This document shows, in pieces, positions 1 to 64,000 of a stretch of 64,000 nt of DNA. The stretch is taken from assembly GCF_002067135.1 (NCBI RefSeq), contig NZ_CP020105.1, positions 186,001 to 250,000 of the forward strand, given 5' to 3'. The DNA is from Spirosoma rigui. GTDB lineage: Bacteria > Bacteroidota > Bacteroidia > Cytophagales > Spirosomataceae. Below the pieces are notes generated by a model. The model did not search any database and was not told the origin of the DNA. It saw only the letters and a list, made by a program, of their open reading frames with translations. Numbering within the stretch: position 1 is the first letter of the stretch; each line of letters begins with the position of its first letter. The position numbers and the translations under genes were made by a program.

Positions 1-69
1 GCCCTTACAAATTTCCGTTTTCGACCGATAAGACCGATTCCTGCTTTACAACCCTCCTTTTCGACTATC

Positions 70-1665
70 ATGCTTTCAGAAACAGACGCGCAACGTCAGG
101 CTGCCACAAAAACGAGTTCGCTGATCAGCGTCATTGGCGCATCGTCGGTCGGGACGCTCATCGAGTGGTATGATTTCTACATTTTCGGCTCGCTGGCAAC
201 GGTGCTGGCCACCAAATTTTTCCCGGAGGGCAACCCCACAGCCGCGTTCCTGTCAACCCTGGCGACGTTCGCAGCTGGCTTCGTAGTCCGCCCGTTCGGC
301 GCGTTATTTTTCGGGCGGTTGGGCGACCTCATTGGCCGGAAGTACACGTTCATGGTGACGCTGATGCTGATGGGCGGGGCTACCTTCGCCATTGGACTGA
401 TTCCGAGCTACGAAACGATCGGGTTTATGGCCCCGCTGCTCGTACTCATCCTGCGGCTCCTGCAGGGACTGGCCCTCGGCGGTGAATATGGCGGAGCGGC
501 CACCTACGTTGCCGAACACTCGCCCGCCAGCAAACGGGGTTTCTGGACATCCTGGATTCAGACTACCGCCACCGTGGGCCTGTTCATTTCCCTGCTGGTC
601 ATTCTGGTGACGCGCAAGTCGATCTCCAAAGAAGAGTTCGACGAATGGGGCTGGCGCATCCCGTTCCTGGTTTCCATTTTTATGGTCCTCATCTCCTACG
701 TGATCCGGAAGAACATGAGCGAGTCGCCCCTGTTCGCCAAGGCGAAGGCCGAAGGAAAGACCTCGACGAACCCGCTGAAAGAGAGCTTCGGCAACAAGCT
801 GAACTTCAAGTTTGTGCTGCTGGCGCTGTTTGGCGCTACCATGGGACAGGGTGTGGTATGGTATACGGGGCAGTTCTACGCGATGAACTTCATCAAGACC
901 GTTTGTAACGTCGACGCCATCCAGTCCGACGAGCTGATGACAGTGGCGCTGCTGATGGGAACGCCTTTCTTCGTGCTGTTTGGCTGGCTGTCGGACAAGA
1001 TTGGCCGGAAGGGCATTATGATGGCGGGGATGCTGGTAGCCATTCTGACCTACCGCCCCATTTACGAAAAAATGTACCAGACGACGAACCTGACCAACAA
1101 ACAGGAAGTCGAGGCCAGCCGCCTTATCAGCTCCACCCTGGCCGCCGACCCTAAAGTGACCGGGGCCAAAATCAAAACAACGACCGTAAAGCGGGTTTAT
1201 ACCGACGGCACCCAGCTGACCGAAGTGACGAAACTGAAAATAGCGGCCGATGCCACCGCCGAACCTGCCAAACCCGAGCTCAAAAAAACCGTCCTTGTCA
1301 CCGATACCGACCGGTGGACGCTGATCTGGCTGGTATTTATCCAGGTGATCTACGTAACGCTGGTGTACGGCCCCATTGCCGCGTTCCTGGTGGAGATGTT
1401 CCCAACCAAAATTCGCTATACCTCCATGTCGCTGCCGTACCACATTGGCAATGGCGTTTTCGGCGGGTTGCTGCCCGCCGTAGCCACCTACCTGGCTACC
1501 GGCGCGAACGAAGCGAACGTAGCCGCTGAAAAAGCTGGCTCGGCCGCGCCCTATGCCGCGCCGTACCTGGAGGGACTCTGGTATCCAATCCTGGTCGCAG
1601 CCGTCAGCCTGGTCATTGGCCTGGTCTACATCAAAAATCGGCCTCAAGTCGCCGAAGGGGCCTAG
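70..1665 (+). CDS. MFS transporter, metabolite:H+ symporter (MHS/ProP-ShiA type)
   Basis: Inner-membrane secondary transporter of the major facilitator superfamily. The EWYDFYIFG motif after the first helix start (residues 32-40) and the loop 2-3 signature GRLGDLIGRK (about 82-91) are typical of the metabolite:H+ symporter subfamily (ProP, ShiA, KgtP). The loop 8-9 copy GWLSDKIGRKG is near 304-314. At 531 residues it is about 90 longer than usual: a hydrophilic, Lys/Thr-rich stretch at about 335-420 sits between late helices. Downstream lie a small membrane protein, a propionyl-CoA synthetase and an acetyl-CoA synthetase on the same strand, so a short-chain carboxylate such as acetate or propionate is a reasonable substrate guess; the sequence itself does not fix it. 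No clear promoter is seen in the 69 bases upstream. Confidence 0.85.
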   Translation: MLSETDAQRQAATKTSSLISVIGASSVGTLIEWYDFYIFGSLATVLATKFFPEGNPTAAFLSTLATFAAGFVVRPFGALFFGRLGDLIGRKYTFMVTLMLMGGATFAIGLIPSYETIGFMAPLLVLILRLLQGLALGGEYGGAATYVAEHSPASKRGFWTSWIQTTATVGLFISLLVILVTRKSISKEEFDEWGWRIPFLVSIFMVLISYVIRKNMSESPLFAKAKAEGKTSTNPLKESFGNKLNFKFVLLALFGATMGQGVVWYTGQFYAMNFIKTVCNVDAIQSDELMTVALLMGTPFFVLFGWLSDKIGRKGIMMAGMLVAILTYRPIYEKMYQTTNLTNKQEVEASRLISSTLAADPKVTGAKIKTTTVKRVYTDGTQLTEVTKLKIAADATAEPAKPELKKTVLVTDTDRWTLIWLVFIQVIYVTLVYGPIAAFLVEMFPTKIRYTSMSLPYHIGNGVFGGLLPAVATYLATGANEANVAAEKAGSAAPYAAPYLEGLWYPILVAAVSLVIGLVYIKNRPQVAEGA

Positions 1666-1702
1666 TATCGCTATCCAACTCACCCCAAGACATTCGAAAA
1701 AA

Positions 1703-1921
1703 ATGAACACCCTCAAACGATACCTTGGCATTCTCTGGCTTGCGCTGGCGGCCCTCTGCGCTTATTTCACCATCACTTCGCTGGGTATTCCCAAGCTGAC
1801 ATCGGGCAAGACCGATGACCTGGTTTTCGGCCTTATCATCGTCTTCGTCCTCATGCCGATCATTGTGGGGGGGCTGGTTCGGTTCGGTCTGTACGCACTC
1901 CAGGGCGAATATGACGATTAA
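1703..1921 (+). CDS. small two-helix membrane protein
   Basis: A 72-residue protein with two hydrophobic segments (about residues 8-28 and 39-62) and an acidic C-terminus (GEYDD). The ATG at 1703 is 37 bases after the transporter stop and 47 bases before the next gene, so it probably belongs to the same transcript. In Bacteroidota, small proteins of this size often accompany MHS-type transporters; a role as accessory or stabilising subunit is a guess from position. No catalytic motif is visible. Confidence 0.7.
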   Translation: MNTLKRYLGILWLALAALCAYFTITSLGIPKLTSGKTDDLVFGLIIVFVLMPIIVGGLVRFGLYALQGEYDD

Positions 1922-1968
1922 CGCGCCGGCGCGGCTGCCGGCTGCCGGCTCTGACCCATACCTATCCT

Positions 1969-3924
1969 ATGCCTTACGCCGATACCTACCCCTACAGCCT
2001 GACCCACCCGGACGATTTCTGGGCGAAGCAGGCCCGATCGATCCCCTGGTTCCGACAGCCGGCGCGTATCCTGTCGGCCGGCGCGGCTGACTACGCCCGG
2101 GATAAGCAGGACCCCGCCTGGACGGAGGCCATGAATCGGGGGGAGGCCCGCTGGTTTGCCGATGGACAGCTCAACACCTGCTACGCGGCCCTCGACTACC
2201 ACGTTGAGCAGGGCCGCGCCGACCAGGATGCCCTGATCTACGACTCGCCCGTGACCCAAACGGTTCGGCGGTTCACCTACCGCCAGCTGCGCGACGAGGT
2301 CGCGAAGGTAGCCGGGGCGTTACAGGCACTCGGTGTTACCAAAGGTGATACCGTCGTGATTTACATGCCCATGATTCCCGAAACGGCCTTCGCCATGCTG
2401 GCCTGCGCCCGTATCGGGGCCGTTCACTCGGTCGTGTTCGGTGGGTTTGCCCCGCACGAGCTGGCCCTGCGCATCGACGACGCCCACCCTGACGTAGTAC
2501 TATCGGCCTCCTGCGGCATCGAGTTCGGCACGGTTATTCCGTACAAACCGCTGCTCAACGATGCCCTGCAACGGGCTACGCACCAACCTGGTCACTGCCT
2601 GATTCTGCAACGCCCGCAGTGCACCGCCGAACTGCAGCCGGGTCGCGACCACGACTGGCAGTCCCTTGTGGATGCCGTCGAAACCGCCGACTGCGTGCCC
2701 GTAGCGGCCACCGACCCGCTGTACATTCTCTACACGTCCGGCACAACGGGCAAACCAAAGGGCATTGTGCGCGACAACGGCGGTCATGCCGTGGCCCTCA
2801 ACTACAGCATGGGCGCAGTGTATAACCTGCAGCCCGGTCAGGTGATATTCACCGCGTCGGATTTTGGCTGGGCGGTGGGTCACAGCTACTCAGTCTACGG
2901 GCCGCTGCTGCGCGGCTGCACGTCGGTCATTCTGGAGGGCAAACCCGTCCGGACACCCGACGCCGGTACGTTCTGGCGGGTAGTGCAGGACTACGGCGTC
3001 AACGTGCTGTTTACGGCCCCCACGGCGTTCCGGGCCATCCGAAAAGAAGATCCTGATGCGGAGCGCAGCCGCGGTTATGACCTCTCATCGCTGCAGGCGG
3101 TGTTTGTGGCCGGTGAACGCTGCGACCCGTCTACGCTGCATTGGCTCGAGTCCATCGTTAACGTACCGGTCATTGACCACTGGTGGCAAACGGAATCCGG
3201 CTGGCCTATGGTTGCCAACCCGCTGGGTATCGAAGCCCTGCCCGTTAAACCCGGCTCGGCCACCAAACCCGTCTGCGGCTACGATCTGCAGATCCTGGAC
3301 GAAGACGGGCACCCCGTGGGACCCAACGAAACCGGTCTGGTATGCCTTAAACTGCCCCTGCCACCCGGTTGCCTGCCCACCCTCTGGCACGACGACCAGC
3401 GGTTCCGGGACGCCTACCTGAGCCGTTTTCCGGGTTACTATCTCTCCGGCGATGGCGGGTATGTGGATGACGACGGGTACGTGTTTATCATGGGCCGCGT
3501 AGACGACGTGATCAACGTAGCGGGGCACCGGCTCTCGACCGGCGAGATGGAAGAGCTGCTGGGCAGTCATCCGGCGGTAGCCGAGTGCGCCGTAGTGGGC
3601 ATTGCCTGTCCCCTGCGCGGACAACGGCCGCTGGGATTTGTCGTGCTCAAAGACGGCGTCCGGATCGATGAGCGCACCCTCGAAGCCGAGCTGGTGGCGC
3701 TGCTGCGCGACCGGATCGGGGCGGTTGCTTACTTCCGGAACGCCCTCGTAGTACAACGCCTGCCTAAGACGCGGTCGGGCAAGATTCTGCGCAAAACCAT
3801 CCGGCAACTTGCCGACGGCGAAACCTATACCATCCCGTCTACCATTGACGACCCCCTGATTCTGGACGAGATCACCGGGGCCCTGGCCAGCCGGCAGCTC
3901 GGTATTGCCTTCGATTCAGAGTAG
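1969..3924 (+). CDS. prpE: propionyl-CoA synthetase (PrpE/ACSS3-type)
   Basis: Acyl-adenylate-forming enzyme (ANL superfamily) of 651 residues, converting propionate, ATP and CoA to propionyl-CoA in the cytoplasm. The P-loop-like A3 motif YTSGTTGKPKG is at about residue 255, the A5 region reads WWQTESGWPM, and the C-terminal A10 lysine lies in KTRSGK (Lys605). Two details favour the PrpE/ACSS3 branch over Acs: SGWP instead of TGG after WWQTE, and the PLPPGC motif near residue 463. Lys605 is the residue usually controlled by acylation in this family. It lies between a symporter gene and acs, which suggests uptake and activation of propionate and acetate. Broader use of short acyl chains cannot be excluded. 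Confidence 0.85.
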   Translation: MPYADTYPYSLTHPDDFWAKQARSIPWFRQPARILSAGAADYARDKQDPAWTEAMNRGEARWFADGQLNTCYAALDYHVEQGRADQDALIYDSPVTQTVRRFTYRQLRDEVAKVAGALQALGVTKGDTVVIYMPMIPETAFAMLACARIGAVHSVVFGGFAPHELALRIDDAHPDVVLSASCGIEFGTVIPYKPLLNDALQRATHQPGHCLILQRPQCTAELQPGRDHDWQSLVDAVETADCVPVAATDPLYILYTSGTTGKPKGIVRDNGGHAVALNYSMGAVYNLQPGQVIFTASDFGWAVGHSYSVYGPLLRGCTSVILEGKPVRTPDAGTFWRVVQDYGVNVLFTAPTAFRAIRKEDPDAERSRGYDLSSLQAVFVAGERCDPSTLHWLESIVNVPVIDHWWQTESGWPMVANPLGIEALPVKPGSATKPVCGYDLQILDEDGHPVGPNETGLVCLKLPLPPGCLPTLWHDDQRFRDAYLSRFPGYYLSGDGGYVDDDGYVFIMGRVDDVINVAGHRLSTGEMEELLGSHPAVAECAVVGIACPLRGQRPLGFVVLKDGVRIDERTLEAELVALLRDRIGAVAYFRNALVVQRLPKTRSGKILRKTIRQLADGETYTIPSTIDDPLILDEITGALASRQLGIAFDSE

Positions 3925-4101
3925 CCGCAACGGGTAGGCGCGGGGTGTCAAATTCATCCGGACGGGCGTTCCGGCACCACCCCTGTGCCCACCCTCCTAA
4001 CCCGCCATTCACGGCCAGTCAGCAAAAAAGCCGCCTAACAGTCGACGCCGTTCCCCGTTAAGTTTATACCTTTAATCCGTTATCTTATACATCCTGTACC
4101 C

Positions 4102-5994
4102 ATGTTTATTAAAACCTTTGAGGAATACCAAACCGCTTACCAACAGAGTGTAGATGATCCTGAGTCATTTTGGGCCGAAATAGCGCAGGAGTTTCAGTGG
4201 CGTAAACCCTGGAAAAAAACGTTGCAGTGGAACTTCGAAGAGCCCGATGTGAAATGGTTCGTAGGCGGTAAACTCAACATCACCGAAAACTGCCTTGACC
4301 GGCATCTCGCCGAGCGGGGCGATCAGCCCGCCATCATCTGGGAACCCAACGACCCCAATGAACCCGGCGTTACGCTGACCTACCGGATGCTCCACGACCA
4401 GGTATGCCGGTTTGCCAATGTACTCAAGCGCAATGGTGTCGTGAAGGGCGACCGTGTCTGCATCTACATGCCTATGGTGCCCGAGCTGGCCATTGCCGTG
4501 CTCGCCTGCGCCCGCATCGGCGCTATTCACTCCGTCGTGTTTGGTGGTTTTTCGGCGCAGAGCATCGCCGACCGCATCAACGACGCTAAATGTAAACTCA
4601 TCATTACGTCGGACGGGGCTTACCGGGGCAACAAGGAAATCCCGATGAAGAACACCGTCGACGATGCCCTGATCGGTTGCCCGACCGTTGAGCGCGTCAT
4701 TGTCCTGACCCGTACCCGCACCCCGGTAGCCATGTTCAAAGGGCGCGACGTGTGGTGGGAACAGGAACTGAAGCAGGTCACCGCCGACTGCCCCGCCGAG
4801 GAGATGGACGCCGAAGACACGCTGTTTATCCTGTATACGTCCGGCTCGACGGGCAAGCCCAAGGGCGTGGTGCATACCACCGGCGGCTACATGGTTTACG
4901 CGGCCTACACTTTCCAGAATGTCTTTCAATACAAGCCGGGGCAGGTGTTTTTCTGCACCGCCGATATCGGCTGGATCACGGGGCACAGCTACATCGTATA
5001 CGGGCCGCTGGCCTGTGGCGCCACGTCGCTGCTGTTCGAGGGCGTTCCAACCTATCCCGACGCGGGCCGGTTCTGGGACATCGTCGATAAGCACCAGGTG
5101 AGCACGCTCTACACCGCTCCTACCGCCATCCGGTCGCTCATGGGTGCCGGGCTCGACTTCGTTAAAGGCCACGACCTGAGCAGCCTGGAAGTACTGGGCT
5201 CGGTAGGCGAACCGATCAACGAGGAAGCCTGGCACTGGTATGACGATAACATCGGTCACAACCGCTGCCCCATCGTCGATACGTGGTGGCAGACCGAAAC
5301 CGGCGGCCTTATGATTTCGCCCATCGCCAACGTAACACCCCTCAAACCGGCGTTTGCCAGCCTGCCCCTGCCGGGTGTGCAGCCCATCCTGGTCGACGAG
5401 AATGGGAAGGAGATTGAAGGCAACGGCGTGAGCGGTAACCTGTGCATCAAATTTCCGTGGCCGGGTATTCTCCGCACCACCTACGGCGACCACGAACGCT
5501 GCCGGCAGACCTATTTCGCGACGTATCCCGGCCTGTACTTCACCGGCGACGGCTGCCTGCGCGACGAGGATGGCTACTACCGGATTACGGGCCGCGTCGA
5601 CGACGTACTGAACGTGTCGGGTCACCGCATCGGCACCGCCGAAGTGGAAAATGCCATCAATATGCACACGGGCGTGGTCGAAAGCGCCGTTGTGGGCTAC
5701 CCGCACGACATTAAAGGGCAGGGTATCTACGCCTATGTTATTACTGATCAGCAATCGGACCACGACGCCGACCTGACCAAACGCGATATTCTGGCCACGG
5801 TGAGCCGGGTCATTGGCCCCATCGCCAAGCCGGACAAGATCCAGTTTGTGAGCGGTCTGCCCAAAACGCGGTCGGGCAAGATCATGCGCCGGATTCTGCG
5901 CAAAATTGCTGAGGGCGACATGAATAATCTGGGCGATATCAGCACGCTGCTCGATCCGGCCGTCGTGGAAGAGATTAAAACCGGTAAATTATAA
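4102..5994 (+). CDS. acs: acetyl-CoA synthetase
   Basis: AMP-forming acetate-CoA ligase of 630 residues. The A3 motif YTSGSTGKPKG starts at residue 245; the acetate-pocket region WWQTETGG (near residue 397) is typical of Acs, where PrpE has SGWP; the acylation-site lysine is Lys593 in KTRSGK. It supplies acetyl-CoA from acetate. The 177-base gap from prpE and a weak TAAGTTTA element at 4059-4066 suggest its own promoter. A strong hairpin terminator follows at 6005-6084, ending the carboxylate-use cluster. Confidence 0.93.
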   Translation: MFIKTFEEYQTAYQQSVDDPESFWAEIAQEFQWRKPWKKTLQWNFEEPDVKWFVGGKLNITENCLDRHLAERGDQPAIIWEPNDPNEPGVTLTYRMLHDQVCRFANVLKRNGVVKGDRVCIYMPMVPELAIAVLACARIGAIHSVVFGGFSAQSIADRINDAKCKLIITSDGAYRGNKEIPMKNTVDDALIGCPTVERVIVLTRTRTPVAMFKGRDVWWEQELKQVTADCPAEEMDAEDTLFILYTSGSTGKPKGVVHTTGGYMVYAAYTFQNVFQYKPGQVFFCTADIGWITGHSYIVYGPLACGATSLLFEGVPTYPDAGRFWDIVDKHQVSTLYTAPTAIRSLMGAGLDFVKGHDLSSLEVLGSVGEPINEEAWHWYDDNIGHNRCPIVDTWWQTETGGLMISPIANVTPLKPAFASLPLPGVQPILVDENGKEIEGNGVSGNLCIKFPWPGILRTTYGDHERCRQTYFATYPGLYFTGDGCLRDEDGYYRITGRVDDVLNVSGHRIGTAEVENAINMHTGVVESAVVGYPHDIKGQGIYAYVITDQQSDHDADLTKRDILATVSRVIGPIAKPDKIQFVSGLPKTRSGKIMRRILRKIAEGDMNNLGDISTLLDPAVVEEIKTGKL

Positions 5995-6004
5995 GGATCT
6001 GCGT

Positions 6005-6084
6005 AGGCGTGTGGTGTGAGTGTGACGGGATTAACCGGGCTACCGTGCCGGCACTCGACACACCCACACCACACGCCTTTTTTG
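6005..6084 (+). terminator. rho-independent terminator after acs
   Basis: A 14-base arm (6005-6018) pairs with 6065-6078 and is followed directly by a run of T. The spacer between the arms is long. It starts 11 bases after the acs stop. Confidence 0.7.
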
Positions 6085-6108
6085 CACCCGCAACAATCAG
6101 CTTCCTGG

Positions 6109-6152
6109 CTGATACTGGTCAGGTTGGCAACGCCCTCCGCAGGCTTGTTTTG
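6109..6152 (+). promoter_or_regulatory. FixK/FNR-like box and -7 element for the membrane protein-USP pair
   Basis: The palindrome CTGATACTGGTCAG (6109-6122) is followed after 22 bases by TTGTTTTG (6145-6152), a near match to the Bacteroidota -7 consensus. The same box, spacing and -7 element recur across the window (see findings). Activation by the receiver-CRP regulator at 30467-31528 is inferred. Confidence 0.72.
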
Positions 6153-6172
6153 TAGCATAATCCAAACAGGAA

Positions 6173-6511
6173 ATGCTCATGGCAACGCTCAGTCAATCAA
6201 CCCCCAGTTATACCATTCCCTCAGGCAGCAGCTGGTTAGCGGCCTATAACGCCTTCATCGAAAAAGCGGAGTTCACCCGCGTTGGCTGGGCCGCTACGGC
6301 CATTATCGTGCAGGGCTGCATCCTGACGCCCGCCTTTCTGCTCGTCATGTTCACCTTTGGCGGGGGCGACTGGCAACTGCTGACGGCGAACCTCAGCTTC
6401 TTTCTCGTCCTCGTTCCGGTACTGTCGGCCCTGCCGGTAAAATACATCATCCCGGCTTTTGCGTTCAGCACCGTACTCCACCTCACGCTGATCGTCATGG
6501 ATCTGCTGTAA
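6173..6511 (+). CDS. hypothetical three-helix membrane protein
   Basis: A 112-residue protein (second possible ATG at 6179) with a polar N-terminus of about 35 residues and three hydrophobic segments (about 40-62, 68-85 and 90-111). No known family is recognised. It sits behind a FixK-like box promoter and 22 bases before a universal stress protein gene, so it is probably co-induced with that gene. Function unknown. Confidence 0.7.
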   Translation: MLMATLSQSTPSYTIPSGSSWLAAYNAFIEKAEFTRVGWAATAIIVQGCILTPAFLLVMFTFGGGDWQLLTANLSFFLVLVPVLSALPVKYIIPAFAFSTVLHLTLIVMDLL

Positions 6512-6533
6512 GAACCCACTAACCGCTACCCGT

Positions 6534-7355
6534 ATGAAAACCATCGTTGCGGCTACCGACTTTTCGGCACATGCCAACCAGGCTACCCACGTGGCTATGC
6601 AACTGGCCCGTACCCAGAAAGCGACCCTCATTCTGGTCCATGTGTTTCATTTCTGGCCTACCAACCCGGCCGAAACCGGGCGTGACTTCCCGCTCAGCGC
6701 CCAGGCAATGCGTACCGAGAGTCAGCAGGCGCTGAAGAAGCTGGCCCACGATCTGCACCAGCGGTACGGGGCGGAGACACCAATCCATTGTATTACCAAA
6801 GAGGGGTATGCGATCCCGTCCATCCGCGAAGTCACCGCCGACGTGCGGGCTGACCTGCTCATTATGTCGACCGTGGGTACATCGCCCCAGAGCGCTCAGT
6901 TGATGGGCAGTATTGCGACGGGCATGGTTGCCGAAACGACCGTTCCGCTGCTGCTGATACCCCCTTCGGCCCACTATGCAAGCATCCGGAACGTAGTGCT
7001 GGGCGTGGACCTCGACACCCCGCCCAACGTGGTCGCGCTGGATACCGCACTGCGGTTTGCGCGGCAGTTCAAATGCGTCGTTAACGTCTTGTGCATCCAC
7101 GATAACCCTACCGACCCGGAGGTCCACGCCAAAGCGGAGCACATCCGGCGGCTAATGACGCCGGTACCCCACACGCTGACCATCCAGCCCGGCGAGGATG
7201 TGTACGAGACACTGCTCACGTTTGCCCACGCCAACAAAGCCGACCTGATTATGATGCTGCCCCAGCCGCACGGCTGGTTCAGACGCCTGTTTGCGGATGG
7301 CGAAACCGAGCGTATGGCACGCCTGACGGATTTGCCGCTGCTGGCCATCGTTTAA
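6534..7355 (+). CDS. universal stress protein, tandem UspA domains
   Basis: A 273-residue cytoplasmic protein made of two UspA folds (about 1-145 and 146-273). The N-terminal strand MKTIVAATDFS is diagnostic. The nucleotide-binding loop of the first domain is partly kept (VGTS...MGS near residues 115-128), while the second domain has MMLPQPHGWFRRLF and has lost the usual G-2x-G-9x-G(S/T) signature, so ATP binding may be reduced. It follows a small membrane protein in what is likely a two-gene operon under a FixK-like box. It is one of six full-length tandem USPs in the window. Confidence 0.92.
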   Translation: MKTIVAATDFSAHANQATHVAMQLARTQKATLILVHVFHFWPTNPAETGRDFPLSAQAMRTESQQALKKLAHDLHQRYGAETPIHCITKEGYAIPSIREVTADVRADLLIMSTVGTSPQSAQLMGSIATGMVAETTVPLLLIPPSAHYASIRNVVLGVDLDTPPNVVALDTALRFARQFKCVVNVLCIHDNPTDPEVHAKAEHIRRLMTPVPHTLTIQPGEDVYETLLTFAHANKADLIMMLPQPHGWFRRLFADGETERMARLTDLPLLAIV

Positions 7356-7368
7356 TAGCCCCGATATA

Positions 7369-7414
7369 CTGACGCCGTCGCCAAACCTAGTAGCGTTTAA
7401 CGACGGCGTCAGTG
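7369..7414. terminator. hairpin between USP gene and kinase pseudogene
   Basis: A 13-base perfect inverted repeat (7369-7381 with 7402-7414) separates the converging USP gene and the histidine kinase remnant. No long T-run follows on either strand, so terminator activity is likely but not certain. Confidence 0.5.
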
Positions 7415-7474
7415 TTATGTTATGTTGAAACAGTCCTACAAAACTGTGTTTCCCTCCGGGCCACTCGCGATGGG

Positions 7475-8161
7475 TCAGGGAGCGGGAATGTACAGGTCAA
7501 ACCGGGCCCCGTTGCCAGGTTCGCTGGATGCCTCGATCAGGCCGTGGTGGTTCTCAATGATTTTCCGCACCAGGGCCAGCCCCATACCGGTTCCCTCTTA
7601 CTGAGCTTGAATCTGTAATCGCTGAAATATATCGATTATCTTTTCGCTGTATTGAGGGTCAAAGCCAATACCCGTGTCGGTAAACGTAATGTGGCAATAG
7701 GTTTGATCGGACAGCAGGGTTGGCATACCGGTCTTGTTCCCTTTAAGGAACTGACTTTTTATAGTAATCAGCAGGGGTCGGTCGGGACTGTAAAACTTAA
7801 GCGCGTTATCGATCAGGTGATGTAGAACTTGATAAAACTGAACGACAATGACCGGAGCGTAGCCCAATTTATCAGTTATGAACATCGCTTGTTTGACCTC
7901 GGCGACTTCTGCAAAGTCGGCAATCACCTCGATGGCCAGAGCGCGCAGGTTTGTGCTTTCGATGGTGTGGCTGCCTGAGTTCAGACGAGAAAAAGCCAGC
8001 AAATCCTGAATAAGTATCCGCATCCGACCAGCGGAGTGCTGGATACGCTGAAAGTAATCCTTGCCCGCCACCGTCAGGGTCTGTTGTTCGGTATCGAGGA
8101 TGCGCCCTACCAGGGTTTGTATCTTACGCAGGGGCTCCTGTAGATCGTGGCTTACAGGTAA
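7475..8161 (-). pseudogene. sensor histidine kinase remnant, truncated and with an in-frame stop
   Basis: On the minus strand the frame opens with VSHDLQEPLRKIQ, the H-box of a HisKA domain, and continues through dimerisation helices, an N-box (HLIDNALKF) and a G1 box (DTGIGFDP). A TAA at 7598-7600 interrupts the frame exactly where related kinases read QYEGTG. The same frame resumes with EGTGMGLALVRKIIENHHG and ends at 7475. A single-base change of a Tyr codon (TAC or TAT to TAA) would explain the stop. The sensor part is missing: a TGA lies three codons before the H-box histidine region, and the DNA beyond does not read as PAS or other input domain. Base composition is lower in GC than the neighbours. 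Confidence 0.82.
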
Positions 8162-8573
8162 TCAACTAAAGTGCCGGTTCGGTAAGCTAGAACGGCCCGG
8201 CATCCTCGCAAAGAGCTCACAACCCTTACAAAAGGGCTTTTGTCACCATTTGGACCATATACGCTAAATAAATCTGTTTTATTCGCAACGCAGCGTCGTA
8301 TGTTCTTTAATGCTTTTCGCCCCCTGGCATCCAGTGCACCAAAATCGGAATGGTCCTTCAATCGCGGAGTACTTGCCGTCAAGGGCGAGCGAACATACTC
8401 GATCCATACAAAATCAATTAATGCGTCAAGGTCATAGACGCTTACGAAAACGGCCAGCGACTACTCCCGTTTGTCAGGTATTAGTCGTGCGGATAGAGAA
8501 AACGGACGTCTATACGGGGAGTTCATGATGTGGTCGTTGGGGTGGGCAGGAGTGGCGAACCCCCGTCCAGGCT
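8162..8573. other. unassigned stretch between kinase remnant and hemN
   Basis: About 410 bases with no convincing gene. A minus-strand frame at 8152-8382 (76 codons) resembles no family I recognise and ends inside the kinase remnant. The abrupt loss of kinase similarity at 8161 marks an old recombination or deletion junction. No transposase motif or terminal repeat was found. Confidence 0.4.
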
Positions 8574-9941
8574 TCACACCGTACCGGAGAACAGTCGCTG
8601 GGGTGAACCCGACTGCGTGGCCAGATACCGGTCGAACACCATGCAGATTGTACGTACGAACGGACGGCCTTCGGGACGAACCCAGAGCGTCGTCTCGTCG
8701 TAATCGATCAGGCCATCGGCCACCAGCTCGTCGAGTCGGGGCGTTAGCCTGTCCCACTCGTCGTCGGTCCAGTCGCTGATCGACCAGCTCGTCCGGAAGC
8801 GGCACATGATATCCAGGATCAGCCGCCGAACCAAAGTATCATCGTCGGTGAGCAGGTGACCGCGCAGGACGGGCATCTGGCCCGAAAACACGCGCTGTTG
8901 ATACGTACCAAGGTCTTTCTCGTTCTGCATGAACGCCGTGCCAATGTCGCTGATAGCCGACACGCCCAGCCCGATTAGGACATCGGTACGGGTGGTTGTG
9001 TAGCCCATGAAATTCCGGTGCAGACGACCTCGTTCACTGGCTTTGTAGAGCGAGTCGTGCGGCAGGGCGAAATGATCCATCCCGATTTCGGTATAGCCGC
9101 CCGCTTCGAGTAGCGCGCGTCCCGTTTCGTAGAGGGCCCGTTTCTGACCGGCGGTGGGCAGGTCGTTGTCGGCAAAGCCGCGCTGGCCCGTTCCCTTCAC
9201 CCAGGGGACGTGGGCGTAGGAATAGAACGCGATGCGTTCAGGCTGGAGAAGCCGCGTTTGGGCAATGGTTTCCTGAATAGAGCTGATCTGCTGGAACGGC
9301 AGACCAAATACCAGATCATGGCTGACGGACGTATACCCGATCTCCCGCGCCCAGCGAGTGACGCGCTCCACGTTGGCAAACGGCTGGTGGCGGTGGATGG
9401 CCCGCTGCACAACGGGGTCGTAATCCTGCACCCCGAAGCTGACGCGCCGGAAGCCGAAGTCGTACAGCGTTTGCAGGTGCGCCCGGGTTGTGTTGTTGGG
9501 ATGTCCTTCCCAGCCAAAATCAATTGTTTCGGCAACGTCGGCCCAGCGGAAAATACCCGTCAGCAGCCGTCGCAGTTCGGCCGGAGCGAAAAAACTGGGT
9601 GTGCCGCCCCCCAGGTGCAGCTCGGCAATACGGGGGCGCTCGGGAAGCCAGATGCAGTACGTTTCCCACTCCTCCAGCAGCGCGTCGATGTAGGGTTCTT
9701 CGACACTGTGATTTCGTGTAATGCGCTTGTTACAGCCGCAAAACGTGCAGAGGCTCTCGCAGAACGGCAGGTGGATATAGACGCTGATGCCATCCGAGTA
9801 GTTGCTGTTGGCAAAAGCCGTTGTCAGGCGTTGCTTCCAGCCGCGCAGGCTGAAGGCGGTGGTGTTCCAGAAGGGTACGGGCGGATAGCTGGTGTAGCGC
9901 GGTCCGGCCACGTTATATTTGTCAATCAGCGAACGAGTCAT
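8574..9941 (-). CDS. hemN: oxygen-independent coproporphyrinogen III oxidase
   Basis: Radical SAM enzyme of 455 residues that oxidatively decarboxylates coproporphyrinogen III to protoporphyrinogen IX without O2. The cluster motif is CESLCTFCGC (Cys61, Cys65, Cys68), preceded by the typical N-terminus DKYNVAGPRYTSYP; LHLGGGTPSFF follows. Length fits HemN (about 450-460). It is divergent from ccoI. This fits heme supply for cbb3 oxidase at low oxygen. A FixK-like box lies in the shared upstream region, but its spacing matches a ccoI promoter; for hemN only a weak GAACTTTG element (minus strand, 9982-9989) without a well-placed box is visible. Confidence 0.95.
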   Translation of the reverse strand: MTRSLIDKYNVAGPRYTSYPPVPFWNTTAFSLRGWKQRLTTAFANSNYSDGISVYIHLPFCESLCTFCGCNKRITRNHSVEEPYIDALLEEWETYCIWLPERPRIAELHLGGGTPSFFAPAELRRLLTGIFRWADVAETIDFGWEGHPNNTTRAHLQTLYDFGFRRVSFGVQDYDPVVQRAIHRHQPFANVERVTRWAREIGYTSVSHDLVFGLPFQQISSIQETIAQTRLLQPERIAFYSYAHVPWVKGTGQRGFADNDLPTAGQKRALYETGRALLEAGGYTEIGMDHFALPHDSLYKASERGRLHRNFMGYTTTRTDVLIGLGVSAISDIGTAFMQNEKDLGTYQQRVFSGQMPVLRGHLLTDDDTLVRRLILDIMCRFRTSWSISDWTDDEWDRLTPRLDELVADGLIDYDETTLWVRPEGRPFVRTICMVFDRYLATQSGSPQRLFSGTV

Positions 9942-10033
9942 AGAGCCAGCCGGACCGGTTTCGAAGGATGGTCAGGCCGGGCAAAGTTCGGCGCAAAGGC
10001 CGGCCGGAACCCGTGCCAGAATCAACCCCGCAG

Positions 10034-10077
10034 CTGATTTATATCAGCCGATACCAGCGCCCACGGCTGGATTTTTG
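10034..10077 (+). promoter_or_regulatory. FixK/FNR-like box and -7 element for ccoI
   Basis: Perfect palindrome CTGATTTATATCAG (10034-10047), 22 bases, then GATTTTTG (10070-10077). The start codon at 10096 lies just behind the expected transcription start, which supports that start over an upstream in-frame ATG at 9919. Confidence 0.78.
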
Positions 10078-10095
10078 GGGAAATTTCCGGCACCT

Positions 10096-12531
10096 ATGAT
10101 CACAGCGACTTCCACCAAAACGGTCTGCTACCACTGCGGTAATGACTGCTCTGCCGATACCGCTCCCATCCTGTTCGACGATAAATCCTTTTGCTGCGCT
10201 GGGTGCCAGACGGTATACCAGCTACTGAGCGATCACCAGCTTTGCCAGTATTATGACCTTAACCCGGCACCGGGTGTGGCTACGCCCGGCCGCACCCCCG
10301 CCCTCGACCGGTTCGCGTTTCTGGACCATCCCGACATTGCAGCCCAGCTGATCGACTTCCGCAACGAGACCGTTGCGCACGTAACATTTTACGTACCCGG
10401 CATTCACTGTTCGTCCTGTTTGTGGCTGCTCGAACACCTCTACCGGCTGGAACCGGGTGTGCAGCTAACGCGCGTCGACTTCCTCAAAAAGCAGGTACAC
10501 CTGGTTTATGACCCCGCTAGCCTATCCCTCCGGCAGGTGGCCGAGTTGCTCACTTCGCTGGGCTACGAGCCGCTCATCAGCCTCAGCGACGTTGTCAAGC
10601 AGGGTAACAAACCCACCTACCGACCCCTCCTCTACCGGCTGGCGGTGGCCGGCTTCTGCGCGGGCAACATCATGCTGTTCAGCTTTCCCGAATACCTCGG
10701 CCTGGACGATCCCTCGTTCAGGCACCTTTTCGGAATCATCAACCTCGTCCTGGCTACGCCCGTCGTTTTCTATTCGGGATCGGGCTACTTCGACTCCGTC
10801 TGGCGGAGTCTGCGAAGAGGCATTATAAACATCGACTTCCCCATTCTGCTGGGTATTCTGACGGCCTACAGCCGGGGTACTTACGAGGTGCTGGCGCTGG
10901 GCGGAGCGGGGTACTACGACTCCGTGGCGGGCCTGATCTTTTTCCTGCTCTGCGGCAAGTGGTTTCAGCAGCGCACCTACGATTTTTTGTCCTTCGAGCG
11001 GGACTACACATCATATTTCCCGCTGGCGGTACAGCGGCTCTCCACCGGCGACCAGGAAGCGCCGGTACCCGTGGCTGACCTGCGCAAAGGTGACCGCATC
11101 CGGGTGCGCCACGGCGACCTGATCCCCGCCGACGGCCTGCTGTACCGGGGCAGCGGCCTGATCGACTACGCGTTCGTCACCGGCGAGTCGGAGCCGGAAA
11201 CCAAAGAGCCGGGGGCGCTACTCTATGCCGGCGGCCGGCAGATGGGCGGAATTATCGACCTGGAGATCGTGCGCGACGTATCGCAGAGCTACCTCACCCA
11301 GCTCTGGAACAACGACGCCTTCCGGAAAGGCCACGCTAACCCGGCCAAAACCTTTGCCGATGCAGTAGGCACTTACTTCACCGTAACCGTGCTAACGCTG
11401 GCTACGCTGGTTGGTACATACTGGTATGGCTGGGCTGGTCAGCCAACGACGGCCGTTAATGCGTTTACGGCCATCCTGATCATTGCCTGCCCCTGCGTGC
11501 TGTCGCTGTCGTACCCGGTGGCGTTGGGCCACGGGCTGCGGCTACTGAGTAAACGGGGTTTCTACCTTAAAAATGCCGATGTGATCGAACAGCTGACCCA
11601 CTGCGACACCATCGTGTTCGACAAAACCGGCACCCTCACAACGCCCGCTTCAGAAACCGTTGTCGAGTCATTTTCTCCCCCGTTGACACCCGTTGAGCGG
11701 ACCATGATCCACACCCTGACCAGCCAGTCGGCGCATCCGCTCAGCCGCCGGCTCAGTCGGCACCTGGCCGGCAGTTCATTGATGACACTGGAGAACTACA
11801 CGGAATTGCCCGGCCTGGGCTTGGTGGGCCTGGTCGACAACTGGCTGGCAAAAGTAGGCAGTGCTGCTTTCGTAGGGGGAACGGATACCCCCGGCGCAAC
11901 GGCGGTTCACGTCAGTATTGAAGGGGTGTATCGCGGTGCGTTCCAATTTGCCGGGCAGCTGCGCGACGGACTATCCGACATGCTGACGGCCTTCACCAGC
12001 CCGTCGGCCCCGGTCAGCCGCCCCCGCTCCCCGAAACTGTACCTGCTCTCGGGCGATACCAGCGCGGCCCACACCCGGCTGAGCCGTTGGTTCTCTCCCG
12101 ACGCCATGCGATTCGGCTGCAGCCCGGACGATAAGCTCCACTTCATCCGCGACCTACAGGCCCAGGGCCACCGCGTGCTCATGATTGGCGACGGGCTCAA
12201 CGACGCCGGTGCCCTCAAACAGGCCGATGCGGGTATTGCCGTTACCGATGATACGCTGCAGTTTACCCCCGCCAGCGACGCCATTCTGGAAGCCCGATCG
12301 CTGCGACACCTGCCCGCTTTTCTGGCCTACAGCCGGTTTGCCATGCGGCTCATCCGGTTCAGCTTCGGCGTGTCGTTGCTCTATAACCTGGTTGGGCTCT
12401 CGTTTGCGGCCACGGGCCACCTGTCGCCGGTGGTAGCCGCCGTCCTCATGCCCCTCAGTTCGGCCACGATGGTCCTGATCGCCACGGTGGGCATGCGGCT
12501 GGGGCAGCCTGCACCGGCCCGGTCCGCCTGA
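10096..12531 (+). CDS. ccoI: copper-exporting P-type ATPase for cbb3 oxidase assembly (CcoI/FixI)
   Basis: P1B-type heavy-metal ATPase of 811 residues. An N-terminal Cys-rich zinc-finger-like segment (CYHCGNDC and CCAGC, residues 11-37) precedes an HMA domain with the CSSC metal site (Cys105, Cys108). The membrane metal motif is CPC (465-467), the actuator has TGES, the phosphorylation site is DKTGT (Asp509), and the hinge is GDGLNDAG. Cys-rich N-terminus plus HMA plus CPC is the arrangement of CcoI/FixI, which feeds copper to the cbb3 oxidase active site. It is separated from the main cco locus by 7 kb but paired with hemN. The ATG at 10096 is chosen because the promoter lies just upstream; the 59 residues that an earlier start would add are unrelated to the family. 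Confidence 0.92.
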   Translation: MITATSTKTVCYHCGNDCSADTAPILFDDKSFCCAGCQTVYQLLSDHQLCQYYDLNPAPGVATPGRTPALDRFAFLDHPDIAAQLIDFRNETVAHVTFYVPGIHCSSCLWLLEHLYRLEPGVQLTRVDFLKKQVHLVYDPASLSLRQVAELLTSLGYEPLISLSDVVKQGNKPTYRPLLYRLAVAGFCAGNIMLFSFPEYLGLDDPSFRHLFGIINLVLATPVVFYSGSGYFDSVWRSLRRGIINIDFPILLGILTAYSRGTYEVLALGGAGYYDSVAGLIFFLLCGKWFQQRTYDFLSFERDYTSYFPLAVQRLSTGDQEAPVPVADLRKGDRIRVRHGDLIPADGLLYRGSGLIDYAFVTGESEPETKEPGALLYAGGRQMGGIIDLEIVRDVSQSYLTQLWNNDAFRKGHANPAKTFADAVGTYFTVTVLTLATLVGTYWYGWAGQPTTAVNAFTAILIIACPCVLSLSYPVALGHGLRLLSKRGFYLKNADVIEQLTHCDTIVFDKTGTLTTPASETVVESFSPPLTPVERTMIHTLTSQSAHPLSRRLSRHLAGSSLMTLENYTELPGLGLVGLVDNWLAKVGSAAFVGGTDTPGATAVHVSIEGVYRGAFQFAGQLRDGLSDMLTAFTSPSAPVSRPRSPKLYLLSGDTSAAHTRLSRWFSPDAMRFGCSPDDKLHFIRDLQAQGHRVLMIGDGLNDAGALKQADAGIAVTDDTLQFTPASDAILEARSLRHLPAFLAYSRFAMRLIRFSFGVSLLYNLVGLSFAATGHLSPVVAAVLMPLSSATMVLIATVGMRLGQPAPARSA

Positions 12532-12624
12532 ACCGATTTACCGTTCGCTCAAGCCCGACACCCGGATGTTGTCATGCCCGATTATCCTGCGACTAAGGAT
12601 GTAGACACGTAATATCTACACACT

Positions 12625-13206
12625 ATGAAAACAGGATTTATCGTCGGGCTGCTGCTGGGAGCAGCGAGCCTGAGCAGCTGCGACACCAAGAAAGAAGTCG
12701 TTAAACCAACCGAAAACGCCATCACTGGCTTCCTCGCCAGCGAGTCCACCGTTAACTCGGGCGTTCGCACGTCCGGACCGTGGGAACTGGGGGTGGTTTT
12801 CAGCAGCTCGGTAGCGGGGAAGCTTACCCAGGTCGGCAGCAAAATGCCGGAGCCGGGCAGCTACCGCATCATCGTCTGGGACTTCGACACCAAGCAGGCC
12901 ATCCGGCAGAAGACCGTCGAGCAGACAGCCCCCGACAAGCTCACGCTCAACGACATTGAATCGCTGACGCTGACACCCAATAAAAAGTACCTCATCAGTA
13001 TCAACAACCAGTCTGCCGGCACCAACAAGAAATACGGGTTTGCCTATAAAACGGGGAGCAGTGACTTCATGCCCTTCACCAAAGGCAGCATTCTGGTCTA
13101 CAATGCTTCGTACCGTAACACAGCGACGGCCCTCTTCCCCGATGTTGTCACCAACGTAAAGTACGAACTGTACGGCTACCCCGAATTCACGTTCATCCCC
13201 GATTAA
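12625..13206 (+). CDS. lipoprotein with DUF4082-like domain
   Basis: A 193-residue secreted protein with a lipoprotein signal peptide (hydrophobic stretch, then LSSC with Cys at about 19). The mature part (GVVFSSSVAGKLTQVG and PGSYRIIVWDFDT, residues about 57-92) resembles DUF4082, a beta-sandwich found in extracellular Bacteroidota proteins. Probably attached to the outer membrane, facing periplasm or surface. It is alone on its transcript as far as can be seen; no box of the regulon type lies upstream. Confidence 0.7.
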   Translation: MKTGFIVGLLLGAASLSSCDTKKEVVKPTENAITGFLASESTVNSGVRTSGPWELGVVFSSSVAGKLTQVGSKMPEPGSYRIIVWDFDTKQAIRQKTVEQTAPDKLTLNDIESLTLTPNKKYLISINNQSAGTNKKYGFAYKTGSSDFMPFTKGSILVYNASYRNTATALFPDVVTNVKYELYGYPEFTFIPD

Positions 13207-13368
13207 CGGGCTTGAATCCACTCGGGCACGTACCGGGCGACGGTCGGGTCGATACGCATGGCTGGCGTTACCAAAAGCTCTTTCCGGGGCCGTTGGCAGC
13301 CGGGCAAGTAAGCAGGTATTGGTTCGGTGCTTTTCCGGGCGTCATGTACCCCTTACCCGCCCGCGACC

Positions 13369-15501
13369 ATGCGCCTTCGATTTCTTCTGGCATTCGTTCT
13401 GATCATCAACTTCGTTCAGGGTCAATCCATTGTCTGGACATCGGTACAGCCCGGCGTCTGGAAAGGCACCGTTGGTAAACCCGAAACCTACAATCTACTG
13501 ACAGCCGCCGGGTCGGCTCCCAACGTACCGGCCCTGACCCGGCTGGGTACGGCCAGCTTTCCGCTGCCCAAACCAGCGATTGTGGCGCAGCTTGTGGATG
13601 GAAAAACGTACCTGCGTTTCCCCCTCGACCGAACGGAGCAACTCTACGGATTCGGCCTGAATTTCCAGACGGTGCACCAGCGGGGACGGATTCTGAATCT
13701 GCACATGGACCATTTTGGCGGAACTGACAATGGCCGGACGCACGCGCCAACGCCCTTTTACGTCTCCTCGAATGGCTACGGGGTGTTCATCAATTCGGCC
13801 CGTTACCTGACGGTGTACGCGGGTTCGGCCGCCCGGAAAGACAGCCCCGATGCGCCCGCAGCCCTGGATCGGAATACGGACAAAAACTGGACGGCCAGCC
13901 CCTATTCCGATGCCGTCGAGATTGTGGTGCCGGCCGCCGGGGTGGAGTTTTACGTATTTGGGGGACCCGCTCCGCTCGATGTTGTCCGGCGCTACAACCT
14001 CTTTGCCGGGGGTGGCTGCCTGCCCCCGCGCTGGGGACTGGGCTTTCAGCAACGGGTCAAGTCGCTCAACACGGCAGACCAGGTGCGGGCCGAAGCCGAT
14101 GAGTTCGACCAGAAAGGATTTCCGCTGGATATGATCGGGCTGGAGCCGGGCTGGCAAAGCAAATCCTATCCCGGTACGTTTGAATGGGACAAAACGCGCT
14201 ACCCCGATCCCGGTAATTTTCTAAAGACGATGCGGGGACGGGGCATCCGAACCAATCTCTGGATCAACCCCTACGTAGCACCGACGGCGTCGATTTACAA
14301 CGCCATTCGTCCGCTAACGGCTTCGCATACGGTCTGGTCGGGCGTGGTACCGGACTTCACCCTGGCCGAAGCCCGGCGGATTTTTTTCGGGCAGCTGGCC
14401 AAAGACGGTATCAATCCGGGAGTGAGCGGCTACAAGATTGATGAAGTAGACGGCTATGACTCGTGGCTCTGGCCCGATGTAGCTACGTTCCCATCGGGCC
14501 ACCCCGCCGAGCAGATGCGGCAAACCTACGGGCTGCTCATGCAGCGGTACAGTACCGATGAGTACCGGACGAAAAACACGCGTACGTACGGGCTTGTCAG
14601 GGCGTCGAACACGGGGGGCACCGCGTTCCCGTACGTCCTCTACAACGACTATTACAAGCACGAAGACTTTATTACGGCGCTTATTACCAGCAGCTATTGC
14701 GGGGTGCTGTGGACGCCCGAAGTGCGGGCGTCCCCCACGAGCGAAGAATGGCTGCGCCGGTTCCAGACGGTCGTTTTTTCGCCCCTGGCGATGATCAATG
14801 CCTGGGCAAGCGGCACCAAACCCTGGTCGTTTGCCGACGTGAGTAAACAGGTACAGGACATGGCCCTGCTACGGATGCAGATGATGCCCTACTGGTACAG
14901 CGAGTTTGCCAACTACCACTTCGATGGTACGCCCCCCTTCCGGGCCATGAGCCTGGAGGAAGGTTTCCTGGCCGATGTACGCACTACGGTGGTGAACAGC
15001 AACCTGAATGACAACCCCTACGCGCTGGCTATCCGGCAGGAGGTAAAAGACCAGTACATGGCGGGTGGAAACCTGCTGGTAGCTCCCTTGTTTGCCGGGC
15101 AGACCAGTCGGCTGGTGACCCTGCCCAAGGGCAACTGGTATGATTTTTACACGGGTGAGCTGGTCGGTAACGGCCAGCAGATCACGGCCGCCCCCGGCCT
15201 GGACCGGATTCCGGTCTACGTAAAAGACGGTGGTATTGTCCCCATGATGCCCGCCCGGCTCCGCGCCCCCAAAGCGGGTGAAACGGTGCCCATTGAAGTA
15301 CGCTACTACGGCAGCAAGCCGGGCCGGTACCGGCTCTATGACGATGACGGCGAAACCTTTGACTACGAACGCGGCCAGTACAGCTTCCGCGAAATCCGGG
15401 TCACCAAAACAGCTACGGGACTAAGCGGCACGATATCGGCACCGGAGCCCGGCAAACCGAACACCGTAGGGGCCGTAACGTTCGTACAGATGACGAAGTA
15501 A
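13369..15501 (+). CDS. glycoside hydrolase family 31 (alpha-glucosidase/alpha-xylosidase type)
   Basis: A 710-residue secreted enzyme with a signal peptide (LLAFVLIINFVQGQS). N-terminal beta-sandwich at about 20-200, (beta/alpha)8 barrel following, then C-terminal beta domains. The catalytic nucleophile is Asp358 in YKIDEVDG, matching the GH31 KxDxxE/DG signature. It removes non-reducing alpha-linked glucose or xylose; the exact substrate is not clear from sequence. The start at 13369 is preferred over in-frame 13327 because it gives a clean signal peptide. The gene stands alone, without SusC/SusD partners nearby. Confidence 0.85.
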   Translation: MRLRFLLAFVLIINFVQGQSIVWTSVQPGVWKGTVGKPETYNLLTAAGSAPNVPALTRLGTASFPLPKPAIVAQLVDGKTYLRFPLDRTEQLYGFGLNFQTVHQRGRILNLHMDHFGGTDNGRTHAPTPFYVSSNGYGVFINSARYLTVYAGSAARKDSPDAPAALDRNTDKNWTASPYSDAVEIVVPAAGVEFYVFGGPAPLDVVRRYNLFAGGGCLPPRWGLGFQQRVKSLNTADQVRAEADEFDQKGFPLDMIGLEPGWQSKSYPGTFEWDKTRYPDPGNFLKTMRGRGIRTNLWINPYVAPTASIYNAIRPLTASHTVWSGVVPDFTLAEARRIFFGQLAKDGINPGVSGYKIDEVDGYDSWLWPDVATFPSGHPAEQMRQTYGLLMQRYSTDEYRTKNTRTYGLVRASNTGGTAFPYVLYNDYYKHEDFITALITSSYCGVLWTPEVRASPTSEEWLRRFQTVVFSPLAMINAWASGTKPWSFADVSKQVQDMALLRMQMMPYWYSEFANYHFDGTPPFRAMSLEEGFLADVRTTVVNSNLNDNPYALAIRQEVKDQYMAGGNLLVAPLFAGQTSRLVTLPKGNWYDFYTGELVGNGQQITAAPGLDRIPVYVKDGGIVPMMPARLRAPKAGETVPIEVRYYGSKPGRYRLYDDDGETFDYERGQYSFREIRVTKTATGLSGTISAPEPGKPNTVGAVTFVQMTK

Positions 15502-15620
15502 GTGGCGTTTTCGCCCGACTTGCACCGTTAACTAACCTGGTGGTGGGACGTATGAATTTATTCTTCACATTGCCCTGACAATCAATTACCTACCCCACCC
15601 TCTTACGCTGCTCGTCTTTT

Positions 15621-17000
15621 ATGGAATCTGTATTCTCACCTGCGTCGGCTGGGTATGCTGCGGCTGTTCATCCCGTTGTTCAGGCCGACCGTATCCGAAC
15701 GCTCGACGTATTGCGGGGCGTTGCCCTGCTCGGTATTCTGTTGATGAATATTCAGGCCTTCGGGCTTACCGAAGCCAGTGTGCAGCAACTCGTCCGGAAC
15801 CCCCACGGGGGTAATTACTGGCTCATGACGCTGGTTCATGTATTATTCGAGAATAAGATGCGGGCCCTGTTTTCGATGCTGTTCGGGGCGGGCATCATCC
15901 TGTTTCTGACCAAAAGCCGGAGCGATTCGGGTCTGGGTACGCCGGAGCTGTTCATCCGGCGTCAGCTGTGGCTCATCGTTTTCGGACTTGTCAACGCCTG
16001 GGTTCTCCTGTGGCAGTACGATATCCTGTTCCACTATGGTATTGTGGGCATTTTTCTGTTTCCGTTCATGCGGCTGTCGCCCCGCGCGTTGCTCATTTGT
16101 GCCGTGGTCGCAGGGTCGATCTACAGCGGAAAGCTCTACTGGCAGTTTACCGAACAGAAGCAGAAATACGAAAAATTCCAGCCGGTAGCGGCCCTCGAAA
16201 AAAAGAATAAAAAGGTAAAGCTGACCGACGAACAGAAAGAAGCAAAGTCGGTCTGGGAAGGGCTGGTAAAAGAGCATCAGTACGACCGCAAAGCTGACAA
16301 GGCCAATGTGGTGGCCATGCGCTCCGACTACGCTACCGTATGGAACCATCAACTGCCGACGATAAAACAGATGGAAGCCCCCTTTTTCTACCAGTTTGGT
16401 CTGTGGGACATTGTCTCGATGATGCTGCTGGGGATGGCCCTGTTCAAATGGGGATTTTTGTCCAATCAGCTCACCACCCGCCAGTATGCATTCCTGGCCG
16501 TCGGCGGACTGCTGACCGGCCAGACAATGGCCTGGTTTTCGCTACCTTATCATGAACTGGCCCTTGTCAATTTTACAACCTACATCACCACCAATAGCCT
16601 TCCGGTGGCGGAGGTACTGATGCCTTTTGAGCGGGCAGTGTCGGCCCTTGGCTGGGCCAGTCTGGTGCTGCTGGCCTACCGGTCCGGACTGGGCATGTGG
16701 CTTTGGGCGGGGTTGAGTGCGGTAGGACAGATGGCCTTTACCAACTACCTGATGCAAAGCGTTCTCTGCACCCTGTTTTTCTACGGGTATGGCTTTGGCT
16801 ATTACGGCGATATGAAGCTGTATCAGCTGTATATGGTCGTAGCGGAGATCTGGCTGATCCAGCTGGTGTTCAGCACTGTGTGGTTAAAAACGTTCCGGTT
16901 CGGGCCACTCGAATGGCTCTGGCGTTCGCTGACCTACGGCAAACGGCAACCCATGCGCCTGAACGAAAAAGCGCCACAACCCACCCCGGCATTTGCCTGA
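15621..17000 (+). CDS. DUF418 family membrane protein (YeiB-like)
   Basis: A 459-residue polytopic inner-membrane protein. The first helix segment RTLDVLRGVALLGILLMNI is the DUF418/YeiB signature, and the C-terminal part GQMAFTNYLMQSVLCTLFFYGYGFGYYG followed by FGPLEWLWRSLTY is the DUF418 core. A charged soluble loop of about 65 residues, rich in Lys and Glu, interrupts the membrane part near residues 175-240. YeiB-type proteins have no settled function. A paralogue follows 18 bases downstream. (Motifs are quoted in part only.). Confidence 0.82.
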   Translation: MESVFSPASAGYAAAVHPVVQADRIRTLDVLRGVALLGILLMNIQAFGLTEASVQQLVRNPHGGNYWLMTLVHVLFENKMRALFSMLFGAGIILFLTKSRSDSGLGTPELFIRRQLWLIVFGLVNAWVLLWQYDILFHYGIVGIFLFPFMRLSPRALLICAVVAGSIYSGKLYWQFTEQKQKYEKFQPVAALEKKNKKVKLTDEQKEAKSVWEGLVKEHQYDRKADKANVVAMRSDYATVWNHQLPTIKQMEAPFFYQFGLWDIVSMMLLGMALFKWGFLSNQLTTRQYAFLAVGGLLTGQTMAWFSLPYHELALVNFTTYITTNSLPVAEVLMPFERAVSALGWASLVLLAYRSGLGMWLWAGLSAVGQMAFTNYLMQSVLCTLFFYGYGFGYYGDMKLYQLYMVVAEIWLIQLVFSTVWLKTFRFGPLEWLWRSLTYGKRQPMRLNEKAPQPTPAFA

Positions 17001-17018
17001 TCTACCCACCGCTAACTG

Positions 17019-18437
17019 ATGTCTGTCATGGAAACGAATCCAATTTTTCCGATAACTACCGGCACTGCCGCACCGGGTCTGTCCACTAATATACCCATCC
17101 GTTATGAGGATACCGTTCAGCTACCGGCGACTCCCCAGCCAGTGGCAAAAGCCGCCCGTATTCAAACCATTGACCTGATCCGGGGACTGGCGCTGCTGGG
17201 CATCCTGATGATGAACATTCCCGGGTTTGGTTACCTGGGATCGGGTTATAACCGATTGCTGAATAATCCGACCGGCCCTGACTTTTATACATTTGCGGTC
17301 GTAGGGGTAGCCTTCGAGGGAACCATGCGCGGTTTATTTTCGATGCTGTTCGGAGCCGGTATGGTACTGTTTACCCAAAACAAACGGGAACAGCCCGATG
17401 GCCCCACCGTAGCCGAGTATTACTACCGCCGACTGTTGTGGCTCGTTCTGTTCGGAGTTATCAATGCCTACGTGTTTCTCTGGCGGGGCGACATCCTGTT
17501 CTTTTATGGCTTGTGCGGGATGATCCTCTACCCCTTCCGCCGGACAAAAGCGGGCTGGCTGATCGCTCTGGCCGTTCTGTGTATGGGTTTTAACGCCATC
17601 CGTAGCGAACTATTCTATAGTGAGCTGCGCGAAAACAGGGCGGGCTACCTGGAAGCCGTGCAGCAGGAGAAAGCGCACAAAAAGCTGACCGACAAGCAGA
17701 AAGAAGCAAAAGCAGCCTGGGAGAATTTCGAGAAACGGACGAAACCTGATCCTAAAAAAGACGCCAAAGAACTTGCCGACATGCGCTCCGGTTACGGCAC
17801 GGTATTTATGCACCTACTCCCGGAAAACAGTTCGGCTGAAACCTACTATACCTACTACGGCAGCTGGGATATGCTGCTGATGATGTTCCTGGGCATGGCC
17901 CTGCTCAACTGGGGCTTTTTCACCAACAAGCTCCCAACCTCCACCTACGTCATTACGCTGCTCATTGGTTACGGAATTGGGTTACCCGTTAGCTGGTTTT
18001 ACGTAACGTCGCAGGTCGACTGGATACAACATACCGGGCCGTTTGTCGACAATTACCGCACCATTCCCTTTCAGGTGTATGACATCCGGCGGGTCCTGCT
18101 GGCCCTGGGCCACGCCAGTCTGCTGTTGCTGGTCTATCGGTCGCAGGTGGTCCCCTGGCTCATGCGGGCCCTGACGGCGGTGGGGCAAATGGCGTTTACC
18201 AATTATTTGATGCAGTCCATCATCTGTACCCTGTTTTTCCACGGCTACGGCCTGGGTTACTACGGAAAACTGTCCTACTATGAGTTGTACTACGTAGTAG
18301 CCGGCGTCTGGATTTTCCAGCTTATTCTGTCGCCTGTCTGGTTGCAGTATTTCCTGTTTGGCCCGTTTGAATGGCTCTGGCGTTCGCTGACCTACTGGAA
18401 ACGGCAGCCTATGCGCCGGACGGCAGCGGTAGCCTGA
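17019..18437 (+). CDS. DUF418 family membrane protein, second paralogue
   Basis: A 472-residue paralogue of the preceding gene with the same order of parts: an N-terminal TIDLIRGLALLGILMMNI segment (near residues 50-67), a charged cytoplasmic or periplasmic loop with KKLTDKQKEAKAAWE (compare KVKLTDEQKEAKSVWE upstream) and the C-terminal FGPFEWLWRSLTYWKRQPM. Likely a tandem duplication, co-transcribed. An ATG four codons in (17031) is an alternative start. A perfect hairpin terminator follows. Confidence 0.82.
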   Translation: MSVMETNPIFPITTGTAAPGLSTNIPIRYEDTVQLPATPQPVAKAARIQTIDLIRGLALLGILMMNIPGFGYLGSGYNRLLNNPTGPDFYTFAVVGVAFEGTMRGLFSMLFGAGMVLFTQNKREQPDGPTVAEYYYRRLLWLVLFGVINAYVFLWRGDILFFYGLCGMILYPFRRTKAGWLIALAVLCMGFNAIRSELFYSELRENRAGYLEAVQQEKAHKKLTDKQKEAKAAWENFEKRTKPDPKKDAKELADMRSGYGTVFMHLLPENSSAETYYTYYGSWDMLLMMFLGMALLNWGFFTNKLPTSTYVITLLIGYGIGLPVSWFYVTSQVDWIQHTGPFVDNYRTIPFQVYDIRRVLLALGHASLLLLVYRSQVVPWLMRALTAVGQMAFTNYLMQSIICTLFFHGYGLGYYGKLSYYELYYVVAGVWIFQLILSPVWLQYFLFGPFEWLWRSLTYWKRQPMRRTAAVA

Positions 18438-18475
18438 TTCACAGGCATTCGCATCACCGAGTATTCCTAAACCCG

Positions 18476-18518
18476 AAAGCCCCTGTCCGGAACCAGGCTG
18501 GTTCCGGACAGGGGCTTT
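18476..18518. terminator. perfect-stem bidirectional terminator
   Basis: A near-palindrome with arms of about 20 bases around GGC, starting AAAGCCCC and ending GGGGCTTT, 38 bases after the DUF418 stop. The A-rich/T-rich ends are short, so it may act on both strands. Confidence 0.72.
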
Positions 18519-18665
18519 CACTGAACCGGTATAAACAAGAACTACTAACAGCGGGTAACAGGCCGCAAAACTGCTTTTCTATCTATAGTAGTGTATCTGC
18601 CATACCATTCCCGATGGCTTCTAACCCTCTTTCGGTTGCCGGTCAAAAGCGCCGGATTAGCTGTA

Positions 18666-19085
18666 TTAAATGAGATTCAATTTGACCAGGCCGGTAATGA
18701 ACTGGTAGCAGGTATCCCGCATCCGGCCGATCTCGTCGCGTAACTGGGAGAACAGGGGCGGCAGTGTCTGGTAGTTCCCGAACTGATTTTCGTTGCAGGG
18801 AACGGGCGCAACCACCCCGCCACAGGCGTTGCTGCTGCACAAATGCGCTGCCCGCAGCTGTTCGATCCGGTCTTTCAGCTGGTTCAGGCTGCCGTAGTAG
18901 TCGACGGCCCGGTGCTGCAGCTGGCTATTCTGCTGCTCGAGCAGATCGGCCAGCAGGCTCAGCAGCCCGTCAATTTCAGCTTCATTACTGTTCAGGGTGG
19001 CGGCCCAGGCCTGGTTCTGCGCCCGGCAGGTGAGCAGGGTGGGTGTAGGGTCCGTTACGGGTGAGGATGCACTGGCAGTCGACAT
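18666..19085 (-). CDS. hypothetical small helical protein
   Basis: A 139-residue protein, mostly predicted helix with heptad-like stretches (about 25-85 and 105-139), and a central Cys pair in CSSNACGG (about 83-90). No signal peptide and no recognised family. It diverges from the cbb3 operon and has its own box-type promoter, so it is likely expressed under the same conditions. The pattern around QAWAATLNSNEAEIDGLL loosely resembles WQNELELARQETRFWEEL in the small protein at 50906-51301, which also lies in a box-controlled unit; relationship is tentative. Confidence 0.7.
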   Translation of the reverse strand: MSTASASSPVTDPTPTLLTCRAQNQAWAATLNSNEAEIDGLLSLLADLLEQQNSQLQHRAVDYYGSLNQLKDRIEQLRAAHLCSSNACGGVVAPVPCNENQFGNYQTLPPLFSQLRDEIGRMRDTCYQFITGLVKLNLI

Positions 19086-19116
19086 GGCAGAAAAGCGTTT
19101 TCAACAAAAGATGGGC

Positions 19117-19160
19117 CAAATGTAACCCACCCCACAGAACCCTTCCCTGACCTTCGTCAG
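19117..19160 (-). promoter_or_regulatory. FixK/FNR-like box and -7 element for the divergent small gene
   Basis: On the minus strand, palindrome CTGACGAAGGTCAG (19147-19160) is followed after 22 bases by TACATTTG (19117-19124), a perfect TAnnTTTG element. Confidence 0.8.
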
Positions 19161-19194
19161 CCCATCGTCTGACGTTAATCATCCGCCGGCGCAC

Positions 19195-19208
19195 CTGAAT
19201 TTAATCAG
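19195..19208. promoter_or_regulatory. additional FixK/FNR-like box
   Basis: Palindrome CTGAATTTAATCAG lies between the two divergent promoters. No -7 element stands at the 22-base spacing on either strand, so it could be an auxiliary or repressing site. Confidence 0.5.
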
Positions 19209-19216
19209 GTACCTCC

Positions 19217-19260
19217 CTGACCAAACTCATCGGTCACGCCCGGCAGGAGCCTCACTTTTG
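19217..19260 (+). promoter_or_regulatory. FixK/FNR-like box and -7 element for the cbb3 operon
   Basis: CTGACCAAACTCAT (19217-19230) followed after 22 bases by CACTTTTG (19253-19260). The left half-site is perfect, the right one matches at TCA. The same sequence CTGACCAAACTC is used at 38668. Confidence 0.75.
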
Positions 19261-19281
19261 GGGCACTAAACACGATCAGGC

Positions 19282-19527
19282 ATGACCATACTCTTTTTCA
19301 TGATCGGAGTCAGTTTGCTCATGGCGCTGGGCTTTTTGTGTGCGTTCATCTGGTCGATGCGCAGCGGTCAGCAGGACGATTTATTCACCCCCTCGCTCCG
19401 GATGCTCCTCGACGACAGCCCGCCCGGTGCGTCGGATGGCTCTCCGCCCTCCGGTTCATCGTTTCCACCCGCCACCCCTGATCAGCCCCGTCCGAACGTC
19501 CTTAAAAAATCCGTTACTGCCGTATGA
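19282..19527 (+). CDS. ccoS: cbb3 oxidase assembly protein CcoS
   Basis: An 81-residue protein with one N-terminal membrane helix (ILFFMIGVSLLMALGFLCAFIW) followed by a CcoS-type segment ending SGQQDDLFTP, then a Ser/Pro-rich tail of about 35 residues. CcoS is needed to put heme and copper cofactors into cbb3 oxidase. It starts the operon, and its stop overlaps the ccoNO start by 4 bases (ATGA), indicating translational coupling. (Helix quoted approximately; residues 4-25.). Confidence 0.88.
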   Translation: MTILFFMIGVSLLMALGFLCAFIWSMRSGQQDDLFTPSLRMLLDDSPPGASDGSPPSGSSFPPATPDQPRPNVLKKSVTAV

Positions 19528-21728
19528 ATGTCACAACCAGAGAAACCACCGTACTTATCTCGCGCGACCGGGAAGCCATTGGCCAACCCCCACCGGGCCA
19601 GCGGCTCGTTGCCGAACGATTCGCCTACGACAATACCATCGTCCGTAATTTCGCCGTAGCCACCATCATCTGGGGTATCATCGGCATGCTCGTGGGGGTT
19701 ATCGTGGCCAGCCAGCTCTTTGCGCCGGCCGCCAACATGGGCAACCAGTATACCACCTTCGGGCGTATCCGGCCGCTGCACACCAACGCGGTTATCTTCG
19801 CCTTCGTGGGCAACGCCATCTTTATGGGTGTCTACTATTCCCTGCAGCGGCTCTGCAAAGCCCGGATGTTCTCCGACCTGCTGAGTAAAATTCACTTCTG
19901 GGGCTGGCAGCTGATCATTGTATCGGCAGTGGCCACGCTGCCCCTGGGCCTGACAACTTCCAAAGAATACGCCGAACTCGAATGGCCCATCGATATTGCC
20001 ATCACGCTGGTCTGGGTCGTCTTTGGTATCAATATGTTCGGTACGATCATCAAACGGCGCGAGCGGCACCTGTACGTAGCCATCTGGTTCTACATCGCTA
20101 CGTTCGTGACCATTGCCGTGCTTCACATCATCAACTCGCTGGCCATTCCCGTTACGCTGTTCAAAAGCTACTCCCTCTACGCCGGAGTGCAGGATGCGCT
20201 GGTACAGTGGTGGTACGGCCACAACGCGGTAGCGTTCTTCCTGACTACGCCCTACCTGGGCATGATGTATTACTTCCTGCCCAAAATGGCGAACCGGCCG
20301 GTCTACTCCTACAAGCTGTCGATTCTGCACTTCTGGGCCCTGATTTTTATCTACATCTGGGCGGGACCCCACCACCTCCTCTACAGCTCCCTGCCCGACT
20401 GGGCGCAGTCGCTGGGCGTTGTGTTCTCGATCATGCTCATTGCACCCTCCTGGGGCGGGATGATCAACGGGCTGCTCACCCTGCGCGGGGCCTGGGACAA
20501 GGTGCGCGAGGATGCGATCCTGAAGTTCATGGTCGTGGGTCTGACGGCCTACGGAATGGCAACGTTCGAAGGGCCCCTGCTGTCGCTCAGGAACGTAAAC
20601 GCCATTGCCCACTTTACCGACTGGATCGTGGCCCACGTGCACGTGGGTGCCCTGGGCTGGAACGGCTTCCTGACCTTTGCCATGCTGTACTGGCTCATCC
20701 CGCGCATGTACCATACCCCCCTGCACTCCAAAACGCTGCTCAACACCCACTTCTGGCTGGGTACGCTGGGTATCCTGTTCTATGCCGTACCCATGTACAT
20801 CTCGGGTTTCACGCAGGGTATGATGTGGAAGGAGTTCACCCCCGAAGGCACCCTGCGCTACGGTAACTTCCTCGAAACCACGCTGCAATTGTTACCCATG
20901 CACCAGATGCGGGCGCTGGGCGGAACGCTCTACCTGATCGGCGCGATCCTGATGGCGTATAACCTCTTTAAAACGATGGCGGCCGGTACCCTCACCGCCA
21001 ACGAACCCGCCGAAGCCCCCGCACTGACCAACGCCTACACGCCAACCGGCACCGACACCTACTGGCACCGCTGGTTCGAGCGCAAGCCTATTCCGCTGCT
21101 GGCAGGTTCGCTGGTCGTGATCCTGATCGGTACGCTGATCGAACTGGTCCCGACGTTTATGGTGGAGAGTAACGTACCGACGATCGTAGCGGTCCAGCCC
21201 TATACGGCGCTGGAAGTCGAAGGCCGCGACCTCTACATCCGCGAGGGCTGCGTCAACTGCCACAGCCAGATGGTACGGCCGTTCCGGTCGGAAACCGAAC
21301 GCTACGGCGAGTACTCCAAAGCCGGAGAGTTCGTTTACGACCACCCGTTCCTGTGGGGCAGCAAACGAACCGGGCCGGATCTGCACCGCGAAGGTGGCAA
21401 GTACCCCAACTCCTGGCACTACCATCACATGCGCGACCCGGCTTCGATGTCGCCCGGCTCCATCATGCCACCCTACCCCTGGCTGCTGGAACAGAAACTC
21501 GACGTATCGAGCACATCCGGTAAACTAAAAGCCCTGCAGTCGGTGGGCGTTCCCTACGATGACGCAAGCATCACCTACGCCAGCGACGACCTGCAAAAGC
21601 AGGCTACGGCAATCAGCGACCAGCTCGCCAAAGACGGAATCAAGATCAGGTCCGACCGCGAGATCGTCGCGCTCATCGCCTACCTGCAACGACTGGGCAC
21701 GGACATCAGGAAAATGGAACATCAATAA
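19524..21728 (+). CDS. ccoNO: cbb3-type cytochrome c oxidase, fused subunits I and II (CcoN-CcoO)
   Basis: A 734-residue fusion. Residues about 30-480 form the 12-helix heme-copper oxidase subunit CcoN with conserved His ligands (VQWWYGHNAVAFF and WAGPHHLLY regions; HVHVGALGWNG for the low-spin heme region). After a short linker, residues about 520-734 form CcoO, a membrane-anchored mono-heme cytochrome with CVNCH (Cys576, His580). The enzyme reduces O2 at very low concentrations and pumps protons. N-O fusions are known in Bacteroidota. It has a box-type promoter shared with ccoS. Confidence 0.96.
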   Translation: MNVTTRETTVLISRDREAIGQPPPGQRLVAERFAYDNTIVRNFAVATIIWGIIGMLVGVIVASQLFAPAANMGNQYTTFGRIRPLHTNAVIFAFVGNAIFMGVYYSLQRLCKARMFSDLLSKIHFWGWQLIIVSAVATLPLGLTTSKEYAELEWPIDIAITLVWVVFGINMFGTIIKRRERHLYVAIWFYIATFVTIAVLHIINSLAIPVTLFKSYSLYAGVQDALVQWWYGHNAVAFFLTTPYLGMMYYFLPKMANRPVYSYKLSILHFWALIFIYIWAGPHHLLYSSLPDWAQSLGVVFSIMLIAPSWGGMINGLLTLRGAWDKVREDAILKFMVVGLTAYGMATFEGPLLSLRNVNAIAHFTDWIVAHVHVGALGWNGFLTFAMLYWLIPRMYHTPLHSKTLLNTHFWLGTLGILFYAVPMYISGFTQGMMWKEFTPEGTLRYGNFLETTLQLLPMHQMRALGGTLYLIGAILMAYNLFKTMAAGTLTANEPAEAPALTNAYTPTGTDTYWHRWFERKPIPLLAGSLVVILIGTLIELVPTFMVESNVPTIVAVQPYTALEVEGRDLYIREGCVNCHSQMVRPFRSETERYGEYSKAGEFVYDHPFLWGSKRTGPDLHREGGKYPNSWHYHHMRDPASMSPGSIMPPYPWLLEQKLDVSSTSGKLKALQSVGVPYDDASITYASDDLQKQATAISDQLAKDGIKIRSDREIVALIAYLQRLGTDIRKMEHQ

Positions 21729-21828
21729 GGTAGAGCCGCCACCCCTTGCGTCTCGGCTGCCGGATGGTTTTGTTGAGCCACTAGCCGGAGAGATGCAACG
21801 GGTGGCGCCCCAACACAACTAAAAAATC

Positions 21829-21999
21829 ATGTTCAAGCAATTCATAACAGCAATCCCCGGGGCCGACCGCTACATGATTGGCTCTTTCCTGACCTTCTTC
21901 CTCTTTTTCGTACTGGTGGGACTCTACCTGTGGCTGGCCGACAAGAGCCACATTCAGCAGATGAGCCGCCTACCCTTCGATGATTCATCCACCGATTAA
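21829..21999 (+). CDS. ccoQ: cbb3 oxidase small subunit CcoQ-like
   Basis: A 56-residue protein with one membrane helix (FLTFFLFFVLVGLYLWLAD, about 22-40) and a short polar tail. Size, topology and position between ccoO and ccoP identify it as the CcoQ/FixQ-type subunit, which stabilises CcoP in the complex. The 100 bases between ccoNO and this gene hold nothing recognised. Confidence 0.75.
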   Translation: MFKQFITAIPGADRYMIGSFLTFFLFFVLVGLYLWLADKSHIQQMSRLPFDDSSTD

Positions 22000-22013
22000 C
22001 GTATCCGTTGTCC

Positions 22014-22841
22014 ATGACTCTGTTCCTTCTTTTTCTTACGGGCGATCCGGTCAAGTCCATGTGGAACCTCAGTTCTGCCCAGGATCTGCTGCTGATCATG
22101 CTGGCGCTTATCCTGCTCGTCGGGATGGTGCTGGTCGGCGTTGTTGCCGTTTACCTGCTGCTCATTCTCCAGAAAGCGCTGGGCTCCGCGCCGGCGAATA
22201 AACCCGCCGATACCCGTACGGTCTGGCAGCGAATTTCCGGTCTGCACGCCCTGAGCCAGGAAAAAGACCTGGTGATGGAACACGCCTACGACGGCATTCT
22301 CGAACTCGACAACCCGACGCCCCCCTGGTTCATGGGTCTGTTTTACAGCACGATTGGCTTCGGCGTCATTTATCTTCTGCTGTTTCACGTACTGGGGGTG
22401 AGCAACCTGCAGGCAGCCGAATACACCAAAGAGATGGCCCTGGGCGAACAACAACGCGAGGCTTACATCAAAAAAGTAGCTGGTTCCATCAACGAGAACA
22501 CCGTCAAACTCGCCAAAGACGAAAAGTCGCTGGACGCGGGCAAGGCGCTCTTTCTGCAAAACTGTCTGGCCTGCCACGGCCACCAGGGGCAGGGGGGCGT
22601 GGGGCCTAACCTGACCGATGAGTTCTGGCTGCATGGCGGCACGGTGAAATCGGTTTTCCACACCATCAGCGAAGGCGTACCCGACAAAGGGATGATGTCG
22701 TGGAAGAAACAGCTCAACCCGTTGCAGGTGCAGCAGGTAGCCAGCTATATCCTGTCGCTGCAGGGTACCAAACCCGCCGGTGCCAAAGAACCGCAGGGCG
22801 TAAAAGAACCCGCCACCGACCAGGTAGCAGTAACCCTGTAG
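22014..22841 (+). CDS. ccoP: cbb3 oxidase cytochrome c subunit CcoP, single-heme form
   Basis: A 275-residue protein with two N-terminal hydrophobic segments, a FixP-type N-terminal domain including the helix WFMGLFYSTIGFGVIYLLLF (about 105-125), and one C-terminal cytochrome c domain with CLACH (Cys184, His188) and a methionine ligand candidate in MMSWKKQL. Classical CcoP carries two CxxCH motifs; here only one is present. The C-terminal tail repeats AKEPQGVKEP. The ATG at 22014 is preferred to a TTG six bases earlier. Confidence 0.9.
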   Translation: MTLFLLFLTGDPVKSMWNLSSAQDLLLIMLALILLVGMVLVGVVAVYLLLILQKALGSAPANKPADTRTVWQRISGLHALSQEKDLVMEHAYDGILELDNPTPPWFMGLFYSTIGFGVIYLLLFHVLGVSNLQAAEYTKEMALGEQQREAYIKKVAGSINENTVKLAKDEKSLDAGKALFLQNCLACHGHQGQGGVGPNLTDEFWLHGGTVKSVFHTISEGVPDKGMMSWKKQLNPLQVQQVASYILSLQGTKPAGAKEPQGVKEPATDQVAVTL

Positions 22842-22866
22842 GCATCCCCACCCGATAACCGTACCC

Positions 22867-24279
22867 ATGACACCCAACCTACCCCTCACCGAACCCACCG
22901 ACGATTATTTCCGGTCGCACCTGCCCAATCAGAACGAGAACGGCGGTCGGCGGTGGCTGTACCCCCGCGCGACGTCGGGTACGTATACGCGCTGGCGTAC
23001 GGGGGTAGCCGTTGTGCTGCTGGCAGCGCTGTTTGCCGGCCCGTTCGTGTGGGTCGATGGTCACCCGCTGTTTCTGTTCAACGTGCTCGAACGCCGGTTC
23101 ATCTTCTTCGGTGTTACGTTCTGGCCGCAGGATTTTTACCTCGTTGCCATCGGGCTGATCACGTTCATTGTCTTCGTATCGCTCTTTACGGTCGTCTACG
23201 GCCGGGTATTCTGTGGCTGGGCCTGTCCGCAAACGATCTTCATGGAAATGGTTTTCCGGAAAATCGAAGGCTGGATCGAGGGCGACGTCAACGCCCGCAA
23301 ACGGCTGGATGCGTCGCCCTGGACCACGGAGAAAGTCCTCAAGAAGACGGCCAAACACGCAGCATTTCTGCTAATCTCGTTCGCCATCAGCAACACCTTT
23401 CTGGCTTATATCATCGGCCGCGACCAATGGCTGACGCTCGTCACCGACAATCCGGCACAACACCTCGCGGGCTTGTTCGCTATGGTGGTCTTCACGGGGG
23501 TTTTCTACGCCGTTTTTGCGTACCTGCGCGAGATCGTCTGCACGACCATCTGCCCCTACGGGCGGCTGCAGGGGGTAATGCTGGACAAAAACTCACTCGT
23601 GGTGGCCTATGACTACATCCGGGGCGAACCGCGCGGCAAGCTAAAAAAGGCCGAGCTGACACCTGCCAAAGGCGACTGCATCGACTGCAAGCTGTGCGTA
23701 CATGTATGCCCTACGGGAATCGACATCCGCAACGGTACCCAGCTGGAATGCATCAACTGCACCGCCTGCATGGACGTGTGCGACGAGGTAATGACCAAAG
23801 TAAGCCGGCCGCCGGGCCTGATCCGGATCGACTCCCAGCAGGGGATCGAAAACCGCCAGCCGTTCCGGTTTACGGGCCGTATCCGCGCCTACACCGGCGT
23901 ACTCATGGCGTTGTTGGCCGTACTGGGTTTCCTGCTCGTGAGCCGCCCGGCCCTCGACGTCACAATCTTGCGGGCACCGGGGCAGTTGTTTCAGCTTGAA
24001 CCAAACGGCCGCATCGCGAACCTGTATTCGGTCGAAGTAATCAACAAAACGTACCAGCCACTGCCCGTTCAGTTCCGCATCAGCCACCCCGACGCGAAAC
24101 TAAACTTCGTGCAGCCGTTGACGCAGATCGCGCCCGGCGAACTGACCAAAACGATGTTTTTCATTACGCTGCCTCCGAAGGCTGTTCGCCAGAGTAACAC
24201 GACCCTCCAGATCGAGATCATCTCGAACGGGACCGTCGTCGATCAGATCGAAACCAATTTTCTGGGACCGGGGCGTTGA
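22867..24279 (+). CDS. ccoG: cbb3 oxidase accessory protein CcoG (FixG)
   Basis: A 470-residue inner-membrane iron-sulfur protein. Several helices in the first 240 residues include the CGWACPQT motif near residue 117. The ferredoxin part has two clusters (CIDCKLCVHVCP and CINCTACMDVC, about 270-310). The C-terminal domain (about 365-470) is a periplasmic immunoglobulin-like fold. CcoG is thought to reduce Cu(II) for oxidase assembly. Confidence 0.95.
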   Translation: MTPNLPLTEPTDDYFRSHLPNQNENGGRRWLYPRATSGTYTRWRTGVAVVLLAALFAGPFVWVDGHPLFLFNVLERRFIFFGVTFWPQDFYLVAIGLITFIVFVSLFTVVYGRVFCGWACPQTIFMEMVFRKIEGWIEGDVNARKRLDASPWTTEKVLKKTAKHAAFLLISFAISNTFLAYIIGRDQWLTLVTDNPAQHLAGLFAMVVFTGVFYAVFAYLREIVCTTICPYGRLQGVMLDKNSLVVAYDYIRGEPRGKLKKAELTPAKGDCIDCKLCVHVCPTGIDIRNGTQLECINCTACMDVCDEVMTKVSRPPGLIRIDSQQGIENRQPFRFTGRIRAYTGVLMALLAVLGFLLVSRPALDVTILRAPGQLFQLEPNGRIANLYSVEVINKTYQPLPVQFRISHPDAKLNFVQPLTQIAPGELTKTMFFITLPPKAVRQSNTTLQIEIISNGTVVDQIETNFLGPGR

Positions 24280-24374
24280 TGATCGAGTGAAGGCTAACCG
24301 GCTTCCGAATACGCCACCCACCCGTTCATCTGATTTATCCAACCCGCTCAATCACTCATCTATTCAATAAGCAC

Positions 24375-24806
24375 ATGAACTGGGGAAAATCCATCGTACT
24401 TGTTTTCATCGTCTTTGCCGGTTTCATCGGGACGATGGTGGTTCAGATGAGCCGGGAACGTATCGACCTGGTTCGGGACGACTACTACCAGGATGAAATC
24501 GCCTACCAGCAGCACATCGACCGGGTTGCCAACGCCCGCCGGTTCGATCCGAAGGCTTATATCCACTACCACTCCGACCGCCGGCTGGTTGAGGTGACAC
24601 TGCCTGACGCACTCACGCAGGGGGTACTTACCCTCTACCGTCCCGCCGACCGCCGGCAGGATGACCGGCAGGTACTCTCGTCGGGTATGCCCGGACGGTT
24701 CACCCTGTCCATGCAGCACAAACCCGCCGGGTTGTGGCGGGCGCAGCTTACCTGGTCCGACGGGCAGCGGGAGTACTATACCGAACGTGAATTGATACTG
24801 CCATGA
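24375..24806 (+). CDS. ccoH: cbb3 oxidase assembly protein CcoH (FixH)
   Basis: A 143-residue protein: one N-terminal membrane helix (about 5-25), then a periplasmic FixH domain ending GLWRAQLTWSDGQREYY. It partners CcoG and CcoI in assembling the oxidase. The stop overlaps the next gene by 4 bases. A free-standing copy of its C-terminal domain is encoded at 48809-49051. Confidence 0.9.
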   Translation: MNWGKSIVLVFIVFAGFIGTMVVQMSRERIDLVRDDYYQDEIAYQQHIDRVANARRFDPKAYIHYHSDRRLVEVTLPDALTQGVLTLYRPADRRQDDRQVLSSGMPGRFTLSMQHKPAGLWRAQLTWSDGQREYYTERELILP

Positions 24807-25504
24807 TAATCGGGTGGACAACGGCGCTGCTGACGGGGCTGGCCGGCAGTCTGCACTGCGTGGGTATGTGCGGGCCGCTGGCAATGGCATTACCCGTTGG
24901 GCGGTTGCCACAGCATCAGCGGGCACTGGCGCGCGGCCTGTACCATGCCGGTCGGCTGAGCGCGTATAGTCTGTTGGGAGCGGTGGTCGGTACGGTGGGT
25001 CAGGGCCTGCTGCTCACCGGCCTGCAACGGCCAGTTTCCATCGGGGCGGGTATGCTGCTGCTGATCTGGGCGCTGTCGGCGCGGTCCTTACCCGGCTGGA
25101 TCAACACCTCGCCCCTGGCCCGCCGGCTCACGGCACCCCTGACCGCGCTGCTCCGGCGGCCTACCCTGCCGCACATGGCCGGACTGGGTTTTCTGAACGG
25201 GCTGTTGCCGTGCGGGTCGGTGTACATTGCTTTGGCAGGGGCGCTGATGACACCATCGGCGGGGGGCGGGGCCGCCTACCTGCTGGCGTTCGGCGCGGGA
25301 ACGCTGCCAGCCATGCTGAGCGTAAACCTGGTCTTGAGTTACCTGACGCCCCGCTTTCGGCAGCGGCTCGGGCGGGGCCTGCCCCTGGCGACGGTGCTGG
25401 TAGCCCTGCTGCTCATTGTGCGGGGCATAGGACTTTCCGCGCCACCGTCGTCGGCCGGGGCGGGAAGTCCCATACCGGTATGCCACGGTATCCCTTCAGT
25501 GTGA
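24803..25504 (+). CDS. SafE/TauE-like membrane protein of the cco locus
   Basis: A 233-residue polytopic membrane protein with the N-terminal motif GLAGSLHCVGMCGPLA, typical of the subgroup annotated as sulfite exporter TauE/SafE that is regularly linked to cbb3 oxidase genes. The His-Cys-x3-Cys motif in the first helix suggests metal, probably copper, handling rather than sulfite export; that is an inference. Translationally coupled to ccoH. It converges with the next gene and overlaps it by 9 bases. Confidence 0.8.
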   Translation: MIIGWTTALLTGLAGSLHCVGMCGPLAMALPVGRLPQHQRALARGLYHAGRLSAYSLLGAVVGTVGQGLLLTGLQRPVSIGAGMLLLIWALSARSLPGWINTSPLARRLTAPLTALLRRPTLPHMAGLGFLNGLLPCGSVYIALAGALMTPSAGGGAAYLLAFGAGTLPAMLSVNLVLSYLTPRFRQRLGRGLPLATVLVALLLIVRGIGLSAPPSSAGAGSPIPVCHGIPSV

Positions 25505-25720
25505 CGGCGTATTTGATTTGCGGGAACCCCGGGTATCGATGTGCAGCAGTCGATAAAGTGGACAGGACCCCGATAACCCCGTTAGCAGCAGTATACCACT
25601 TAACGGAAAAAGAAGCCAGTTCAGTGGCGAGGTCACGTCATTGATAATGAATACGATCATCAGACACAGGCCACTAACAAGTCGAATAATAACGTCGTAG
25701 TCACCAAGGTTACGTTTCAT
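25496..25720 (-). CDS. DUF2892-type inner-membrane protein
   Basis: A 74-residue protein with two helices and a GSCPLY motif (about 51-56), typical of the DUF2892/YgaP membrane domain. Function unknown; relatives are linked to sulfur or stress genes. The ATG at 25720 (MKRNLGDYD) is chosen because the -7 element at 25746-25753 puts the transcription start just before it, excluding an upstream start at 25762. Confidence 0.75.
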   Translation of the reverse strand: MKRNLGDYDVIIRLVSGLCLMIVFIINDVTSPLNWLLFPLSGILLLTGLSGSCPLYRLLHIDTRGSRKSNTPSH

Positions 25721-25745
25721 AGCGATATCTGTATAATTGACTGGC

Positions 25746-25789
25746 GAAAGGTACCTGAACACCGCCGTCCGGACCGTGATACGGGTCAG
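25746..25789 (-). promoter_or_regulatory. FixK/FNR-like box and -7 element for the DUF2892 gene
   Basis: Minus strand: CTGACCCGTATCAC (25776-25789), 22 bases, TACCTTTC (25746-25753). One outer box position deviates. It may also influence the P-type ATPase gene on the other side, for which no -7 element at the right distance was found. Confidence 0.65.
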
Positions 25790-25848
25790 GCCGGCCGATG
25801 ATTTCCCTCAACGCTGACACCGGACACGCACAAAACCACACCACACGT

Positions 25849-28371
25849 ATGCCCACCACCCCAACGCTATCCGCCCCCAACCACTCCCTGACCGGCCTTT
25901 CGCCCGCTCAGGTTGAAGCCGCCCGACAGGCGTACGGACCCAATCGACTCGTCAGCACGGAGACCCGAACGGGCTGGCGGCTGATCGTTGAGGTTATATC
26001 CGAGCCGATGTTCATTCTGCTCGCCGTAGCCTCCCTGCTCTACGTTCTACTCGGTCAGTGGCACGAAGGCGTCGTGCTGGGTGTCGCCATGCTGCTGGTA
26101 GCGGGCATCTCCATTTTTCAGACCGTGCGCAGCAACCGGGCGCTGCAGGCCCTGCAGCACCTGACGCAACCCACCGTGTCGGTCATGCGCGACGGTCAGC
26201 TGATGAGCCTGCCCGTTGAAGCGATCGTAGTGGGCGACGTGCTCTGGCTCACCGAAGGACAAACCATCCCAGCCGACGGGCTCCTGATCCAGGCCAATGA
26301 CTGCTCCGTCGACGAAGCCATCCTGACCGGCGAGTCGGTGCCGGTAGCCAAGACCCAGCCCGATGTCGACCCACTGCTGGCGGGTACGCTGCTCACCGCC
26401 GGCAGCGCCTACGCGCGCGTCACCGCCGTGGGAGAAGCCACTACCCTCGGCAAACTGGGCCGTTCGCTACAGACGATCGAGATCGAAAAAACACCCCTGC
26501 AGCAGCAGATCGGCCAGTTTGTGCAGCGGATGGCCTTCGCCGGATTCGGCGCTTTCGCCCTCGTCTGGGCCATCAACTTCGCCAACTCCGGCAACTGGGT
26601 CACCTCGCTGCTGCTGGGCCTGACCATTGCCATGTCGGTCATACCGGAAGAGATCCCCGTTGCGTTCAGCAGCTTTATGGCCCTGGGGGCGGCCCGGATG
26701 GTGGGGTTCGGCGTACTGACCAAGCAACCCCAGACAGTCGAAAGCCTGGGATCGGCCACCGTGATCTGTACCGACAAGACTGGCACCCTCACCCAGGACG
26801 GCATGACCGTTGTTCAGCTCTACGACGACGCCATCCACCGCCTGGTCCCCCTCACTGCCCCCCTCCCGCCAACGGCACGCACCGTACTGGCCTACGCCCG
26901 CTGGGCCAGCGAACCCGACCCCTTCGATCCCATGGAAAAGGCCATTGTCACGGCCTACGCAACGCACTTCAGCCCGGCAACGCACCCCCTGCACTACGAA
27001 TACCCGCTGGGCGGCACCCCACCCATGATGACCCATGTCTACGAATCGGTAACGGGGCCGGTGCGGGTGGCGGGCAAGGGAGCCGTAGAACGCATCGTTC
27101 AGGTGTGCCGGCTGGCCGGGGCCGACGCCGACGCGATTCTGGCGCAGGCCACGACGCTCGCCAGCCAGGGCTACCGGGTGCTGGGCGTGGCGGGCAGCGA
27201 CTGGCCGGGGGAAGAATACCCCACCGACCAGAGTGATTTCCCTTGGTCGTTCAAAGGGCTCATCGCCCTCGAAAATCCCCCGAAAGAAAATGCCGGGGCC
27301 GTTGTTCGCCAGTTTACCCGGGCGGGCATCACGGTTAAAATGATTACCGGCGACTCGCCCGAAACGGCCCGGGCCATTGCCCACCAGGTCAACATACCCG
27401 GGGCAGAGAACTTCCTGACGGGCCGGGCCGTCATGGGCATGACCGAGCAGGCGCTGCAAACCCAGGTTGAGCAGATCAACGTATTTGCCCGGATGTTTCC
27501 CGAGGCTAAACTGCGGGTGATCCGGGCGCTGAAGGCAAACGGCGAAGTGGTTGCCATGACCGGCGACGGTGTCAACGACGGACCCGCCCTCAAAGCCGCC
27601 CATATTGGCGTGGCTATGGGCCGGCGCGGAACAGAGGTCGCCAAACAGGCCGCGTCGCTGGTGCTGGTGAACGACGATCTGGGGGGTATGGTCGATGCCA
27701 TTGCGCAGGGACGACGCATCTACCAGAACCTGAAACGCGCCATCGGCTACATCGTCTCCATCCACATCCCCATCATCCTGACCGTGACCCTGCCATTGCT
27801 GTTCGGTTGGCAATATGTCAACCTGTTCAGCCCCATTCACATTATCTTTCTGGAACTGGTGATGGGACCAACCTGCTCCATTGCCTTTGAGAACGAGCCC
27901 GCCGAGCAGGACCTGATGCGGCAGAAGCCCCGGCGGTTCACCGATACATTCTTTACCGCGGGCGAACTGGGGCTTAGCGTGGTCCAGGGGCTGGTGATTG
28001 CCGGAGTCGTCCTGGCCGTGTACTGGCAGTCCATGCAGGCGGGCAACTCCCTGAACCACGTCCGGACCGTGACCTTCGTGACGCTGGTGCTGAGTAACAT
28101 CTGGCTGACACTGGTGAGCCGGTCGAACCGAAAATCGGTGCTGGCTACCCTGAGTCGCCCCAACGCGCTGCTCTGGCTCATGCTGGCCCTGACGGTAGCC
28201 CTGCTGTTGCTGACGATGCTGCTCCCACCCATGCGCGGGATGGCTCAGTTCATGCTCCTGTCGGGGGCCGACCTAGTCCGGTGTGTGGGCTGGTCGGTGG
28301 CGGGTGTCGGCTGGATCGAGCTGTACAAACGCTGGCAGCCCGCCCGGCTCCGGCGTTCGTCACATGCCTAG
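25849..28371 (+). CDS. cation-translocating P2-type ATPase
   Basis: An 840-residue P-type ATPase with N-terminal cation ATPase domain (GLSPAQVEAARQAYGPNRL), TGES in the actuator, membrane motif IPEEIPVAF in M4, phosphorylation site DKTGTLT, and hinge GDGVNDGPALKAAHIGVAMG. The PEEIPV membrane motif and lack of N-terminal Cys sites argue against heavy metals; Ca2+ or another divalent cation is likely. Membrane C-terminus has the remaining helices. The start at 25849 (MPTTPTLS) is preferred over 25798, which lies too close to the divergent promoter region. It overlaps the converging thioredoxin-like gene by 12 bases. Confidence 0.86.
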   Translation: MPTTPTLSAPNHSLTGLSPAQVEAARQAYGPNRLVSTETRTGWRLIVEVISEPMFILLAVASLLYVLLGQWHEGVVLGVAMLLVAGISIFQTVRSNRALQALQHLTQPTVSVMRDGQLMSLPVEAIVVGDVLWLTEGQTIPADGLLIQANDCSVDEAILTGESVPVAKTQPDVDPLLAGTLLTAGSAYARVTAVGEATTLGKLGRSLQTIEIEKTPLQQQIGQFVQRMAFAGFGAFALVWAINFANSGNWVTSLLLGLTIAMSVIPEEIPVAFSSFMALGAARMVGFGVLTKQPQTVESLGSATVICTDKTGTLTQDGMTVVQLYDDAIHRLVPLTAPLPPTARTVLAYARWASEPDPFDPMEKAIVTAYATHFSPATHPLHYEYPLGGTPPMMTHVYESVTGPVRVAGKGAVERIVQVCRLAGADADAILAQATTLASQGYRVLGVAGSDWPGEEYPTDQSDFPWSFKGLIALENPPKENAGAVVRQFTRAGITVKMITGDSPETARAIAHQVNIPGAENFLTGRAVMGMTEQALQTQVEQINVFARMFPEAKLRVIRALKANGEVVAMTGDGVNDGPALKAAHIGVAMGRRGTEVAKQAASLVLVNDDLGGMVDAIAQGRRIYQNLKRAIGYIVSIHIPIILTVTLPLLFGWQYVNLFSPIHIIFLELVMGPTCSIAFENEPAEQDLMRQKPRRFTDTFFTAGELGLSVVQGLVIAGVVLAVYWQSMQAGNSLNHVRTVTFVTLVLSNIWLTLVSRSNRKSVLATLSRPNALLWLMLALTVALLLLTMLLPPMRGMAQFMLLSGADLVRCVGWSVAGVGWIELYKRWQPARLRRSSHA

Positions 28372-28698
28372 CAACTGCTGGGTGAGCTGGCCGGTGGTAT
28401 CCTTGTCGGGCATACCTACCTGCCGCCACAGCTCGATGCCCTGCCGCACCAGCACGAACGACGGCACCTGAGTGATCCCGAAACTCTGGACCACTTCGGG
28501 GTGGGCGGCTTCGTCGATTTTAAGGATGCGAACCGAGTGACCGATGAGCGTTTGCAGGGAAGCGGTCATGTCGGCCAGCAGCGTCTGTTGCAGACGATCG
28601 GTCCGGGCGGTCGACGTAAATATCAGCAGGACGGCCGACCGGGCGGGGATGAGTATAGGATGTGGATCGTCGCGTTTCATAGCGGAGCGGCCTTCCAT
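28360..28698 (-). CDS. thioredoxin-fold protein lacking the active-site cysteines
   Basis: A 112-residue protein (alternative ATG at 28680) with thioredoxin features: FTSTARTDRLQ at the usual active-site position, ILKIDEAAHPEVVQSFGIT, and the cis-proline segment QVPSFVLVRQG. The CxxC motif is replaced by STAR and the protein has no cysteine at all, so it cannot act as a disulfide reductase. A chaperone-like or binding role is possible. It is transcribed from a well-formed box promoter. Confidence 0.75.
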   Translation of the reverse strand: MEGRSAMKRDDPHPILIPARSAVLLIFTSTARTDRLQQTLLADMTASLQTLIGHSVRILKIDEAAHPEVVQSFGITQVPSFVLVRQGIELWRQVGMPDKDTTGQLTQQLLGM

Positions 28699-28734
28699 AT
28701 GCGTAGGGCAAACTAATCGTTGTTACAGTTGGTG

Positions 28735-28778
28735 TAAAAGTGCTTCTTTAACCAGCCGAAACAACTGATGTACGTCAG
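28735..28778 (-). promoter_or_regulatory. FixK/FNR-like box and -7 element for the thioredoxin-like gene
   Basis: Minus strand: perfect palindrome CTGACGTACATCAG (28765-28778), 22 bases, CACTTTTA (28735-28742). It also lies about 100 bases upstream of the kinase-regulator pair and could feed back on it. Confidence 0.78.
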
Positions 28779-28872
28779 GCAACGGCCTGATTATCGACCG
28801 GTTTCTGCCCGATTCACTGTACCTTGGCGGACGGACAGATCCGTATGCCGGCTACGCCAACCTTTTCTGTTT

Positions 28873-30489
28873 ATGATGACCGACCTGTATTCCAATGCCT
28901 TAACCGAACTGCTCATCGAGAAGAGTGATGACTTTATCGGTATTTATGATCTGGAAGACGAGCGGTTCGTTCGGATTAATAAGGCGGGTGTCAGGATGCT
29001 GGGCTTCTCCTCCGAGCAGGCTCTGCTGGACGACCCCATCCGGTCCCGCTCCCTGCGTACTCAGCCGCTGGAAGGTGAGCACCGGACCAGCCTGATCGAG
29101 CGGCTCATCCGGGCGGGCCAGCACGAGGAAACGGCTCAGATTGGCCGGCAGAACGGGCAGTCATTCTGGGGTCAGCTCATCATGAGCGCCTTCACGGCCC
29201 ATGACCGGTCCTACGCCCTCATCCGGCTTATCGACCAGGGGCGGCTCCACCAGGCCGAGCGAGACCTGGAGCACAGCGTCCGGCGGTACGAAGCTATTTT
29301 CTCCAATGCCACCATCGGCATCGTCGTCTGCGACGCGCGGGGCCAGATCGTATCTGTCAACCAGCTGGCCGAGCACCTCTTCGGCTACGCCCCGGGCGAG
29401 TTGCTCTCGCTGACCATTGAACGGCTGGTTCCTACCGCCGTCAGCAGCTATCACGAAAAGCTCCGCCAGTCGTTCAATGCCCACCCCCAGGTGCGGGCCA
29501 TGGGCCACAACCGAGACCTGCACGCCCAGCGCAAAGACGGGTCGGTGTTTCCGGTGGAGATCAGCTTGAGCTATTTCCAGCTGGAAGAGGAGCTGTACGT
29601 AGTGGCTTACATCATTGATATCACGTTTAAGAAAGAAGCCGAGCGGCAGCTGCTGGCCCACCGCGACCACATTGAGCGGCTCAATGCCGAGCTGGAACAG
29701 AAAGTGGCCGACCGCACCCACGCGCTGATGAACACCCTCGACCAGCTGGAGCAGTCGAAAGACGAGCTGGCCCGCGCGCTCGAAGCCGAGCGGGAGCTAG
29801 GAGAACTGAAATCCCGCTTCGTCGCTATGGCGTCGCACGAGTTTCGCACGCCCCTCACGGCCGTGCTGACCTCCGCTACGCTGATCGAGAAATATACCCT
29901 GGGCGACCAGCAGGAGAAGCGCCAGAAGCACATCGACCGCATCCGGTCGTCGGTCAATCATCTCAACGACATCCTCGAAGAGTTTCTGTCGGTAGGGCGG
30001 CTCGAAGAAGGCAAGATCGACGCCAACCCCTCGCGGGTCGATATTAGTCAGCTGGTGACCGAAACCGTTGGCGACATGCTGGGCATGCTGAAACCGCAGC
30101 AAACTATCCAGACCGAACTGGCCTGCAGCCAGCCCATCTGGATCGACCCGTCACTGCTGCGCAAGATTTTGGTTAACCTCCTGTCCAATGCCGTCAAGTA
30201 CTCCGGGCCGGGCTCGGTGGTGACCGTCCGGGCCGCCTGCACCGGGGGGCAACTGGCGCTCGCCATTACCGACCAGGGTATCGGCATCAGCAAAGACGAT
30301 CAGGAGCATCTGTTCGAGCGTTTTTTCCGGGCCAAGAACGTAACCAACATCGCCGGTACCGGGCTGGGGCTGCACATCGTAGGCCGGTACGTCGAACTGA
30401 TGCACGGTCAGGTATCCTTACAAAGTGAGTTGAATCTGGGCACAACCGTAACACTTATCCTTCCCTATGAAGACCATCCTCTTGATTGA
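28873..30489 (+). CDS. PAS-PAS sensor histidine kinase, candidate FixL-like oxygen sensor
   Basis: A 538-residue kinase without membrane helices. Domains: PAS1 (about 15-125), PAS2 (about 138-255), coiled coil (262-315), HisKA with phospho-acceptor His322 in SHEFRTPL, and HATPase with N-box NLLSNAVKY, G1 DQGIGIS and G2 GTGLGLHIV. PAS2 aligns without gaps to my recollection of the FixL heme-PAS segment: the proximal heme ligand corresponds to His194 (SYHEK) and the distal arginine to Arg214 (GHNRD). This makes oxygen sensing plausible, though many non-heme PAS domains also carry a histidine there. The gene overlaps the regulator gene by 23 bases, so they form a two-component pair. The ATG at 28873 is chosen over 28768, which sits inside the divergent box. 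A weak TACCTTGG lies at 28820-28827. Confidence 0.88.
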   Translation: MMTDLYSNALTELLIEKSDDFIGIYDLEDERFVRINKAGVRMLGFSSEQALLDDPIRSRSLRTQPLEGEHRTSLIERLIRAGQHEETAQIGRQNGQSFWGQLIMSAFTAHDRSYALIRLIDQGRLHQAERDLEHSVRRYEAIFSNATIGIVVCDARGQIVSVNQLAEHLFGYAPGELLSLTIERLVPTAVSSYHEKLRQSFNAHPQVRAMGHNRDLHAQRKDGSVFPVEISLSYFQLEEELYVVAYIIDITFKKEAERQLLAHRDHIERLNAELEQKVADRTHALMNTLDQLEQSKDELARALEAERELGELKSRFVAMASHEFRTPLTAVLTSATLIEKYTLGDQQEKRQKHIDRIRSSVNHLNDILEEFLSVGRLEEGKIDANPSRVDISQLVTETVGDMLGMLKPQQTIQTELACSQPIWIDPSLLRKILVNLLSNAVKYSGPGSVVTVRAACTGGQLALAITDQGIGISKDDQEHLFERFFRAKNVTNIAGTGLGLHIVGRYVELMHGQVSLQSELNLGTTVTLILPYEDHPLD

Positions 30490-31528
30490 AGACAACGAGG
30501 CCATCCGCGAGAATACCGCTGAGATCCTGGAACTGACAGGATACACCGTCCACACGGCAGAAAACGGAAAAGTCGGCGTCGAAAAAGCCCTCGCCCACAA
30601 ACCGGATCTGGTTATCTGCGACATTATGATGCCCGTGCTGGATGGCTACGGCGTCCTGCACATTTTCAACAAAAACCCGCTCCTCGCGGGGGTACCGTTC
30701 ATTTTTCTGACGGCTAAAACCGAACGGACGGACTTCCGCAAGGGCATGGAGCTGGGTGCCGATGATTACCTGACCAAGCCCTTCGACGAGTCGGAGCTGC
30801 TCAGTGCCATCGAAGGACGCCTGAACCGATTTCAGCACCTGGCCGGGCCGCAGCCCGAATCCAGCTACAACCTGCAGCAGGATGGACTCGACCAGTTTCT
30901 GGACCACGCCAAACAGGCCGGCAACCTGGAAAGCCTGTCGGCCGACCGGAAGACGCATCCCGTTCGCAAAAAACAGTACGTCTACTCGGAGGGCGACGAA
31001 CCGACGCGCCTGTATTTTCTCAAAACGGGCAAGGTGAAAACGGTGCGGACCAATACCGACGGCAAGGAATTTATTACCGGCATCTACGGCCCCGGCGAAT
31101 TCTTCGGCTACTACGCCCTGCTTGAACACAGCGACTACACCGACTCGGCGGTGACCCTGGACGATTCGGAGCTGATTTACATACCCAAGGACGATTTCCA
31201 CCAGCTGCTGCTGGCCAACCCGGTCGTGGGCCAGCAGTTCATCAAACTCCTGGCCGGGCGCGTGGGCGAGCGCGAAGAGCAGTTGCTCGGTATGGCCTAC
31301 AGCTCCCTCCGCCGGCGCGTGGCCGACACGCTGCTGCGGCTGAACGGGCAGCACCCCGGCGAAACCATCCAGCTCTCGCGCGACGACCTGGCCGCCATGA
31401 TCGGTACGGCGACCGAGTCACTCATCCGGACGTTGAGCGAATTCAAGCAGGACGGTCTGATCGAGATGATGGCACCGGGCGGCATCCGGGTTCTCCAGCC
31501 CGACAGGCTACGCCGGGCCAACTGGTGA
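30467..31528 (+). CDS. receiver-CRP fusion transcription regulator (FixJ receiver + FixK-like module)
   Basis: A 353-residue response regulator. Residues 1-125 are a CheY-like receiver with acidic pocket Glu8-Asp9, phospho-site Asp52, Thr82 and Lys104. Residues about 165-280 are a cyclic-nucleotide-binding beta-roll, but the Glu and Arg that hold cAMP in CRP are not present (GYYALLEHSDYTDSA), and the four FNR cluster cysteines are absent. Residues about 284-353 form a CRP-type winged helix; the recognition helix TATESLIRTL keeps Glu317 and Arg321, the residues that contact the TGA core in CRP/FNR proteins. Activation by phosphorylation from the overlapping kinase gene is therefore likely. It is the best candidate to bind the repeated CTGA-N6-TCAG boxes. 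Confidence 0.92.
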   Translation: MKTILLIEDNEAIRENTAEILELTGYTVHTAENGKVGVEKALAHKPDLVICDIMMPVLDGYGVLHIFNKNPLLAGVPFIFLTAKTERTDFRKGMELGADDYLTKPFDESELLSAIEGRLNRFQHLAGPQPESSYNLQQDGLDQFLDHAKQAGNLESLSADRKTHPVRKKQYVYSEGDEPTRLYFLKTGKVKTVRTNTDGKEFITGIYGPGEFFGYYALLEHSDYTDSAVTLDDSELIYIPKDDFHQLLLANPVVGQQFIKLLAGRVGEREEQLLGMAYSSLRRRVADTLLRLNGQHPGETIQLSRDDLAAMIGTATESLIRTLSEFKQDGLIEMMAPGGIRVLQPDRLRRANW

Positions 31529-31529
31529 G

Positions 31530-31594
31530 CTGACGACAATCAGGCGGGGCACTAAGCCCGGTCACCCGTTCTGGCGGGGGTCGGGCTACTTTTA
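31530..31594 (+). promoter_or_regulatory. FixK/FNR-like boxes and -7 element for the small USP-like gene
   Basis: Perfect box CTGACGACAATCAG (31530-31543) just after the regulator stop, and a weaker CTAAGCCCGGTCAC (31552-31565) 21 bases before TACTTTTA (31587-31594). The -7 element ends on an ATG at 31594, so that ATG cannot be the start codon. Confidence 0.65.
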
Positions 31595-31620
31595 TGACCA
31601 AAAAAAGACCCACCCGGTTC

Positions 31621-32037
31621 ATGAAAACAGCCCTGTTCGTTACCGACTGCTCCATCGATGCGGCCCTGTCGCTCCGCCACTGGCTCGCGGCCCGGAACAG
31701 CCAGCCCGTCCGGCTAACCGTTGTGTACCCCTACGATATTACCCGTGGACAAACCCTGAGCCGCGATACGCTCAAACCCGCCAAAGCCGGTGCGGTCGCG
31801 AAGCTCGACAACTGGTCGGCCCTGCTCGATGCCCTCCCGGCCGGCCATCTCACCACCGAAACGCTGCTGGCGAGTCCGGAACTGGCGCTGTCCATTCACC
31901 TGCTGCTGCGGGGGTATGACTACTGGCTGGTCAACGACGAGGAACAGATCACCAGCCCCGCCGTAGCGGCCATACTGAACCAGTGTACTACCCGGGCGGA
32001 GGTCCTTTCCGGCAGCGCCCGGCTGGCCAGGGCCTAG
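31621..32037 (+). CDS. half-length UspA-like protein
   Basis: A 138-residue protein starting MKTALFVTDCSIDAALSL, close to the first strand and helix of the tandem USPs (MKTIVVPTDLS). Only one Rossmann-like unit is present and no nucleotide-binding glycine motif follows; the C-terminal part (YDYWLVNDEEQITSPAVAAIL) keeps the shape of the USP end. It may have derived from a USP by loss of a domain. The start at 31621 rather than 31594 follows from the promoter position. Confidence 0.6.
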   Translation: MKTALFVTDCSIDAALSLRHWLAARNSQPVRLTVVYPYDITRGQTLSRDTLKPAKAGAVAKLDNWSALLDALPAGHLTTETLLASPELALSIHLLLRGYDYWLVNDEEQITSPAVAAILNQCTTRAEVLSGSARLARA

Positions 32038-32059
32038 CCCATTTCTGTCCCCTTGTCCT

Positions 32060-32743
32060 ATGCTGTCCCGCCCCGCCCTGGTAGCCTGTCTGTTCCTGCT
32101 ATGCTGCCCCCCGGCGGGCTGGTGTCAGTCCGTGCGGGGTGGTGCCGGATTCCTGTATGCCGGTCAGAGTGTGTGGCCCGGCGCGGCCTCGGCCATGTAC
32201 GACGCCAGCCAACCCGCCCCCCGGCTCGCCAACGACCGCTATGTCCTGATCGGAGCCGAAGCCTACTACCGCCGGGACCGCTGGCTACTGGGCATCAACG
32301 CGTCGGCGCTGGCCAACAAACGGGCCGACGATCCCGCTGCGCAGACAACCATCGAGTCGTCGGCGTCGAACGTTCACCTGTGGGTGGGCTGGGTGGCGTG
32401 GCAAACCCGCCGGACAAAACTGTACCCCAGCCTGGGTCCCGGCATCAACTCCATGAACGTCAACCGTACGGCCGCCAACGGCACCACCACGATCTACGTG
32501 CTCGATGGGTTCGCCACCGACCTGGGCCTTACCCTCGACTGGTTCGTGCTGAAAGCCGATACCGAACTCACGCTCCACGCCGGAACGCTGCTCAGCCTGC
32601 GGGCGGGCTACCGGCTGACGACCGCGTCGGCCGAGTGGCAAAGCGATCATACCGGTCCCGCCCGGCTGGCCCCCTCCCGCTTTTCACCCCACGGTTTTTA
32701 CGTCACGCTGGGTATTGGCGGGGGTGGCTTCCGCAGCCGCTAG
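32060..32743 (+). CDS. hypothetical outer-membrane-type protein, paralogue A
   Basis: A 227-residue secreted protein with signal peptide (LVACLFLLCCPPAGWCQS) and a mature part of alternating beta strands ending GFYVTLGIGGGGFRSR. It is paralogous to the protein at 36409-37113 (both start the mature region with GGAGF and end with a GGFR segment). Probably a small outer-membrane beta-barrel. Lies between the USP-like gene and ppsA; no known function. Confidence 0.7.
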   Translation: MLSRPALVACLFLLCCPPAGWCQSVRGGAGFLYAGQSVWPGAASAMYDASQPAPRLANDRYVLIGAEAYYRRDRWLLGINASALANKRADDPAAQTTIESSASNVHLWVGWVAWQTRRTKLYPSLGPGINSMNVNRTAANGTTTIYVLDGFATDLGLTLDWFVLKADTELTLHAGTLLSLRAGYRLTTASAEWQSDHTGPARLAPSRFSPHGFYVTLGIGGGGFRSR

Positions 32744-32757
32744 CATCAGTTCCGGGC

Positions 32758-32823
32758 CTGACCAAGCTCATCGAAGCGGGTAATGGTACTCAGACCACAC
32801 CGCCGGAGCGGGGTCTACTTTTG
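32758..32823 (+). promoter_or_regulatory. promoter of ppsA with degenerate boxes
   Basis: A perfect -7 element TACTTTTG (32816-32823) has, at the standard 22-base spacing, only a half-conserved box GTAATGGTACTCAG (32780-32793). A better left half-site, CTGACCAAGCTCAT (32758-32771), lies 22 bases further up and nearly repeats the cbb3 operon box. Confidence 0.55.
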
Positions 32824-32853
32824 GGTAGTCTTCACGCGTCCAGATACCCGCTT

Positions 32854-35253
32854 ATGGAACCCTACGTACTCCCTTTTCAGCAGATCACCAATCAGATGGT
32901 TGCCCAGGTAGGCGGCAAAAATGCGTCGCTTGGCGAAATGGTCACGCACCTCGGTGCACAGGGCGTTCAGGTGCCCGATGGCTTCGCGGTGACCACAGCC
33001 GCCTACCGCACCTTTCTGCAACAGAACCAGCTCGAAGCCGCCATCCGGCAGGCGCTGGCGCCCCTCAATACCACAACCTACGCCAACCTGTCGACCGTGG
33101 GCGCGCAAATCCGGGCGCTGATCCGGCAGGCACCCCTGCCCGAGGCCATCACGACGGCCATCCGCAGTGCTTACCAGACCCTTTGCCAGACCAGCCAGCC
33201 CCCCATCCAGGTAGCCGTTCGGAGCAGTGCCACGGCGGAAGACCTCGCCACGGCCAGCTTCGCCGGTCAGCACGAATCGTTCCTCAATGTCCGGTCGGAA
33301 ACCGAACTGCTGGAAGCCTGCCGGTCGTGCTACGCATCGCTGTTTACCGACCGCGCCATCAAATACCGCAACGACAACGGCTTCGACCACCTGGCCGTGG
33401 CACTGTCCGTCGGAGTACAGCGGATGGTCCGTTCCGACCTGGCCAGCTCGGGCGTTTGCTTCACCGTCGACCCCGACTCGGGCCATACCGGCGTCATGCT
33501 CATTACGGGCAGCTGGGGACTGGGGGAGAACGTCGTGCTGGGCAGCGTCAACCCCGATGAGTACTACGTCTTCAAGCCAGCCATCGGGCAGCGCAACGCC
33601 GTCGTCACCCGGCGGGTGGGCGAAAAATCCGTTACGATGGTCTACGCCACCGCCCCCGGCGAACACCATACCGTCAACACCCCCACGCCCCCCGAGCGCC
33701 GGAAGCTGCTGGTGCTGACCGACGATGAAGTTAACAAGCTGGCCGGCTGGGCGCAGCGCATCGAAACGCACTACGGCAAGCCCATGGACATCGAGTGGGC
33801 CAAGGACGGTATCGACCAGGGGTTATACGTTGTGCAGGCCCGCCCGGTAACGGCCCTCGCCGATACCCGGCTCACGACCCTTTGCGACTATCAGCTCAAT
33901 GAAACCGGTCCCGAATTATGCCGGGGCAACGGCATCGGCCACCGCATCGTAACGGGTACGGCCCGCATCGTGCTGTCGCCCGGTGATGTCCCGGCCGACC
34001 TCAGCCGGGCCGACATTCTCATTACCGACATCACCACGCCCGACTGGGACCCGATCCTGAAAAAAGTGTCGGCCATTGTCACCAACCGGGGCGGGCGCAC
34101 CAGCCACGCGGCCATTGTCGCGCGGGAGATCGGCGCGCTGGCCGTGGTAGGCACCACCAACGCCACCCACGTCATTCAGGAAGGCGACCGCATTACCGTG
34201 AGCTGCGTCGACGCGCAGGCGGGTATCGTCTACGCGGGTGAACTGGACTGGACGGAACACCGGACGGATCTCACCAATCTACCCAAACCTCAAACGCCCT
34301 GTATGCTGATCCTGGCCGATCCGGGGCAGGCGCTTCGGCTCAGCCAGCTGCCCAGCGCCGGGGTAGGTCTGTTCCGGATGGAGTTCAGCATCACCAACGA
34401 CATTGGCATTCATCCCCTGGCGCTCGTCAACTACCCCCACCTGCCCGACCCCGAAGCCGTGCGGCAGATTGCGGAGCTGACCGACGGCTACGTGGATAAA
34501 GAAGCCTTCTTTGTGGATAAGCTGACGCAATCGGTGGGGCTGGTGGCTGCGGCTTTTTATCCCCGGCCCGTCATTGTGCGGTTCAGCGACTTTAAAACCA
34601 ACGAGTATGCCAACCTGCTGGGTGGCCGCTCGTTTGAACCCGCCGAAGAAAACCCCATGCTGGGCTGGCGGGGCGCGAGCCGCTACTATGACCCGCGCTA
34701 CCAGGAGGGCTTCCGGCTCGAATGTGAAGCCATGCGCCGGGTGCGCAACGACCTCGGCCTCACTAACCTCAGGCTCATGATCCCCTTTTGCCGCACCGTT
34801 GCCGAAGGCCGGGCCGTACTGGACATCATGCGCCGGTACGGCCTCCGCCAGCACGAAAACGACCTGCAGGTCTACGTCATGGCCGAAATACCGAGCAACG
34901 TGATCCGGGCGCGCGACTTCGCCGGTATCTTCGACGGTTTTTCTATCGGCTCCAACGACCTTACCCAGCTTACCCTGGGTGTCGACCGCGACTCCTCAAC
35001 GGTACAGGGGCTGTTCAACGAAAACGACCCGGCCGTGCGTGATCTGATCGCGATGCTGCTCAGCACGGCGCACCAGACGGGTACCCCCGTGGGTATATGC
35101 GGGCAGGGCCCCAGCGACAACCCCGACTTTGCCGCCTTCCTGATCCGGGAGGGCATTGGCAGCCTGTCGTTCAACCCGGACGCATTCCTGCGGGGCGTGG
35201 CCGCCGTGGGTAAGGCCGAAGCGCAGCTGGATGCGCAGACCATTGGCTTTTAA
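32854..35253 (+). CDS. ppsA: phosphoenolpyruvate synthase
   Basis: A 799-residue enzyme making PEP from pyruvate and ATP. The N-terminal ATP-grasp part starts with GGKNASLGEMV; the swivelling phosphohistidine is His418 in GGRTSHAAIVARE; the C-terminal PEP/pyruvate barrel has the proton-donor Cys749 in GICGQGPSDNP. Length fits PpsA. The ATG at 32854 is used: the open frame continues upstream but there overlaps the outer-membrane protein gene in another frame. Induction of PpsA under low oxygen together with lactate dehydrogenase would fit redirected pyruvate flow. Confidence 0.94.
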   Translation: MEPYVLPFQQITNQMVAQVGGKNASLGEMVTHLGAQGVQVPDGFAVTTAAYRTFLQQNQLEAAIRQALAPLNTTTYANLSTVGAQIRALIRQAPLPEAITTAIRSAYQTLCQTSQPPIQVAVRSSATAEDLATASFAGQHESFLNVRSETELLEACRSCYASLFTDRAIKYRNDNGFDHLAVALSVGVQRMVRSDLASSGVCFTVDPDSGHTGVMLITGSWGLGENVVLGSVNPDEYYVFKPAIGQRNAVVTRRVGEKSVTMVYATAPGEHHTVNTPTPPERRKLLVLTDDEVNKLAGWAQRIETHYGKPMDIEWAKDGIDQGLYVVQARPVTALADTRLTTLCDYQLNETGPELCRGNGIGHRIVTGTARIVLSPGDVPADLSRADILITDITTPDWDPILKKVSAIVTNRGGRTSHAAIVAREIGALAVVGTTNATHVIQEGDRITVSCVDAQAGIVYAGELDWTEHRTDLTNLPKPQTPCMLILADPGQALRLSQLPSAGVGLFRMEFSITNDIGIHPLALVNYPHLPDPEAVRQIAELTDGYVDKEAFFVDKLTQSVGLVAAAFYPRPVIVRFSDFKTNEYANLLGGRSFEPAEENPMLGWRGASRYYDPRYQEGFRLECEAMRRVRNDLGLTNLRLMIPFCRTVAEGRAVLDIMRRYGLRQHENDLQVYVMAEIPSNVIRARDFAGIFDGFSIGSNDLTQLTLGVDRDSSTVQGLFNENDPAVRDLIAMLLSTAHQTGTPVGICGQGPSDNPDFAAFLIREGIGSLSFNPDAFLRGVAAVGKAEAQLDAQTIGF

Positions 35254-35321
35254 CCCGTTGATACCCGCTGGCAGGTGCCCCACCAACACCGGGGCAACGT
35301 CAGTTCGGGGGTTGAGCAATA

Positions 35322-35355
35322 TCATGGGCCGGGGGCGGTGAAACCAGCACCTTTG
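35322..35355 (+). promoter_or_regulatory. weak box and -7 candidate before ldhA
   Basis: TTGAGCAATATCAT (35322-35335) resembles an FNR box; CACCTTTG (35348-35355) resembles a -7 element, but only 12 bases separate them, against 22 elsewhere. Weak; ldhA may simply be read from the ppsA promoter. Confidence 0.25.
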
Positions 35356-35382
35356 ACTCGCTAATCAACGTTCCTGATCCTC

Positions 35383-36375
35383 ATGACTATCGCCTTCTTC
35401 AGCGCCCTGCCTTTTGAGCAGACCTGGTTTGAGCCCTACCGGCTCAACCACCGCATCACCTACATCGCCGAAGCGCTGACGCCCCAGACCGCCTGGCGGG
35501 CCCGGGGGCACCAGGCCGTGTGCGCCTTTGTCAATGATGACCTCAGCCGCCCCACGCTCACTCTCCTCAACGGGATGGGCGTTAGCGTGGTGGGTATGCG
35601 CTGTACGGGCCTCGATAATGTGGACCAGGAAGCCATGCAGGCACTGAATATGAGCCTGCTGCACCTGCCCGGCTACGCACCTGCTTCCGTAGCCGAACTA
35701 TCCGTGGCGTTGCTGCTGGCGCTGGTCCGGCACCTGCCGGAAGCCAGCCAGCGCGTGCGGTCGGGCAACTTCGCCATCGACGGGCTGATGGGTACCACCC
35801 TGCACGGCAAAACCGTGGGGGTGGTCGGTACGGGTCATATCGGTCAGGCCTTCGCCCGATGTATGCAGGGCTTTGGCTGTACCGTGCTGGCCTACGACAT
35901 CCGGCCCAACCGCAAGCTGCTGGATACCGGCGTTCGCTACGTAGCGCTGGCGGACTTGCTCGCGCAGGCCGATGTTGTCTCGCTGCACTGCCCCCTCAAC
36001 GACCAGACCGGGCACCTCATCAACGACCGGACGCTGACGCTGCTGAAAGCGGGTGCTGTCCTGGTCAACACCGGACGCGGCCGGCTGGTCGACACAGCCG
36101 CGGTACTGGACGCACTGGATGCGGGGAAGCTGGGCGGCTACGCAGCCGATGTGTACGAAGGCGAACGCGCCTACTTCCACTACGACTTTTCGGCGAAGCC
36201 CATCCCCGACACGCTGCTGAACCGCCTTCGTCAACACCCGAAGGTCTTGCTGACGGCCCACCAGGGTTTTCTTACCGACGAGGCCATGCGGCAGATTGCC
36301 CGGGGGCTGCTGAACCAGTTCAGCTTCTACGACAACCAGCAAACGGCCCTCGTCACCAAAGCATCCATGTGCTGA
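35383..36375 (+). CDS. ldhA: D-lactate dehydrogenase (2-hydroxyacid dehydrogenase)
   Basis: A 330-residue NAD-dependent D-2-hydroxyacid dehydrogenase. Substrate-loop MRCTGLDNVD (near residue 73), nucleotide-binding GTGHIG (near 150), catalytic Arg in NTGRGRLVD, and catalytic His in LLTAHQGFLTDEA match the fermentative LdhA branch, including AFFSALPFEQ near the N-terminus. It reduces pyruvate to D-lactate, re-oxidising NADH when respiration is limited. It follows ppsA after 129 bases. Confidence 0.9.
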   Translation: MTIAFFSALPFEQTWFEPYRLNHRITYIAEALTPQTAWRARGHQAVCAFVNDDLSRPTLTLLNGMGVSVVGMRCTGLDNVDQEAMQALNMSLLHLPGYAPASVAELSVALLLALVRHLPEASQRVRSGNFAIDGLMGTTLHGKTVGVVGTGHIGQAFARCMQGFGCTVLAYDIRPNRKLLDTGVRYVALADLLAQADVVSLHCPLNDQTGHLINDRTLTLLKAGAVLVNTGRGRLVDTAAVLDALDAGKLGGYAADVYEGERAYFHYDFSAKPIPDTLLNRLRQHPKVLLTAHQGFLTDEAMRQIARGLLNQFSFYDNQQTALVTKASMC

Positions 36376-36408
36376 ACAGGCCGCTGGCGGCTCAACCATC
36401 CTGACACC

Positions 36409-37113
36409 ATGATCCCTCTCCGGCTTATTCTGACCCTCCTGCTGACGGGCTGCGTCACGGCCACCCGCGCGCAGGCGCCCCGGCTGGTGGGCGGAGCGGG
36501 CTTCTTCCGCTTTGGCTACGCCCGGCTGCACCAGGTTGGGCAGACGCTGGATCAGTTCACCCCCGCTTCGTCGGCCCCGCTGGGAAACGACTTTGTCTAT
36601 ATCGGGGGCGAAGGCTACGCCCGGCTCAACAAACTCATTCTCGGCGCGGGTGGCTACGGCATGGCCCGGCAGGGTCTCGCCAGCGCCACCTACCACGCCG
36701 AACCGTTCAGTGGCGGAGGCTATCTCTCGGTAGGCCGTATCCTCGTCGACAGCCACCGGTTCTGGCTCTACCCCCTGGCCGGGGCGGGCGTTGCTGTCGT
36801 GGGACTGTCGCAAAGCCAGCAGCAGGGGCAGGTCGTTCGGGAGTCGTCGGTGATGCTGTCGAGCGTCAACCTGCAGCTGGGCGTTGGCGCCGACTGGCTG
36901 GTGGCATCCTTTGGCGAGGGCAACGGCTATGGCGGGCTGCTGCTGGGCCTCCGGGCGGGCTACCAGGTGAGTCCGCTGTCGGCGGGCTGGCAAACGATCG
37001 GCGATGGTACACCCCCCGACCGGCCCCGCTACGCCACCAATGGCTATTTCGTTACCATGACCATTGGCATGGGCGGCTTCCGTACTGTATCGGCTAGCCA
37101 GGCGATTCAGTGA
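36409..37113 (+). CDS. hypothetical outer-membrane-type protein, paralogue B
   Basis: A 234-residue secreted protein with a signal peptide (LILTLLLTGCVTATRAQA), paralogue of the protein at 32060-32743. Mature part starts RLVGGAGFFRFGYARL and ends with a beta-rich GYFVTMTIGMGGFRT. An LTGC sequence could serve as lipobox, but AxA cleavage after TRAQA seems as likely. It follows ldhA closely (33 bases). Function unknown. Confidence 0.7.
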   Translation: MIPLRLILTLLLTGCVTATRAQAPRLVGGAGFFRFGYARLHQVGQTLDQFTPASSAPLGNDFVYIGGEGYARLNKLILGAGGYGMARQGLASATYHAEPFSGGGYLSVGRILVDSHRFWLYPLAGAGVAVVGLSQSQQQGQVVRESSVMLSSVNLQLGVGADWLVASFGEGNGYGGLLLGLRAGYQVSPLSAGWQTIGDGTPPDRPRYATNGYFVTMTIGMGGFRTVSASQAIQ

Positions 37114-37196
37114 TCATCAACTTCATCGTTCAGGCCATGCTACGCTTTTTGTTCATTGTCCAGTTCACTAACGCCAGCCTACCGCGGCTCCCGGCC

Positions 37197-37550
37197 ATGA
37201 CTGCTCTCGAAGTATATCCCCACATGACGCTGACGATGCTCCAGCAGCATTTCACCGACCATTTCCCGAACCTGCAACTCGAACTGGTCAGGTCCGACGG
37301 CACACCCGTAGCCGGATCGAAAACCATGGACGAGTTGGCGGGGTACCCCACCCACTGCTGCTTCGTCATCGACGGCGATATGCCCGTTGCCGAGCTGGAA
37401 GCCAACTTCCGAACCTGTTTCGGCGTTGCCGTTCGCGTGAACCGGTGGACGGGGTACGCCTGGCACGACACCGACGAGGCCCGCCAGTGGACGCTCGATC
37501 ACCACAATCGGCAAGCGAAAAAAAGCCGCCGGCACACCCTTCTTCAGTGA
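37197..37550 (+). CDS. hypothetical protein with an internal duplication
   Basis: A 117-residue soluble protein. Two copies of a short unit can be seen: MTLTMLQQHFTDHFPNLQLELV (about 10-31) and MPVAELEANFRTCFGVAVRV (about 62-81), each a helix followed by a strand; the C-terminus reads WTLDHHNRQAKK. Similar small conserved proteins occur in other Bacteroidota from memory, without assigned function. Start at 37197 is preferred over 37110, which overlaps the previous gene and adds an unrelated segment; this choice is not certain. (Motifs shortened here.). Confidence 0.6.
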   Translation: MTALEVYPHMTLTMLQQHFTDHFPNLQLELVRSDGTPVAGSKTMDELAGYPTHCCFVIDGDMPVAELEANFRTCFGVAVRVNRWTGYAWHDTDEARQWTLDHHNRQAKKSRRHTLLQ

Positions 37551-37604
37551 ACAGCCCCGGCCCGTAGTGCTGGTACGTAGCGGGGACCTTTTCCAGCCAA
37601 TACA

Positions 37605-37660
37605 AAGCCCCGTTCGGGGTGGCCCGTTCCGGAGGGAATGAGCTAACCCGAACGGGGCTT
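37605..37660. terminator. bidirectional terminator between convergent genes
   Basis: Inverted repeat AAGCCCCGTTCGGG (37605-37618) with CCCGAACGGGGCTT (37647-37660) lies between the converging genes ending at 37550 and 37726. Confidence 0.65.
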
Positions 37661-37725
37661 GATCATACGTTTCCGATTGACAACTGACTCCGGCGGGGTG
37701 GCCCGCCATATAGCCATACCCGCTA

Positions 37726-38553
37726 TTACGCCCGCATGATCAGGACGGGGCGGGTGGCATGATTCAGCACGTCTTCGGCGACGCTGCCCGTCAGCATATG
37801 GCGCAGTCCCTTGTGGCCGTGGGTGAACAGCACGATCAGGTCGGCGTTGACTTCGTCGGCGTAGTCGATGATGCCGTCCGGTACGTTTTTGGCCGTACGC
37901 ATGACAAAGTCGAACTGGGTAATGCCTTTGGCCGCGGCAAAATCGTTGATCCACTCCCGAACCCCTTCCGGATCGCGGTTGTCGGTGGGCGTCATCACGT
38001 ACAGAAACTGGTGCAGCCCCTGCTCGCCCATCTGGAACGGATAGTGGTAGATAGACTTCAGCTGCTCGTCGACATCCACGGCGCAGACGATGTTTTCGGG
38101 CCGAAAATGGGCCACCGGCTTCTTGATCACCAGTACCGGGCAGTGGGCGTTGCGGACAATGAACTCGGCGTTGGAACCGAACAGCAGTTCCTCCAGCCCC
38201 GACGCCCCTGTCGAGGTCATCACAATGAGGTCGGCCACCTGATCGGTAACGGCATGGGCAAGACCCTGTCCGCCCGTAATCAACCGGGGCGTGATGGTGA
38301 CGCCAGCATAGGCGGGACTGTCGGCCAACCGGTGCAGCGCCTGCCGGGCGTCGTTGTCAATATCAGCGTAGGTCTCGACCGTTCCCGCTACGGTCATCGT
38401 GACGGCTTCGGCATAGATCGGTACCGGCATCGGGTAGACAACGGCGTGCAGGAGGATTATCTCGGCCTTGTAGAGCCGGGCCAGTCCGGCGGCTACGGAT
38501 AAGGCCGCGTGGGTAGCGGGGCTTAAATCGGTAGGAACAACGATCGTTTTCAT
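37726..38553 (-). CDS. universal stress protein, tandem UspA domains, canonical ATP motif
   Basis: A 275-residue protein with two UspA units. It begins MKTIVVPTDLSPATHAAL. The first unit has STGASGLEELLFGSNAEF, the second HGHKGLRHMLTGSVAEDVLNHA, the latter matching the G-2x-G-9x-G(S/T) ATP-binding pattern. Likely an ATP-binding USP. It is divergent from a flavin-binding protein gene; the shared region holds at least four boxes. Confidence 0.93.
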   Translation of the reverse strand: MKTIVVPTDLSPATHAALSVAAGLARLYKAEIILLHAVVYPMPVPIYAEAVTMTVAGTVETYADIDNDARQALHRLADSPAYAGVTITPRLITGGQGLAHAVTDQVADLIVMTSTGASGLEELLFGSNAEFIVRNAHCPVLVIKKPVAHFRPENIVCAVDVDEQLKSIYHYPFQMGEQGLHQFLYVMTPTDNRDPEGVREWINDFAAAKGITQFDFVMRTAKNVPDGIIDYADEVNADLIVLFTHGHKGLRHMLTGSVAEDVLNHATRPVLIMRA

Positions 38554-38579
38554 GGCAGAACGTGGATTTGATTACCCCA

Positions 38580-38623
38580 CAAAGCAACCCGACGGCCGCG
38601 CCCTATCCACTGATTCATACTGC
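38580..38623 (-). promoter_or_regulatory. promoter of the USP gene with half-conserved box
   Basis: Minus strand: GCAGTATGAATCAG (38610-38623; proximal-to-distal half ATCAG conserved), 22 bases, TTGCTTTG (38580-38587). The spacing is exact although one half-site is degenerate. Confidence 0.55.
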
Positions 38624-38631
38624 CTGACCGG

Positions 38632-38659
38632 CTGACTTTCATCAGCTGACGCAAATCAG
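38632..38659. promoter_or_regulatory. two adjacent perfect FixK/FNR-like boxes
   Basis: CTGACTTTCATCAG (38632-38645) and CTGACGCAAATCAG (38646-38659) stand back to back between the two divergent promoters. Neither has a -7 element at the standard spacing, so they may be upstream (class I-like) or cooperative sites. Confidence 0.7.
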
Positions 38660-38667
38660 TCCCGCAG

Positions 38668-38711
38668 CTGACCAAACTCCTGACTACGCTCTCCCGTTCC
38701 GGCTAGCTTTG
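38668..38711 (+). promoter_or_regulatory. FixK/FNR-like box and -7 element for the flavin-binding protein gene
   Basis: CTGACCAAACTCCT (38668-38681), 22 bases, TAGCTTTG (38704-38711, perfect TAnnTTTG). The left half-site is perfect. Confidence 0.7.
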
Positions 38712-38738
38712 GGTAACCACCCAATCCGTTGTCCAGCT

Positions 38739-39167
38739 ATGCTACGTACCCTGACGCCCGAAGTAACCGATCATTTGCTGAGCACGCAGTTCTTTGGCCG
38801 GCTGGGTTGTGCCGCCGACGGGCAGGTGCTGGTACTGCCCGTTACCTACCTCTACGATGGCAAGGCCATTTACGGCCAGACCCGCGAAGGTACCAAAACG
38901 CGGCTGCTGCGGCAGAATCCCACCGTTTGCTTTGAAGTCGACGAGCTATGCAGCCCCTCCTGCTGGCGGAGCGTGGTTATCCAGGGCCTGTACGAAGAGC
39001 TGACCGGCGACGAGCGGCAGTATGCCGAGCAGCAGCTGGGACCGGGCCGGGTGCCGCCCCTGCGCGCGCCGGAGTCGACCGCCGACGTAGCCGCCAACGC
39101 CGACCCCACGGTGGTATACCGGATTCGGATTCTGAGCAAGACCGGCCGGAGCGAGACCAAAGACTAA
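38739..39167 (+). CDS. pyridoxamine 5'-phosphate oxidase-like flavin-binding protein
   Basis: A 142-residue split-barrel protein of the PNPOx-like/NimA-type family: early segment TDHLLSTQFFGRLGCAADGQVLVLPVTYLYDG and central TKTRLLRQNPTVCFEVDE are typical. It probably binds FMN and acts as a small flavin reductase or nitroreductase-like protein. Related proteins are members of oxygen-limited regulons (DosR) in actinobacteria. The ATG at 38739 is 28 bases after the -7 element; an upstream in-frame start would precede the transcription start. (Motif quoted in parts: TDHLLSTQFFGRLGC, then VLVLPVTYLYDG.). Confidence 0.8.
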   Translation: MLRTLTPEVTDHLLSTQFFGRLGCAADGQVLVLPVTYLYDGKAIYGQTREGTKTRLLRQNPTVCFEVDELCSPSCWRSVVIQGLYEELTGDERQYAEQQLGPGRVPPLRAPESTADVAANADPTVVYRIRILSKTGRSETKD

Positions 39168-39199
39168 CGACGAACCTTCCTCTTTTTCCCCTGACCGTC

Positions 39200-39706
39200 A
39201 TGAAAACCCTCGACACCTTCTTTGCCATCGCCTACGTGCTGACCAACGTCGTGGCGCTGGTGCAGGTTATTGGCACCTACCGCTGGCCCACCGTTACGCG
39301 GCTCGTGTTCTTCGTTCTTTTCGCCATGGCTGCGGTTGTCAACATCCGGACGGCGCTGGATACACCCTGGGTCTACCAGAGTTACGCCTACTATGCCATA
39401 CCGATTTATAGCTGGTTTATCCTCGGCCCCTTCGACGCCATCACGCAGCCGATGGTCTTCACCATCGCTATCGGCCAGATCGGCATTGCGGCCTCCATGC
39501 TGCTGCTCGGTCGCTGGTTCCGGCTGGGCTGCGTGGGGGGCATGGTGTTCTGTCTGTCCATTGCGCCCCTCGGCCTGGGTTCCGCCTTCCCGGCTACGTT
39601 GCTCATGGCACTGGCTTTCTACCGGCTCTTCAAGCACGAGAACCAGCAGCCCCAGGCCATCGGCCCCGTTGCCCCCAAACGAAACGTAGCGTCGGCGGTG
39701 GAATGA
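39200..39706 (+). CDS. hypothetical membrane protein
   Basis: A 168-residue protein with about five hydrophobic helices (near 6-25, 33-52, 65-88, 95-115 and 118-140) and a polar tail. No family recognised. It follows the flavin-binding protein gene by 32 bases, likely in the same transcript. Start at 39200 gives a normal N-terminus; frame remains open upstream only in shadow of the previous gene. Confidence 0.65.
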   Translation: MKTLDTFFAIAYVLTNVVALVQVIGTYRWPTVTRLVFFVLFAMAAVVNIRTALDTPWVYQSYAYYAIPIYSWFILGPFDAITQPMVFTIAIGQIGIAASMLLLGRWFRLGCVGGMVFCLSIAPLGLGSAFPATLLMALAFYRLFKHENQQPQAIGPVAPKRNVASAVE

Positions 39707-39770
39707 CGCGCGATCGTACAGGCCGGCAGCGCGGGACGCTCCGCTAATCAAAGCGACCGGAAGGCCCCGC

Positions 39771-41510
39771 TCACCGACTCACACGCGCTATGTCAGCATT
39801 TTTCCCGGCAGTATCGGCCCATTTCCAGGCTTGTGCCAGGGCTATCTGCGTCTGCCGGGCCTGGTCGGCAGCGCCCTGCCCTATCTGAGCCTGCCGCAGT
39901 CCCGATAATGCCCAGCCGTTGCGGGGAAAGATGGTCAGGTCTTTCGCAAAAACGGCTTCCGCTTCGGCATAGCGTTTTGCGGACAGCAGGGTAGCGCCGA
40001 GGGTATGGCGCACCGGGAAAAACCAATCGGGCGGCTCGTTATAGCCCAGGGCATCTTCCAGCGCAACGGCTTCCTGCAGGAGCCTGATACTACCGTCCAG
40101 CTGCTTTTCGTTCGCCAGAATATCGGCTTTCAGCACCCGGCGGGCAATTTCCAGCATGGAACTCATCGAGTTGACCGGTCCAACCAGCTGCTTGGCCATG
40201 GCCGGATTGGTGGCCAGCTGCTCCAGCTGCTGCAATTCCAGCTTTGCCTTCGGGAGCTGCTGCCGGCTCACCAGCGCCAGGCCCCGGGCGTAGTGGCGAA
40301 TCGCCTTCGGGTAAGGCAGGCTCACCGTGTCGGCATCGCACAGCCGCAGCACTTCGTCCCACTGCCCGAACTTAATCGCCACGTAGTAAGGAATCGTGTA
40401 GTAATGCTGGAGGAAGCACCAGGCCGGATCGGCCATCAGGGTTTTATTGGTGTTTTCGGCTACGTGCCGGGCCCCGCGCATCGCCTGTTTGTAGTTGCCT
40501 TCCATTGTGGCCGTCGCCACCATCAGGTGGTAGTTGTGCGGGAAATAAACCAGCGGGAAAGCGCCCTGCGCATGCGTATTCATCAGGTACAGACTGTCGA
40601 TATACACCGCCTGCTGGTTGACCAGGGAGCCCTGGTGGTAGTTGCCCGTCCGGATGTAGATGTGCGATGGCATATGCACCAGGTGGCTGGCCCTCGGCGC
40701 TACCTTACCCAGGATCGTCGCGCTTTTCAGCCCCCGTTCCGGTGTCAGCGAGGCTTCCACGGCGTGGATATAATAGTGGTTGAGCGCGATATGGTCGGGG
40801 TTGCGGGCCATCAGCTTCTCCAGCGTCGTAACAATAGCCGGTGTCCACGGTTTCGGGCGACCGTCTTTCTCCCACAGATCCCACGGATGGAGGTCCATCA
40901 GGGACTCGGCGTAGAACCCGGCAATGTCGGCATCGTCGGAAAACCGCTCGTGGACCTGCCTGATGGCCCGGGCATACGCTTCGTCATACGGCTTTCGGTC
41001 CTTGACGGGCGCTGCGGGGTAGCGTTTCGCCAGTGCCTGGATCAGCGCTTTTTCCTTGTCGGTGCTGGTGCCGGATAAGCGGATGGCTTTCTGAATGGCA
41101 GCATAGGCCCGCTCGTAGTTGTCGGGCTCCATCCCCGCATTGTAATTGGGCCCCAGCACGTAGCTAAAGCCCCAGTAGGCCATGGCGCAGGTGGAGTCAA
41201 CCCGGGTAGCTTCGTAAAAGGAACGGGCCGCTTCGGCGTGGTTGAACCCCACCGCCAGCATAAGGCCCTGGTTGATATACCGCTGCGCTTCCTGACTTCG
41301 GGTCGTGACGGGGAAATTGATGTTACCTATGCTGTCGAAAAGCATGGCTTTTTGCTGGGTGCCATACCAGACCTTATCCGTTGGCGTAGTGCCACAAACA
41401 ACGATGGCAGTCGTTGGATTGGCGGCCGGTTTCTCCCGGGGCTGGCAACCGAGGAGCTGGTTCAATCCTACCAGTACCCCACACAAGATGAGTGATCGCA
41501 TCGCATTCAC
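39771..41510 (-). CDS. tetratricopeptide repeat lipoprotein
   Basis: A 579-residue secreted protein with a lipoprotein signal (LVGLNQLLGC, Cys near 22). Multiple TPR-like helix pairs follow, for example AARSFYEATRVDSTCAMAYWG (about 90-110) and RYAEAEAVFAKDLTIFPRNGWALSG (about 520-545). Relatives are annotated as TPR proteins of unknown role. It stands alone, with no regulon-type promoter, and ends 64 bases from the converging membrane protein gene. (Repeats quoted only in part; key residues are the paired small residues A/G and the P ending each unit.). Confidence 0.82.
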   Translation of the reverse strand: MNAMRSLILCGVLVGLNQLLGCQPREKPAANPTTAIVVCGTTPTDKVWYGTQQKAMLFDSIGNINFPVTTRSQEAQRYINQGLMLAVGFNHAEAARSFYEATRVDSTCAMAYWGFSYVLGPNYNAGMEPDNYERAYAAIQKAIRLSGTSTDKEKALIQALAKRYPAAPVKDRKPYDEAYARAIRQVHERFSDDADIAGFYAESLMDLHPWDLWEKDGRPKPWTPAIVTTLEKLMARNPDHIALNHYYIHAVEASLTPERGLKSATILGKVAPRASHLVHMPSHIYIRTGNYHQGSLVNQQAVYIDSLYLMNTHAQGAFPLVYFPHNYHLMVATATMEGNYKQAMRGARHVAENTNKTLMADPAWCFLQHYYTIPYYVAIKFGQWDEVLRLCDADTVSLPYPKAIRHYARGLALVSRQQLPKAKLELQQLEQLATNPAMAKQLVGPVNSMSSMLEIARRVLKADILANEKQLDGSIRLLQEAVALEDALGYNEPPDWFFPVRHTLGATLLSAKRYAEAEAVFAKDLTIFPRNGWALSGLRQAQIGQGAADQARQTQIALAQAWKWADTAGKNADIARVSR

Positions 41511-41979
41511 GACTTAGAAAAAGTAGAAAATACCTGAATTCGAGCGTTGAGCACTGATAACCAATTCGTTGATCTACTGAATACGATCGGGCCGGTGTTG
41601 CCCCTGTAGCGAATGCTACGCCGATTGGATGCAGGCGTGTCGTCACCGTCTGAACCGCTACCGACCGCGTAGCCACTCAACCAGACAGCTGGTCGACAAA
41701 CGTAGCGAATGCAGTACTGATCCCCCGCTTTTTTTACGGACCGGTAGCATTGCCCGGCTCCCGGCGCTGTACCCCGCGAACCAGCAGACCCGGCCCGTCG
41801 GACAATTGGAAGCGGACCATCGAGATTTGAGGAATAGGGAACGCTGTCCGGCGACTACGGGCTGCCCGCGACCTTGCTTCGGTGTACCGGCAGGCCGGTC
41901 AGGAAATAAACCGGCGGATGAGCACCCAGCCAACACAACCAGCCCGGTACGTCTGCATGTGCTGGATACACAGAAGTCA
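41511..41979. other. intergenic region without a convincing gene
   Basis: About 470 bases upstream of the TPR gene. Open frames exist on both strands (41629-42042 plus, 41658-42023 minus), but both products are rich in Arg, Pro, Cys and Ser in a low-complexity way and resemble no known protein. Probably non-coding or eroded sequence at the edge of the AT-rich island. Confidence 0.4.
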
Positions 41980-42183
41980 TTATTGCCGACTAACGGGCCG
42001 ACTACGCAAGAAATAAACGCCACTCACCAGGCAAAGCAATAGACCGCCCCATGTTAACAGCGTTGCCCAGCCTATGACATAATAGGTCGCATAGAGCTGA
42101 ATGGCAAACGCGTCGCCTTTAACCCAGAAAGAGGCAATGAACAGGAACAGCCCAAGCCCTAAAAACAGTAATTTGGCATTCAT
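41980..42183 (-). CDS. small two-helix membrane protein
   Basis: A 67-residue protein with two hydrophobic helices (about 4-22 and 32-58) and a basic tail RSRPVSRQ. No family recognised. It marks the left border of the AT-rich segment. Confidence 0.6.
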   Translation of the reverse strand: MNAKLLFLGLGLFLFIASFWVKGDAFAIQLYATYYVIGWATLLTWGGLLLCLVSGVYFLRSRPVSRQ

Positions 42184-42229
42184 AGACCCTCTGTAAAAGT
42201 CTTACATTGAAAGTACTTAGACTTGGTCG

Positions 42230-43252
42230 TTAACTATTAAAGGATATGTCACTCTCGTCGGCTGATTTGATGTTTACTGAAATTTCTTGACTATTAGGAA
42301 GTTCAAGCATAACCTTTTTCTCTTCTCCCTTTTTTAAACTCAATAATGGTGAGTTAGAAGCATATGGAACTCTACCTGAGGGAACAACTTTTGACGAATC
42401 TGTTAGATGTACCTCCTGATCATCAAAAAAGATGTGTGCCCCAAAAGCTTTCAATACTTTGTCTTTAGCTAAACCTCCCAAAAAATAGGCTTCATCAACA
42501 TAAACACCCCATTTCCTCAAGGTTTTTATAACTCTCATGTGAGAAGGAGCGTTTCTAGCGGTCACGATAGCCAGCCTTAGTGGTGACAATTCAATTGTGA
42601 TAGGAAGTTGTTCCTGAATTTTAGACAACTTAATCAATAGATTTGCGAAAGGCCCTTCACCCAAAGGCTCATCTTCATGTTCGCTTTCGTACTTATGAAA
42701 AGCAGCCATACCTTCCGTCTTGTAACGATGTTCCGACTCATCAGAAAAAAGAACAGCGTCTGCATCAAACGCAATCCTAACTGAATTGTCCGTTGGATTA
42801 AACTCAGTAGGCGGCTCATAAATATATGCAGCTGCAGATTGCTTCGAGTCAATAACAGATTGAACATCTTTCAAGTCTTTACTCAAAAAAAGATCAATAT
42901 CATAGGCATCTATGTAGGGAGCTAACGGTTGGCCTCCACTGAAAGCCATCCTTGTTATATCTAATTTATATTCGCGGATAGAGTTCATAATGCGAACGCC
43001 AGTTTCTGGACTATTTCTAGACATGATTACAACCTCTACAATTTGCTTTTTAGTATCAGAATTGAGATGCAACAATCTTTGTACAAGATGAAAAGCCGTC
43101 CCTTTGTCGAGTAGGTTCGTTTCGTTTTTTTGCTGATACTCCCTGTATCCAGAAATCCCTTCTTGATCAAAAATTTGATTCTCCTTTTCGAGATCAAAAA
43201 GCGATCGGCTCGATACTCCAATTACTAATATCTCCGATAAATCAACTGCCAT
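42230..43252 (-). CDS. cytosolic 5'-nucleotidase (cN-I-like, PF06189 type)
   Basis: A 340-residue protein. The C-terminal half has HAD-type motifs in the form seen in the 5'-nucleotidase family related to eukaryotic cN-I: FDADAVLFSDESE (about 170-182), ALVTARNAPSHMRVIKTL-like IVTARNAPSHMRV, then GGLAKDKVLKAFGAHIFFDDQ. It dephosphorylates nucleoside monophosphates, most likely AMP or deoxynucleotides. The gene is distinctly AT-rich (roughly 38-40 percent GC by eye) against about 60 percent in its neighbours, with many TTA/ATA/AAA codons, so it was probably acquired by transfer. ATG at 43252 (MAVDLSEIL) is preferred to 43282. Confidence 0.82.
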   Translation of the reverse strand: MAVDLSEILVIGVSSRSLFDLEKENQIFDQEGISGYREYQQKNETNLLDKGTAFHLVQRLLHLNSDTKKQIVEVVIMSRNSPETGVRIMNSIREYKLDITRMAFSGGQPLAPYIDAYDIDLFLSKDLKDVQSVIDSKQSAAAYIYEPPTEFNPTDNSVRIAFDADAVLFSDESEHRYKTEGMAAFHKYESEHEDEPLGEGPFANLLIKLSKIQEQLPITIELSPLRLAIVTARNAPSHMRVIKTLRKWGVYVDEAYFLGGLAKDKVLKAFGAHIFFDDQEVHLTDSSKVVPSGRVPYASNSPLLSLKKGEEKKVMLELPNSQEISVNIKSADESDISFNS

Positions 43253-43458
43253 ACCCGAACGTAGAAAAAAATAATAAAGCACAATAAAAAAACAAATTCG
43301 TTAATACTTTTTGATTGAAACAGGCTCACCTTTGATTTAAACTTACTCAGAATTATGACCTATAACCTATACTTGCCTAACAGATGAAAATCTTGCAGAA
43401 CGACAAATGCAACTATAGAAAATTATCAATACGAAACAAAATCACAAATATTTTTATT

Positions 43459-43629
43459 CTACATTGTAGAAATAGTATTGGATGGTTTCTGGTTGATGTT
43501 CTTCAACTCCTCAATAATAATTTTCTGATTCTTGATTACTTCATCAATTCTAAGCATCCATGCACCAACAGCTCTTAGAACAAAAATTACAACAACGAAA
43601 ATAATCAACGCTATTACTAAAGTTCCCAT
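43459..43629 (-). CDS. small membrane-anchored protein in the AT-rich island
   Basis: A 56-residue protein: one N-terminal helix (LVIALIIFVVVIFVLRAVGA, residues 4-23) followed by an amphipathic, probably coiled-coil segment (RIDEVIKNQKIIIEELKNIN, 27-46) and a polar end. Such single-helix plus coiled-coil mini-proteins are common in Bacteroidota. The frame has natural amino-acid use, unlike the antisense frame at 43384-43578. Lies 206 bases upstream of the nucleotidase gene on the same strand. Confidence 0.65.
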   Translation of the reverse strand: MGTLVIALIIFVVVIFVLRAVGAWMLRIDEVIKNQKIIIEELKNINQKPSNTISTM

Positions 43630-44000
43630 TAGAAAAAAGGTTAATGTGAATAGATAAGTGAGAATAAAATTATTATTTCAATGCATGCGACGCCAGTCTA
43701 TTGGATTCATTTATCGTAAAAAGATATTCCGCTTAGCTACTATTTTAATTACCCATTTAGTTTAACATGTAAACAGCTGTCGTAACAGCAAGTATACAGT
43801 ATTGAAAATGGTCCATCTATTAAATTCACGAAAAACTCGGTTTTATTTACCCTCAATTGACTATACGGTCATGTTTTGATGAGCAGTTTAATCGTAGTCA
43901 ATAAAAGCACCGTTTATGCATACAGCTACATTCCTATCATTCTTTAGCAGTTGCCACGCTGTCAATAGAATGCAGTAGTGCAACCCGAAACATCATGCAT
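43630..44000. other. AT-rich non-coding stretch
   Basis: About 370 bases of low GC with no plausible gene and no tRNA or transposase. It forms the right part of the AT-rich island; composition returns to normal near 43975. Confidence 0.5.
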
Positions 44001-44051
44001 CAAAAACGCGGGCTACGGAACGACGTGTAAGTGTCGCTCGGCAGCCCGCGT
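44001..44051 (-). terminator. rho-independent terminator of the USP gene
   Basis: Inverted repeat ACGCGGGCT (44006-44014) with AGCCCGCGT (44043-44051). On the minus strand the stem is followed by TTTTTG, 22 bases after the USP stop. Confidence 0.75.
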
Positions 44052-44072
44052 GTGGTATAGGGGCAGGTGGAA

Positions 44073-44924
44073 TCAGTTGGGCTTGGGAATGATCAGCATC
44101 GGGTGTTTGGTGGTGAGGGCGAGCTGGCGGATCAGGCTTTTATGGAAGATCTTTTCCACGAAGCCCCGGTCGCGGTGGGCCAGCACGATGGCGTCGGGAC
44201 GGTGGCTGCGCACGTAGGACTCGATGCCCTCGGGAACCGAGTCGAAGGTGAGGTGCCGGAAAATGATGCGTTCGGGGGCGTAGGCGTTCTCGAACGATTC
44301 GATCAGCGTTTCGGCTACGGTAAACTCCTCGTCGGCCAGCGCCGATACGTGGACCACTTCGACCCGGGCGCGCAGCCGTTCGCCCAGGTTCATGACCTGG
44401 TTGATGCAGCTGATCTCCCTGCCTTCCATATCGGCAAAATACACGAACCGCCGGAGCGAACTGAGCGATACGGCAGCGGGCAGTATCCAGACCGGCTGAC
44501 TGGCGCGCTGCGCTACGGCGGTGGTCACCGACCCCAGGAGCCGGTCCCAGGCGCTGGCCGCTCCTACCGCGCCCATGATGATGAAGCTGGCCCGTTCGGT
44601 ATCGGCAATGTCCAGGATGCAGTCGGCGGGCTGGCCCACCACCAGGCGGGTGCTCACGGGAACGCTGGAGAAGCCGTTCTCGCGCTGGTACACGGCGGTC
44701 TGCTCATGGAAGCCGCGCAGGGCCTCCTCCAGTTGCGCCTGCAGCGTATCGCTCCAGGCCGACAGTTCCACCACGGGTACGTTGAAGGTGGGCACCGGGG
44801 GCGCGGGCTGTACAATGTGTAGCAGCAGCAGCCGGGCGTTCATGCGGTGCGCCAGTTCCAGCCCGAAATGGGTGGTGTTGTACGAGAGCGTACTAAAATC
44901 GACGGGTATCAGAATCGTTTTCAT
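44073..44924 (-). CDS. universal stress protein, tandem UspA domains, degenerate second site
   Basis: A 283-residue protein starting MKTILIPVDFSTLSYNTTHF. The first unit ends with IIMGAVGAASAWDRLLGSVTTAVAQRA, which keeps a G...GS pattern. The second ends with VLAHRDRGFVEKIFHKSLIRQLA, lacking the usual glycines. Divergent from hsp20, both with boxes. (Motifs shortened: key residues Gly-Ala-x-Gly and Gly-Ser.). Confidence 0.92.
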   Translation of the reverse strand: MKTILIPVDFSTLSYNTTHFGLELAHRMNARLLLLHIVQPAPPVPTFNVPVVELSAWSDTLQAQLEEALRGFHEQTAVYQRENGFSSVPVSTRLVVGQPADCILDIADTERASFIIMGAVGAASAWDRLLGSVTTAVAQRASQPVWILPAAVSLSSLRRFVYFADMEGREISCINQVMNLGERLRARVEVVHVSALADEEFTVAETLIESFENAYAPERIIFRHLTFDSVPEGIESYVRSHRPDAIVLAHRDRGFVEKIFHKSLIRQLALTTKHPMLIIPKPN

Positions 44925-44944
44925 GCGGGTAGAGTTCGTTCCCG

Positions 44945-44988
44945 TAAAAGTGCCACCCGGCCCGGCGGAACTCCCTGCGCCCGGTCAC
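44945..44988 (-). promoter_or_regulatory. FixK/FNR-like box and -7 element for the USP gene
   Basis: Minus strand: GTGACCGGGCGCAG (44975-44988), 22 bases, CACTTTTA (44945-44952). The box deviates at one inner and one outer position. Confidence 0.65.
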
Positions 44989-44996
44989 CCGCCGGG

Positions 44997-45010
44997 CTGA
45001 TTTCTTTCAG
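44997..45010. promoter_or_regulatory. central FixK/FNR-like box between USP and hsp20
   Basis: CTGATTTCTTTCAG, extended to GGCTGATTTCTTTCAGCC, lies almost midway between the two divergent promoters with no own -7 element. Confidence 0.6.
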
Positions 45011-45018
45011 CCGCCGTC

Positions 45019-45062
45019 CTGCCCGGCGTCACGGCAGCGCCCGCCCGGCCCGCTTAGGTTTG
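45019..45062 (+). promoter_or_regulatory. FixK/FNR-like box and -7 element for hsp20
   Basis: CTGCCCGGCGTCAC (45019-45032), 22 bases, TAGGTTTG (45055-45062, perfect -7 element). The arrangement mirrors the USP promoter on the other side. Confidence 0.65.
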
Positions 45063-45126
45063 TCATGGCTTCGGCGGCCTGCCTGCCGGGTCGTTACTCA
45101 ATTCGTTATTCACTACCCGTAGCAAA

Positions 45127-45567
45127 ATGGAAACTACCTTCCCAACCGCAGAAAAAGTAGGGCGTACCCTGTCGACGACCCTGATTGACCCACTGGTCGA
45201 CGCCTTCACTACGTTCTTCGATTCGCCGTCGGGGCTGAGCGTTCCGAAGGCCAACGTTGCCGAGAAGGCCAACGAGATTCAGATCGAGCTGGCCGCGCCC
45301 GGCTTGCAGAAAGAGGACTTCACCATCCGGGCCGATGGCAACCTGCTCACCGTTAGTGCGCAGAAAGAAACCAGCACCACCGACGAGGACGATACGAAAC
45401 GGTACCGTCGGGAATACAACTACACGTCGTTTTCGCGCTCGTTTGCACTGCCCGACACTGCCAAAATCGATCAGACGAAGGCGACCTACAAGGATGGTAT
45501 TCTGTCCATCACGGTTGCCAAAGCCGATGCGCCCCGCAAGGCGAGCCTGGCTATTCCGGTCGACTGA
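45127..45567 (+). CDS. small heat shock protein Hsp20 (alpha-crystallin family)
   Basis: A 146-residue ATP-independent chaperone. Alpha-crystallin domain about 42-135 (NVAEKANEIQIELAAPG, then DGNLLTVSAQKE and the late GILSITVAKAD), with a C-terminal IPV motif (LAIPVD) for oligomer contacts. It holds unfolding proteins during stress. In Mycobacterium the homologue HspX is a main member of the hypoxia regulon; here it also has a regulon-type promoter, shared back to back with a USP. A terminator follows. Confidence 0.93.
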   Translation: METTFPTAEKVGRTLSTTLIDPLVDAFTTFFDSPSGLSVPKANVAEKANEIQIELAAPGLQKEDFTIRADGNLLTVSAQKETSTTDEDDTKRYRREYNYTSFSRSFALPDTAKIDQTKATYKDGILSITVAKADAPRKASLAIPVD

Positions 45568-45601
45568 ACTGGTTCTTTTTTTAGAGGAAATGGGGGTTTG
45601 G

Positions 45602-45632
45602 AAACCCGCAGCGGCTCCGCTGCGGGTTTTTG
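45602..45632 (+). terminator. rho-independent terminator of hsp20
   Basis: Stem AAACCCGCAGC with GCTGCGGGTTT (45602-45612, 45619-45629), followed by T residues, 35 bases after the hsp20 stop. Confidence 0.85.
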
Positions 45633-45666
45633 GTGCTCATCAAACGCCGGTCAATCATCGGATTAC

Positions 45667-45710
45667 CTGATGCAGATCAGGACGCGGGCGGGCGCTGTGT
45701 TCCATTTTTA
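45667..45710 (+). promoter_or_regulatory. FixK/FNR-like box and -7 element for the YD-repeat lipoprotein
   Basis: Perfect palindrome CTGATGCAGATCAG (45667-45680), 22 bases, CATTTTTA (45703-45710). Confidence 0.7.
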
Positions 45711-45778
45711 CGTCATGCATCAGCCGCTGTACCCCGATGCGCTATTCACACCATTTTTCAACTTAATTCATTACGTCC

Positions 45779-46687
45779 GTGATAACCAATTGTTTGTTCG
45801 TGTACCTGACCGGCCTGTTGCTCGCGGCCGGCCTAACCCGCTGCGCCGACCACCGGGATCTCGAACCGAAGCCCGAACGGCTGCGGGTGAACATGCTGAC
45901 GCATACCCGCTCCGACGCGCCTGGCATCCAGAAGCGGAGTGTCTTCAGCTACGACGCGCAGGGGCGGCTAAGTACGATCCTGGCCTACCAGCTGCCCGAC
46001 ACTACACTGGTACCGGTGGAACACAACACCTACCAGTACGATGCACTGAACCGGCTTACCAGACACCGACGCCAGTTTTACCAGCGGACATTGATTCTGC
46101 CCGACACGCTGCCCGTGCTGCGGTACGAAGAAGAGGAATTTGTCTATGGCCCCACCGGCCCGCCCACCCAGCTGCTGTATTCCAACAATGCGGGCGGGGG
46201 TGGTCCGCTTTGGTATACCGTAGACCTGGGCTACAGCAATGAAACAGGTAAGCTCGTTACGGCCCGGCAACGGATGACGTTCACGAACTTTGGCGTTGGA
46301 TACCACGTCTACCGGACGCTCACTTTCATGGGCGACAACGTATCGTCTGTCGATACCGACTATTCGCTCTGTGTCAAGTCCACCTGCTCCACCGGCCTCA
46401 CAACCACCCCCTACACCTACGACGACAAGATCAATCCGTTCTTCGGTATCCAGGTCATCCCCGATCCAACGGGTCGGACTGTGAACGTACTGAGCGGCAA
46501 CCTGGCCACGTCCGACTACTACGGCGGGGTAGACAACCTCTACAACCTGAGCCGCAACAACACCCTGTCTGAAGGGGGTACTGTCTATATCTATACGTAT
46601 AATAGCGCCGGGCTGCCCACCCGCCGGTCCACCACCGACCGTTTCGGCCTGACCAACACCCTCACGTTCGACTACGAAACCTACTGA
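45779..46687 (+). CDS. secreted YD-repeat-like protein
   Basis: A 302-residue protein with a signal sequence (LFVYLTGLLLAAGLTRC; Cys near 22, possible lipobox). The mature part has YD-type units: YDAQGRLSTI (about 60), YDALNRLTRH (about 84) and YNSAGLPTRRST (about 276), beta-rich throughout. Related to Bacteroidota DUF4595/YD-like lipoproteins of unknown role. Start is GTG at 45779. Its presence behind a regulon box is unexpected. It is followed after one base by the LOG-family gene, so the two are likely coupled. Confidence 0.68.
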   Translation: MITNCLFVYLTGLLLAAGLTRCADHRDLEPKPERLRVNMLTHTRSDAPGIQKRSVFSYDAQGRLSTILAYQLPDTTLVPVEHNTYQYDALNRLTRHRRQFYQRTLILPDTLPVLRYEEEEFVYGPTGPPTQLLYSNNAGGGGPLWYTVDLGYSNETGKLVTARQRMTFTNFGVGYHVYRTLTFMGDNVSSVDTDYSLCVKSTCSTGLTTTPYTYDDKINPFFGIQVIPDPTGRTVNVLSGNLATSDYYGGVDNLYNLSRNNTLSEGGTVYIYTYNSAGLPTRRSTTDRFGLTNTLTFDYETY

Positions 46688-46688
46688 C

Positions 46689-47468
46689 ATGACCAGCCCC
46701 GCATCGCCCCCACCCTCGGTCGATACCAACCCCCGCCCGCCCATCCGTCCCCTGCTCGACGCCACCCTTAGCCAGGCTCTCGACGGCCCGAAAGACCGCC
46801 GGTCGGAGCTGCGGTTCATATTTCAGGTGGGCTGGCAGTTTCTGAAGGGGCTGCGGGCGCTGCATTTTGTGGGTCCCTGCGTGACGGTGTTCGGGTCGGC
46901 CCGGTTCCGGGAGGGGCATCCCTACTACGACCTCGCCCGCCGGATGGGGCGTGCTATCCGGGAGTTGGGGTTTACGGTGATGACGGGCGGTGGCCCCGGC
47001 CTGATGGAAGCCGCCAACCGGGGGGCGTTCGAGGCTGGGGGCAAATCGGTGGGCTGCAACGTGCGGCTCCCGTTCGAGCAGCAGCCCAATCCGTACCTGC
47101 ACACGCGCGTCACGATCAATTTCTTCTTCGTCCGGAAAGTCCTGCTGCTGAAATATTCCTACGCCTTCGTGGTGCTGCCGGGCGGCTGGGGCACCATGGA
47201 CGAGCTGTTTGAGACGCTCACGCTCGTGCAGACGGGCGTTATTCACCATTTTCCCGTTGTGCTCATGGGCCGCGACTACTACCAGCCCCTGATGGATTAC
47301 ATGCGCGACATGATCCGGGTGGGCACCATCAGCGAGAGCGATCTGCAGCTCGTTTGCCTCACCGACGACGTTGCCGAAGCCCAGCAGCATATCCAGACCT
47401 ACGTGCAGCAGCACTACAAAATCGTTCCCCGGCGCAAACCCCTGTGGTGGCTGCTGGAACGGGTGTAG
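46689..47468 (+). CDS. LOG family protein (TIGR00730-type nucleotide phosphoribohydrolase-like)
   Basis: A 259-residue Rossmann protein with both LOG signatures: GGGPGLMEAANRGAFEAGG (about 99-117) and PGGWGTMDELFE (about 163-174). The family cleaves nucleoside 5'-monophosphates to base and ribose phosphate (cytokinin-activating LOG; bacterial PpnN-like). It starts right after the YD-repeat gene and so is likely under the same box promoter. Confidence 0.9.
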   Translation: MTSPASPPPSVDTNPRPPIRPLLDATLSQALDGPKDRRSELRFIFQVGWQFLKGLRALHFVGPCVTVFGSARFREGHPYYDLARRMGRAIRELGFTVMTGGGPGLMEAANRGAFEAGGKSVGCNVRLPFEQQPNPYLHTRVTINFFFVRKVLLLKYSYAFVVLPGGWGTMDELFETLTLVQTGVIHHFPVVLMGRDYYQPLMDYMRDMIRVGTISESDLQLVCLTDDVAEAQQHIQTYVQQHYKIVPRRKPLWWLLERV

Positions 47469-47499
47469 CGGGTGTAGTACGAGTGGCAAACAGACCCAT

Positions 47500-48624
47500 T
47501 TATTGCAGCGACCGCCAGAGGCCGTATACATCGCGGTAGACCTGTACCCCGCCTTCGTCGTCCATATCCAGCACATCGTAGGTCACGATGACGGGGACAG
47601 CCCGGTTGAGGGGTACCGTTTTTGACGGAGCTTCGTTGAGACATCGCGTCAGGAAGTCGGAGCCAAAGCGGGGGTAGCCCAGGAGCAGGTTAGCCAGTTC
47701 GGTGGGTTTCTGGACCCGGATGCAGCCGTGACTCAGGTACCGGTTCTCACGGTTAAACGCATTGCGCACGTTGGTATCGTGCAGGTAGACATCGTACGGA
47801 CTGCTCACGTTGAATTTCAGCACCCCCAGCGCATTGTCGCAGCCCGTCGACTGCCGCAGCCGGTAGGGAAACGAGCGGGCGGGCGCCGACCAGTTTACTG
47901 TTTTGGGATCGACAACACGTCCGCTGGCGTCCAGCACCTGCATGTTCAGCGCATCGAGCGCAGGGACCGGGTTTTTCCGGATTTTGGGCAGCAGTTCGGT
48001 CACCGTGATGGAGCGCGGCACGTTCCAGTAGGGATACGTTACGAGGCTGGGCACAAAGGCCGTAAACAGCGGGCTGGGTGTATCGGGTTTGCCCACCACC
48101 ACCCGGCTCGTCAGCAGCGTATTGCCCCGCCGGTCAATGACGCGGAGCGTGGCCGAGGGAATGTTGATGATGATTCGTTTGTCGAAGGCGAAGCGGTTGA
48201 GCCAGCGGTAAGTATTGAGCGTTTCCCGCACCTGCTCAATCGTGAGCGAATCGCCCATATAATCGTCGACCAGGCAGCGCATGCAGTAGGCCGTCAGTTG
48301 GCGGTAGCGCCGGTCGGGCGATTCGAGCGAGTCGAGTAATGGACACCAGTCAGCACCGGCCATAAACTGGCGGGTCAGGCGGTTGATGCGCACCGTATCG
48401 ATGCGCTCCCCTACACCCTGGTAACCCAGCCGGCGGGGTGCCCGACCGTAGACGATCTGCGTAAAATAGCGGTGCAGACAGGCCGGGTCGGGCTGGTCGC
48501 ACAGGCTGTCGACCCCAATGGCGGTGGCATACTGACGCAGCCGGACCCAGTCGCCGGGAACAGGCTGGGCGTGGGTGAACCCGATGGGCATGAACAGAAG
48601 CAGAAAAAGTCGGAAGCGATGCAT
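47500..48624 (-). CDS. L,D-transpeptidase (YkuD/YcbB type)
   Basis: A 374-residue secreted enzyme with a signal peptide (FLLLFMPIGFTHAQ). The YkuD domain covers about 160-330; the catalytic motif is HGCIRV within YLSHGCIRVQKP (Cys near 303). It makes meso-Dap cross-links in peptidoglycan or ties proteins to it. An N-terminal part with two Cys pairs (CDQPDPAC and CMRC) precedes it and is shorter than in classical YcbB. No regulon-type box; converges with the LOG gene. Confidence 0.86.
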   Translation of the reverse strand: MHRFRLFLLLFMPIGFTHAQPVPGDWVRLRQYATAIGVDSLCDQPDPACLHRYFTQIVYGRAPRRLGYQGVGERIDTVRINRLTRQFMAGADWCPLLDSLESPDRRYRQLTAYCMRCLVDDYMGDSLTIEQVRETLNTYRWLNRFAFDKRIIINIPSATLRVIDRRGNTLLTSRVVVGKPDTPSPLFTAFVPSLVTYPYWNVPRSITVTELLPKIRKNPVPALDALNMQVLDASGRVVDPKTVNWSAPARSFPYRLRQSTGCDNALGVLKFNVSSPYDVYLHDTNVRNAFNRENRYLSHGCIRVQKPTELANLLLGYPRFGSDFLTRCLNEAPSKTVPLNRAVPVIVTYDVLDMDDEGGVQVYRDVYGLWRSLQ

Positions 48625-48733
48625 GGGAAGCGACGGAAACGGGTGGAGTATACCGTCCGCAAAGGTGTTACCAGCGCCGGAATCCGGGCGTGATGCGCTT
48701 CAGCTAACCATCTGAATTCTATCAGGGCGGTCA

Positions 48734-48777
48734 CTGACGGGGGTCATAAGCCGGGTCGCATCGACCGTCCACTTTTG
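48734..48777 (+). promoter_or_regulatory. FixK/FNR-like box and -7 element for the FixH-like/USP operon
   Basis: CTGACGGGGGTCAT (48734-48747), 22 bases, CACTTTTG (48770-48777). Confidence 0.75.
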
Positions 48778-48808
48778 TTCTGTTGTTTCACCTCATCTAC
48801 CTACTGCT

Positions 48809-49051
48809 ATGACCTTCGAACCTGCTGCCCACCTCCTCGCGTTTGTTCTGCCGATATCGTTCAAAAAAGGCGATATGACCTTTGTGGCGGCTCATAGCGG
48901 GGAAGATATCCGAATGCCCATCCCGGCCAGCAACCGGCCCCGCCACGTGGTATCAACGGCCCAGCTGGGCAAAGGTATCTGGCGCGCCCAGCTCCACTGG
49001 TCCGACGGGCAGCAGCAGTACCAGCAGGAGAAACAGATCATCGTTGTCTAA
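48809..49051 (+). CDS. free-standing FixH-like domain protein
   Basis: An 80-residue protein whose C-terminal half (GIWRAQLHWSDGQQQY, about 55-70) closely matches the end of CcoH at 24375-24806 (GLWRAQLTWSDGQREY), followed in both by a short strand. It lacks the N-terminal membrane helix of CcoH; its N-terminus AAHLLAFVLPISFKKGD is only weakly hydrophobic and not a clear signal peptide. It opens a box-controlled operon with two USP genes and a small helical protein. It may have arisen from ccoH by partial duplication; its location in the cell is unclear. Confidence 0.68.
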   Translation: MTFEPAAHLLAFVLPISFKKGDMTFVAAHSGEDIRMPIPASNRPRHVVSTAQLGKGIWRAQLHWSDGQQQYQQEKQIIVV

Positions 49052-49108
49052 ACCCGCCCTTTACCCGAACCTTTCTTTTTCCCTGACACCCAACTCCTCA
49101 TCACGGCC

Positions 49109-49978
49109 ATGAAAAAAATCCTCGTGCTGACCGATTTCTCGGAAGCGTCCCGCCATGCACTCCAGTTCGCCCGGTCGTTCTTCAGCGATACGGTCGCCGA
49201 ATTTCATTTGCTCTGCGTCTATCCCGTCGAATCGGACGGATTTTACAGTCAGCACCACGTAGCCCAGACGGCCCGCACTGCCTTTGGCGAGCAGTTGCTG
49301 CACATGGTAACCGAATTGCGCCGGGATACCGCCAGCGACTGGCACACGTTCCGGTCGTCGGCCCGGCCGGGTAATCTGGTCGAGGTGGTCCGGCAGTACG
49401 TGGAGCAGGAGGTCTACGACTACGTCGTGATCGGCGCGAAGAAAGACGGCACCAACGAGCTGTTCGGCAACAGCGCCACCGCCCTCATTCGGCAGATCAC
49501 CGCCAACGTCCTGATCGTTCCCATCGACACGAAGCCCGGCGCGGTACGGCAGGTGGTAGTCGCCACCGATTTCTCGACCCTCAAAAACTGCAAACTGCTG
49601 TGCCCCGTCAAGGATGTCGTCACCCTCAAAGACGCGGCCCTGACCCTGCTGACGATCGACGTACCAGGCAAAAAGGTCACTCAGACCGACCGTGAGTCGC
49701 GCATCCGGCAGTTTCTGTGGCCCGTTGCGCCGACCGTCACGCGGTTGCAGGCGCCCACCGTCCGGCAAGGCATCGACGCCTACCTGGCGGGCCATCCGGT
49801 CGATCTGCTGGTGACCATTCCCAAACACAAAGGCTGGTCCGACGCCCTGACGGGCAACAGCGTAACGCGCTGGCTGGCCTATACGCCCCCCGTACCGCTG
49901 CTTACGCTCTACGACGACGGCACCATCGACCAGCCCCGCCTGATCGATGACCTGTCGAATATCGACTACGCGCTGTAA
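49109..49978 (+). CDS. universal stress protein, tandem UspA domains
   Basis: A 289-residue protein starting MKKILVLTDFSEASRHALQFA. First unit keeps IGAKKDGTNELFGNSATALIRQ near residue 110; the second unit (TIPKHKGWSDALTGNSVTRWLAY) has lost most of the ATP-binding glycines. Adjacent to a close paralogue; both start with LTDFS[EA]ASRHA. Confidence 0.9.
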   Translation: MKKILVLTDFSEASRHALQFARSFFSDTVAEFHLLCVYPVESDGFYSQHHVAQTARTAFGEQLLHMVTELRRDTASDWHTFRSSARPGNLVEVVRQYVEQEVYDYVVIGAKKDGTNELFGNSATALIRQITANVLIVPIDTKPGAVRQVVVATDFSTLKNCKLLCPVKDVVTLKDAALTLLTIDVPGKKVTQTDRESRIRQFLWPVAPTVTRLQAPTVRQGIDAYLAGHPVDLLVTIPKHKGWSDALTGNSVTRWLAYTPPVPLLTLYDDGTIDQPRLIDDLSNIDYAL

Positions 49979-50013
49979 CGACGTTCCATCCGATCTTACC
50001 CATTACTACGACC

Positions 50014-50898
50014 ATGTACAAGATCCTGTTATTGACCGATTTTTCGGCGGCTTCCCGACACGCCATCCGCTTCGCCCAGGCCCTCTTCGACGATATCGCC
50101 ACGGAATTCTGCCTGCTCAACGCCTTTCCCGTCGAACCGGAGGTAGGCTTCAGCGGGGCGTTTCTGCTGGCCGAACAGCGCCAGTTGGCCGAGCAGGAAA
50201 TGGCTCACCTGGAACACGCCATCCGGCAGCAGCCCGTTCCGGCCTACCATACGTACCGCAGCCTGGTCATGGTGGGAAGTCCCGTCAGCGCCGTTAAAAC
50301 GCTGCTGGGCGAAGAGGTCTTCGACCTGGTCGTGGTGGGGGCTGTGGGTACGGGCCACAGCGAACTCTTCGGCAGCGTCGCCACCGACATGATCCGGTCG
50401 GTGACGACGAACGTACTGGTTGTACCCGCATCGGCCCCCATCCGCCCCATTAACCAGGTGGTGTTGGCAACGGACTACCGTTCGGTAAAAGACACGGGTA
50501 CGTTTGCGCTGCTCACCGACCTGGCCAGCCGGAAGGCGGCCCGGCTTACGCTGCTGACCATCGAAAACCCGAAGGAACCCGGCAGCCACGCGGCCGAACT
50601 GAGCCGCCACTACGTGCTGAACGCCTTTGACACCATCCAGGTCGATACGTACACCATCCACGACGACGATGTGCTGCATGGCATCAACGCCTATCTGGAT
50701 CTGCACCCGGTCGACCTGTTCGTGATGGTACCGCACCACAAGGGCTTCTTCGATCTGCTGCGGAACGCCAGCCTGACCCGCCCACTGGCCTATCGTCCAC
50801 GGGTGCCGCTCCTGACGCTGTTCGATGAAAAAGCCGCCCCCGCCCCGCCAACACCATCGGCGGGCGTGAACAACACGCCCTACCCCACCTATAACTAG
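50014..50898 (+). CDS. universal stress protein, tandem UspA domains, paralogue
   Basis: A 294-residue paralogue of the preceding protein (MYKILLLTDFSAASRHAIRFAQ). First unit has VGAVGTGHSELFGSVATDMIRS, which preserves a G-x-G...GS site; the second has VPHHKGFFDLLRNASLTRPLAY without it. Third gene of the box-controlled operon. (Motifs quoted in part.). Confidence 0.9.
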   Translation: MYKILLLTDFSAASRHAIRFAQALFDDIATEFCLLNAFPVEPEVGFSGAFLLAEQRQLAEQEMAHLEHAIRQQPVPAYHTYRSLVMVGSPVSAVKTLLGEEVFDLVVVGAVGTGHSELFGSVATDMIRSVTTNVLVVPASAPIRPINQVVLATDYRSVKDTGTFALLTDLASRKAARLTLLTIENPKEPGSHAAELSRHYVLNAFDTIQVDTYTIHDDDVLHGINAYLDLHPVDLFVMVPHHKGFFDLLRNASLTRPLAYRPRVPLLTLFDEKAAPAPPTPSAGVNNTPYPTYN

Positions 50899-50905
50899 CT
50901 ACGCC

Positions 50906-51301
50906 ATGAACGCCGACAAGTACCGCCAGCTGAACGAAGTCCATTTACTGCACCGCATCTGGCAAAACGAACTCGAACTGGCCCGGCAGGAAACCCGCTT
51001 CTGGGAAGAACTGCTGGGCACGCTGGGCGAGGGACTGGACCCCGCCGTGACCGACGCCGATACGTGGCAAGCCGAGATCAGTCAGCTTCACCAGTTCCAG
51101 CGACGCACCCAACGGCTCCTGGCCGATATCCGAACCATCAACAGCGAAGTAGCCGCGGGCGTCAAAACCAACCATGTCCTCGATACCGAAACGCGGCTCG
51201 ACCACCAGTACCTCCGCGCCGAGATGGACAGTTTCCACGCGGATTTCCGTGCGTTCAAAAGCGTCATCCGGCAGTACCTGATCGATCAGCCCACGTTTTG
51301 A
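50906..51301 (+). CDS. hypothetical small helical protein
   Basis: A 131-residue, almost wholly helical, charged protein without Cys or signal peptide. Heptad-like pattern through about 10-55 and 65-125 suggests a helical bundle. No family recognised. It follows the USP gene by 7 bases, so it is in the same operon. Compare the small protein at 18666-19085. Confidence 0.72.
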   Translation: MNADKYRQLNEVHLLHRIWQNELELARQETRFWEELLGTLGEGLDPAVTDADTWQAEISQLHQFQRRTQRLLADIRTINSEVAAGVKTNHVLDTETRLDHQYLRAEMDSFHADFRAFKSVIRQYLIDQPTF

Positions 51302-51360
51302 GGGCGCGTGCCCTCACCGAAACGTCGGACCGCCCCAACACCTCCCCCCCGGGAGAGAGG
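51301..51360 (-). repeat. left copy of an inverted repeat element
   Basis: About 60 bases that align, in reverse complement, with 51511-51570: both contain a GGGCGCGTGCCC palindrome, CCGAAAC, CCCCAAC and a C-run/GGGAGAG hairpin in the same order, with several differences. It begins at the stop of the small helical protein. Confidence 0.6.
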
Positions 51361-51463
51361 CTTTTGCGCCGGTCCGCTTTTTAACTATATACAGCGTTGA
51401 GAGAAGACGTATCCAACGCACTATTCTGTAGAGTCAGTTTCTTACATCCGGCTCTATCGTAGA

Positions 51464-51508
51464 GCACAAAGAGGGAGCTGCTGCAGCTCCCTCTTTGTGC
51501 ATTTTTTT
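51464..51508 (+). terminator. strong rho-independent terminator
   Basis: 18-base perfect arms (51464-51481 and 51483-51500) followed by seven T residues. It lies between the two inverted repeat copies and ends the FixH-like/USP operon. Confidence 0.85.
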
Positions 51509-51570
51509 AACCCCTCTCCCAGCGGGAGAGGGGTTGGGGTGAGGGTTTCGGGGAGGGGCACGCGCCCCTA
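51509..51570 (+). repeat. right copy of an inverted repeat element with hairpin
   Basis: Contains the hairpin AACCCCTCTCCC / GGGAGAGGGGTT (51509-51535), then GGGGTGAGGG and a GGGGCACGCGCCCC palindrome running into the stop of the converging USP gene. Similar CCCTCTCCC...GGGAGAGGG...GGGGTGAGGG repeats are scattered in many bacterial genomes, from memory. Confidence 0.6.
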
Positions 51571-52434
51571 TAAAACCCCTTCCAGAATAACCATCGATAC
51601 CGGTTCGGTATGAAGCGGCAGGGTCAGTACCGCCATGGATGCGTGGTTCGCTACTGTCTCGGCCACGCTGCCCTGCAGCAGGTGACGGATACCCCGCCGG
51701 CCGTGCGTACCCAGCACGATCAGATCGGCCTGTATGTCGGTCGCAAACGTCAGCAGGCCCGTTTCAACGTCGTAATCGTCCTGCTGGTTGAGGGTACACA
51801 TACCCAGGCCGTAGTTCGTTACGAAGGTCTGCATCCGCTCGCGAACCTGGTGGCTGGGTACAAAATGGCTCAGCGTATTCACGAAGAGCAGATGCACCAG
51901 CGGATAGTCGAAGCCATCCAGCAGGGTTTTCAGGAAATCCATCGACGACGCGTAGTGGTCGTTGAAGTCCGACGCAAAGACGACGGTTTTCAGATCGAGG
52001 TAGCCGGGCGGGTTTTTCAGAACCAGCACCGGCATTTTAGCGTGCCGGATCAGGTGTTCGGCGTTGGAGCCCAGCAGGCTTCCGCGAATGCCGCTGGTTC
52101 CCGTCGACGACATCACCAGCAGGTCGGCACTGGCAAACCGCCTGTCGTCCAGGATAGCCACCGGTTCGGCCTCATTGAGGACGTGCGTGTGCACCCGCAG
52201 GCCGCTCAAAAAAGGCAGGAGCAGCAAATCGTCATAGGCTTCCTCAACCAGGCCCAGCGCGTCCCGGTAATGCGTACCGGCGTCCTGGAGCCGTACCGAG
52301 TAACCGGGCAGGACCGTAGGTAAGACGTGAATGACGTGCAGATCGGCGTTGAAGAGTCGGCACAGCTGAGCCGCTACCGACACCGCTTTCGTTGCTTCGT
52401 CGGAAAAGTCGGTGGGAACGATGATTTTTTTCAT
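51568..52434 (-). CDS. universal stress protein, tandem UspA domains, canonical ATP motif
   Basis: A 288-residue protein starting MKKIIVPTDFSDEATKAV. Both units keep the nucleotide-binding pattern: SSTGTSGIRGSLLGSNAEHL and GTHGRRGIRHLLQGSVAETV (the latter a full G-2x-G-9x-GS). It is most like the USP at 37726-38553. It follows pfkB by 25 bases and is probably co-transcribed with it from the box promoter at 53459-53502; pfkB-usp pairs also occur in the mycobacterial DosR regulon. Confidence 0.93.
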   Translation of the reverse strand: MKKIIVPTDFSDEATKAVSVAAQLCRLFNADLHVIHVLPTVLPGYSVRLQDAGTHYRDALGLVEEAYDDLLLLPFLSGLRVHTHVLNEAEPVAILDDRRFASADLLVMSSTGTSGIRGSLLGSNAEHLIRHAKMPVLVLKNPPGYLDLKTVVFASDFNDHYASSMDFLKTLLDGFDYPLVHLLFVNTLSHFVPSHQVRERMQTFVTNYGLGMCTLNQQDDYDVETGLLTFATDIQADLIVLGTHGRRGIRHLLQGSVAETVANHASMAVLTLPLHTEPVSMVILEGVL

Positions 52435-52459
52435 GGGTAACCGATGGTTTATAAACGAA

Positions 52460-53413
52460 TCAGGGGTTGTCAGGTGTCAGGACCGGATGCTGCTGGTTTA
52501 TCCAGTCGAGCAGTCGATTGACAGCATCGGGGTGGAACAGTTCAGTACCCGCGTTCATGGTCGCGGCCGTACCGCAGGCAACGCCCAGCCGAATGGCGTC
52601 GGCGTAGGACCGGCCCTGATCGAGGGCATACACGATACCCCCGACCAGGCTGTCGCCCGCCCCGACGGTACTCACTTTTTTGACCGGTGGCGTCGGCACA
52701 AAGTCGGTCCCGTCGGCGGTCACCAGTACGGCCCCCCGCGCCCCCAGCGATACCACCACGACGTCGCAGCTTCCCGCCTGGATCAGCGTATGGGCCGCTT
52801 CGTGCACCTGATCGGCTTCGAGCCGGTCGACCCCGATGAGCGACGCCAGCTCGCCGAGGTTGGGCTTGACCATAAACACACCCGCGTCGAGTGCCTGCCG
52901 CAGCGCATCGCCGGCCGTGTCGACCACCAGCCGGATGTGCTGCGCTTTGGCGAAACGGGCAATCTGGGCGTAGAAATCGGCGGGCAGGCCGGGGGGCAGG
53001 CTCCCGCTGGCGACGAGGTACTGAATCGGCCGGGGCAGCGCCCGGAGATGAGCCAGGCAGGCCGTAGCTTCGGCGGGACTCAGCGTGGGGCCGGGTGTGC
53101 CGAACCGGAACTGCTGGTTGGGAATGGTTTCGGTCACCACGAAACACTCGCGGGTAAGCCCGTCGATACCAATGATTTCGTAGTCGATGCCTTCTTTCTC
53201 CACCAGCTCCTGCAGCGTGAGGCCCGCCGTGCCACCCGACGTGAAAACGGCCCGGGTTTCCCCACCCAGCCGATGGATGGCTTTGGACACGTTGATCCCG
53301 CCCCCGCCCGCGTCGTACCGGGGTTGCGAGCAGTGCAGCTTGTGTTCGGGAATCAGCCGGTCGATGGTCATGCTGATATCCACGGCGGGGTTGAGGGTGA
53401 GCGTATAGATCAT
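52460..53413 (-). CDS. pfkB: PfkB-type hexose-phosphate kinase (6-phosphofructokinase II/1-phosphofructokinase)
   Basis: A 317-residue ribokinase-fold sugar kinase. Motifs: N-terminal TLNPAVDISMTID, sugar-binding GGGGINVSKAIHRLGG, and the ATP/anion-hole motif VGAGDSLVGGI with catalytic Asp near 255. These match 6-phosphofructokinase II (PfkB) best; 1-phosphofructokinase or tagatose-6-phosphate kinase cannot be excluded. No PTS genes are near, which favours PfkB. The ATG at 53413 is chosen because the -7 element lies at 53459-53466. Confidence 0.87.
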   Translation of the reverse strand: MIYTLTLNPAVDISMTIDRLIPEHKLHCSQPRYDAGGGGINVSKAIHRLGGETRAVFTSGGTAGLTLQELVEKEGIDYEIIGIDGLTRECFVVTETIPNQQFRFGTPGPTLSPAEATACLAHLRALPRPIQYLVASGSLPPGLPADFYAQIARFAKAQHIRLVVDTAGDALRQALDAGVFMVKPNLGELASLIGVDRLEADQVHEAAHTLIQAGSCDVVVVSLGARGAVLVTADGTDFVPTPPVKKVSTVGAGDSLVGGIVYALDQGRSYADAIRLGVACGTAATMNAGTELFHPDAVNRLLDWINQQHPVLTPDNP

Positions 53414-53458
53414 ACAACGGGGGGCAAATAACCAGCCGGGTAGCCGGGTAGTTGCCCG

Positions 53459-53502
53459 TAAAAGTGGGCTTTTTGCGCCCCGTCGCCTATGACGCAGATC
53501 GC
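53459..53502 (-). promoter_or_regulatory. FixK/FNR-like box and -7 element for pfkB-usp
   Basis: Minus strand: GCGATCTGCGTCAT (53489-53502), 22 bases, CACTTTTA (53459-53466). It stands 8 bases from the adhP box, giving two boxes between divergent metabolic genes. Confidence 0.62.
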
Positions 53503-53510
53503 ACCCGTAC

Positions 53511-53554
53511 CTGATCCGTATCAGGCGCACTCCCGGGCCGGTACGCTACGTTTG
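53511..53554 (+). promoter_or_regulatory. FixK/FNR-like box and -7 element for adhP
   Basis: Perfect palindrome CTGATCCGTATCAG (53511-53524), 22 bases, TACGTTTG (53547-53554), a perfect TAnnTTTG. Confidence 0.83.
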
Positions 53555-53584
53555 TGGCCTCCTTTGTTCTCCTGGCAACATCCT

Positions 53585-54610
53585 ATGATTCCATCCACCA
53601 TGACAGCCGCCGTGCTGCACAGCTACGGCCAGCCTTTACAACTCGAACAGGTACCCGTACCCACCGCAGGCCCCGGCCAGATTCTGGTTCAGGTAGCCGC
53701 CTGTGGCGTGTGCCATACCGACCTGCACGCCGTCGATGGCGACTGGCCTGTGCAAGCTACTCTCCCGCTCATTCCCGGCCACGAAGGAGTGGGGACGGTC
53801 GTAGCCGTCGGAACGGGTGTCACGCACATCCACGAAGGCGACCGGGTGGGTGTACCCTGGCTCTACTCGGCCTGCGGCCATTGCGAACACTGCTACTCGG
53901 GTTGGGAAACGCTGTGCCTCAGCCAGCAGAATACCGGCTACTCCGTGCAGGGTAGCTACGCCGAGTATGTCGTGGCCAACCCGGACTACGTGGGCCTTAT
54001 TCCCGACTCCCTGTCCTTCACCGACGCAGCCCCGATCCTGTGCGCGGGCGTGACGGTATATAAAGGACTGAAAGAAACCGAGGTAAAACCCGGCCAGTGG
54101 GTCGTGATCTCGGGCATTGGCGGGCTCGGGCACCTGGCCGTTCAGTATGCCAAAGCGATGGGCATGAAGGTCGTGGCGGTCGACATCAGTGCCGACAAAC
54201 TGGCACTAGCCAGCGAAGTAGGTGCCGACCGGATCATCAATGCGCTGACCGAGGACCCCGTTGCCGTTGTTCAGTCGACCCTGGGCGGGGCGCAGGGGGT
54301 GCTGGTGACCGCCGTTTCCCGGTCCGCTTTTGCCCAAGGGGTTGGTATGCTGCGCCGGCGCGGCACGCTGGCCCTCGTTGGCCTGCCCCCCGGCGACTTC
54401 GACCTCAATATCTTCGACGTCGTGCTAAACCGCAAAACCGTTCGGGGGTCCATCGTAGGTACGCGGCAGGACCTCGCCGAGAGCCTGGCCTTTGCGGCCG
54501 ACGGTAAGGTGAAGGTTCATTACACCACCGACCGCCTTGAAAACATCAACCAGGTGCTGGCCGACCTGAAAGCGGGGCAGGTCAACGGGCGGGTCGTTCT
54601 CACATTCTGA
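53585..54610 (+). CDS. adhP: zinc-dependent alcohol dehydrogenase (AdhP type)
   Basis: A 341-residue medium-chain dehydrogenase. Catalytic zinc ligands: Cys40 (CGVCHTD), His66 (GHEGVG); structural zinc: Cys97, Cys100, Cys103, Cys111. NAD-binding GIGGLGHLAVQYAK near 178. It interconverts ethanol and acetaldehyde, a route for NADH re-oxidation. Start 53585 or 53600; an in-frame start at 53489 would lie before the promoter's transcription start. Adh of this type is a classical ANR target in pseudomonads. Confidence 0.93.
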   Translation: MIPSTMTAAVLHSYGQPLQLEQVPVPTAGPGQILVQVAACGVCHTDLHAVDGDWPVQATLPLIPGHEGVGTVVAVGTGVTHIHEGDRVGVPWLYSACGHCEHCYSGWETLCLSQQNTGYSVQGSYAEYVVANPDYVGLIPDSLSFTDAAPILCAGVTVYKGLKETEVKPGQWVVISGIGGLGHLAVQYAKAMGMKVVAVDISADKLALASEVGADRIINALTEDPVAVVQSTLGGAQGVLVTAVSRSAFAQGVGMLRRRGTLALVGLPPGDFDLNIFDVVLNRKTVRGSIVGTRQDLAESLAFAADGKVKVHYTTDRLENINQVLADLKAGQVNGRVVLTF

Positions 54611-54651
54611 GCCGGGTACTCCGACAGACGGGTTTCAAGCTTGTGAGCGTT

Positions 54652-54713
54652 CATACGGTAGCGCAGCCGCAAACCGGCCCACGCCGGTCGGTACACGGCC
54701 GTACTACCGTATG
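54652..54713. repeat. inverted repeat overlapping a start codon
   Basis: CATACGGTAG (54652-54661) and CTACCGTATG (54704-54713), the second arm containing the ATG at 54711. In mRNA the two arms could pair and cover that start codon, or serve as a protein site in DNA. Confidence 0.45.
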
Positions 54714-55526
54714 CCTATGTCCTTTCATACTTACATCGACCGGTGGGGGCTCGTCCCTACCGGTGCCCCCCTCAGTACCCACACCAGCGATCTCCTGCCC
54801 GTAGAATACCGCGGTCAACCCGCCCTGCTGAAAATTGCCCGGACGGCCGAAGAACGCCGGGGGGCGGCACTGCTGGTATGGTGGCAGGGACGGGGAGCCG
54901 CACGCCCGCTCCAGCACGACGGCGCTGCCTTGCTGATGGAACGGCTCGAAGGCCCTATGTCGCTGGCTCACCTCGCCCGGACCGGGCAGGACGACCGGGC
55001 CAGCAGCATCATCTGCACCGTAGCGGCTACGCTCCACACCCACGCGACCTCTCCCCCACCCAACCTCGTTCCTCTGGCGCACTGGTTCCGGGACCTGTTT
55101 TCCGAAGCCGGTCCGTACGGGGGTATTGTGGCCAGGTCGGCGCGGGTAGCGCGGCAGCTGCTCAACGAGCCGCAGGATACCGTTGTGCTGCATGGCGACC
55201 TCCACCACGGCAATATCCTCGATGGCGGGAGCCGGGGCTGGCTCGCCATCGACCCCAAAGGGCTGCTGGGTGAGCGGGGATTCGATCTGGCCAATCTGTT
55301 CTGCAATCCCGACGGTACGGTGGCGACCGCACCGGGGCGGCTGGCCCGCCAGGCAACGGTTGTGGCGCAGGCCGCCGGCCTGGATCGCGGGCGGTTGCTG
55401 CGCTGGATTCTGGCCTGGGCGGGCCTGTCGGCGGTCTGGCATGGGCAGGATGGATCGAGCCCCAACCTGGCGCTGGCCATTGCCGAACGGGCCGCTCAGG
55501 AACTGAACACCGACGAACCGGAGTAG
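54711..55526 (+). CDS. aminoglycoside/hydroxyurea phosphotransferase family protein (APH(6)-like)
   Basis: A 271-residue kinase-fold protein. The Brenner-type motif HGDLHHGNIL and the following IDPKGLLGERGFDLANLFCNPDG match the APH(6)/hydroxyurea kinase family (PF04655 type), which phosphorylates streptomycin in resistance versions. Chromosomal relatives often have other or unknown substrates, so resistance is not implied. ATG at 54711, or 54717 two codons later. An inverted repeat overlaps the start. (Motif shown in parts: IDPKGLLGERGFD, then NLFCNPDG.). Confidence 0.82.
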   Translation: MPMSFHTYIDRWGLVPTGAPLSTHTSDLLPVEYRGQPALLKIARTAEERRGAALLVWWQGRGAARPLQHDGAALLMERLEGPMSLAHLARTGQDDRASSIICTVAATLHTHATSPPPNLVPLAHWFRDLFSEAGPYGGIVARSARVARQLLNEPQDTVVLHGDLHHGNILDGGSRGWLAIDPKGLLGERGFDLANLFCNPDGTVATAPGRLARQATVVAQAAGLDRGRLLRWILAWAGLSAVWHGQDGSSPNLALAIAERAAQELNTDEPE

Positions 55527-55570
55527 ATCGGGGAATGTTGCCGCATTATGGGGTACGAACCCCTATCCAA

Positions 55571-55601
55571 TTGATTTTCCGGCCCGAAACCGTTAATCTT
55601 G
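55571..55601 (+). promoter_or_regulatory. housekeeping Bacteroidota promoter of thrB
   Basis: TTG at 55571-55573 (-33 element) and TAATCTTG at 55594-55601 (-7 element), 20 bases apart. In contrast to the box promoters this one keeps a -33 element and has no box. Confidence 0.6.
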
Positions 55602-55629
55602 TATCAGGGTTTTTCCTCCCTTACTCATT

Positions 55630-56583
55630 GTGAACTCCTCCATCAGCGTCTTTGCGCCCGCCACCGTAGCGAATGTGGCCTGCGGATTCGATATATTCGG
55701 TTTTGCCGTTGCAAACCCCGGCGACCAGATTACCCTGACCGTCCGCGACGAACCGGGCGTTCGGATCACCGACATCATCGGCGACGACGGCCGGCTGCCC
55801 CGCGAAACCGCCCGGAACACCGCCGGTATTGCCATCCAGACCTACCTCCAGCACATTGGCCGGACCGACCTGGGCCTCGACGTAGTGCTCCACAAGCAGA
55901 TGCCGCTGGGCAGTGGGCTGGGGTCCAGCGCGGCCAGTGCCGTAGCCGGTGTCTACGCCGTGAACGAGTTGCTGGGGCGTCCGCTGGCCACCATGCAGCT
56001 GTTGCCGTTTGCGATGGAAGGCGAGCGGCTGGCCTGCGGCTCGGCCCACGCCGACAACGTAGCGCCCTCGCTGCTGGGTGGTTTTGTCGTGATCCGGAGC
56101 TACCAGCCGCTGGATGTGATCCGGATCGAAACCCCGGCCGTCCTGTTCTGCACCCTGGTTCACCCCGACATTGAGGTGAATACCAAAGACGCGCGGTTTA
56201 TCCTCAAGAATGAAGTCTCGCTCAAGAACACCATTATTCAGATGGGGAATGTAGCGGGCCTGATTGCCGGCCTGATGAAACCCGACTACGATCTGATCAG
56301 CCGCTCGCTCGTCGACGTGATCATTGAACCCGTTCGGTCCATCCTGATCCCGGAATTCAACGAGGCCAAACAGGCCGCGCTGGACAATGGCGCGCTGGGC
56401 TGCAGCATCTCCGGCTCAGGTCCATCCATGTTCGCCCTGAGCCGCGACGTCGAAACCGCCGAGCGCGTGGGAGCCGCCATGCAGCAGGCGTTCCTGAGCG
56501 TGGGCGTCACCAGCGAAGCCTACGTATCGGAGATTAACCGCGAAGGTCCCAAAGTATTAGTCAACGACGCCGTATTGCACTAA
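55630..56583 (+). CDS. thrB: homoserine kinase
   Basis: A 317-residue GHMP kinase phosphorylating homoserine in threonine synthesis. ATP motif PLGSGLGSSAASA (92-104), N-terminal VFAPATVANVACGFD, C-terminal GCSISGSGPSMFAL. Start codon is GTG. The thrA and thrC partners are not in the window; thr genes would be expected next to each other, but here a dienelactone hydrolase gene follows. Confidence 0.95.
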   Translation: MNSSISVFAPATVANVACGFDIFGFAVANPGDQITLTVRDEPGVRITDIIGDDGRLPRETARNTAGIAIQTYLQHIGRTDLGLDVVLHKQMPLGSGLGSSAASAVAGVYAVNELLGRPLATMQLLPFAMEGERLACGSAHADNVAPSLLGGFVVIRSYQPLDVIRIETPAVLFCTLVHPDIEVNTKDARFILKNEVSLKNTIIQMGNVAGLIAGLMKPDYDLISRSLVDVIIEPVRSILIPEFNEAKQAALDNGALGCSISGSGPSMFALSRDVETAERVGAAMQQAFLSVGVTSEAYVSEINREGPKVLVNDAVLH

Positions 56584-56716
56584 GCGCGGTTAGGTCCCGT
56601 TTCCCAACCGCCCGCGCTACCCGGCTGCGGGACGGAACCGACAATCGGATTTTGGCAAAAACGAAACGTTCGATAGAAAATTTTGTAGGTTTAGAGGAAA
56701 TGAACCCCCGAAAGCC

Positions 56717-57604
56717 ATGAGCGAAATCAACAAAAAAGACATCAAGCAGGAAGTATTCGACCTGTACGACGACTATGCCCACGACCGGATCGACCGGCGT
56801 GACTTTGTCCAGAAACTGTCGACCTATGCCGTGGGTGGTATCACCGTCGCGTCATTGATGAGTTTCCTCATGCCCGACTACCAGGGGGCTATCCAGATCA
56901 AAGCCGACGACCCCCGCATCACGTCGGAATACATCACCTACCCTTCGCCCAAAGGGGGCGGCCCTATGAAAGCCCTGCTGTCGAAACCCGCCAACGCAAA
57001 AGGCAAACTCGGCGGCATTGTTGTCGTTCACGAAAACCGGGGTCTCAATCCGCACATTGCCGATGTCGGTCGACGGGCAGCCCTGGCCGGGTTCGTGTCT
57101 ATCGCGCCGGATGCGCTGACGCCCCTGGGAGGATATCCCGGTAATGACGACGATGGCCGGGCCATGCAAAGCAAGCGCGACCGGAATGAGATGCTGGAAG
57201 ATTTTATTGCCGCCAGCGACTACTTGAAGACCCAGAAAGACTGCAACGGCAAAGTGGGTGTCGTCGGCTTCTGCTTCGGCGGCTGGATTGCCAACATGAT
57301 GGCGGTACGGCTCCCTGGCTTGTCGGCTGCGGTCCCGTTCTACGGCGGCCAGCCCACGGGCGATGATGTGGCGAAGATCAAGGCACCCCTGCTGCTGCAT
57401 TTTGGCGAGCTCGACAAAGGCGTCAACGCGGGCTGGCCCGCCTACGAAGCCGCGCTGAAGGAGAACAACAAGGAATACACCGCCTACGTATACCCCAACG
57501 CGAACCACGGTTTTCATAACGATACCACCCCGCGCTACGACAAAGCTGCGGCCGAGCTGGCCTGGAAGCGTACCATCGATTTCTTCAGCAAGAAACTAGC
57601 GTAG
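56717..57604 (+). CDS. dienelactone hydrolase family protein, Tat-type leader
   Basis: A 295-residue alpha/beta hydrolase. The catalytic nucleophile is Cys186 in GFCFGGW; the acid follows near GELDKG and the His lies in NANHGFHND; the [10 protein letters not shown] segment is typical of the family. The N-terminus has DRRDFVQKL followed by a short hydrophobic stretch (about 34-53), resembling a twin-arginine leader, so export is likely. A TAGGTTTA element lies at 56686-56693. Confidence 0.88.
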
Positions 57605-57752
57605 CAACCCGCGTCGACGGGGCTGGCTCGGGCAACCCGCTAGCCCTGATTCATCTTTCCCGGGTCGGCATTGACCCCGGCGGATTGGTCGCGTGAAACA
57701 GTTCTACCCCGCAGGCCGTTTCTCCGCCAGTGTTCCTTACGCAACAACCCTG

Positions 57753-58238
57753 ATGAAGATGCAGCCGATGAATCACGACAACACGCAGCAGAGCCCGTAT
57801 CCAAGATTCTTTTTGATGCTCGCCGTATCGTTCGGTATCATGCACCTGACGATGTATCTGAATACCGAGAAAGCCGATCACCTGTACCTGAGTACCAACC
57901 GCCTGTACATGACTACGCTCATGATTACGACAATGGCGGTCGTTATGCTGCTGTTCATGCGCTCGATGTACCGAAACCGGCGCATGAACACCCTCATCCT
58001 TGCGGGGAGTGTCGCCCTGTTTGCGGCTGCCCTGTTCGGCGTCAGGAATCAGGTGTTCATCGACGACAAACGGTTCATGCAGTCCATGATTCCCCACCAT
58101 TCCATTGCGATTCTGGTGAGCAAAAATGCCGATCTGAAAGACCCCGAAGTCAAGAAGCTGGCGCAGGGTATTATCGACGCGCAAGAGCGGGAAATTGCCC
58201 AGATGAAACAGATGCTGGCCCGGCTGGATAAAAAATAA
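57753..58238 (+). CDS. DUF305 family protein with membrane helices
   Basis: A 161-residue protein: three hydrophobic helices in the first half (about 20-40, 50-70 and 80-95), then a DUF305 unit FMQSMIPHHSIAILVSKNADL with the HH pair, ending in a helical AQGIIDAQEREIAQMKQML. DUF305 domains are ferritin-like four-helix units that may bind metal. Several starts are possible (57753, 57759, 57768). (DUF305 motif key residues: Met-Ile-Pro-His-His.). Confidence 0.82.
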   Translation: MKMQPMNHDNTQQSPYPRFFLMLAVSFGIMHLTMYLNTEKADHLYLSTNRLYMTTLMITTMAVVMLLFMRSMYRNRRMNTLILAGSVALFAAALFGVRNQVFIDDKRFMQSMIPHHSIAILVSKNADLKDPEVKKLAQGIIDAQEREIAQMKQMLARLDKK

Positions 58239-58312
58239 ACGTAGCCGTTACCCGCGTTTGACAGAATTAATCCGCTCAACCCGGTTATATCGAGCCTCAT
58301 CTATTGCTTTAG

Positions 58313-58320
58313 TAGATTTG
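58313..58320 (+). promoter_or_regulatory. -7 element before the cytochrome c protein gene
   Basis: TAGATTTG is a perfect TAnnTTTG, 38 bases before the ATG. No FixK-like box lies at the 22-base spacing. Confidence 0.45.
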
Positions 58321-58358
58321 CAACCGAGAATTGAGCAATTTCTAATTACTGTCAACGC

Positions 58359-60980
58359 ATGTTTAAGATTTCGTTAAGCTTCCTGTCCGCTTTCCTGCTG
58401 AGCTTTGGATTGGATGGAAACCTGGGGCTCCTCAAAAAACCCGACGTTTCGCCAACAACCGTCCTCGCGCCGGATTTCCCACCCGATCTGCGGGTAACGA
58501 ACTTCACCGGACCCGACCTGACACCCAGCCCGGCCTGTCTGGCCGTGGCACCAACGGGCGAAGTATTCGTTGGCGTCGACAAGCAGGGGTCGCTGGGCAA
58601 GAAGCCGAACATGGGCGCTATCGTGCGCCTGGTCGATCAGGATAACGACGGCAAAGTAGACCAGCATACCACCTTCGCCCGGGTCGATAACCCACGGGGT
58701 ATCATTGCCCTCGGCGATCAGGTATTTGTGCTGCACGCGGCTTTCTCGCCCGAAGGCCAAGCAACGGGGATGGACCTGGTCGTGTTTGACGACAAGAACG
58801 CCGACGGTGTGGCCGATGGGCCGTCCAAACCGCTGGTCGAGCACATCAGCAACGTCAAGTTCATTCAGGAGCGCGGTGTCGACCACGCCACCAACGGTAT
58901 CCGGATGGGTATCGACGGCTGGATCTACATTGCCGTGGGCGACTTCGGTTTCCACGATGCCGTTGACCGGTCGGGCAAGAAGCTGACCATGCTGGGGGGC
59001 GGTATTGTACGGGTACGGCCCGACGGCACCGAAATGGAGATTTTCTCCCACGGTACGCGCAACATCTACGACGTCGCCATCGATCCGTACATGAACGTTT
59101 TCACCCGCGACAACACCAACGACGGCGGGGGCTGGAACATCCGCTTCAGCCACCAGCTCCAGTCGGGTGAGTATGGCTACCCGGTGCTGTTCAAGCATTT
59201 CACCGACGAGATCATCCCCGCCCTGGTTGATGTGGGCGGTGGCTCGGGAACGGGGGCGCTGTTCATGGACGAGCCGACCTGGCCTGCCAAATACAACAAC
59301 GTACCGATGATGGCCGACTGGGGCCGGAATCAGCTCTACATCCACCGGGTAACGCCCGACAAGGGTACCTTTACCCAGCAGGAGGAAGAGTTCATCAAAC
59401 TGCCACAGATCACCGACGTAGACGTCGATGGGTCGGGACGGCTGTATCTGGCCGCGTGGAACGGCGCGGGCTACTCGGGTAATCCCGACAAGGGTTACGT
59501 CGTTCGGGCGGTACCGCAGAACTGGACGTATCAGGCTTTCCCGAACCTCAAAAAAGCATCGGTCAAAGACCTGGGAACGCTGCTGGCGTCGAAGAGTGCC
59601 GTCGCGCGCCTGTATGCCTCGCAAGAGCTGCTGAACCGCCCGGAGAAACAGGCCGCCAAAGCCGCCTGGGCCGTAGCGTCGAACCAGAAAATGCCGCTGG
59701 CTAACCGGGTGGCGGGTCTCTTCACCTACGCCCAGGCCACCGGCGAAAAAGGCATTGACAAACTGGTTGAACTGACGAAAGACGACGCCGTTCGGGAGTT
59801 TGCCCTCCGCGCGCTGGCCGACCGAAAACCGCTGGTCAGCAAAGTACCGCTGGCCCCCTTCGTTCAGGGCGTCAAAGACCCCTCGGAGCGGGTACAGATT
59901 GCGTCGATCATCGGCCTGGGCCGGCTCGACCGGAACGAAGCAGCCGCTACGTTGCTGCAGGTACGTGTGCCCGGCTCGTTTGCCCCCCCGGCAAACGGTA
60001 CCGAAGGCCCGCACGCTACGCCCAATGCGTCCATCGTGCCGGCTCACCTGGCCGTTCGGTCGCTGGTGAAGCTGAACGCCGTCGATGCCTGTGTACAGGC
60101 CCTCAACTCACCCAACGCCACGCTGGCGCTGTGGGCACTGCGCTATATGCACACGCCCGAAGCGGTCAATGGCCTCATCAGCGCCTACGGACAGGCGAAA
60201 GACGCCACCGTCAAAAACCAGCTCCTGACCACCCTGGCCCGTCTGTACAAAGAGGAAGCCCCCTACGACGCGTCGTGGTGGTGGAGCACCCGCCCCGACA
60301 CCCACGGCCCCTACTACAAATCGGTCGTTTGGGCGTCCTCCCCCGCGATCAAAAACCTGCTGGTATCCGAATGGCAGAAAGCATCCGACAAGCAGTTCTT
60401 CACCGACCTCAACAGTCGGCTACGGCTGGACATTGCGGAGTTCGGCGTCGACGAGCCCGTGGTGGCTCAGCAGGAGAATAAGGTTGATTTGGAGAAAATC
60501 CGCAGCAAGAAGGGCCAGGTGGGCGAAGCATCCATTGAAGATGTGATGCTGGCGATGGCCAAACTACCCGGCGATGCGGCACTGGGCAAGACCCTGTTCA
60601 CGCAACAGGGGTGCGTAGCCTGCCACAGCCTGGCAAAGAACGAGCCGATGAAAGGTCCGTTTATGGGCCAGATCGGTTCGATTATGAACCGGGAGCAGAT
60701 CGCCGAATCCATCCTTAAACCCAACGCATCCATCTCGCAGGGCTTCGCGTCCGTATCGGTTACCGCCAAAGGCAACAAGAGCTATACCGGTTTCGTAACG
60801 GAAGAGTCGTCGACCCGGCTGGTTATGCGCGATATTACCGGACAGGTGTATACGATCAAAAAAGCAGACGTGCTGAGCCGTAAGGAACTGGACTCGTCCA
60901 TGATGCCGACGGGTCTGGCCAACGCCCTGTCCTACGACGAGTTTGCCTCGCTGATCACGTTCCTGTCGCAACAGAAATAA
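58359..60980 (+). CDS. PVC-type heme-binding domain protein (beta-propeller + HEAT + cytochrome c)
   Basis: An 873-residue secreted protein. Signal-like N-terminus (ISLSFLSAFLLSFGLDG), beta-propeller of membrane-bound-dehydrogenase type (about 40-385), HEAT-like helical repeats (about 400-640), and a C-terminal cytochrome c domain with CVACH (Cys752, His756) ending with a PTGLANALSYDEFASLITFL segment. Such proteins are thought to be periplasmic dehydrogenases on sugars or other organics passing electrons to the chain. Substrate not known. Confidence 0.88.
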   Translation: MFKISLSFLSAFLLSFGLDGNLGLLKKPDVSPTTVLAPDFPPDLRVTNFTGPDLTPSPACLAVAPTGEVFVGVDKQGSLGKKPNMGAIVRLVDQDNDGKVDQHTTFARVDNPRGIIALGDQVFVLHAAFSPEGQATGMDLVVFDDKNADGVADGPSKPLVEHISNVKFIQERGVDHATNGIRMGIDGWIYIAVGDFGFHDAVDRSGKKLTMLGGGIVRVRPDGTEMEIFSHGTRNIYDVAIDPYMNVFTRDNTNDGGGWNIRFSHQLQSGEYGYPVLFKHFTDEIIPALVDVGGGSGTGALFMDEPTWPAKYNNVPMMADWGRNQLYIHRVTPDKGTFTQQEEEFIKLPQITDVDVDGSGRLYLAAWNGAGYSGNPDKGYVVRAVPQNWTYQAFPNLKKASVKDLGTLLASKSAVARLYASQELLNRPEKQAAKAAWAVASNQKMPLANRVAGLFTYAQATGEKGIDKLVELTKDDAVREFALRALADRKPLVSKVPLAPFVQGVKDPSERVQIASIIGLGRLDRNEAAATLLQVRVPGSFAPPANGTEGPHATPNASIVPAHLAVRSLVKLNAVDACVQALNSPNATLALWALRYMHTPEAVNGLISAYGQAKDATVKNQLLTTLARLYKEEAPYDASWWWSTRPDTHGPYYKSVVWASSPAIKNLLVSEWQKASDKQFFTDLNSRLRLDIAEFGVDEPVVAQQENKVDLEKIRSKKGQVGEASIEDVMLAMAKLPGDAALGKTLFTQQGCVACHSLAKNEPMKGPFMGQIGSIMNREQIAESILKPNASISQGFASVSVTAKGNKSYTGFVTEESSTRLVMRDITGQVYTIKKADVLSRKELDSSMMPTGLANALSYDEFASLITFLSQQK

Positions 60981-61034
60981 ACGAGTCACACCCGTGGTCA
61001 GCGAGTACATCGCCGGCCACGGGTACCTGATAGC

Positions 61035-61100
61035 TGCCTTAAACGCATCAAGCCCCGAATACCAACTGGCTGGTATTCGGGGCTTGATGCGTTTAAGGCA
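61035..61100. terminator. perfect 30-bp hairpin between convergent genes
   Basis: Arms 61035-61064 and 61071-61100 are fully complementary, with a 6-base loop (ACTGGC). It lies between the stop of the cytochrome c protein gene and the minus-strand genes, so a bidirectional terminator is the likeliest role. No T-run follows. Confidence 0.7.
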
Positions 61101-61135
61101 TCTGCCTGTCTACAGGTGCTACCTACACCGGCCGC

Positions 61136-61321
61136 TTACTTTTTGCAGGCGCTGACCGGCGTCGTGATACTTTTGGCCGCTATGGTAAAGCGTCCCTTCT
61201 GCTTCGACAGGACGGGTTCGATGACAACAGCATCGTTCGATTTATTAATGATCATCGTCACCAGCTTCTGATCCCGGTTCCGGAAAGACGACACCAGCCC
61301 GTTGTCGAAACAGGTACCCAC
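61136..61321 (-). CDS. short hypothetical ORF or 3' fragment
   Basis: A 61-codon frame opening with GTG at 61321; a TGA lies just upstream in frame. The product (FRNRDQKLVTMIINKSNDAV near the middle) has normal composition and looks like the C-terminal end of a larger protein. It could be the remnant of a deleted gene. Lies 42 bases after the Wzi-like gene stop. Confidence 0.4.
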   Translation of the reverse strand: MGTCFDNGLVSSFRNRDQKLVTMIINKSNDAVVIEPVLSKQKGRFTIAAKSITTPVSACKK

Positions 61322-61362
61322 GGTGGCCGCGACTCAGACCACCACCGGCGGATCGACCCTGG

Positions 61363-62910
61363 TTACTGCCCGCCGAGCGGATCTTTGCCGATTACCTTGC
61401 GCAGCCCGATGTAACAGCCAACGGTATTGGGCAGCAGCTTGCCGGTATCCAGCGCGACCGACGAGTTGAGCTGGCAGTTGCCCAGCGCGGGCAGTTGCAG
61501 GGGTGCGTTGAGCGCGAGCAGGGCCGAAAACTGGTGGGTGCCCGCCGGGAAGGGGAAGTTATACGTACCGTAGTTCTGACTGTAAGACAGTTTCGTGAGC
61601 CAGTATACCCGACGGGTCAGCTGTCCCGACAGGCCCGTATGCCAGAGGGCAACCCGGTTGTTGATAATGGGAGAGCCCTGGGGCAGGCCCGGCTGTATCT
61701 CGGTTTGCGGGGTCAGAAAAGGTGTGCCAATGGTCCGGCCTTTATAGATCCAGCCATCCTGATACTGCGAGTGGTTGAAGTAATTGTTCCGCCCCCGGCG
61801 TTGCGGATCGTCGATCACAAACTCGGGACCTCCCTGACTTTTGGAATAGAAAAACTCAACCAGAAACCGGTCGACGGAGAACGCACGGTGGCCCGGCCGG
61901 GTGCGCTGGATGCGCAGTCCATGCAGACCGTCGGCAATATTCGTCAGGTAGAACAGGGCACCCGTTTCATAGAGATTCTGCCGGTAAGCGAATACCTGAA
62001 CGCTGTTCATGGTCAGCTCGATACCCCCATCGAATGAGCCCAGGTGGTTCCCGATCCGGTTACCCTGATCAATCGAGATAACGCCCTGCGCGGGGAAATA
62101 GCCCGTGCCGGAGGTGGCGGTAACGACCCGGAAATAGGCGTCCAGGTTCGACGCAAAGCGGCCGTCCATCTCGTCCGAGAAGCCGGGTACACCCACCAGG
62201 CTGGGTGCAAAACCGCCCCACTGTACTTCCTGGTTACCCCCGGCATACAGCTTTACCCGCGCCCCCGGCTTGCCCAGCCGGAGGTAAATGGCTTTCTGGT
62301 GCAGGTAGCTGTTCTGCACGAACCCATCCGGAAACCACCCGTGGTTGTAGAACGCATTGATCGCCAGGAAACCCTTCGTGAACCCGATGGGTACGTAGCC
62401 GATGGTGCCGAGTTGAATTTTAGGAATCGGCAGGGCATTGCCGGACCAGGCATAGGAGCCGGACGTCAGCAGCGTATCGACCAGACCGGCTATGCCCCGC
62501 CGACGGCCGGCATACAGTTCGATCTGTCCCCAGCGGACTTTCAGGTAGGCCTCGGGGATGATCAGCTGGTTGGCCTGATTCGGACCCGCGTTGCCAACCA
62601 GCTCCAGGCCGTAGCCCCAGTCAACCTTCCTGGGTGCCGTCAGGCTATCGGCCCGGCTCTTCGGGTGGTAATCGCCGGCGACGCCCACGCGCAGCCGCCC
62701 CGTCGATCCCGCCAGGGGAACGATGCCGGACTGGTTGGCCCGCAGCCAGAACGGCATGGCATCGCTCACTACGAACCCGCCCGTTTCGACGAAGGCCCCC
62801 AGTGGTTTTCCCGTTTCGCCCGTCGGCTGGGCCCGGACTACGGTAGCGCAGGAACACGCTACCCCCAGCGCCAGGCACAGCCCGGCAGCTACATAGTGAG
62901 TACGTTGCAT
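61363..62910 (-). CDS. capsule assembly Wzi family protein
   Basis: A 515-residue outer-membrane beta-barrel protein with a signal peptide (ending VVRAQ). The mature N-terminus FVVSDAMPFWLRANQSGIVP matches the Wzi-like family that anchors surface polysaccharide. No polysaccharide synthesis genes are in the window. It lies 11 bases after the RND pump gene and could be co-transcribed with it. Confidence 0.82.
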   Translation of the reverse strand: MQRTHYVAAGLCLALGVACSCATVVRAQPTGETGKPLGAFVETGGFVVSDAMPFWLRANQSGIVPLAGSTGRLRVGVAGDYHPKSRADSLTAPRKVDWGYGLELVGNAGPNQANQLIIPEAYLKVRWGQIELYAGRRRGIAGLVDTLLTSGSYAWSGNALPIPKIQLGTIGYVPIGFTKGFLAINAFYNHGWFPDGFVQNSYLHQKAIYLRLGKPGARVKLYAGGNQEVQWGGFAPSLVGVPGFSDEMDGRFASNLDAYFRVVTATSGTGYFPAQGVISIDQGNRIGNHLGSFDGGIELTMNSVQVFAYRQNLYETGALFYLTNIADGLHGLRIQRTRPGHRAFSVDRFLVEFFYSKSQGGPEFVIDDPQRRGRNNYFNHSQYQDGWIYKGRTIGTPFLTPQTEIQPGLPQGSPIINNRVALWHTGLSGQLTRRVYWLTKLSYSQNYGTYNFPFPAGTHQFSALLALNAPLQLPALGNCQLNSSVALDTGKLLPNTVGCYIGLRKVIGKDPLGGQ

Positions 62911-62921
62911 GGTCAGGTGGG

Positions 62922-64000
62922 TTAGGCGGTTATCGGCGGCTTCCGCCGGGCGGTTTCTTTGCCAATACGCCGGTTATTGATCCGACTGTAGATCAGGTTA
63001 TAGACGACCGGCAAAATCAGCAGCGACAGGATGGTACAAGTTATGAGTCCGCCGATGACGACAATGGCCAGCGGCTTCTGCGTCTCGGAGCCGATACCGG
63101 TCGACAGCGCGGCCGGCAGCAGCCCCAGCGAGGCCATGAGTGCCGTCATGACCACGGGCCTGACCCGTGAGAGCGCCCCCTCCCGCACAGCCTCCAGCAT
63201 CGGCATTTTATTGTTCAGGTTTTCCTTGAACCGGTTCACCAGAATGACCCCGTCCTGCACCGAGACCCCGAAGAGGGCAATGAAGCCCACCCCGGCCGAG
63301 ATGCTGAAGTTGAAACCCGTGAACCACAGGGCCAGGATACCGCCAATGAGCGCAAAGGGTACGTTGAGAATGATAACCGTTGCGTCGATGGCACTGCCGA
63401 AGGTGAACAGCAGGATGAGAAAGATGATAGTGATGCTGATGGGAACGACAATCGAGAGCTGCCGTTCGGCGCGGGTCTGGTTTTCAAACTCGCCGGCCCA
63501 CTTGATCTGGTAACCCTCGGGCAGCTTGATCGTTTGCGCCACTTTCTCCTGCGCTTCGGCAATGGTGCTGCCCAGGTCACGCCCGCGAACGGAGAACTTG
63601 ATGGCGATGAAGCGCGCGTTGCCTTCCCGGTACACAAATGCGGGTCCGGCATGGGTACCAATGAACGCCAGCTCCTTCAGCGGAATCTTGCTACCGGAAC
63701 GGGACGGAATCAGCAGGTTCTCGATCTGCTCCGGCGTATACCGAAAGCGCTCGTCGTAGCGCACTTTAATGTCGAATTTGCGCTCCCCTTCGTAGAACTG
63801 GGTTACGGTTTTGCCCCCAACGGCGGTTTCAATCACCGACTGTGCATCCTGGGTAGGTACGTTGTAAAGCGCCAGTTTCTGAGGGTCGAGGGTGATCCGG
63901 AACTCGGGCTGACCCAGGTTGCGGAACACGCCCAGGTCGCTGACACCCCGCACCTGTTTCATAACGTTGAATGTTTCGGTCGCCTGTTTGTCGAGCACGT
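62922..64000 (-). CDS. efflux RND transporter permease, CusA/CzcA type (partial)
   Basis: The C-terminal 358 residues of a heavy-metal-type RND inner-membrane pump; the gene runs beyond the right edge. Visible are part of the periplasmic porter domain (TLDPQKLALYNV; PSRSGSKIPLKELA) and the last helices (FGVSVQDGVILVNRF; GALSRVRPVVMTALMASLGLLPAAL), typical of CusA/CzcA. It exports metal ions or other cations in a tripartite complex; partners are not in the window. (Second motif: RVRPVVMTALMASLGLLP.). Confidence 0.92.
   Translation of the reverse strand, partial: VLDKQATETFNVMKQVRGVSDLGVFRNLGQPEFRITLDPQKLALYNVPTQDAQSVIETAVGGKTVTQFYEGERKFDIKVRYDERFRYTPEQIENLLIPSRSGSKIPLKELAFIGTHAGPAFVYREGNARFIAIKFSVRGRDLGSTIAEAQEKVAQTIKLPEGYQIKWAGEFENQTRAERQLSIVVPISITIIFLILLFTFGSAIDATVIILNVPFALIGGILALWFTGFNFSISAGVGFIALFGVSVQDGVILVNRFKENLNNKMPMLEAVREGALSRVRPVVMTALMASLGLLPAALSTGIGSETQKPLAIVVIGGLITCTILSLLILPVVYNLIYSRINNRRIGKETARRKPPITA

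What the first reader, a model, noticed from the sequence alone, without database searches (positions are those of the whole stretch)
6109..53554. A regulon of about fifteen promoters with one rigid box-spacer-minus7 architecture
Reading intergenic regions on both strands shows the palindrome CTGA(T/C)NNNN(A/G)TCAG, or a recognisable variant, exactly 22 bases before a TAnnTTTG-like -7 element at: 6109, 10034, 19217, 38668, 45019, 45667, 48734 and 53511 (plus strand) and 19147, 25776, 28765, 38610, 44975 and 53489 (minus strand). A degenerate box fits at 32780 (ppsA), and 31552 has 21 bases. Identical spacing at unrelated genes is hard to get by chance. The box centre falls near -41, as for class II CRP/FNR activators, and several -7 elements begin with C instead of T, which suggests weak basal promoters needing an activator. 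The box equals the FNR/FixK site with outer T/A changed to C/G. I am not aware of this motif being described for Bacteroidota.
Basis: partly seen in the sequence, partly recalled or inferred. Interest (0 to 1): 0.95.

Follow-up and report, generated by a model that had tools for sequence, protein, structure and literature searches.

The report
One-protein low-oxygen switch in Bacteroidota
Eighteen predicted promoters of respiration and stress genes in one stretch of this genome share a single rigid DNA layout, and a regulator encoded among them that fuses two normally separate proteins is likely to switch them on when a neighbouring predicted sensor finds oxygen running low.

Summary
A CTGAY-N4-RTCAG-like box precedes a YAnnTTTR element by exactly 22 bp far more often than by any other distance. 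The composite occurs 18 times in the 5.83-Mb genome, 15 in this window, against 1 for the reversed pattern: a local regulon. Its likely regulator lies inside it: 30467-31528 fuses a receiver domain to a CRP-type DNA-binding protein and is the only protein over the HTH_Crp_2 cut-off. The adjacent kinase has a FixL-like PAS domain keeping the heme-His and distal-Arg columns. The pair, and the same spacing near it, recur across Bacteroidota. Best reading: a FixL-FixJ-FixK low-oxygen circuit with FixJ and FixK collapsed into one protein. Against: family genomes without the fusion also carry the composite (5 of 8), and at class level the box is not exclusive to this regulator. Oxygen control, binding and transcription starts are untested.

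The parts
30467..31528 (+). Likely regulator: receiver (REC) + cyclic-nucleotide-binding-like domain + CRP-type winged helix in one 353-aa protein (P0001)
   Evidence: Pfam Response_reg 3.8e-28, cNMP_binding 8e-24, HTH_Crp_2 4.1e-17; only HTH_Crp_2 protein over cut-off in the genome; E8, D9, D52, K104 invariant in the 19 aligned sequences
28768..30489 (+). Predicted heme-PAS histidine kinase (real start probably an ATG near 28873), overlapping the regulator gene by 23 bp
   Evidence: HisKA, HATPase_c, PAS; PAS aligns with FixL 1d06 (1e-10) keeping the heme-His and distal-Arg columns
6087..6152 (+). Promoter: upstream half-box, box 6109, N22, TTGTTTTG; drives orf112 (6173) and USP 6534-7355
10012..10077 (+). 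Promoter: upstream half-box, box 10034, N22, GATTTTTG; drives a CcoI-like heavy-metal P-type ATPase (ATG 10096)
19117..19182 (-). Promoter: boxes 19169 and 19147, N22, TACATTTG; drives a 139-aa protein 18666-19085
   Evidence: (0 mismatches)
19195..19260 (+). Promoter: boxes 19195 and 19217, N22, CACTTTTG; drives the cbb3 oxidase operon ccoS-NO-P-G-H and a DsbD_2 gene (19282-25504)
25746..25811 (-). Promoter: upstream half-box, box 25776, N22, TACCTTTC; drives a 74-aa ORF starting 25720
28735..28800 (-). Promoter: boxes 28787 and 28765, N22, CACTTTTA; drives a 112-aa ORF 28360-28698 (weak thioredoxin match, below cut-off), divergent from the kinase gene
31530..31594 (+). Variant promoter: exact box 31530, degenerate box 31552, N21, TACTTTTA; drives orf147 (ATG probably 31621)
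32758..32823 (+). Promoter: boxes 32758 and 32780, N22, TACTTTTG; drives ppsA (PEP synthase)
35290..35355 (+).
38580..38645 (-). Promoter: boxes 38632 and 38610 (6/10), N22, TTGCTTTG; drives USP 37726-38553
38646..38711 (+). Promoter: boxes 38646 and 38668, N22, TAGCTTTG; drives a pyridoxamine-phosphate-oxidase-like protein (ATG 38739)
44945..45010 (-). Promoter: boxes 44997 and 44975, N22, CACTTTTA; drives USP 44073-44924; box 44997 shared with the next entry
44997..45062 (+). Promoter: boxes 44997 and 45019, N22, TAGGTTTG; drives Hsp20 45127-45567
45645..45710 (+). Promoter: upstream half-box, box 45667, N22, CATTTTTA; drives a 175-aa ORF from 45715 (weakest gene assignment: only 4 bp after the element)
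48660..48725 (-).
48712..48777 (+). Promoter: boxes 48712 and 48734, N22, CACTTTTG; drives an 80-aa ORF (48809) and USPs 49109-49978 and 50014-50898
   Evidence: (0 mismatches)
53459..53524 (-). Promoter: boxes 53511 and 53489, N22, CACTTTTA; drives PfkB (ATG 53413) and USP 51568-52434
53489..53554 (+). Promoter: boxes 53489 and 53511, N22, TACGTTTG; drives a zinc alcohol dehydrogenase (ATG 53585)

Best explanation
Eighteen predicted promoters in a 48-kb block share one layout, a CTGAY-N4-RTCAG-like box 22 bp (21 in one case) before a YAnnTTTR-like element with a second, often half-kept box 22 bp further upstream, and they are likely switched on by the block's own fused regulator (receiver domain plus CRP-type DNA-binding protein, 30467-31528) when the neighbouring predicted heme-PAS kinase senses low oxygen. 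Shown: the layout, its excess over controls, its confinement to this block, its recurrence around this regulator gene in relatives, the fused domain architecture, and the paired kinase with the FixL heme-His and distal-Arg columns. Inferred: low oxygen frees the kinase; it phosphorylates D52 of the receiver; the CRP-type part then binds the box centred near -41, taking the place of the -33 element as a class II activator, with a second dimer at about -63; transcription rises of the cbb3 oxidase and its copper ATPase, six universal stress proteins, Hsp20, PEP synthase, PfkB, dehydrogenases and small proteins. In effect FixL-FixJ-FixK with FixJ and FixK made one protein.
For: Spacing peak at 22 in the window. 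Composite: 18 in the genome, 15 in the window, reversed control 1; binomial P about 3e-27 under uniform placement (one of the 15, 38616-, is a register echo). REC-CRP fusion plus kinase in the middle of the block; the only protein over the HTH_Crp_2 cut-off. Twenty 20-kb neighbourhoods picked by this gene in 20 of the 53 family genomes that have it: box-to-YANNTTTG gap 22 (14-mer) has 20 hits, other gaps from 5 to 44 have 0-2, reversed box at most 2 at any gap; box-box distance 22 has 29 pairs, other distances from 10 to 59 at most 5. In 22 fusion loci from other Bacteroidota the same gap has 29 hits, the other gaps printed (10-39) at most 3. A kinase homolog lies beside the regulator in 41 of 42 loci, the exception (L045) starting inside the regulator gene. 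Heme-His column kept in 41 of 42 aligned kinases, the window's own included (L035 doubtfully aligned), distal Arg in 30 of 42. In 32 family genomes 42 of 140 composite matches lie within 25 kb of a REC-CRP gene, at most 1.65 expected; 19 of 32 genomes have one (coordinates). The upstream box appears in columns not used for selection: TGA in 20, 22, 15 and TCA in 23, 21, 22 of 24 sites of the nearest relatives. Genes lowered in a fixK2 mutant of Bradyrhizobium, most with a putative FixK2 box, are of the same kinds (PMC9104804, table passages).
Against: Presence and absence do not track closely: of 61 family genomes, 48 of the 53 with a fusion hit have composite matches, but so do 5 of the 8 without one (G028, G033, G035, G048, G060). 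At class level the box-22-TAnnTTTG unit does not need this regulator: of 158 phylum genomes 24 have the fusion (94 matches, 18 of 24 with any), but 15 same-class genomes without a hit have 42 matches (13 of 15), against 15 in the other 119 (12 of 119); reversed control 5 in all 158 (one search scored only 13 candidates a genome, so distant fusions may be missed). Another CRP-like protein in this genome (G000:C1:2075405) has a PETVSR helix and could bind the same core. The upstream box is not visible in the 68 far_I sites. 13 of 32 family genomes have no composite match near the fusion; at up to 4 mismatches L242, L025 (only 3.2 kb) and L032 of 42 loci had none. The kinase gene itself has no clean promoter of this type. 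Distal Arg is missing in 12 of 42 kinases. The structure model of P0001 is poor (mean pLDDT 59.2). No expression or binding data.
Confidence: 0.75

Rival explanations
1. The boxes are bound by a separate CRP/FNR-type protein (for example the small one at G000:C1:2075405), and the fused regulator is only a neighbour.
For: That protein has an FNR-like PETVSR recognition helix; 5 of 8 family genomes without a fusion hit at 1e-60 have composite matches; box-22-TAnnTTTG sites occur in 13 of 15 same-class genomes without a hit to the fusion at 1e-50.
Against: In this genome the sites cluster around the fusion gene, and none of the 18 composite matches lies near 2075405; 42 of 140 matches in 32 relatives lie within 25 kb of a fusion gene against at most 1.65 expected; the fusion is the only protein over the HTH_Crp_2 cut-off.
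Confidence: 0.15
2. The circuit is right but the signal is not oxygen: the PAS domain senses NO, CO, redox or another ligand.
For: Distal Arg, which favours oxygen in FixL (recalled), is replaced in 12 of 42 kinases; two Winogradskyella loci (L033, L035) have different, longer kinases.
Against: Best PDB matches of the PAS are FixL, with DosP and a multi-sensor kinase also found; heme-His column kept in 41 of 42; target kinds are those of published low-oxygen sets.
Confidence: 0.15
3. Single boxes at -41 do the work and the 22-bp upstream box is a remnant or a site for a different protein (compatible with the main reading otherwise).
For: The upstream box is often half kept and not visible in the 68 far_I sites.
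Confidence: 0.2
4. The spacing is a chance pattern picked out by eye.
For: Several listed boxes are degenerate (6-7 of 10).
Against: Gap scans, shuffles, reversed controls and 42 further loci.
Confidence: 0.01

Closest known systems
FixL-FixJ-FixK (FixK2) cascade of rhizobia and Burkholderia
   Same: Heme-PAS kinase, response regulator, CRP-type DNA-binding step, 14-bp palindrome with a TGA-N6-TCA-like core; genes lowered in a fixK2 mutant, most with a putative FixK2 box, include PNPOx, Hsp20, universal stress protein, ppsA and hemN2 (PMC9104804, passages). [quoted passage not shown]
   Different: FixJ and FixK are two proteins and a transcription step apart there; here receiver and CRP-type output are one protein. 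The FixK2 box is TTGA/C-N6-T/GCAA; here CTGAY-N4-RTCAG, usually in tandem. The promoter has a Bacteroidota-type -7 element.
lxa (low-oxygen-activated) locus of Burkholderia cenocepacia
   Same: One locus with six universal stress proteins and a heat shock protein; a phosphofructokinase (M0311) stands in the same table (its place within the locus is recalled); a related regulator is under FixLJ in B. dolosa (PMC6127331, passages).
   Different: Different phylum; the regulator suggested there is an Anr/FixK-like CRP protein, not a receiver fusion.
DosR dormancy regulon of mycobacteria
   Same: Hypoxia regulon rich in universal stress proteins (six of them: PMC2914252, start of abstract in the search listing) under a two-component system (recalled); pfkB and hspX membership recalled.
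   Different: DosR is a NarL-type regulator with other sites (recalled); no CRP-type output.
CRP/FNR family (FNR, Anr, CRP) class II activators
   Same: cNMP_binding + HTH_Crp_2, palindromic TGA-N6-TCA site near -41.
   Different: N-terminal receiver domain; no FNR cysteines (one Cys in 353 aa, in the receiver); no Arg where CRP has its phosphate-binding Arg (my reading of the 4ev0 alignment; residue role recalled).

Membership tests
FixL-type heme-PAS sensor kinase | PAS domain with proximal heme His (and distal Arg) plus HisKA/HATPase_c | tested here: met
   phmmer to FixL 1d06/1dp6/1xj4 with both columns kept; His in 41 of 42 and Arg in 30 of 42 aligned kinases. Roles of the residues recalled.
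FixL-type heme-PAS sensor kinase | Binds heme and is inhibited by oxygen | not testable with these tools
   Needs protein
FixJ (NarL-type response regulator) | Receiver plus NarL/LuxR-type HTH output | tested here: not met
   Output is cNMP_binding + HTH_Crp_2
FixK | Stand-alone CRP/FNR protein without receiver, made under FixJ control | tested here: not met
   Receiver and CRP domains are one ORF; no other protein over the HTH_Crp_2 cut-off, though two small CRP-like proteins without such a match exist
CRP/FNR superfamily | cNMP_binding-like domain and CRP-type winged helix; palindromic site | tested here: met
   Both domains over Pfam cut-off; site TGAY-N4-RTCA, binding itself inferred
FNR/Anr (Fe-S oxygen sensors) | Conserved cysteines for a 4Fe-4S cluster | tested here: not met
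   Single Cys, C51, in the receiver (sequence)
Class II CRP-dependent promoter | Box centred near -41.5 from a mapped start, activator replacing the -35/-33 element | tested here: inconclusive
   Distance to the -7-like element is fixed; starts not mapped
Low-oxygen locus of the lxa/DosR kind | Cluster of USPs, Hsp20, PfkB and respiratory genes under one regulator | tested here: met
   Gene content; 15 of 18 composite sites in the window; the common regulator is inferred
Low-oxygen locus of the lxa/DosR kind | Induced by low oxygen | not testable with these tools
   No expression data

The most novel reading that the evidence does not exclude
Bacteroidota run their own low-oxygen circuit in which a heme-PAS kinase phosphorylates a receiver-CRP fusion, joining the FixJ and FixK steps in one protein with no intermediate gene. 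In Spirosomataceae and some other families the phosphorylated receivers hold two CRP-type dimers together on boxes exactly two helical turns apart, so that divergent promoters can share the middle box, and the whole regulon sits in one block beside its regulator.
Probability: 0.57. Interest if true: 0.85.

Novelty: new variant of a known kind. Interest (0 to 1): 0.74.

Why it matters
None of my ten paper searches (open-licence library, listings capped) listed a description of this regulator, its site or a FixL-type circuit in Bacteroidota. If right, this gives a sensor, a regulator, a DNA site and a target list for how aerobic Cytophagales, Sphingobacteriales and Flavobacteriales answer falling oxygen, a natural case of a two-step cascade (FixJ to FixK) collapsed into one protein, and a rigid, probably activator-dependent promoter layout for this phylum.

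Tried and rejected
1. Ile/Ser idea: the CRP-type recognition helix has Ile where FNR has Ser in most of the loci whose helix was read (ESLIR, ETAIR and the like), and Ser (ETVSR, ETISR) in four (L027, L028, L034, L047); L030, whose helix was not read, was grouped with these as a Mucilaginibacter. I asked whether this sets the outer base (C for Ile, T for Ser). Not supported: outer left base C in 38 of 68 far_I sites and 3 of 10 far_S sites, the rest of which are spread over A, G and T.
2. Exclusive link of box and fusion at family or phylum level: not supported.
3. The strict pattern CTGAY-N4-RTCAG-N20-24-YANNTTTG genome-wide gave only 2 matches, both in the window; TANNTTTG with gaps 8-38 in 61 genomes gave a weak picture. 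Both are too strict because the nearer box often ends in TCAT and the element often begins with C.
4. The AlphaFold model of P0001 was poor (mean pLDDT 59.2, 19 sequences), so no fold search was made; only its order of strands and helices agrees with receiver, beta-roll and winged helix.
5. A first site-to-gene script placed the -7 element one base off and found almost no sites; corrected. Its gene lists are unaffected.
6. The kinase gene's own promoter: boxes 28765/28787 could serve it, but the nearest -7-like word (TACCTTGG) is 19 bp from the box (sequence); left open.
7. 59 of the 114 sites had no identified target gene, because only homologs of this window's genes were looked for.

Full report
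WHERE IT IS. The window is bases 186001-250000 of a one-contig 5,828,404-bp genome. The named proteins closest to its regulator are from Spirosoma, Fibrisoma, Fibrella, Rudanella and Larkinella, so it is a Spirosomataceae-like member of the Bacteroidota (family name recalled); the species is not told.

THE OBSERVATION. Scanning both strands for boxes of at least 7/10 followed by a full YANNTTTR, the 22-bp gap has 13 hits while every other gap from 8 to 40 has 0-3; with exact boxes it is 4 against none. The window holds 137 boxes with up to two mismatches against 65.6 (sd 7.8) in shuffles. Of the 15 promoters that one search lists, 14 have their element 18-64 bp before an ATG of an open frame; for 45667 it is 4 bp.

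Twenty-two base pairs upstream of the box (start to start) lies another box, often with only its promoter-near half kept. Box pairs of 8/10 or better 22 bp apart occur six times in the window; no other distance up to 60 exceeds three. In two places (44975/44997/45019 and 48690/48712/48734) three boxes at 22-bp steps serve two divergent promoters, the middle one being the upstream box of both; at 53489/53511 each box is upstream of the other promoter. The composite search adds a promoter at 35312 (2-hydroxyacid dehydrogenase) and one at 48690 minus (L,D-transpeptidase), making 18.

LOCAL, NOT GLOBAL. Exact CTGAY-N4-RTCAG occurs 49 times in the genome (reversed pattern 15), nine times in this window (binomial P about 3e-9). 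Of the 40 outside, one (4439052) has a TANNTTTG of 5/6 or better at 22 bp. The composite RTCAG-N8-CTGAY-N4-RTCA-N23-YANNTTTG with up to three mismatches occurs 18 times, 15 in the window, control 1; one of the 15 (38616-) is a register echo inside the 38610-38668 array, so 14 of my 18 promoters come out of this search. The other four (31552 with its 21-bp gap, 32780, 38610- and 44975-) have more mismatches and rest. The three matches outside are at 1584734, 4439022 and 5135410.

THE REGULATOR. In the middle of the block, 30467-31528 encodes Response_reg + cNMP_binding + HTH_Crp_2 in one 353-aa protein. It is the only protein in the genome over the HTH_Crp_2 cut-off; five places match cNMP_binding, two of them small CRP-like proteins without an HTH_Crp_2 match, one of which has an FNR-like PETVSR helix. 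Receiver residues E8, D9, D52 and K104 are invariant in the 19 aligned sequences. The helix GTATESLIRTLSEF aligns its E317 and R321 with Glu and Arg of the CRP-family structure 4ev0, the residues that read TGA in CRP and FNR (recalled). It has one cysteine and so no FNR-type cluster. The 25 NCBIfam families shown for it (of 109) are named receiver regulators or CRP, all below their cut-offs.

THE SENSOR. The kinase gene 28768-30489 overlaps the regulator gene. Its PAS domain finds FixL (1d06, 1e-10; 1dp6; 1xj4) and DosP in the PDB, and the alignment keeps the column of the FixL heme-ligand His and that of the distal Arg (roles recalled). Across 42 aligned kinases, the window's own included, the His is kept in 41 (L035 doubtful) and the Arg in 30.

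COMPARATIVE TEST. (a) Twenty neighbourhoods of 20 kb from 20 of the 53 family genomes with the fusion: box-to-element gap 22 has 20 hits, other gaps from 5 to 44 have 0-2, the reversed box at most 2; box-box distance 22 has 29, others at most 5; 57 other loci (965,770 bp) are flat, at most 2. The regions were placed by the fusion gene, some of them after I had seen nearby composite matches. (b) Twenty-two fusion loci from other Bacteroidota (Mucilaginibacter, Arcticibacter, Sphingobacterium, Flavobacterium, Winogradskyella, Aquimarina, Arenibacter and others), taken from the 80 loci kept before any box search in them: 29 at gap 22, the other gaps printed at most 3. (c) A kinase homolog lies 0-186 bp from the fusion gene in 41 of 42 loci (in L033 only the kinase core matches). 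(d) 114 sites at the fixed gap in the 42 loci against 3-18 at ten control gaps; identified downstream genes include USPs (30 sites), ccoNO (5), 2-hydroxyacid dehydrogenase (5), a radical-SAM gene (3), PNPOx (2) and Hsp20 (1); 59 sites had no identified target. (e) Family-wide, 53 of 61 genomes have composite matches with up to two mismatches, 255 in all against 6 for the reversed control, and 53 of 61 have a fusion hit at 1e-60. In 32 genomes with both, whose matches were printed in full, 42 of 140 matches are within 25 kb of a fusion gene, at most 1.65 expected; 19 of 32 have at least one. (f) In 16 genomes of other families reached through loci, 15 have tandem-type matches; the reversed control has 1.

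RESULTS AGAINST. In the family, 48 of 53 genomes with the fusion have composite matches, but so do 5 of 8 without a hit. In a 158-genome phylum sample the fusion is in 24. The unit TGAY-N4-RTCAT-N22-TANNTTTG has 94 matches in those 24 genomes, but also 42 in 15 same-class genomes without a hit, and 15 in the other 119; reversed control 5 in all. So the box and distance belong to CRP/FNR-type activation in this class more widely, and the fusion is one user of it. The upstream box is strong in the nearest relatives (24 sites) and in the far_S group (10 sites from Arcticibacter, two Mucilaginibacter and a Flavobacterium) but not visible in the far_I group (68 sites, 18 of them from two Winogradskyella loci). 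The idea that the Ile/Ser change in the helix sets the outer base failed.

HOW IT LIKELY WORKS. Low oxygen relieves the heme-PAS kinase (inferred from FixL); phosphate passes to D52 (inferred); the fusion binds the box at about -41 (and a second dimer at about -63 where present), standing where the -33 element would be, and recruits polymerase (inferred from geometry). The targets fit: a high-affinity cbb3 oxidase with its assembly genes and copper ATPase, six USPs, Hsp20, PEP synthase, PfkB, dehydrogenases. Genes lowered in a Bradyrhizobium fixK2 mutant, seen in a table of PMC9104804, include PNPOx, Hsp20, USP, ppsA and hemN2, and the Burkholderia lxa locus has six USPs and a heat shock protein (PMC6127331 passages).

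NOVELTY. Heme-PAS kinases, CRP-type activators at -41 and clustered low-oxygen loci are known. Not found in my searches of an open-licence library (listings; passages of PMC8547461, PMC9104804, PMC4999443, PMC6127331 and PMC9104464) are the receiver-CRP fusion as the working regulator of such a locus, its pairing with a FixL-like kinase across Bacteroidota, its site, and the 22-bp tandem register. The fusion itself is in public databases, mostly named 'response regulator' where named. I call it a new variant of a known kind.

Noticed in passing
window 54711-55526 (+): A gene of the aminoglycoside/hydroxyurea kinase family (PF04655, 1.4e-83) lies 100 bp after the alcohol dehydrogenase; no box with up to 2 mismatches lies between them.
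   Followed up: no
window 8574-9941 (-): A radical-SAM gene (PF04055; HemN-like by my guess) is not among the 18 targets here, but its homologs in L238, L240 and L241 have a site upstream.
   Followed up: partly
window 28360-28698 (-): A 112-aa ORF with a weak thioredoxin match (below cut-off), divergent from the kinase gene, has a homolog in 11 of 20 family neighbourhoods; sites precede it in L225 and L235.
   Followed up: partly
G000:C1:1858487 (L024): A histidine kinase with an N-terminal cyclic-nucleotide-binding-like domain (468-aa open frame).
   Followed up: no
L033 and L035 (Winogradskyella): The receiver-CRP gene sits beside much longer kinases (about 910-1090 aa) without a clear FixL-like PAS alignment, and these loci hold 10 and 8 sites within 21 kb: a possible change of signal.
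   Followed up: no
window 19524-21728 (+): ccoN and ccoO are fused in one ORF (COX1 + FixO, 734 aa).
   Followed up: no
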